From a virus: DNA of 22,608 nt. Under the pieces are notes generated by a model, which saw only the letters and a program-made list of their open reading frames with translations, was not told where the DNA came from and did no database searches. Of this stretch, positions 1-22,608 are shown one piece after another (position 1 is the first letter of the stretch; the number at the start of each line of letters is the position of its first letter). The position numbers were made by a program, and so were the translations under genes. Location: the IMG/VR virus record IMGVR_UViG_3300007734_000483, positions 1 to 22,608 of that record; one strand, written 5' to 3'.

Positions 1-11
1 GAGGTGCAGGA

Positions 12-449
12 GTGAGCAACGGAACAATAAACGGACAAAGCTACGTATCGCGCCGCAACGCATGGAATAAATGGGACGACTGGCTGGAACAAGGACGAGA
101 TCAAGACACTGGGACAAAATTTGATCCGGTTAGTTTTCGGGCAGAAATTGAAGCCGCAAAATCCAAGGGCTTAATAAAATACGGGCCGGTTGAAAACCTA
201 TGCAGGAATTGCAATGTTGTTGTACGAGAAAATCGTACACATTGTGAAAAATGCGCGGCGTATTTTACGGATCTAAAAAAACGGGCAAATGAAATTGTGA
301 CAAGGACTTGCCCAGAGTGCGGAATCCAGTTTCAGAAACGGTTGAAAGCCCGAAATGTAGTTTGTTCAGAGCCGTGTCGCGTGAAACGACACATCAAGCA
401 AAGGAGAGGATCTCATCCGCCTCCTCCAATTCGAGGGACAGAATATTAA
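12..449 (+). CDS. Zinc-ribbon protein, function unknown
   Basis: A 145-residue protein that starts at GTG, with GAGGTG at 1-6 giving a good ribosome binding site 5 nt upstream. The middle and C-terminal parts carry cysteine pairs typical of zinc-binding ribbons: C64-x2-C67 with C78-x2-C81, then C100-x2-C103 with C118-x3-C122. The C-terminus is basic (KRHIKQRR) and proline-rich. The N-terminal 60 residues are charged and have no motif I recognise. It is the only plus-strand gene and converges on the long minus-strand operon, so it belongs to a different transcription unit. Nucleic-acid binding is an inference from the two ribbons and the basic tail. A role in phage gene regulation is possible but unproven. 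Confidence 0.75.
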   Translation: MSNGTINGQSYVSRRNAWNKWDDWLEQGRDQDTGTKFDPVSFRAEIEAAKSKGLIKYGPVENLCRNCNVVVRENRTHCEKCAAYFTDLKKRANEIVTRTCPECGIQFQKRLKARNVVCSEPCRVKRHIKQRRGSHPPPPIRGTEY

Positions 450-454
450 AATAA

Positions 455-501
455 AGAACCCCGGCCAGATCTGCACTCGCAGTAGGTCGGGGTTCTCTTT
501 T
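455..501. terminator. Bidirectional rho-independent terminator
   Basis: A 12-bp stem (arms 455-466 and 485-496, core ACCCCGG/TCGGGGT, one G-T pair) encloses a second small stem CTGC/GCAG at 471-482 with loop ACTC. On the plus strand it is followed by CTTTT (497-501). On the minus strand it is followed by TTTATTTT (positions 454-447 read in reverse). It lies between the stops of two converging genes, so it probably ends both the zinc-ribbon transcript and the late operon. Confidence 0.88.
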
Positions 502-543
502 GAAATCGCCCGAGGTCTCTCATTTCCTCGTGCGAACCAAAGG

Positions 544-903
544 TTACTTTAGGTTTTTGAGTTTGTAAATGGTGTGTAAATACGTGTCGGATAAATCATC
601 CAACAAATTGCCCAAAGCATCAACGCCCTGAGACAGTTCCATGCGATTTGCTTGAATGAAATCAGCGTCAGATTGAAGTTGAGCGATGATATCAAGCCCG
701 GGGACGATTGCAGGGGCTGGAATGTTGCCGGAAATAAGTTCAAACCGGCCCTGATACGATTCCACAAACGAATCCAGTTTTTCGATGACCTCATCATAAA
801 ATTCTCCGAGGCTCATGTGTTGGGAAAACGACTGGGATCTCCAGTGCGTGACGTGGGCAATATTTCGCGTATAAAAAACGCGAGCAATTAGAGGTTCGAT
901 CAT
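544..903 (-). CDS. Dps/ferritin-like protein of the DUF5856 type
   Basis: A 119-residue, mostly helical protein. Residues 16-55 read AHVTHW, then SFSQHMSLGEFYDEVIEKLDSF and VESYQGRF. This has the layout of the first long helix of Dps-like proteins, where a His-Trp pair is followed by a His and an acidic F/Y-x-x-[DE] stretch. Phage proteins of family DUF5856 look very similar, which is my basis for the call; no search was run. Whether it binds metal is unknown. It is the last gene before the terminator and starts 10 nt after its upstream neighbour. No Shine-Dalgarno site is visible. Instead CTGACAA lies 14 nt before ATG, matching a motif seen at five other starts in the window. Confidence 0.6.
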   Translation of the reverse strand: MIEPLIARVFYTRNIAHVTHWRSQSFSQHMSLGEFYDEVIEKLDSFVESYQGRFELISGNIPAPAIVPGLDIIAQLQSDADFIQANRMELSQGVDALGNLLDDLSDTYLHTIYKLKNLK

Positions 904-913
904 ATATTAATGG

Positions 914-1135
914 CTAGTTGTCAGGTGAATCCGTTTCTTCTAAGTCATCTGGATAATCGGAATCTTTGTAGTATTTTTGAATTTGATACAGGCGAGCAAA
1001 CACGTTGCCAACTCCATCTGTCCAATGTTCTGTGGCTTCGGTATCTGGATCGTACCGAGTGACAAAAATTTGTACCGTGTCGAAGAATTCTCCAAGAAGA
1101 TTGATTGCCTGACGTATGCGTTGTTCTTCTGTCAT
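914..1135 (-). CDS. Small acidic protein, unknown
   Basis: A 73-residue acidic protein, probably soluble, with an aromatic middle (FFDTVQIFVTRYD) and a very acidic end (DLEETDSPDN). I recognise no family. Its start codon overlaps the stop of the upstream HTH gene as ATGA (1132-1135), which supports translation by coupling. It sits in the accessory block between the phosphoesterase and the terminator. Confidence 0.6.
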   Translation of the reverse strand: MTEEQRIRQAINLLGEFFDTVQIFVTRYDPDTEATEHWTDGVGNVFARLYQIQKYYKDSDYPDDLEETDSPDN

Positions 1136-1380
1136 TGCATTTTGTAGTGCATTGATGGGCGGCCCCCGCTGCGAGGTTTGAAACGCCGCCGTTCAATTTT
1201 CTTGTCCCGCAACTTGTCCTGCAAACTAGTGCGCGAACACTTGGTAAGCTCGATGATTTCATTGATTGAGTACCAACCATCTGGAGCGCATTCCTGCCGC
1301 AACTCATCGCGCAACCGCTCCACCCAATCGGTCAAATTGGAAGATGGAATGTCCCTGATTTTGTCTCTTTGGCTAGCCAT
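1132..1380 (-). CDS. Small helix-turn-helix DNA-binding protein
   Basis: An 82-residue protein from ATG 1380 (MASQRDK). Residues 37-66 (GWYSINEIIELTKCSRTSLQDKLRDKKIER) look like a helix-turn-helix: a short helix SINEIIELT, a turn at KCS, and a recognition helix RTSLQDKLRDK. The stretch after it is very basic (RRRFKPRSGGRP). The first 49 nt overlap the 3' end of the upstream phosphoesterase. A longer reading from 1431 is possible, but it would overlap by 100 nt and has no better start. It could be a transcription factor made late, or a small DNA-binding structural or packaging factor; the sequence does not decide. Confidence 0.62.
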   Translation of the reverse strand: MASQRDKIRDIPSSNLTDWVERLRDELRQECAPDGWYSINEIIELTKCSRTSLQDKLRDKKIERRRFKPRSGGRPSMHYKMQ

Positions 1381-2075
1381 ATTTGAGTCTCTGTGTCTGT
1401 GTATTCGCCCCATGCAAATCCACGACTCCACGAACTTGTGGCCCGCCTGTGGGCGGCGTAGTGGGCCTGCTCTACGTCACCAAGCCACCCCAGACAATAG
1501 CCTGTTGGGTGCGCTCTATTCCTGCCCTCTGCCTGTGCAACGCGGTGAAGGTGAGCGATTAGGACTTTGGTTGCTGTTCCGCTACATACTGCCTCGGCGT
1601 GATCTCGAACAGCTTGTTCGTTAGCCATGTATCCATGCCCGAGGAGGGTGTCACCGAGTTGCCGCCACCCTTTGTCGAATGAATATGGGACGATTTCGCA
1701 TTTAAGCCTCTTGGCGCGATCCGTGATCTCTGAGTAAATACGCGACGCCAGACCGCTGACTAAAGCCCGTGGTGATGCCATTAGTGTGTGCAAACGGTGT
1801 TCATGGTTTCCGAGCATCCACAGTTTGGGTTCTAGCTGCGAAATAAACGCTAAACCGTCGTGGATGTCGCCTGATGGGTCTTCAGACTCATCTGATCCTG
1901 CTGCTCCTGCGCGAAATGCTGCAAGGTCAATGGCATCGCCTAAGTGAGCCACGAAATCAGGTTTCCAACGCCGTTTAAACGCCAGAACTTGCTTGAGAAG
2001 CGATTGATCGGCTAGGTGGCCGTGCGAACAGCCAACCGCAAGGAATCGCCGCCATTTGCGGGTTATGTTAGCCAT
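1332..2075 (-). CDS. Calcineurin-like metallophosphoesterase
   Basis: A 247-residue protein with the metal-binding blocks of the metallophosphoesterase superfamily in order: GCSHGH (15-20), LGD (45-47), GNHEHR (89-94), GHGY (146-149) and AHLH (174-177). D47, N90, H91, H147, H175 and H177 match the usual ligands. The first block has serine where the family usually has the Asp of DxH (S17-H18-G19-H20). Known members hydrolyse phosphomono- or diesters with two metal ions; the substrate here is unknown. Start ATG 2075 is preceded by AGGTGGAG with an 11-nt gap and overlaps the upstream membrane-protein stop by 8 nt. It follows the lysis genes, so it may be an accessory gene active late in infection. 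Confidence 0.85.
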   Translation of the reverse strand: MANITRKWRRFLAVGCSHGHLADQSLLKQVLAFKRRWKPDFVAHLGDAIDLAAFRAGAAGSDESEDPSGDIHDGLAFISQLEPKLWMLGNHEHRLHTLMASPRALVSGLASRIYSEITDRAKRLKCEIVPYSFDKGWRQLGDTLLGHGYMANEQAVRDHAEAVCSGTATKVLIAHLHRVAQAEGRNRAHPTGYCLGWLGDVEQAHYAAHRRATSSWSRGFAWGEYTDTETQIWLAKETKSGTFHLPI

Positions 2076-2424
2076 TGGCTTTCTTGCTCCACCTAACAGG
2101 CTTTTTGCGCGGCAACTCTAAAGGTTTACTTAACAGTTGCTTTGGCGCAATAAACTCCGAGTAGTGCCAGTGCGCTCCCAAAAGGAATGTCATAGATATT
2201 CCGAAATTGGTTAGGATTTCGCTCGGCGCCGGAGTTGAAAACGTCAACAGATTCCAGCAACTCCCAGCCATCAGCGTGGACAAGGCCAACTTGCCAGCAA
2301 TCGCTCGGAATTTGTCTTTGTGAATTGGCGAATCTGGACGACCAAAAACGAAAATCACGATTGCTATAATCGTGACTACGTTAATCGAATTAGTGATTGC
2401 GTTTAGAACGGTTGGGAAGCTCAT
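2068..2424 (-). CDS. Small membrane protein, possible lysis accessory
   Basis: A 118-residue protein with three hydrophobic segments near residues 10-28, 43-62 and 70-86, and a basic C-terminal tail (RKKPVRWSKKANG). ATG 2424 is chosen because GGAG lies 9 nt before it; upstream ATG 2433 abuts that GGAG and TTG 2439 has no site. The start lies 35 nt inside the 3' end of the preceding gene. The position, directly after the endolysin and two other membrane proteins, suggests a holin, antiholin or related lysis factor. No specific family is recognised. Confidence 0.62.
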   Translation of the reverse strand: MSFPTVLNAITNSINVVTIIAIVIFVFGRPDSPIHKDKFRAIAGKLALSTLMAGSCWNLLTFSTPAPSEILTNFGISMTFLLGAHWHYSEFIAPKQLLSKPLELPRKKPVRWSKKANG

Positions 2425-2704
2425 TGTTTGCATCTCCAATCAATTTTGAGGCAAAATATTCGACTGCCCGAAGTCCGGCAAACCCAAGTAAAAAGGCGAT
2501 TGCATAGCCACTATCGTTTGGGTCAAGTTTAGTGATTTTGAGGACAATCGGGGTCATGTAGTTTGCCGATGCTGCACCACCAACGATGGAAAGCGTTGTC
2601 TGCCCAATTGTTGCTGCTGCGCGTTTGGTCGTCATCAACACCGCACCAAATAGCCCGGCAACTAAAAATCCCACGCGAATACCAATGCTTTCAAGGTCGA
2701 TCAT
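2390..2704 (-). CDS. Holin-like small membrane protein
   Basis: A 104-residue protein with three hydrophobic stretches near residues 10-25, 34-56 and 67-82, and a basic tail (NRSKRNH). ATG 2704 is chosen because it forms an ATGA overlap with the stop of the preceding gene (2701-2704). The open frame extends further upstream but only through the neighbour's coding sequence. Size, membrane segments, charged tail and position next to the muramidase fit a holin or holin partner. Which of the three adjacent membrane proteins makes the lethal pore cannot be told from sequence. Confidence 0.65.
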   Translation of the reverse strand: MIDLESIGIRVGFLVAGLFGAVLMTTKRAAATIGQTTLSIVGGAASANYMTPIVLKITKLDPNDSGYAIAFLLGFAGLRAVEYFASKLIGDANNELPNRSKRNH

Positions 2705-3180
2705 TTTGTTGGCGCTTGTTGTTGGTGAGACGCTCCGAAATAGAATGAAATAACGCATCCCCATGCTGTACTCAATGCTCCTAAAAGAAGAGTCAACCCC
2801 GGGTTGTCCCAGAGCTTCAAGTCGCCAGTCATTAGCCCGACTAGAATCCCGAAAAATCCAACTGTCACAACGCATGCCAATGCTGCCGGAGTCCACGATC
2901 CAGTTGCGGACTGCATTTGCCTCGCGCTATCGCGGTCTTGCATTTCGATTTTTGCAAGTTCGACGCCCATTTCCTTTAACTTCAATTCTAGCTCGGCATC
3001 AGCCTTTTTAATCGCCGCCAACTGCTCGGCTGTGAGCGTGTTCTTTTGGAGTGCATTTGTGACTGCATCAACCGTTTTCTCTCCACCTAGGATATCTCCG
3101 AGTGCCTGCGCTGCGATGCCTCCTAACGGGCCTCCAAGCAAGGTTCCAACCGTTGGCGCAATCTTTTTAAGCCAATCCAT
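2701..3180 (-). CDS. Probable holin with amphipathic N-terminal region
   Basis: A 159-residue protein. It opens with a glycine-rich hydrophobic stretch (residues 9-33) and continues with a charged helical part (51-90, including AIKKADAELELKLKEMG and DRDSARQMQ). It ends with two membrane segments near 97-118 and 127-150. This layout resembles phage holins of the gene-transfer-agent/3TM type, in which a charged helix with a DRDSAR-like motif precedes the membrane pair; this is family knowledge, not a search result. ATG 3180 has the strongest ribosome site of the lysis block (AAAAGGAG, 7 nt away). It overlaps the endolysin end by 14 nt, so holin output may be set independently of the endolysin. 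Confidence 0.7.
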   Translation of the reverse strand: MDWLKKIAPTVGTLLGGPLGGIAAQALGDILGGEKTVDAVTNALQKNTLTAEQLAAIKKADAELELKLKEMGVELAKIEMQDRDSARQMQSATGSWTPAALACVVTVGFFGILVGLMTGDLKLWDNPGLTLLLGALSTAWGCVISFYFGASHQQQAPTK

Positions 3181-3712
3181 TTGAAAACTCCTTTTTAAGG
3201 TCTTGCGTTCTGTTAAGCCAGCCTCGCAGGAATTTCGCCATTGCAGGCTTCCGTTGAGCGAGTTCTTTGTAAAAATCTTCGCGGGCGTGAACAACTGACA
3301 ACGCCGCCACTTCAGCGCCAACGTCAACAATCCATTCGCCAACTGCTGCCGATGTATTCGGCCCCCATGCGCCATCCACTGCACTGCCTGCAAGCCGTTG
3401 GAAAAAGCGCGTTGTCTGCCCCTTGCCGACATTCACAGCGCTATCGAATGCCACGAGATTCACCGGCCACGGCAGCACGTCGCAGCCGAAATCAAGCCAG
3501 TAATAGGCCGAGTAAATATCGCCCGCTTCCTCGACTGTAAGCCGTGCGACTTCTGGCCCGTGCGTTCTGGCGTCGAGTCCAAATTTGGTGACGCCGCCGG
3601 GATCATCTGGATCGTTCTCAGCAATCGCGAAATCGTAATCCCCATGGTGGCCTTTTTCAAACACGGTTTCCCAGCGGAGTACGAAATCGAGGGCACGTTG
3701 GAAGTCGCTCAT
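3167..3712 (-). CDS. Endolysin, GH108-type muramidase
   Basis: A 181-residue peptidoglycan hydrolase. The N-terminal domain has the GH108 signature NDPDDPGGVTKFGLDART (33-50), preceded by F10-V-L-R-W-E15, where E15 aligns with the catalytic glutamate of the usual E-G-G-x motif. The second half (about 80-175, LPWPVNLVAFDSAVNVG and VDGAWGPNT) matches the PG_binding_3 domain that accompanies GH108. There is no signal peptide, so export would depend on the neighbouring holin-like proteins. ATG 3712 overlaps the previous stop as ATGA. Oddity: the segment between E15 and NDPDDPGG is longer than in the compact E-GG-[FY]-xNDPxDPGG form and is rich in His and Asp (EKGHHGDYDFAIAE). Confidence 0.87.
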   Translation of the reverse strand: MSDFQRALDFVLRWETVFEKGHHGDYDFAIAENDPDDPGGVTKFGLDARTHGPEVARLTVEEAGDIYSAYYWLDFGCDVLPWPVNLVAFDSAVNVGKGQTTRFFQRLAGSAVDGAWGPNTSAAVGEWIVDVGAEVAALSVVHAREDFYKELAQRKPAMAKFLRGWLNRTQDLKKEFSNGLA

Positions 3713-4494
3713 TGGGTGGGGAATGGAAACGAGGGCGTGTAGTTGTCTGTGTAACGGCAAACGCCTACGGTGACTCGGATTTCGTCGTTAAAAAAAGTGT
3801 TCGCTGTTGCGCCTCCGGTGCGCGAATAAAAAGCACTCCTAAACGAGCTTACAGAAGTTGAATCGGTAAATGAAACAACGAGCGAGCCGTTGAAGAACAA
3901 GCGAAGCAAATTTGCAGCGTCCCGAGTAAATGCAAAATGGTTCCAAGCGTCTTTGATAAATGGAGCAAAATCAACGACTGAACCCAACACTAAATATCTC
4001 CAATTTGCTCCACCGCTTGGAGATACAAAGCCGCAATTCCCGCCAGCGGTTGAAACCAAGCAGATGTTTTGATTCAAAACGTCGTACGCGGAAGAAATAT
4101 AGACCGAGGATTCAAACGTGAAAACTCCAGCCGTTCCACCGACTTGAGCGCCGGAAATTTGTCCTTGACTAACGCCAGCAGTTGCAAGTGCCGATTTCCC
4201 ACCTCCGGCAGACTGCGCGGAGGAAATTTCCCACCGTGCAGCTGTACAGGTGAAATTTACGCTCCCACCCGCTTTTGCATTTGGAAGCGTTGCATCGACT
4301 GCCGCTCCATCAGTCAACGAGTTGAATCCTTGCAAAAACTGCACCGAACTCCAGAACGGATCCGATGGAGGCACGTATCCAGTGCGGAATCTGCGCACCT
4401 GCGTTGCGTCCCCAGAGTCAATCGAGATGAGCTTTCCAGCGCCCACACGCTTGATCTCAAGCCCATATTGGTCTGGCGTTAGAATCTTTGGCAT
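3709..4494 (-). CDS. LamG-like distal tail or receptor-binding protein
   Basis: A 261-residue protein. Residues about 50-261 form a concanavalin/LamG-like beta-sandwich. The strongest evidence is DAWNHFAFTRDAANLLRLFF (182-201) followed by NG, the common LamG strand-turn, and the closing DEIRVTVGVCRYTDNYTP (237-254). Such domains bind sugars or cell-surface ligands, so a role in host adsorption is likely; this is inference. The N-terminal 45 residues (LEIKRVGAGKLISID) may attach it to the tail. Its ATG shares one base with the preceding stop (TAATG). It is the last structural gene before lysis. Confidence 0.75.
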   Translation of the reverse strand: MPKILTPDQYGLEIKRVGAGKLISIDSGDATQVRRFRTGYVPPSDPFWSSVQFLQGFNSLTDGAAVDATLPNAKAGGSVNFTCTAARWEISSAQSAGGGKSALATAGVSQGQISGAQVGGTAGVFTFESSVYISSAYDVLNQNICLVSTAGGNCGFVSPSGGANWRYLVLGSVVDFAPFIKDAWNHFAFTRDAANLLRLFFNGSLVVSFTDSTSVSSFRSAFYSRTGGATANTFFNDEIRVTVGVCRYTDNYTPSFPFPTQ

Positions 4495-6191
4495 TAGGTC
4501 AATTCAGTTACGCGAGCAGTTCCAGCGGCCCCAAAAATGCCCGTTAAAGCCTGTGTGACTCCGTTTAGCGTCACAACGTCACCGGAAGCAAGTGAGACGC
4601 TGTAGTTTGTTGCAGACGCCGTGCCAGAGCCGATTAACACATAAAGAGTGCCAGCACCTTCGTTCGTTATGATTGCCGACTTTCTCGAGTTATTAGCCGC
4701 AAGCAGTGTTGCAGAACTCGTAGAGGTGAAGCTTGAAATTGCTGATCCTGCGCGGGCTGCCGTGTCGCCATTGACGACGGTTTGTGCGGCTTTTATGAGC
4801 ACGTATCCAGCCGTTACGGTGTTTCCAGCGGTCTTGACGATTGCTCTGAGTTGCTGCGCGTTTCCAATCGAACACGTAGTGCGGACTGTCGAGCTTGCCA
4901 CTGTCTGCAATGGTGAACCTAGATCGAACCAAGTTGCGCCGAAATCATCCGAGCCTTGCAGCTGAAGAACTGGAGCTGTCGTCGCTGCTCCTATATTCAC
5001 CACCAGAGATGCTTGTGAACAGTTTTGAGACACCAGCGTTGCCGTGGTACTGCTTAGGGTTGTTAGAGAGATTGTGCGGTCAAACCGCTGCCGCTCAAGC
5101 GGAACTTGAATCGAGTTTTGCTGCCGCGTGATGGCGCGTGTAAAACTCGGCCCAGTTCCGCCAATCGTTGAAACATAGCGGACGCGCGTTCCTCTAAGCT
5201 GCAACACGGGCGACTCGTAAAAGCCCGTTGCTGTGATGCGCGGGAAGTCATAAATACGCGTCCAGTTTGTGCCGCCGTCAAGCGACTCTTCGACTGACAA
5301 GTCGAAAGTTGGATTTGTGCCAGAAACAGCAGTCACAGCGGCGCTTACAACGAACCCAACTCCACTCGCTGGCGTAATTGCAGCGCTGGTGGTTGTTGTC
5401 GTAATAGCCGCCGATGTCTGATCAGTGACAGACACAGGCAGCCCCGTGTTTGCGTTGGTTATGGTACTAATCGACCCTCCGGATGGAGTGACGCCGAGCT
5501 GATTAAGCGACGGCGACTGCGTGCAGGGAACAATTGAGACGCTCATCGTCCCGCTCGTGATTGCGGTGCAACGAACGCGGAACAAAACGCTGTTGGCAAT
5601 TAGCCCGCCAGCCACTGGCCCGTAATAAAGATTGTTGGTCGAAACGTTGCTGATCGTAGTAGATGCAGACCCTTGCGTCGGCATTAGCGAGACGCCGGAT
5701 CCGAGCCACGTCGTTCCGTTGTCCAGTGAAATCTCCCAAGCAAGCGAAACAACCGAGTAAGTGCCGGTCAGTGAAATGAACACGCCGTTGTACCCATCTA
5801 AAGCCGGAGTCGTTACAGTTTGCCCAATCGCAGTGATGCTCCCAGTCGTTGGCGTGCCGTAAGCCTGCCGCTGCGGGATTCCAACTGAATCAGTCGCTAG
5901 CGTAACAGGGGAAGCATTTGCCGACGTTGTTGCTCCAACAACATCATACAGACAAGTCAGGCTATCGCTATCCGCCATGCCTACGGTCGAGAACTGAAGC
6001 GTGATGGTGTTGGCTGTAAAATTGCTGTACCCATAACCAGCCCCCATGGCAGGGCAATAGATGATTGCGTTGCGGGTGTTGTTTATTACAGCCTGCAATC
6101 GATTAAGCGCGAAGCCGCCTGTTAACCCTGTGAAATTAAGGGTTCCGGCGGATGCCGTGAATGTCGGGTTAAATGTCAGAGCTTGCTTCAT
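4494..6191 (-). CDS. Large beta-rich fibre/baseplate protein with three Asp boxes
   Basis: A 565-residue protein rich in Thr, Ser, Ala and Gly with almost no predicted helix, as in phage fibres. Three copies of the Asp-box pattern S-x-D-x-G-x-T-W occur at 155-162 (SLDNGTTW), 303-310 (SLDGGTNW, one substitution) and 414-421 (SDDFGATW), 148 and 111 residues apart. The protein therefore probably consists of repeated beta-domains, each with one box. The last 80 residues (SATLLAANNSRKSAIITNEG, then YVLIGSGTAS and SLASGDVV) resemble a C-terminal domain common in tail proteins. It starts 3 nt after the previous stop with only a weak GGAT upstream. The exact position in the particle is unknown. Confidence 0.75.
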   Translation of the reverse strand: MKQALTFNPTFTASAGTLNFTGLTGGFALNRLQAVINNTRNAIIYCPAMGAGYGYSNFTANTITLQFSTVGMADSDSLTCLYDVVGATTSANASPVTLATDSVGIPQRQAYGTPTTGSITAIGQTVTTPALDGYNGVFISLTGTYSVVSLAWEISLDNGTTWLGSGVSLMPTQGSASTTISNVSTNNLYYGPVAGGLIANSVLFRVRCTAITSGTMSVSIVPCTQSPSLNQLGVTPSGGSISTITNANTGLPVSVTDQTSAAITTTTTSAAITPASGVGFVVSAAVTAVSGTNPTFDLSVEESLDGGTNWTRIYDFPRITATGFYESPVLQLRGTRVRYVSTIGGTGPSFTRAITRQQNSIQVPLERQRFDRTISLTTLSSTTATLVSQNCSQASLVVNIGAATTAPVLQLQGSDDFGATWFDLGSPLQTVASSTVRTTCSIGNAQQLRAIVKTAGNTVTAGYVLIKAAQTVVNGDTAARAGSAISSFTSTSSATLLAANNSRKSAIITNEGAGTLYVLIGSGTASATNYSVSLASGDVVTLNGVTQALTGIFGAAGTARVTELT

Positions 6192-6194
6192 AAA

Positions 6195-7277
6195 TTATCC
6201 GAGTGCGATTGCGTATCCGATAGCCATGGCGTTTGTTGGCCTTGCGCTTAGATCGGTTGTCAAATTAGAAATCTTGCTTTGAGCGATTGCCGCTCCTGCG
6301 TCTACGTCACTGTCAAAAAGCAAGCTCGCTGGACTCTGGAACGTGCCGTCAATGACCTTGACAAGCCCACTTCCGCCAACGCTTGGAATCGTCGTGTGAA
6401 TATGGGACGGAGTTGAGTCGCCAAAGTAAACTGTGACCTTGTGGTTGGACGCCGTGGCTTTTGCTAGCAACTCAACATACAAGCGGTCTGTGAGTTGGAC
6501 GGTCGTTTGAGGGATTACCAGTGAGATCCCCGTCTGAATAGGCGTCCCGTTGTTTGCAACCAACGCATCTCCCGAGGTGGCGATCAGCGTTGCTGTCGTA
6601 CCGTCATATTTGTAGATCCTGAGTTGAGCGACAGTAGGTGCTTGGGCGTTGGCATCTCCAGTCATCCACACGTTAAAATCCCAGATACCAGCTGGCCAAG
6701 ACGTAACATCTGGATCTATTGGCGATGACTCAGAGACGAAACCGCAGACTAAATCGTACTGGGACGTTGAAATGTTACCACTAACAAGGGAGGTCTGCGC
6801 TGCCTCTGCAACTCGGCCTAATTGGTGCGGAACCACTGGAGAAGTTGGAAGTCCAGTTGTTGGCGCGTCCGCAGCAGTCCCAAAATTTAGATAATACAGC
6901 AATCCACCTCCTCCAGATCCTCCGCCCTGCATAGTTCCCGCAACCCAGTTTGTCCCATTCCACTGCAACACCTGCCCATTGCTAGGAGACGCCGCAGAAA
7001 CAGGGTTTCCTTGCAGCGCAGTAATTTGAGTGCTGGCAGTTCCAGCTACAGCAACCACATCGCCCGACAACGCACAAAGCTGCTGCGTTCCAAGGCTGCC
7101 AGTTAGTTCTGAAAACGAAGTTGCCCCGCCTGCGCCTTGGATCTCAACAACCCCACTATCCGCGCCCAAGTAAACCTTGCCAGTGGATCGATTAGTGGCG
7201 ATCTCACCGAGGAGTAGACTTGCAGGCGCACCAGCTCCGGGTGCGCTATTAGTACGCGGGATAATTGGGTTAGACAT
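6195..7277 (-). CDS. Tail fibre protein with shared N-terminal attachment domain
   Basis: A 360-residue protein. Residues 1-46 (NPIIPRTNSAPGAGAPASL, then GEIATNRSTGKVYLG) resemble the start of the next upstream fibre (NPIIPKFNSNALS, then GELASNLTSGRLYL). This N-terminal domain is common in phage fibres and probably docks them to the tail. A fibre repeat (LQGNPVSAASPSNGQVLQWN) at 88-107 leads to a Gly-rich hinge (117-125). About 126-296 is a beta-rich domain that may carry the tip function. The end has the fibre-type motif VKVIDGTF and DAGAAIAQSKISNL. The GGAGG used to start it lies inside the last codons of the upstream gene. Confidence 0.8.
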   Translation of the reverse strand: MSNPIIPRTNSAPGAGAPASLLLGEIATNRSTGKVYLGADSGVVEIQGAGGATSFSELTGSLGTQQLCALSGDVVAVAGTASTQITALQGNPVSAASPSNGQVLQWNGTNWVAGTMQGGGSGGGGLLYYLNFGTAADAPTTGLPTSPVVPHQLGRVAEAAQTSLVSGNISTSQYDLVCGFVSESSPIDPDVTSWPAGIWDFNVWMTGDANAQAPTVAQLRIYKYDGTTATLIATSGDALVANNGTPIQTGISLVIPQTTVQLTDRLYVELLAKATASNHKVTVYFGDSTPSHIHTTIPSVGGSGLVKVIDGTFQSPASLLFDSDVDAGAAIAQSKISNLTTDLSARPTNAMAIGYAIALG

Positions 7278-7279
7278 AG

Positions 7280-7296
7280 ACTAATAAGTTCCTCCG
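7280..7296 (-). repeat. 17-nt fibre-junction repeat, copy 2
   Basis: ACTAATAAGTTCCTCCG on the plus strand, identical to 8368-8384. On the minus strand it encodes the last residues GGTY and the TAG stop of the upstream fibre, and its GGAGG is the ribosome binding site of the next fibre gene. Confidence 0.85.
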
Positions 7297-8366
7297 TTGA
7301 ACGTAGTCGATGAACTGGAGGTTGTGATGATCACCGTGTTGTCTGGCGTAAGCGTGCCGTCTTCAGCCACGTTCAATCCAGTGCCTGCGATTACGCCGCC
7401 GAGAGTCGAGGTCGTTGCCGCCTTAACAGACAAATCCCCGCCGAGCGTCACAGCAAGCCCACTGCCTGCAATGATGCCACCAAGTTGAGCCGTCGTCGCT
7501 GCTGGCAGTGTGTAAGTGCCTTGCACTGCGGACAAGCGGCCTGCGCCATCCACAGTAAGGTTGTCTCCAACACTGATCGCTCCAAGGCTTGCGGTCGTAG
7601 CCGCTGGCAACTGCGCAGTGCCAATCTGCGCTGATCCATTGAGCCCTGCGACTCCGTTGATCGCGTTGATCGCAGTCGTAGCAATCGCGCCAACGTCGCT
7701 AGCGGATAGCGTTACGTTGCCGGAGATGGGACTGATATTGTTGACCGAAATGACGTATGCGTCACTCCCGGGGATCTTATCCCACGCCGCCCCATCGAAC
7801 ACCACCAGATCCCCCGTAAGCCAGTCGTTATGGCCGTCTAGTGTGGTGTTTCCGGCCACAGATACCACGTAGTACCAACCTTTAGTGCCTACACCAGACT
7901 GCAACGCTGGGTCGTTAGTGCTAGCGTTCCATGCGCCTTTGTAGGTTAATCCGCCGATCACCGAAGCGGGGATCTGGTCGAGCGAGATTTTGCCCGTATT
8001 GTCGAGCTGAGGAACCAGTCCAGCAACCGCGCCAGTGGTCAAGCAACTTAACTCAGCGGTGCCGATAGATGGCAACTGACTGGAAACTAGCTTTCCAGCA
8101 CCGTTTAGTGATGCAACGCCGTTTGCTGCTCCAAGCTGGCCAACGCCAAGAGCCCCGATGGAAGTGGTTGTGATGGAGACATCTCCAGTCCCACCGTTCA
8201 CGGATTTGACTGGCACGACATCAGCGACAGTCCCGTCGTGCAGTTTTAGGTACAGTCTGCCGCTGGTAAGATTTGACGCCAACTCACCACTGGCAAGTGC
8301 AAGTGCTGAAGGTGCCGCCGTGGACAGCGCGTTGCTGTTAAATTTTGGAATAATGGGATTGGCCAT
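7281..8366 (-). CDS. Tail fibre protein with repeated LGG modules
   Basis: A 361-residue fibre. Residues 1-50 form the attachment domain shared with the following gene. A VNGGTGDVSITTTSIGALG motif (57-75) and its second form VNNISPISGNVTLSASDVGA (208-227) are common fibre linkers. Residues 139-198 (GLTYKGAWNAST, GWYYVVSVAG, DWLTGDLVVFDGAAW) match a module known from many phage fibres. Three tandem copies of AATT-x2-LG-x3-GxxLxV-xxxGxLS follow at 253-280, 287-314 and 316-340. The protein ends FNGGTY. The start (ATG 8366) uses a GGAGG embedded in the previous gene's end. It is probably part of the host-recognition apparatus. Confidence 0.82.
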   Translation of the reverse strand: MANPIIPKFNSNALSTAAPSALALASGELASNLTSGRLYLKLHDGTVADVVPVKSVNGGTGDVSITTTSIGALGVGQLGAANGVASLNGAGKLVSSQLPSIGTAELSCLTTGAVAGLVPQLDNTGKISLDQIPASVIGGLTYKGAWNASTNDPALQSGVGTKGWYYVVSVAGNTTLDGHNDWLTGDLVVFDGAAWDKIPGSDAYVISVNNISPISGNVTLSASDVGAIATTAINAINGVAGLNGSAQIGTAQLPAATTASLGAISVGDNLTVDGAGRLSAVQGTYTLPAATTAQLGGIIAGSGLAVTLGGDLSVKAATTSTLGGVIAGTGLNVAEDGTLTPDNTVIITTSSSSTTFNGGTY

Positions 8367-8367
8367 G

Positions 8368-8384
8368 ACTAATAAGTTCCTCCG
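8368..8384 (-). repeat. 17-nt fibre-junction repeat, copy 1
   Basis: A perfect copy of 7280-7296. It encodes GGTY-stop of the collagen-like fibre and supplies GGAGG 12 nt before the next ATG. Similarity continues less perfectly into the next gene's first codons (NPIIP). Confidence 0.85.
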
Positions 8385-8638
8385 AGTATTTGTTCGTTGT
8401 TTGTTAAGACTGGGTTCCCGTTCAGAGTACAGGTTCCAGTCAAGACTGCATCGGTTCCACTGATCGCCCCCACATCAGTTGCGGTTAGCGCAACAATAGG
8501 GCCGGTGTATCCGTTGATTTCAGTGATCCCCCCAGCCGCGCCGGGTTCTCCCTGCGGGCCTTGTGGTCCTTGTGGCCCGGGAATCCCCTCAATAATGTCA
8601 ACAGTGATGATCTGCTGAGTGTCGTTACAGCAACTCAT
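8369..8638 (-). CDS. Short collagen-like fibre protein
   Basis: An 89-residue protein with six Gly-X-Y triplets (18-35, GIPGPQGPQGPQGEPGAA), the signature of a collagen-like trimeric rod. It is followed by INGYTGPIVALTATDVGAIS (41-60), the same linker type seen twice in the next fibre, and it ends ILGGTY. Two cysteines stand at positions 3 and 4. ATG 8638 overlaps the previous stop as ATGA and has a strong GAGGGAGGG about 10 nt upstream. It may be a short fibre in its own right or the shaft of a fibre whose tip comes from the neighbouring genes. Confidence 0.75.
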   Translation of the reverse strand: MSCCNDTQQIITVDIIEGIPGPQGPQGPQGEPGAAGGITEINGYTGPIVALTATDVGAISGTDAVLTGTCTLNGNPVLTNNEQILGGTY

Positions 8639-8943
8639 AGGATTGTTACCCTCCCTCGGGCGACGTTTAAGAAAAATGAATCTGAAATTCGAGTTGCGTC
8701 TAATGTCATCACTGCTCGTTGTGCTGTGAATTCAGATGTTTGTTCTGGTGTTAAGGAGCAGCAAAGCACATCGCTCTCCCGAAGATCGGCGGAAAGAATG
8801 GCAAGCGGTGTGCCATCCGAAGTTGCGATTGTGGCATCAAAACTCCAGTTTGCGGCGGCGTCGTCAGTTCTAAAATTCAACTGAAACCCCAATGCAAACG
8901 AAAATCCTCTCTGAAGTGATGTCGAAAACTCGACGGGTGCCAT
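8635..8943 (-). CDS. Small structural protein of the fibre block
   Basis: A 102-residue protein whose pattern (FSTSLQRGFSFALGFQLNFR and ANWSFDATIATSDGTPLAIL) suggests a beta-sandwich, as in tail-associated domains that precede fibres. No named family is recognised. It starts 15 nt after the previous stop, has no clear Shine-Dalgarno site, and carries TTGACAA 12 nt before ATG; the TGA of that motif is the stop of the gene upstream. Confidence 0.6.
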   Translation of the reverse strand: MAPVEFSTSLQRGFSFALGFQLNFRTDDAAANWSFDATIATSDGTPLAILSADLRESDVLCCSLTPEQTSEFTAQRAVMTLDATRISDSFFLNVARGRVTIL

Positions 8944-8958
8944 GCTCTTGGCTGATTG

Positions 8959-9189
8959 TCAACTGTCTCCCCATCCAATCCCTATAGGGTCGCAACATCC
9001 TGAGATTCGATTGATATGAGCAGGGAATGCACGTTCTGTTACCACAACACTTCCAACCTCAAATCTGTTGAGCGGACACGGAACCTTGTTTGATTTGACC
9101 AACAACTTCCCACCACACCGCGCAACCAATTCGCACTTTGCACAAACCTGCAAGCGTTCCTCTACAAGCCATGCTGGAACTAACTCCAT
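8959..9189 (-). CDS. Small Cys-rich, probable zinc-binding protein
   Basis: A 76-residue protein. C16-x2-C19, C25 and C38 (VCAKCE, RCGG, VPCPLNRF) could bind one zinc ion. Two further cysteines occur together at 65-66. Small proteins of this form are often found among phage tail-fibre genes, but their role is unknown to me. It overlaps the upstream gene by 10 nt, starts at ATG 9189 and has only a weak TGAG upstream. Confidence 0.6.
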   Translation of the reverse strand: MELVPAWLVEERLQVCAKCELVARCGGKLLVKSNKVPCPLNRFEVGSVVVTERAFPAHINRISGCCDPIGIGWGDS

Positions 9190-9794
9190 GACAAACTCAG
9201 TGTTGCCGTTCCAGATCCAACAAGATCAGGAATTGGTGACAATGAAGTGAGCTGACAGATGGCTCCGCTTTTGAATTCTGAAAATGTTCCAGCACAAGCA
9301 TAAGGCGCATCGCCGCCAATATCTGAGCCAATGCTCACATACTGCCCTTGCTCTACGGCCTTGAATCCATATCCGTAAAATGGATCACTTGGAATCCACG
9401 GTGAAAAATTAAATCCTTGAACGAACTTTTGACCAACTACTGGTATTCCAGTTCCAGCCACAATGCTTGTGAATTCCTGCGGTGTAAATGGATCAGCCCA
9501 CGCCACTACAAGTTGCCCCGCAGTCGTGAAAATCGCTTGCTGCGTAAATTCAAATCTATCGCACCCAGTCGATTTGCGGATTAAGAACCCACCAGTTCCA
9601 AATTCATCTGGAGCCAATTCAAGGCCGCAATTAAGCGCACGATACATTTTTTGACGATCTGTCACAGGCACCATCAATTCAGAAACTTGCGTCCCTTGGA
9701 TTGAAAAATAAGCCTGCCCTACCAGCGTTGCAAAAAACACAACGTCAAACTGTACCCGAACTCGCGTTGCAAATCTCCACTCTATGCAATTCAC
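9180..9794 (-). CDS. Distal tail protein, unknown
   Basis: A 204-residue protein starting at GTG 9794. This start is preferred because it gives a GTGA overlap with the upstream stop and has GGAG 6 nt before it; the longer reading from TTG 9806 would begin on top of that site. The protein is aromatic- and Gly-rich (FNFSPWIPSDPFYGYGF, about 130-146 of this reading) and probably beta-structured. No family is recognised. Its position between tape measure and fibres supports a baseplate or tip role. Confidence 0.62.
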   Translation of the reverse strand: MNCIEWRFATRVRVQFDVVFFATLVGQAYFSIQGTQVSELMVPVTDRQKMYRALNCGLELAPDEFGTGGFLIRKSTGCDRFEFTQQAIFTTAGQLVVAWADPFTPQEFTSIVAGTGIPVVGQKFVQGFNFSPWIPSDPFYGYGFKAVEQGQYVSIGSDIGGDAPYACAGTFSEFKSGAICQLTSLSPIPDLVGSGTATLSLSWS

Positions 9795-10363
9795 GGGGCG
9801 CTCCAATCAAGCTTACACGGATTCCCAACTGGCTGAACGCATTGGTTTTGAATGTCAGTAATGCGGTCTGCTCCAGTGTACCGTGAGTCATAAAAGACAA
9901 TCGCAATCAAATCATATTGAAGAATGTCCGTAGATGGCAATGGAGCGTCTGAGTAAACAAACCCAACAGCATCTGGCGAGTCTACAATGGTCATTGTGGC
10001 AGTGTCCCAAGTGATGTACGAGTAAACGTACCCAGAAACATCTACAGAGAGTTGAAACGGAGGAAGCGATGGGTCTGGATTCATTCCCGCTGGAACTCTG
10101 TTTTCAATCAGTCCAAATGGGATGGCTACTGTGTTCCCAGTCGATTCTGAATACAGGGGGAAACACGCAAATGGGCATGCTGTCGCACTTCCTCCACCTC
10201 CGCCACCGTTCTGCTGGTCAATCACCAGCGAAGTCCCGCCAGAAGTCCGAGTGAATCGATACCCAATTCCCGGTTGAATCGTGTTCTTCCGTATTTCGTC
10301 AGCTAATTCATTTAGCTGAGAAGCATATAAATCTCCGCCTTTGTAAAATGGAGTTGGTCCCAT
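9791..10363 (-). CDS. Baseplate or tail-tip protein with Gly hinge
   Basis: A 190-residue protein from ATG 10363, one base after the upstream stop (TAACATG). The N-terminus (FYKGGDLYASQLNELADEIR, residues 6-25) is a short helix of a type often seen in tail-tip proteins that assemble on a hub. A run of six glycines (GGGGGGSA) near 53-60 separates it from a beta-rich C-terminal domain (about 65-190, FPLYSESTGNTVAIPFGLIE and SVDVSGYVYSYITWDT). Function is inferred only from context. Confidence 0.62.
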   Translation of the reverse strand: MGPTPFYKGGDLYASQLNELADEIRKNTIQPGIGYRFTRTSGGTSLVIDQQNGGGGGGSATACPFACFPLYSESTGNTVAIPFGLIENRVPAGMNPDPSLPPFQLSVDVSGYVYSYITWDTATMTIVDSPDAVGFVYSDAPLPSTDILQYDLIAIVFYDSRYTGADRITDIQNQCVQPVGNPCKLDWSAP

Positions 10364-10364
10364 G

Positions 10365-11006
10365 TTATGTTTGAGAATACAACCAGTTATCCCATCCAAG
10401 CGGCCCCGAGCCTAGGTACTCATAAGTATTATGCCATTTTCCGTCAGTTCCTTCTTGCTGACCAGAACATCCCATAAAAATAAAATTAAATCCGGAAGGC
10501 AATGGTATTGGAGAAATGCTAGCCGCTTGAATAAATCCAACTCCCAAAATGTTAGGTGGATTGTTTGAAATTTCAGTGTATTTTACAGTTGCGCGAGGGG
10601 AAAGGTAGTCTGTTACGCCTTTTTTATAATAATCAAAAAGTGCTTCAATTCCAGTATTTCCGCTAGTTGCCGGTGTCCACGTTCCAAGTTTTCCATCAGT
10701 TGGATTTTTTTTCCAAATGATCCATTTTTCCATTTGATCAGTTGGAATACTCATGTTGAGAATCTTTGGATGCGTTTCAATCGGAGATTGCAATGAAGCA
10801 ACATCGATTGAATACGACACAATCCACGGAGAAGGGGAGGCATACGTTTCCTCAACCGTTGTGGTTTTCCCATCAGTTGTTGTTTGGGTCCACGACCGAG
10901 CCGTGTTTGACGGCAACACCGCCGCATCAAACGATTCCGTTGTGGTTTTTTGCGTGATTAACCCAGTTGGGTCTTTGGAAAACTCAATTGAAACTACGGC
11001 TGCCAT
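10365..11006 (-). CDS. Distal tail protein, unknown
   Basis: A 213-residue, Thr/Ser-rich, probably beta-structured protein, with TTTESFDAAVLPSNTARSW near the start and HNTYEYLGSGPLGWDNWLYS at the end. It is the first gene after the tape measure (6-nt gap), a place usually held by a distal tail or baseplate hub protein. I see no family motif. No Shine-Dalgarno site is visible. Confidence 0.6.
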   Translation of the reverse strand: MAAVVSIEFSKDPTGLITQKTTTESFDAAVLPSNTARSWTQTTTDGKTTTVEETYASPSPWIVSYSIDVASLQSPIETHPKILNMSIPTDQMEKWIIWKKNPTDGKLGTWTPATSGNTGIEALFDYYKKGVTDYLSPRATVKYTEISNNPPNILGVGFIQAASISPIPLPSGFNFIFMGCSGQQEGTDGKWHNTYEYLGSGPLGWDNWLYSQT

Positions 11007-11012
11007 AATTGG

Positions 11013-12614
11013 TTATTTTAAGAGTGGCTGAACTTCTTTACCGGACCAGTTTCCGGTGTTTGCTGCGATCTGTACCAGAAGCTGGTTTGTTTGATCCTGA
11101 GCGGCTTTCTGTTGCCTTGCCTGATCCAGCAAGGGGTCTCCACCGGGCATGTCTGAAACTCTGGTAAATCCGCCTCCGCCCCCGATCTGCTGAAGTGCAG
11201 AAGCGATTGGTGCAATGAAAAACCGTTGCATCGGGGGAGGTTGGTTTTCTCCGGGTTGCGCTCCAGAATATGCCAATTGTGTTGCTTTGTTTCTTTTTTT
11301 TAGGCTTTCCATTAAATCATCAAATATTTTTTCAAACCCAAAATCTGGTTTAGTTATTGAAAATCTTTTTTTACCACCACCAATGTCGTATGACGCATCA
11401 ACTTGTTCAGCTATTTTTTTGTCAATTTTTTCTTTTAAAGTATCCGCCATTCCAATGTTGGACACTCCTCTTTCAGTAAATCCAGTTCCTGTGTCTGAAA
11501 GCATTTCAGATAAAAACTTTAAACCTCCTGTTGTTACTGGAAGTTGTTTACCTAAAATAGGTATTTTTGAAATACCTTCTGAAAGAGACTTTATTAAATT
11601 AGCTATTCCAGAAAAAATAACACCAATAAATTGTTGAGCTACTCCTAGGATGCCCATAAAACTTGCTGTTATGTAATCTTTTGAAAAAATTGTTTTAAAT
11701 GCATTCCATATCCAAGCAAAAGTCCCTGACATTATTTTTTCCATTTGATTAAAAGCAGCATTTAATCCATTTACAATTCCAGATAATATTCCCCAAAAAA
11801 ACATATCTGCAATTTTATCGTTTGCAAAAGCTTCGTACACAAAACCAACAATTTTTCCAAGCTGGATACCAACATTGGTAAAATCCAAAGAATTTAAATC
11901 CTCAAGCACTTGAACTAAAGATGGAGCAATTTCAGATGACATCCCTACAAAAATTGCTTGAAGCTTTATTGAAGCAGAATTAAGCAACCCAACAACCGTG
12001 CTAAAAAGACCGGAATTTTTTGCCATTAATTCTGCTGAATTTCCAAGTGTTTGCTGTGCGCGTTCAATTCCTCCGCCAACAAATATTGATGCCAATTTGT
12101 TTCCAGAAACACCGAGCAATTCGTTAGCAAGTTTTGCTCTTTCTGCTGAATTTGAAACTTTCCCAAGTGCAGTAGAAACTTTTTCCATTGCTACATCTGT
12201 AGACATTGTTGAAAGTTCCCGAGCAGATAATCCCAAACGCAAAAATGCGTACCCAGCTTCTCCTCCAACTTGGGCTGCTGTAACAAGTTTTTCTTGGAGT
12301 ATTCCAATTGATGCTTCTACTTGGTCAGCTCCGATTCCCACTTGCTCAAAAGCGGTTTTTAAAACCATCAGACGAGCAACTCCAACGCCTGTTTTTTCTT
12401 TTAAATTTTCAAGCGCACGTCCTTCTTCCATTGCACCATACATGCCTTTTGCAGCAAGTCCAACAGCAGTAGCCGCAGCACCAAATGCCGCTCCTACACC
12501 TGTTATTGCAATTGCTGCTGGTCCACCTCCCATCGATGCCGCCAAAGCATTTTTTGCCTTGTTTAAAGACGAAAGGAACCCGCCAATATCCAGTGTAATT
12601 GCTGCTGTGATCAT
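11013..12614 (-). CDS. Tail tape measure protein
   Basis: A 533-residue protein. After a short N-terminal part there is an Ala/Gly-rich hydrophobic stretch (33-56), a long helical region (65-250), and hydrophobic segments near 270-287 and 318-342, all usual for tape measure proteins. It ends with a Gln-rich helix (DQARQQKAAQDQTNQLLVQI, about 496-515). At the usual 0.15 nm per residue a tail near 80 nm would follow, short for this group. ATG overlaps the upstream stop as ATGA. The middle (11280-11960) is much richer in A and T than the genes around it. Confidence 0.87.
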   Translation of the reverse strand: MITAAITLDIGGFLSSLNKAKNALAASMGGGPAAIAITGVGAAFGAAATAVGLAAKGMYGAMEEGRALENLKEKTGVGVARLMVLKTAFEQVGIGADQVEASIGILQEKLVTAAQVGGEAGYAFLRLGLSARELSTMSTDVAMEKVSTALGKVSNSAERAKLANELLGVSGNKLASIFVGGGIERAQQTLGNSAELMAKNSGLFSTVVGLLNSASIKLQAIFVGMSSEIAPSLVQVLEDLNSLDFTNVGIQLGKIVGFVYEAFANDKIADMFFWGILSGIVNGLNAAFNQMEKIMSGTFAWIWNAFKTIFSKDYITASFMGILGVAQQFIGVIFSGIANLIKSLSEGISKIPILGKQLPVTTGGLKFLSEMLSDTGTGFTERGVSNIGMADTLKEKIDKKIAEQVDASYDIGGGKKRFSITKPDFGFEKIFDDLMESLKKRNKATQLAYSGAQPGENQPPPMQRFFIAPIASALQQIGGGGGFTRVSDMPGGDPLLDQARQQKAAQDQTNQLLVQIAANTGNWSGKEVQPLLK

Positions 12615-13312
12615 GGTTTTTTGCCGATTGTTCGATTACCGATTGCCACAAGGGCACTTCTGACCGAGTTTTCCATCACCCGTTGCTGCATGTTCAGCGC
12701 CCATTGAATGCGTTTTTGAATCTTTTCAGCAGGAGACCATTCAGTCATGTTTCTGGCAATAAACTGGTAAATCCCATTTTTCCCAGTTGGCATCTGGATG
12801 TCTCCGGGCACCCAGCTATGCTTTGTGACCCACCCAGGAATCCCGCTTACCAATGCTGACAACTTCCAACCTGCCCACGTTGTCCCAGTCCGGTTCTTCA
12901 TGTTTTTCCTCAGTTCTTGAAATGCACCGGGAGCAACAGTGAAATCATTCCTGCGAGTTCTAACTCGCTTAGAAGGGGTTCTGTAGCCTTTGTAAATAGC
13001 AAGAACCCTGTTGAAGTCATACAGTGCTTTTTTGCGGTTTTTGGCAATGTTAAATGCTTTCCCTGTATCCGTATCAATAGCCTTCCAAGAAAGTTTTCTT
13101 CCCTCTGACCATCGCACCCGCTTGTTTTCATCCAGTTTAGTTTCGGATCTGGCATCCATCGGAGGAGTCACGGAAAACACAAATCGAGCGATACCCTTCA
13201 TCACCTTTTTCATGGTATCGTCGGAAGATCGCTTCGCATACTTGATGTACTGAGCAAGAGCAGGGTTGAATTTGCTCATATCAAGTTTAACTGATGCGGT
13301 CGCTTTAGCCAT
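12611..13312 (-). CDS. Basic minor tail protein, unknown
   Basis: A 233-residue, strongly basic protein (stretches KRVRTRRND, KKVMKGIAR, RKKALYD). ATG 13312 is chosen because AGAGG lies 3 nt before it. The longer frame would run further into the chaperone extension gene. TTGACAA also lies 14 nt before this ATG. The segment FSVTPPMDARS is reminiscent of tail-completion proteins of the HK97 gp10/gpZ kind, but those normally lie nearer the head genes, so this is a weak hint only. Here it sits between the chaperone and the tape measure. Confidence 0.65.
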   Translation of the reverse strand: MAKATASVKLDMSKFNPALAQYIKYAKRSSDDTMKKVMKGIARFVFSVTPPMDARSETKLDENKRVRWSEGRKLSWKAIDTDTGKAFNIAKNRKKALYDFNRVLAIYKGYRTPSKRVRTRRNDFTVAPGAFQELRKNMKNRTGTTWAGWKLSALVSGIPGWVTKHSWVPGDIQMPTGKNGIYQFIARNMTEWSPAEKIQKRIQWALNMQQRVMENSVRSALVAIGNRTIGKKP

Positions 13313-13532
13313 CTTCCTCTGAGAAATTGTCAACAATCGCAAGAAGTTCTCGGAATTGACAGTGAGCCGTTTTTGTCGGTTTCACCGTCCAAGCCCCGTT
13401 TGACCACAGTGCCGCATGATAATATTCAAGCGCACGGGCAAACGGAAGTTCCCACAAAATAAAATGTTCTGACCAACCAGTTTCTTTGGCCAAGGAGAAG
13501 ACCATAGCCGGTCCCCAGCTCGGCCCAATTAG
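13305..13532 (-). CDS. Frameshift extension (GT part) of tail assembly chaperone
   Basis: A 75-codon segment open in the -1 frame relative to the chaperone gene. It begins at the slippery site and continues LIGPSWGPA-MVFSLAKETGWS to SEEDG. The body (WELPFARALEYYHAALW) is a typical second-frame T domain that contacts the tape measure in lambda-like phages. It could in principle start independently at ATG 13505, but no ribosome site is seen there and the frame is open back to the slippery site. The frameshift fusion would be 206 residues long. Confidence 0.78.
   Translation of the reverse strand, partial: LIGPSWGPAMVFSLAKETGWSEHFILWELPFARALEYYHAALWSNGAWTVKPTKTAHCQFRELLAIVDNFSEEDG
13506..13520 (-). 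other. Possible frameshift-stimulating hairpin
   Basis: AGCTGG-GGA-CCGGCT forms a 6-bp stem (one G-U) with a 3-nt loop. It starts 11 nt downstream of the slippery heptamer, slightly further than the usual 5-9 nt. It is short, so its role is uncertain. Confidence 0.35.
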
Positions 13533-13924
13533 TTTGGGGGCTGACCATCTTCAGCTTTGCCAGCAGGGCGCGGAACGACCTCTACTGAGCGTTCTCCAGC
13601 CATACTGGATATGCGCTGAATCTCGTCGATGAATTTAGGCATGGCATCAATTGGGATCGACCACATGAAATCCAAAATCATGTCTCTGGCAGATCCGTCC
13701 CGAATTCCTTTCTTTACCACATTGAGGTCTTCAGACTGCATCCACGCCAGCGCACAGATCTGAAATTGCTTTTCTTCCTCTGACGCAAATTCGCTTTTTT
13801 GAGAGTCAGTGAAAATCGACAGTTCCAATGCTCGACACGCTTGCATTGTGCCCAAAGTGAATGGGCGAAGCGTTACGCCAGCAATTGTTTGCGGAATTTC
13901 TTCCGCGATACTTGAGTTTGTCAT
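13529..13924 (-). CDS. Tail assembly chaperone (G-like)
   Basis: A 131-residue acidic, helical protein beginning with a short beta part (TIAGVTLRPFTLGTMQACRA, 13-32), typical of tail assembly chaperones that coat the tape measure before tube assembly. It lies upstream of the tape measure in the expected place. Its last codons are CCC CCA AAC TAA, which hold a slippery heptamer, so a minority of ribosomes probably read on into the extension. ATG overlaps the upstream stop as ATGA. Confidence 0.82.
   Translation of the reverse strand: MTNSSIAEEIPQTIAGVTLRPFTLGTMQACRALELSIFTDSQKSEFASEEEKQFQICALAWMQSEDLNVVKKGIRDGSARDMILDFMWSIPIDAMPKFIDEIQRISSMAGERSVEVVPRPAGKAEDGQPPN
13532..13538 (-). other. Programmed -1 frameshift slippery site C_CCA_AAC
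   Basis: The heptamer CCCAAAC fits X_XXY_YYZ exactly in the zero frame of the chaperone gene and directly precedes its TAA stop. A -1 slip gives CTA ATT GGG and continues into the second frame without a stop until 13305. The same arrangement is known in lambda G/GT, which uses GGGAAAG. Confidence 0.82.
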
Positions 13925-14370
13925 AATTCAGATAGGATTTTTTTAGTCTTTGCTTCACTACAGTCTGCCGGAATGTAAGCACACCTGTTCCCACGACGCA
14001 CCAACACGGCAGGTTTCTGTTCCCGTAACCACTCACGAACCTGCTTTAGGTTCTTTGAAAAATACTTCAAAAACGTGATTGGGTGATCCGTGTTTGCGGC
14101 AAGCCATTTGTCGTCAAGCCACCGGCGTCGAAATTCTTCAAACGATACGTGTGATTCAATCCCCGGGAAATCCACCCGAATGTCACCATCCATGCAATAC
14201 ATCACGGTCCTCCTCGGACCAGATGCCGTTTGCTCTATCGTGTCAACGTAACTGTTCTTGGCAAGCGGTTGTCCTCCGCATGTGATCCAAGCACACACCA
14301 TGTCGGTGTTGGGACTTTTTAACGGAGGAAGGTTGTCGGTGACGTATGAAATGCTTTTTCCCTGCTGCAT
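13921..14370 (-). CDS. Tail-region protein, unknown
   Basis: A 149-residue protein. The second half is helical and basic (SFEEFRRRWLDDKWLAANTD, then FLKYFSKNLKQVREWLREQK), and three cysteines lie in the first 60 residues. It sits between the tube proteins and the chaperone. I recognise no family. The start at 14370 follows a 22-nt gap without a Shine-Dalgarno site. Confidence 0.58.
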   Translation of the reverse strand: MQQGKSISYVTDNLPPLKSPNTDMVCAWITCGGQPLAKNSYVDTIEQTASGPRRTVMYCMDGDIRVDFPGIESHVSFEEFRRRWLDDKWLAANTDHPITFLKYFSKNLKQVREWLREQKPAVLVRRGNRCAYIPADCSEAKTKKILSEL

Positions 14371-14392
14371 GTGATGTTCAGTTATTTTTCTG

Positions 14393-14707
14393 TTACGATG
14401 CCGAAGGGTATGCTACCCCAGAGTATTCGTATCCTTCCCAGTCGTCGTTGGTATACGAATGTTTCACCGAAGTGATTATGACTTTTCCAGAAGTTCCAGT
14501 AGGTGCCCCATCACTTGACCCAATCGACACCGTCGGAGTCCCTTTCCCCTTCACAGAAAAAGAATAGGAACTGTCAATGACCCTTGCTTCTGAAAATGCT
14601 CCAGTCGAATCAATTAAAACTTTTGTGTCGGCCTTCATTTCAAGGTCAACACTTTCCACGATTGTCCCAGACGCTGATACTAAAGTAATTCCAATTTGGC
14701 AGGACAT
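14393..14707 (-). CDS. Tail tube-like protein, paralogue of the next gene upstream
   Basis: A 104-residue beta-rich protein. It shares a pattern with the gene directly upstream: ASG[TV][IV]VE, a K-[GT]-KG turn, then NDD[WF] and a closing [VI]AY plus Ser. In size and position it fits a small tail tube or tube-cap protein. It starts 2 nt after the upstream stop with no ribosome site, so coupling is likely. Which of the pair forms the tube is open. Confidence 0.6.
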   Translation of the reverse strand: MSCQIGITLVSASGTIVESVDLEMKADTKVLIDSTGAFSEARVIDSSYSFSVKGKGTPTVSIGSSDGAPTGTSGKVIITSVKHSYTNDDWEGYEYSGVAYPSAS

Positions 14708-14709
14708 AA

Positions 14710-15018
14710 TTATGAAAGGGTTGAATACGCGATCCCAGTGACTTCAGACGTTGGAAAGTCATCGTTGCTTTGGCTTACCTTTGATCCGGTAATCGTTAGA
14801 CCGGAAAACACCTTTACGACAACAGGAACAAGGTCGGTGTCTCCCTTGGTTTTTACGTTCACTGTCCTTGTGACCAATTTTTTTGGACACGCTTCAACCA
14901 CAACGCCGGAAGCATTTTTAATGGTCAATGTGTCCACTGCATACTCTTCACTAGCCTCCTGCACATAACCAGACGGTGCAGTAAGCCCAAAAGTTCCAAT
15001 AATTCCAAAGGCAGGCAT
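14710..15018 (-). CDS. Tail tube-like protein
   Basis: A 102-residue beta-rich protein (FGIIGTFGLTAPSGYVQEAS, then ASGVVVE and VNVKTKGDTDLVPVVVKVFS), similar in pattern to the following gene. It comes right after the tail terminator, the normal place of the major tail protein, so this copy is my first choice for the tube. TTGACAA lies 12 nt before ATG, and its TGA is the stop of the tail terminator. No Shine-Dalgarno site is visible. Confidence 0.62.
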   Translation of the reverse strand: MPAFGIIGTFGLTAPSGYVQEASEEYAVDTLTIKNASGVVVEACPKKLVTRTVNVKTKGDTDLVPVVVKVFSGLTITGSKVSQSNDDFPTSEVTGIAYSTLS

Positions 15019-15033
15019 ATCTTTAAAGAGTTG

Positions 15034-15411
15034 TCAACTCGCCGGTGTAAACCCGACGATGAAGTTCATGGTTGAGATCCAGTGTCGCTCGTTTCTTGAT
15101 GTATCAAAATTCTGATAAACAGTTCCGCACATCTTCACCGGTTCCGTTAACGCTAAAGATTTCACAAAAGTTCCAACCTCGTCCGTAAACGAAGCATGCG
15201 ATTGTGGTGTTGAGTCGTCGGCCTGAGTTGCCACACTGATTGTCAGCGTTCCTCGGTAAAGCGGGCCACCCACAACTGCATCCGATTTCATCTCCACCAT
15301 GATTGCAGGGAGCTGGATATCTACATTCTCCATTGAAGCCCCAACAAAAACATTTGGAAACTCCTCTCGCAAAGCAGCAGCAATCGCGTTTACCAAAAGC
15401 AAGTCGATCAT
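15034..15411 (-). CDS. Tail terminator protein
   Basis: A 125-residue alpha/beta protein. An N-terminal helix (LLLVNAIAAALREEFPNV) is followed by strands (LPAIMVEMKSDAVVGG, LYRGTLTISVATQAD) and a helix (SHASFTDEVGTFVKSL), the fold order of tail terminator/completion proteins (gpU/DUF3168 group). These cap the tube and join it to the head connector. ATG overlaps the upstream stop as ATGA, with AGGTGA 5 nt before it. Confidence 0.75.
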   Translation of the reverse strand: MIDLLLVNAIAAALREEFPNVFVGASMENVDIQLPAIMVEMKSDAVVGGPLYRGTLTISVATQADDSTPQSHASFTDEVGTFVKSLALTEPVKMCGTVYQNFDTSRNERHWISTMNFIVGFTPAS

Positions 15412-15707
15412 CGGTTCACCTCATCTAAGTGAAGGGTCCAAGAAATTTGATCTTCGTCAACCGCAACAACTCGCCGAACTTTCCCGCCAATCGTAATCCG
15501 AGATCCCATCATCGGTTGTGGGAACAAATCCTTTGAGACAACTACCTGAGCAGTCAGTGACACGTCGTAACCACCGACTTGAATCGTTTGTTTGTCCGCC
15601 AATATGTTCACGATCCCAGTGTACGATTGCCCGTTATACGAAAACTGCTGCCCCATGGTTGAGACAGCAGATTTCAAATACGTAGAACTGAACTCGCTAA
15701 AATTCAC
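15408..15707 (-). CDS. Head-tail connector, FII-like
   Basis: A 99-residue protein. After a short N-terminal helix, residues 19-99 are mainly strands (GQQFSYNGQSYTGIVNIL, DVSLTAQVVVSKDLF, GSRITIGGKVRRVVAVDED, SWTLHLDE), the pattern of lambda FII-type head-tail joining proteins. The start is GTG 15707, overlapping the upstream stop as GTGA. AAGGA abuts the start, so ATG at residue 18 is an alternative. Confidence 0.68.
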   Translation of the reverse strand: MNFSEFSSTYLKSAVSTMGQQFSYNGQSYTGIVNILADKQTIQVGGYDVSLTAQVVVSKDLFPQPMMGSRITIGGKVRRVVAVDEDQISWTLHLDEVNR

Positions 15708-15904
15708 TCCTTGGATTTCTTTTTTGTGGCCTCCTTGGCCTCAAACCGACGAATGGCGGTTCGTTCGATGAACGAATAAAGTTCAGTCGTGACCGCATTG
15801 CCCGGGCGGTCTAATTCCGCCCGAGCAATTTGACGATCATTCCCGAGATACCGGACTTGGATTTCTCCGGATTCGGATTTTGAGATGGTCAGATGTAGCC
15901 TCAT
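15704..15904 (-). CDS. Small basic protein after the capsid gene, unknown
   Basis: A 66-residue protein with a Lys-rich end (EAKEATKKKSKE). It begins at ATG 15904, one base after the capsid stop (TAACATG), and may be translated by reinitiation. Its position between capsid and connector is where head-completion proteins lie, but no family can be named. Confidence 0.6.
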   Translation of the reverse strand: MRLHLTISKSESGEIQVRYLGNDRQIARAELDRPGNAVTTELYSFIERTAIRRFEAKEATKKKSKE

Positions 15905-15905
15905 G

Positions 15906-16790
15906 TTAAGCGGAGACCAAACGCTGACCAGCAACAGGATTCCCAACTGCAACCCCGTAGATATATGCGAGGTAAACGGTCGCAGACAACGTAGCAACGT
16001 CGATCTGTTCAACAGCCATCACAGACAACCCGGAGATAGGATCAGTGATGATTTCGATGTTCCCGTTCAGCGGAGCATTGGGAAGTGCTTCGCGAGGATC
16101 TTTTGGCACACGACCTGCAAACACGACGGAATCCATTGTTCCTGCAAATCCAGTCAGGTGATCGGTCGTTGGGAGGGAAGGGTATTCAAAGATGTTGGAG
16201 AACCCAGCAACCTGAGAAAGTTCACCGTCAACGATTGGATCGTTGCCCATGACTTTGTAGAAACGATTGCACAGAGGATCTTCTAGCAACAAAGCGTACA
16301 CATCAGGATTCACGACCGCAAAGCGATCCCCGTGATTGCCTCGGCCAATCAAAGCCTTCCGCATGTTTACCAAAGTGGTGTACGAAGGCGTTGCGTCGAG
16401 CGTGTAGTTTGAGAAATTCGATCCCAAGTACAGTGCTGCAACCGAATCGATAATGTCGTTTGCCATCGCTACGGCAATCGGTTCAGCAGACTCTTGAATC
16501 AGATTACGGTCAGTTGCATTCAATTCAGCAGCGGTGAATGAATATCCAACTTGCTTGAATTTGTTCAACGTCACAGGAACGTCTGTATCAACCTTGTTGG
16601 TGATACCAGATCCGAAGTTTCCAACAGCAGGAACCCCGTGAATACGGCTGATTACTTGCTGATTGAGAAGAGCGCCTTGTGGAGCAAGATCTTTCGAGAT
16701 CTTCTTGAGAACAGGACGCTTGGTGAAAACAAGGCTGAGAGCCTCTTGGATGATAAGGGCACTAGATAACGTGCCGAGTGTATTACTCAT
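15906..16790 (-). CDS. Major capsid protein (HK97 fold)
   Basis: A 294-residue protein. The N-terminal part (SSALIIQEALSLVFTKRPVL) is helical. There follow VTLNKFKQVGYSFTAAELNA (about 73-92), a long helix (AEPIAVAMANDIIDSVAALY) and a late segment with a capsid-like A-domain (MDSVVFAGRVPKDPRE, ITDPISGLSVMAVEQIDVAT). The pattern fits capsids of the P22-coat/HK97-fold groups, and the position after protease and scaffold agrees. The start has no Shine-Dalgarno site: the 22 nt upstream are CCCCTACCCTATTAAACTACC-like. This is odd for the most highly made protein and suggests another way of loading ribosomes. Confidence 0.83.
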   Translation of the reverse strand: MSNTLGTLSSALIIQEALSLVFTKRPVLKKISKDLAPQGALLNQQVISRIHGVPAVGNFGSGITNKVDTDVPVTLNKFKQVGYSFTAAELNATDRNLIQESAEPIAVAMANDIIDSVAALYLGSNFSNYTLDATPSYTTLVNMRKALIGRGNHGDRFAVVNPDVYALLLEDPLCNRFYKVMGNDPIVDGELSQVAGFSNIFEYPSLPTTDHLTGFAGTMDSVVFAGRVPKDPREALPNAPLNGNIEIITDPISGLSVMAVEQIDVATLSATVYLAYIYGVAVGNPVAGQRLVSA

Positions 16791-16812
16791 GGTAGTTTAA
16801 TAGGGTAGGGGA

Positions 16813-17229
16813 TTAACGATTCTTCAAAAGATCTTCCATGTTGGCGGCGCGGAATTTTGCGCGAGCAACCGGATCTGTGATTTTAGAAAGCCTTTCACGC
16901 GCAGATTCTTCGACGCTATTGGAAGGTTCCTGCTGAATTGCAACGATATCGACGCTGACACTTGCCAACGCTTCAACGGCTTTTTGATTAGCAAGCGTTT
17001 CAAGCGTTTGAGCGGCTTGTGCTGCATTTGCCAACTGATTTTGAAATTCAGCGTTGGCTTTCTTGAGCAGTTCAACTTCAGCTACTAAAGCATCTCGATC
17101 TGCTAGGATTGCCGAGTGTTGCGCCGCCAGTTCGTTGAATGCTGCCATTTCGGTCTGAAGCCCAGCGACGACTGCCGCTTGAGCGTCAAAAGCCTCTAGC
17201 GCATCCGCCAAGGTTGTGGGTCTTTCCAT
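16813..17229 (-). CDS. Scaffolding-like coiled-coil protein
   Basis: A 138-residue, Ala/Glu/Gln-rich protein with a predicted coiled coil from about 8 to 85 (LADALEAFDAQAAVVAGL to LANQKAVEALA) and a basic end (DPVARAKFRAANMEDLLKNR). Helical proteins between prohead protease and capsid gene are usually scaffolds, and the basic C-terminus would fit binding to the capsid shell. ATG 17229 is preceded by two copies of TTGACAA, 13 and 5 nt away, and by no Shine-Dalgarno site. Confidence 0.7.
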   Translation of the reverse strand: MERPTTLADALEAFDAQAAVVAGLQTEMAAFNELAAQHSAILADRDALVAEVELLKKANAEFQNQLANAAQAAQTLETLANQKAVEALASVSVDIVAIQQEPSNSVEESARERLSKITDPVARAKFRAANMEDLLKNR

Positions 17230-17249
17230 ATTCTTTGTCAAGTTGTCAA

Positions 17250-18107
17250 CTAAGCACCTAGCTTTGCAAGGAAAGCGGTATACGCTTCTTCCTCTGTCCC
17301 TATTTCGTCGCACAGGTTGTTTTGCATGCCTCTTGCAGCAAAAAACGCTTGTCCACGCATGGCAGAGTCTGGAACCGATCTATTCCTAAGCACATTGCCT
17401 TTAAATGCTTCAAACGCATCCTGACAATATTCTTGAAGTGCTGCCCTTTGATCTGGTGTCAAGCTAGGGCCGTGCATTGCAGATTTCAGATCGCCTTCGG
17501 CGTTTGTTATCGGATCGAACCGCATACCTTCCATATCCCAGCACCGAGAAGAATCGATCCAAGGAATAAGAACCCCAATTGATCCAATGGTTGCTGATTG
17601 GGATGCCCAAATCCATTTTGCAGACGCCGCAATATTGTAAGCAGCAGAGCAGCAGTATGCCTTTGCATAAGCCATCACCGGCACCCCTGCGTTTTGCACC
17701 GCTTCAACTGCTTCAGCGTTCCCAGCAACCGTTCCCCCAGAAGAATCCATGCAAAGGAAAATACCCCTAACACCAGAGCCAACTGCCATTTTGATTTCTT
17801 GGATGATGTCTTCATAATCAGTAGCGCAGGATTTTTCGATTTTTGACAGTCCCTGTCCAAGTGTTCCCTGCACATAAATGTGCGCCACGTTGTTGGGATC
17901 AATTTCCATTTTCGGGCGCATGTTGAACATGCCCATGAGTGAACTCATGTCGTCTTCATCATCCCCATTTCCGTCTGCCACAGGGCGAGAGGGAAGGGGA
18001 TTGCGGAGTAACTTGTTTCCAATCACCGCACGAACGGCGGCAAGACCTTGCGGAGTGATAAACCAAGGCGATCCGTCAACTAATTCAATTACTCGCTGAA
18101 GTCTCAT
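17250..18107 (-). CDS. Prohead protease, S49 (SppA/lambda C) family
   Basis: A 285-residue protease. The core runs from HIYVQGTLGQ (76-85) through FLCMDSSGGTVAGN (117-130) to YAKAYCCSAAYNIAASA (147-163). S154 is the predicted nucleophile, and K208 in EGDLKSA is the predicted general base of the Ser-Lys pair. Such enzymes trim the scaffold and portal during capsid maturation. The acidic linker DGNGDDEDD (45-53) separates an N-terminal part. The start overlaps the portal end by 23 nt and has no ribosome site. Confidence 0.88.
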   Translation of the reverse strand: MRLQRVIELVDGSPWFITPQGLAAVRAVIGNKLLRNPLPSRPVADGNGDDEDDMSSLMGMFNMRPKMEIDPNNVAHIYVQGTLGQGLSKIEKSCATDYEDIIQEIKMAVGSGVRGIFLCMDSSGGTVAGNAEAVEAVQNAGVPVMAYAKAYCCSAAYNIAASAKWIWASQSATIGSIGVLIPWIDSSRCWDMEGMRFDPITNAEGDLKSAMHGPSLTPDQRAALQEYCQDAFEAFKGNVLRNRSVPDSAMRGQAFFAARGMQNNLCDEIGTEEEAYTAFLAKLGA

Positions 18108-19629
18108 TATTATTTTGCGGTTGAGCGTTTACGTCTTCTCCAATCACGTTTCCATTTGGAGTAATCATGCGGAACCAAGATTCCGGTAGACCGGATCGTT
18201 TCATGCGCTCCATGATATTGATACCCTCGGCTTCACGTTCGTCCAAATGCTTGTCAAGAGACTTGCCGCCTTCACCAAGGATATCCGTCATCGACCGCAA
18301 CCCAGTTCGATAGGCATCGAGGGCGTCTCCGTTCGCGTAAGATTGATCTGCCGTCAAATAGGCAGGCATCGAAAAATCCCAGCGTAAAAATCCGCCGAGC
18401 TGACTCCCCGGGAATTGAGGTATAAACCCAGACTTAATAGCTTTTGAAACAGCCCATCCAACTCTTCTTCGAGCAGTCAGTTTCATCAACTGCTGCCGAT
18501 CTTGAATCGTCCGATTGACCTTTTGGATTACCATCCGAACATTCGCCCCAGTGTTACCTTTAGGGTCGTAGTAAAACTCAGGAGGCATCCCAGCCGAAAG
18601 CATGGAATTCCGAATCAACCGATCCATCAGATTCTCGGTAGATTGAGATGGGGTGTTGTTCACCAACTGCTCTAACTTTGCTCCTGAGTTTGCTCGGAAA
18701 TATCGGATTGTCCCACCAGACAGCAACTCAGTATGCAACATCGGATCTCCTTGAACCGTTGTTGGGTCTGTGAACATCGAAGCGATGTTGTCTGGATCTG
18801 CAAACCCGTTTTCGTTGGTTTCGATCAACCCAATGGACGAAGCAATCTGCACCGCTTGTTTTGAGTAGTTTTGAATCAGGAGGCAGTCTTTTAAATCTAG
18901 GATGGCAGACGTGAAAGCAGGGAAGCCCCTATACTGATCTGGGGTCTTCGGTTCGCGGAGATAATCCATCGACTGAGCTGGGATATCCCGATCAAATTCC
19001 GGCGACTTTCCAAGAACACGAAACGCAATTACACGACCAACATCATTGAGAATTAAACCGTTGTTCTGGGCGTATCCCTTAAACGGTCCCGATTTAACGA
19101 TCTCTTCGTTGTCCCTCGATCCGATTGCATGCCACGGGATTTGTTGCAACTGAGGAAACCCAGACCCGTTGCTCGATTCGGTGTACAGAGAACCGATGTC
19201 TCCATCTCGATCAATACCAATCGAATCCAAGTACAATCCGGTATGCCAATCGTATCCGTTTGCGTAGCAGTTTGGAAACCATTGACCGATCAGCCAGTCT
19301 TCAGCCTGTTGCGCCCATTTTTTGACACGCGCATCCGATTGATCACCGGCAAATTGGGGCATCCATGCTTTGCCAATGGTAAATAGGGCTTTGTCCTCAA
19401 TCGCCCCAGCAACCGGTCCAAACGACCAAAAAAGCCTGTTCGAGGATGATACAATGGTCTTCCACTCGGATCTGGTAACGTCTTTACTGAGATTTCCAGT
19501 GACGTTGACCTGATAAGGTCGATGCGCCCAGTACCCGCCGGGAATCAACCTTTGGTTCTGAAGGAAATTGTATTCCGAACGAGGTTCGTTTGCTTTGTTA
19601 AACAACTTACCGAGAAGTTTCTTGATCAT
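18085..19629 (-). CDS. Portal protein, lambda B type
   Basis: A 514-residue protein from ATG 19629, chosen because it overlaps the previous stop as ATGA. Features typical of lambda-family portals include FWSFGPVAGAIEDKALFTIG, the DIGSLYTE and IPWHAIGS strands, GFPAFTSAILDLKDCLLIQN in the long helix region and TGANVRMVIQKVNRTIQDRQ near the end. The dodecameric ring would form the DNA entry vertex and bind the terminase. Length is close to that of lambda B (533). Confidence 0.88.
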   Translation of the reverse strand: MIKKLLGKLFNKANEPRSEYNFLQNQRLIPGGYWAHRPYQVNVTGNLSKDVTRSEWKTIVSSSNRLFWSFGPVAGAIEDKALFTIGKAWMPQFAGDQSDARVKKWAQQAEDWLIGQWFPNCYANGYDWHTGLYLDSIGIDRDGDIGSLYTESSNGSGFPQLQQIPWHAIGSRDNEEIVKSGPFKGYAQNNGLILNDVGRVIAFRVLGKSPEFDRDIPAQSMDYLREPKTPDQYRGFPAFTSAILDLKDCLLIQNYSKQAVQIASSIGLIETNENGFADPDNIASMFTDPTTVQGDPMLHTELLSGGTIRYFRANSGAKLEQLVNNTPSQSTENLMDRLIRNSMLSAGMPPEFYYDPKGNTGANVRMVIQKVNRTIQDRQQLMKLTARRRVGWAVSKAIKSGFIPQFPGSQLGGFLRWDFSMPAYLTADQSYANGDALDAYRTGLRSMTDILGEGGKSLDKHLDEREAEGINIMERMKRSGLPESWFRMITPNGNVIGEDVNAQPQNNNETSASN

Positions 19630-19892
19630 TGGATTCGCATGATGGTTCGTTGCATTGGGCGACAAATTCCCTTCATCTTGTAATCCAAGGCCAACTGAGC
19701 CAGATTGGCAATCTCGATAGGGGATAGGGCACTATCCAACTGAATTTCAAAACTTGATCCGTTGACGGTAGATTTTACCAGCGTCCCGCCCAGTGCCATC
19801 GCACTTTCAAACTGAGCATCTCTCAATGCTCGCAATTCCAAAACGTCTCTCTGAATAAATAATTGGAGGACGTGGGCTGATACCTTTACCAT
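19626..19892 (-). CDS. Small protein in the gpW position
   Basis: An 88-residue protein between terminase and portal, where lambda has gpW. The start at ATG 19892 is preferred to TTG 19913, which overlaps the terminase stop. Residues 47-67 (SFEIQLDSALSPIEIANLAQ) and the basic end (RPMQRTIMRIQ) are the clearest features. It may join head and tail like gpW, but similarity is by place and size only. TTGACAA lies 14 nt before ATG and contains the terminase TGA stop. Confidence 0.6.
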   Translation of the reverse strand: MVKVSAHVLQLFIQRDVLELRALRDAQFESAMALGGTLVKSTVNGSSFEIQLDSALSPIEIANLAQLALDYKMKGICRPMQRTIMRIQ

Positions 19893-19909
19893 ACATTTCT
19901 CAATAATTG

Positions 19910-21691
19910 TCAACTAGGTGTTCCTGCCGTATCTTCAATGTCAGGAAGCAGTCGGAAAATTAACGCACAGACAATTTGCATGCACTCAGTATCCCACAGG
20001 TGATTATCTTTTCGAGTACGCACCCATTTCAATTCTGATTTCTTTGTGCGAGGATTCAGTGTCTCGCGTTTTATCTCAGAATTCATCTGCTTTAGGTAGG
20101 CTGGGGAAACATCCCGGGGGAACTCCCACATCGGAGGACCAACCATCCGCAATCGCGCCAAGATGTCTTTAACCCCTTCGTTGCTCCATGAGATCCCCGC
20201 AATCTGGGCTGGGATGTTTGTTCCGGGGCGTTTCACGGTAGGAGCAATCACAAATCGAGGTTCGCTCCAGAAGTGCCGACGTTTATCCTTGTGCGTAAAA
20301 TACGGTTGGCCGGTTCCAAATAACAAATGCCACCCAAACTTGGCCGCCACATCAAAGATTCGACCGTCTCCAGACTCTCCTTTGCCCTCTTGCTCCTTAT
20401 AACGTCCATCAAGGAACGTCATTTTATCTTTCACCTTGTACCGCAACTGCAACGCTCGCAGATCCTGCGCGTTCAATATCTGTCCCTCCCAAAGCAGTTT
20501 CGAGTAACTATTTGAGGAAAACGCCCGAATACATGCCCAGAACGACGCTTCCTGCACGTCCACGGTCATAAAACGCACCCGCTCGTTATCGATTAGTTGT
20601 CCGTCCTTGAAATCCTCCAGAGAATAATCCGAGCTTTCCAACGCCATGGTGGGCAAATCCGCATCCGGCTTCCACATCTGCGCCTGTCGTTTCTGTTTGA
20701 ATTGTTTCAGTGGCTCAATATTTCCCCGTTGTTTTTCGTCCATCGCATTCAGCCACTCGAACACGAGGTTCTTCCATTCGATCCACCAGACTGCCTGTGC
20801 GGTCCATGTCCGCATCCGGTGTCCCTTCAGATAATTTCCGCCGCGCCCGCGGTAACACCCCAGTTTAGACATCTCCCGTCGCGCCCCTGTGGTGTCCTCG
20901 GTTTTCAAACCACACACCGAACACTCGTGGTGAACTGATTTTCCAATCGCATCCCAGTCCCATTCACCTTCCGCTGTTCGGATCTGCTCAAATTTGATAT
21001 CGCTCCACGGGTAATTCGACCAGTTCCCGCATTCTCTGCACTCCGTGCCCCATTCAAATACCTCGGCATTGGCAACTTCTTTTTCCAACTCATGCCCAGC
21101 ATCGAACCCTTGGCTAACCAGCAGGGTGAGGGAAGCATACCGATCATGGTGCCGCTTCTTCAGTTCGCCAATCATTCCGTCTTTCCATCTCCAAACCTCG
21201 TCCCCAATGCAGTACCGAAGACTTTTTTCCTGCAAACTCGATAGGTTTGCCCCCACCAGAAACAAGGGAGCATGCCCGAAAAATATTGCAGTCTTTCGTT
21301 TCTGATGCCGGTCGGTCGGAAACAACCTTGCAACCGGTTCGCACAGGTTAAACATCGGAATCAATCGTTCCTCGGCGAACTCTTTACATAGATCGTCGGT
21401 CTGACCCACCAACATTGCAGGCCCCGGCCTTGCGGCAATCATAAAGCACAAACTCGTCTCCAGCAGGGTCGTTTTCCCACCTCCAGTAGGTGCAATCACA
21501 ATTTCACACCGGATGTGGTCATCTCCAATGTCCTCGTAGATTTCGTTCAGCCATGGAGACGTGTCTCGAATGAATTGGCTGGATCGAGCAGAATGAGGGA
21601 TTCTGACGTGCTTTTCAAGCCAGTCCACTGTGGAACCCTTAAACCTTGGCTGGAAGCCAAGCAACAGCCCTTTATGAACCGGATTTTGCAT
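19910..21691 (-). CDS. terL: Terminase large subunit, GpA family
   Basis: A 593-residue packaging motor. Walker A is IAPTGGGKTT (66-75) and Walker B is RYCIGDEV (159-166) with D164 and E165. A four-Cys zinc site is formed by C218-x2-C221 and C257-x2-C260. The nuclease half begins with MTVDVQ (375-380, D378) and continues with FLDGRYKEQ (426-434) and HLWDTE (564-569). These features fit the GpA family of lambda-type terminases, which cut at cos. ATG 21691 is chosen because longer readings run far into the small terminase gene; this start overlaps it by 20 nt. Confidence 0.93.
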   Translation of the reverse strand: MQNPVHKGLLLGFQPRFKGSTVDWLEKHVRIPHSARSSQFIRDTSPWLNEIYEDIGDDHIRCEIVIAPTGGGKTTLLETSLCFMIAARPGPAMLVGQTDDLCKEFAEERLIPMFNLCEPVARLFPTDRHQKRKTAIFFGHAPLFLVGANLSSLQEKSLRYCIGDEVWRWKDGMIGELKKRHHDRYASLTLLVSQGFDAGHELEKEVANAEVFEWGTECRECGNWSNYPWSDIKFEQIRTAEGEWDWDAIGKSVHHECSVCGLKTEDTTGARREMSKLGCYRGRGGNYLKGHRMRTWTAQAVWWIEWKNLVFEWLNAMDEKQRGNIEPLKQFKQKRQAQMWKPDADLPTMALESSDYSLEDFKDGQLIDNERVRFMTVDVQEASFWACIRAFSSNSYSKLLWEGQILNAQDLRALQLRYKVKDKMTFLDGRYKEQEGKGESGDGRIFDVAAKFGWHLLFGTGQPYFTHKDKRRHFWSEPRFVIAPTVKRPGTNIPAQIAGISWSNEGVKDILARLRMVGPPMWEFPRDVSPAYLKQMNSEIKRETLNPRTKKSELKWVRTRKDNHLWDTECMQIVCALIFRLLPDIEDTAGTPS

Positions 21692-22124
21692 CTTTACGTT
21701 TCTTGTGTTGTTCAGTCGCCAGTCGCCGATAGACATCCCGAGTCCACTCCGGCTTTCGGTTTGGACCGATAGGAAGCCTAAGCAGGTTTGTCCACTCGAT
21801 GCAAAGTTTAGAGATCCACGCCACCGAAACGCCTTCGCCACGGGCGGCTTCCCGCATGGTTTTGTAACCGGTGACCCAGTTACACCCAGCGGCAAACGCC
21901 AACGCCAATGCCCTGAGCCGAACGTCACCGGGCTTCAGCAACCCCGAAAGCAAAAGCGAAATTCGGTTCGAGAATAAACTAACCGGCGCAATGTCCCTTT
22001 GCGAATGGATGTATTGCATCAAATCCTTCAATTCCCGATCGGATATTGCAGGTATGATATCACGAATAATTTCCGATTCAGCATCGAGATCACCATAGGG
22101 GAAAGGTGTGGACGGCTCATTCAT
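21672..22124 (-). CDS. Probable terminase small subunit
   Basis: A 150-residue, mostly helical protein. Residues 66-108 (DVRLRALALAFAAGCNWVTG, then TMREAARGEGVSVAWISKLC) look like a DNA-binding helix-turn-helix with recognition helix SVAWISKLC. The C-terminus is basic (EQHKKRKDAKSGS). Place directly before the large terminase and size support the small subunit, which selects viral DNA for packaging. GGGTGA lies 6 nt before ATG. The repeats just upstream are candidate binding sites. Confidence 0.7.
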   Translation of the reverse strand: MNEPSTPFPYGDLDAESEIIRDIIPAISDRELKDLMQYIHSQRDIAPVSLFSNRISLLLSGLLKPGDVRLRALALAFAAGCNWVTGYKTMREAARGEGVSVAWISKLCIEWTNLLRLPIGPNRKPEWTRDVYRRLATEQHKKRKDAKSGS

Positions 22125-22132
22125 CTGTAGTC

Positions 22133-22140
22133 ACCCACAC
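22133..22140 (+). repeat. ACCCACAC box 1
   Basis: First of three direct ACCCACAC copies (others 22216-22223 and 22357-22364); one inverted copy lies at 22389-22396. Related CACACCC strings fill 22144-22163. Confidence 0.7.
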
Positions 22141-22215
22141 GTAACACACCCAAAACACACCCCATTTCGCGTTGTAAATATCTCATAGTAAATTGTTTAT
22201 CATCAAAAACACACC

Positions 22216-22223
22216 ACCCACAC
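22216..22223 (+). repeat. ACCCACAC box 2
   Basis: A perfect ACCCACAC copy, followed by a run of six T. Confidence 0.7.
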
Positions 22224-22250
22224 TTTTTTGGAAAGATAGACCCTGTAATG

Positions 22251-22303
<53 letters not shown>

Positions 22304-22318
22304 ATTATGTTTTATGTG

Positions 22319-22347
22319 TTTGTATGTCTTAAAGTCTTTAAGGTCAA
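22319..22347 (-). promoter_or_regulatory. Possible late promoter with internal palindrome
   Basis: On the minus strand TTGACC (22347-22342) and TACAAA (22324-22319) are 17 nt apart, an acceptable sigma70-type pair (5/6 and 4/6 matches). The spacer contains most of the perfect palindrome CTTAAAGTCTTTAAG (22328-22342), which could be an operator. Transcription would enter the terminase genes after a leader of about 190 nt. The A/T-rich sequence beyond it offers other -10-like sites, so the call is tentative. Confidence 0.35.
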
Positions 22348-22356
22348 GAATTTATG

Positions 22357-22396
22357 ACCCACACTTATGCCCACACACACTGTGGGTGGTGTGGGT
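22357..22396. repeat. Nested inverted repeat
   Basis: Outer arms ACCCACAC (22357-22364) and GTGTGGGT (22389-22396) and inner arms CCCACA (22370-22375) and TGTGGG (22381-22386) are each perfect. The element directly follows the stop of the right-edge gene. No T-run follows on the minus strand, so it is not a standard terminator. Confidence 0.7.
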
Positions 22397-22608
22397 TTAC
22401 TCTGATTCGATCTCCTCGGTCTTCGCCAGAGCTTCGATGAACCGGCGTTCCGTGGTGTCGAGTCTTGCTTGGAGTTTCTCTTTGACCGAGATCTCATCAA
22501 GTCCCGCCAAGATCCCCGGGGTGTCGCCAACAATGGAGAGGAACTCAGCCGACAAAAGGCTACCGGCCTTCAGTGCTGACTCTCGAACCTTGTCCCTCGA
22601 TATGTACT
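22397..22608 (-). CDS. 3' end of an unrecognised protein (partial)
   Basis: Sixty-nine codons run from the window edge to TAA (22399-22397), with no start inside the window. The translation begins YISRDKVRESALKAGSLLSA and ends KTEEIESE. It is helical, charged and has even codon use, so it is probably coding; the overlapping reading on the same strand with many Arg and Ser is a shadow. It lies upstream of the terminase on the same strand, separated by the repeat-rich region. I cannot name it. Confidence 0.6.
   Translation of the reverse strand, partial: YISRDKVRESALKAGSLLSAEFLSIVGDTPGILAGLDEISVKEKLQARLDTTERRFIEALAKTEEIESE

Follow-up and report, generated by a model that had tools for sequence, protein, structure and literature searches.

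The window, which is the whole stretch of 22,608 nt analysed here (IMG/VR virus record IMGVR_UViG_3300007734_000483, positions 1 to 22,608), carries the terminase, portal, head protease, major capsid and tape-measure-like genes of a phage, and several of its genes begin shortly after the word TTGACAA. The closest IMG/VR relative is contig 3300027754_000382 (L002/L037/L273, called L037 below), with about 80% DNA identity to the window phage. The copies of the word and the genes concerned are as follows.

19907..19913, minus strand: TTGACAA, 14 nt before the ATG of gene 19892-19626; its TGA is the stop codon of the terminase gene; kept in L037 and L001
19626..19892, minus strand: small gene of 88 aa behind this copy, between the terminase and portal genes by position, without family match
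17243..17249, minus strand: TTGACAA, 13 nt before the ATG of gene 17229-16813; kept in L037
17235..17241, minus strand: second TTGACAA, 5 nt before the same ATG; not kept in L037 and probably incidental
16813..17229, minus strand: coiled-coil-like gene of 138 aa between the head protease and the capsid, scaffold-like by position
15906..16790, minus strand: major capsid gene, whose uncoupled start lacks the TTGAC signal and follows an A/C-rich, G-poor leader
15031..15037, minus strand: TTGACAA, 12 nt before the ATG of gene 15018-14710; the TGA within it ends the upstream gene
14710..15018, minus strand: tail-region gene of 102 aa behind this copy
13327..13333, minus strand: TTGACAA, 14 nt before the ATG of gene 13312-12611, within the last part of the upstream coding sequence; kept in L037
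12611..13312, minus strand: gene of 233 aa behind this copy, adjoining the tape-measure-like gene
8956..8962, minus strand: TTGACAA, 12 nt before the ATG of gene 8943-8635, with NGC directly before the ATG; its TGA is the upstream stop; kept in L037
8635..8943, minus strand: gene of 102 aa behind this copy
918..924, minus strand: CTGACAA, 14 nt before the ATG of gene 903-544 (DUF5856 / phrog_858); doubtful member

The coordinates and spacings of the six sites in the original prediction match the sequence, and the second copy at 17241-17235 is also present. Exact TTGACAA stands 12-14 nt before ATG at five starts, where 0.065 would be expected (35 starts x 3 spacings; Poisson P 9e-9). TTGACA occurs 14 times in total on the minus strand of the window, and no other 7-mer has a fixed spacing at five window starts, apart from overlapping shifts of TTGACAA. 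The sixth copy, CTGACAA at 924-918, had been counted with the others, and this was not supported. It is doubtful because a single mismatch within bases 1 to 5 is hardly ever seen at that spacing elsewhere and because the orthologous site could not be aligned; it is probably not a member.

Some other features of the window were observed. Two adjacent genes whose N termini are similar (MSNPIIP and MANPIIP) share one leader (cggaggaacttattagtc/t), which has a good Shine-Dalgarno site (7277-7310 and 8366-8400, minus strand); they were apparently duplicated along with it. A partial opposite-strand gene with zinc-ribbon-like residues (3-449, plus strand) adjoins the end of the late operon. The only Rfam match in the window is a spurious one to a microRNA family (RF04176) in an AT dinucleotide-rich tract near the contig end (22254-22325).

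L037 keeps all five exact sites, with 15 changes in the 65 spacer positions (own count), so that the conservation in related phages on which the original prediction depended was confirmed at about 80% identity. In phages with 42% terminase identity, TTGACAA precedes by 13 nt a gene of similar size (MEDxP...), whose position suggests that it corresponds to window gene 17229. In prophage L041 the motif also stands before a 39.6%-identical homologue of gene 15018-14710, and a similar-looking family (MPANFG...) carries it at 14 of 16 uncoupled starts. These relatives revealed that the core is TTGACA rather than TTGACAA. The terminase relatives in sequenced genomes belong mostly to Verrucomicrobiota, so the hosts of the phage group are very probably Verrucomicrobiota. 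Portal, terminase, protease and tape-measure proteins across the group are only 20-45% identical in many pairs, and therefore the group is old. It is large and divergent, and consists of tailed siphophages and prophages of Verrucomicrobiota with a lambda-like portal, an S49 head protease and a GpA terminase.

A motif-agnostic sample of 80 phage contigs (946 kb, 60% GC) was gathered by the portal protein. The query alignment was built from prophages, including L122 and L125, which had first been noticed via the motif, but the selection was made on portal sequence only. Gene starts were taken from a simple home-made caller, and spurious opposite-strand ORFs in GC-rich contigs add noise, which would weaken a start-anchored peak and not create one. 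On the coding strand, the gap from TTGACA to ATG or GTG was 13 nt in 186 cases and 14 nt in 96, compared with about 5-10 at a typical distance. When 827 de-replicated starts were scanned word by position without supervision, GTTGAC/TTGACA 13 nt before the start came out on top (68 against 2.4 expected, z=42), and the only variants accepted were TTGACG and TTGACT. The word is thus more frequent at the start spacing than at background positions, as the original prediction needed. TTGAC[A/G/T] stands 12-19 nt ahead of 150 of the 827 starts (18%), and of the 46 contigs that reach 10 kb, 43 contain at least three signal starts. An earlier survey of the phylum with the pattern GTTGACAAN{12,14}ATG is not relied on, since its word was too long and its control biased.

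In full, the signal reads [G]TTGAC[A/G/T], then 13 nt of GC-rich spacer with GC as its last two bases, then ATG or GTG. In the gap-13 class (n=97), G precedes the word at a frequency of 0.66 and C follows it at 0.70; G at -2 reaches 0.86 and C at -1 reaches 0.74, against 0.23 and 0.40 at other starts. The start codons of this class are 65 ATG, 32 GTG and no TTG. The GC at -2,-1 was first noticed in partly selected data and held upon retest with unselected sites. A word at a fixed place is real, as first proposed, but TTGACAA is too long at its 3' end: the core is TTGAC, base 6 is A, then G, then T in frequency and never C, and the earlier description had overlooked the GC directly before the start codon. 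An internally fixed TTGACA-N10-GGC, independent of the ATG, was considered and fits only in part (5 of 23 gap-16/17 sites); at gap 14 the GC moves with the ATG. An obligate spacer hairpin, suggestive by eye and likewise first noticed in partly selected data, was rejected, as a half-swap test at unselected sites gave a weak result (gap-13 sites only, p=0.01-0.04). Divergent gene pairs with 42-51 bp between their starts and two back-to-back TTGAC words were seen at L122:3365-3416, and similar ones in L283, L288, L289, L290, L308, L335, L336, L342 and L352, in several unrelated gene pairs.

The signal is apparently confined to phage genes and is not the bacteria's own. In the Verrucomicrobiota genome G418, prophages L122 and L123/L124 carry it at 15 of 59 starts, compared with none of 347 starts in 400 kb of chromosome (p=5e-14); these prophages were found through motif clusters, so the first count is selected and the second unselected. 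Other host genomes gave near-flat TTGACA-to-start histograms, and both results rule out a host-wide Verrucomicrobiota initiation signal. Across 38 related genomes, genome-wide counts at N{13,15} and N{19,21} were broadly similar, with no general spacing preference. Chromosomal repeats with TTGACA-N13/14-ATG, common to several genomes (G391, G089, G284, G370 and G398; L275-L280), are perhaps promoters or repeat elements; the insertion-like repeats with TTGACA-N13-ATG were rejected as users of the signal, since their ATGs open just 3-38 codons.

The signal was also absent from Verrucomicrobiota phage P8625, Akkermansia phage Moulinsart and the capsid relatives L058-L060, which means that it is a trait of a phage lineage and not of all phages of the phylum. 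In P8625 (L152; near 5448, 10772 and 15594) TTGACA stands about 30 nt before the ATG and is followed by GTATCC..GGATAC inverted repeats before the start. This looks like a promoter plus hairpin recurring at several genes, and it was set aside as a different arrangement.

Signal starts seldom have a Shine-Dalgarno site: 11 of 150 against 122 of 677 other starts in the 80-contig sample (p=8e-4), and 2 of 51 against 69 of 360 in the first set. The motif depends strongly on the junction with the upstream gene. It is found at 40 of 55 same-strand junctions of 15-20 nt (73%) and at 28 of 346 overlapping or abutting, that is coupled, junctions (8%). Within single gene families, the motif occurs at 15/15 uncoupled and 0/7 coupled starts, 14/16 and 0/14, and 6/8 and 0/8; pooled over families, the dependence has a CMH chi-square of 59.6 and an OR of 14.8. 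The S49 protease family is an exception, as its start overlaps the portal gene yet has the motif. The capsid (16790) and 14370 had been named at the outset as starts lacking the word, and this holds beyond the window, since the capsid family and a 151-aa family resembling gene 14370 never carry it. Capsid starts of the group have A/C-rich leaders (10% G against 26% overall). The capsid genes (window 16790; L283-L362) show neither a Shine-Dalgarno site nor TTGAC before the start, possibly a third class of start.

Pairing with 16S rRNA was considered as the means of recognition and rejected, with no complement near the 3' end. The 3' ends of three Verrucomicrobiota 16S rRNAs are GGATCACCTCCTTTCTA, with the normal CCTCC present; TGTCAA is absent from the approximately 1.5 kb of 16S checked, and GTCAA occurs solely about 350 nt upstream of the 3' end. 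As such pairing does not explain the signal, recognition by a protein would be likelier, and the rigid word suggests a protein reader encoded by phage or host. The mRNA-binding protein proposed in the original prediction would be one possible reader.

The original prediction of a shared signal, translational or regulatory, at constant spacing is strongly supported: the signal is start-anchored, conserved, enriched across the group and anticorrelated with Shine-Dalgarno sites and coupling. From this anchoring and conservation, the confinement to phage, the avoidance of Shine-Dalgarno sites and the substitution for coupling, we infer an action at the level of translation. We consider that TTGAC-N14-(A/G)TG is probably, with a good deal of reserve, a sequence-specific non-Shine-Dalgarno translation-start element of a Verrucomicrobiota siphophage and prophage lineage. 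In the mRNA, UUGAC would occupy -19 to -15, the spacer after it would be GC-rich, for the most part rich in C, and end in GC at -2,-1, and the element would allow ribosomes to start at genes which do not inherit them from the upstream gene. Three kinds of start would then occur in these phages. Where genes overlap or abut, coupling would serve the start, in some cases with a Shine-Dalgarno site present; a second kind is uncoupled and carries TTGAC; and a small third kind, which includes the capsid, has a leader rich in A/C and poor in G. A motif present where the start is uncoupled and absent where it is coupled behaves as a ribosome-recruiting signal needed only without coupling.

More tentatively, the phages may possess a start code of their own, in which a phage-encoded protein or a recruited host factor reads UUGAC and brings ribosomes independently of the anti-Shine-Dalgarno sequence, by a route unused by host genes; this further step seems to us somewhat less likely than not. 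Some Verrucomicrobia, including Akkermansia, are listed among organisms with scarce Shine-Dalgarno sites (PMC10783764), which fits a setting where a phage gains from its own start signal. If true, such a code could let the phage favour its messages in low-Shine-Dalgarno hosts.

Several features count against the translation reading. The word has the rigidity of a DNA-binding site, which Shine-Dalgarno sites with their variants do not; it equals the sigma-70 -35 consensus, with the sixth base weakest in both; and GC-rich sequence from -13 to -1 is atypical of efficient translation starts. An ordinary sigma-70 promoter was rejected, as TTGACA is not followed at 15-19 bp by a TATAAT-like hexamer (4/6 or more matches at 0-1% of sites in the unbiased set and 0-3% in the first set). 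A compact phage-specific promoter for leaderless mRNA could instead be proposed, with TTGAC at -19 to -15, a GC/R initiator and transcription from the A or G of the start codon by a phage-modified or phage-encoded RNA polymerase. The -35 consensus word makes it possible, together with the back-to-back motifs at ten divergent-pair loci (about five gene-pair types), which have no space between for a separate promoter and no sigma-70-like promoter within 130 bp. The lack of Shine-Dalgarno sites, the pyrimidine at -1 and purine at +1, the 33% of GTG and the lack of TTG starts also fit leaderless transcripts, though the caller disfavours TTG. But there is no -10-like element, and melting would have to occur in a region of unusually high GC content. 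The distance to the start ranges from 12 to 19 nt, with the GC shifting along with the ATG at gap 14. Motifs stand at most 15-20-nt junctions in long one-strand blocks, in which each gene would hardly have a promoter of its own, and their presence depends on coupling within gene families. On balance we regard this promoter as unlikely.

Less probable again is a site for mRNA processing or regulation, where a sequence-specific endoribonuclease or an RNA-binding repressor or activator would read UUGAC and set 5' ends or the timing of late proteins. A very rigid five-base core, oriented, phage-only and at a fixed distance from starts, would suit such a reader, but the word takes the place of coupling gene by gene, the capsid gene, a main late product, lacks it, and there is no conserved structure, as the weak hairpin result indicates. 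We know of no RNase with a UUGAC site. That the word recurs by chance or composition, or as one upstream region inherited by related genes, can practically be dismissed: the starting point was indeed six sites in one phage with gene starts picked by eye, but the z of the unsupervised scan was obtained on de-replicated starts, the motif stands before unrelated gene families, and the TTGACA histogram is flat on the host chromosome.

The usual accounts of how bacteria start translation invoke pairing with a Shine-Dalgarno site, coupling, a leaderless mRNA or an absence of structure. A phage-only word that is rigid, start-locked and swapped gene by gene for coupling points to either another route, which we favour, or an unusual promoter, and either would be new; no description of such a signal was found in the open-access literature searched. 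The signal also helps to place gene starts more accurately in a phage group that is abundant and mostly uncultured, and it provides a sequence tag for Verrucomicrobiota phages.

Among known systems, the Shine-Dalgarno site is likewise a short start-anchored word at unlinked genes, with flexible spacing around an optimum, and dispensable if the gene is coupled. The phage word differs in lying farther ahead of the start codon (-19 to -15, compared with roughly -13 to -5), in its rigidity and sequence, in not being complementary to the 16S 3' end and in its absence from host genes. With the sigma-70 -35 element it shares the TTGACa consensus and the weakest sixth base, but it has no TATAAT 15-19 nt downstream and its position is locked to the start codon. 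T4 RegB is an endoribonuclease acting at GGAG within Shine-Dalgarno sites; its targets likewise consist of one fixed word in the RNA close to where phage genes start, but the word here is UUGAC. In the leaderless promoters of Deinococcus-Thermus the -10 region adjoins the ORF (PMC12340547), so a promoter-like word lies near the start codon and Shine-Dalgarno sites are lacking, as here, but the phage signal has no -10 box and consists of TTGAC and a GC-rich stretch to the start. The Kozak-like starts of Bacteroidota also permit translation without Shine-Dalgarno sites though the ribosomes retain the anti-Shine-Dalgarno sequence. Those of Flavobacterium johnsoniae involve single-base preferences and low structure at host genes (PMC6847099), whereas the phage signal is a fixed five-base word at phage genes only.
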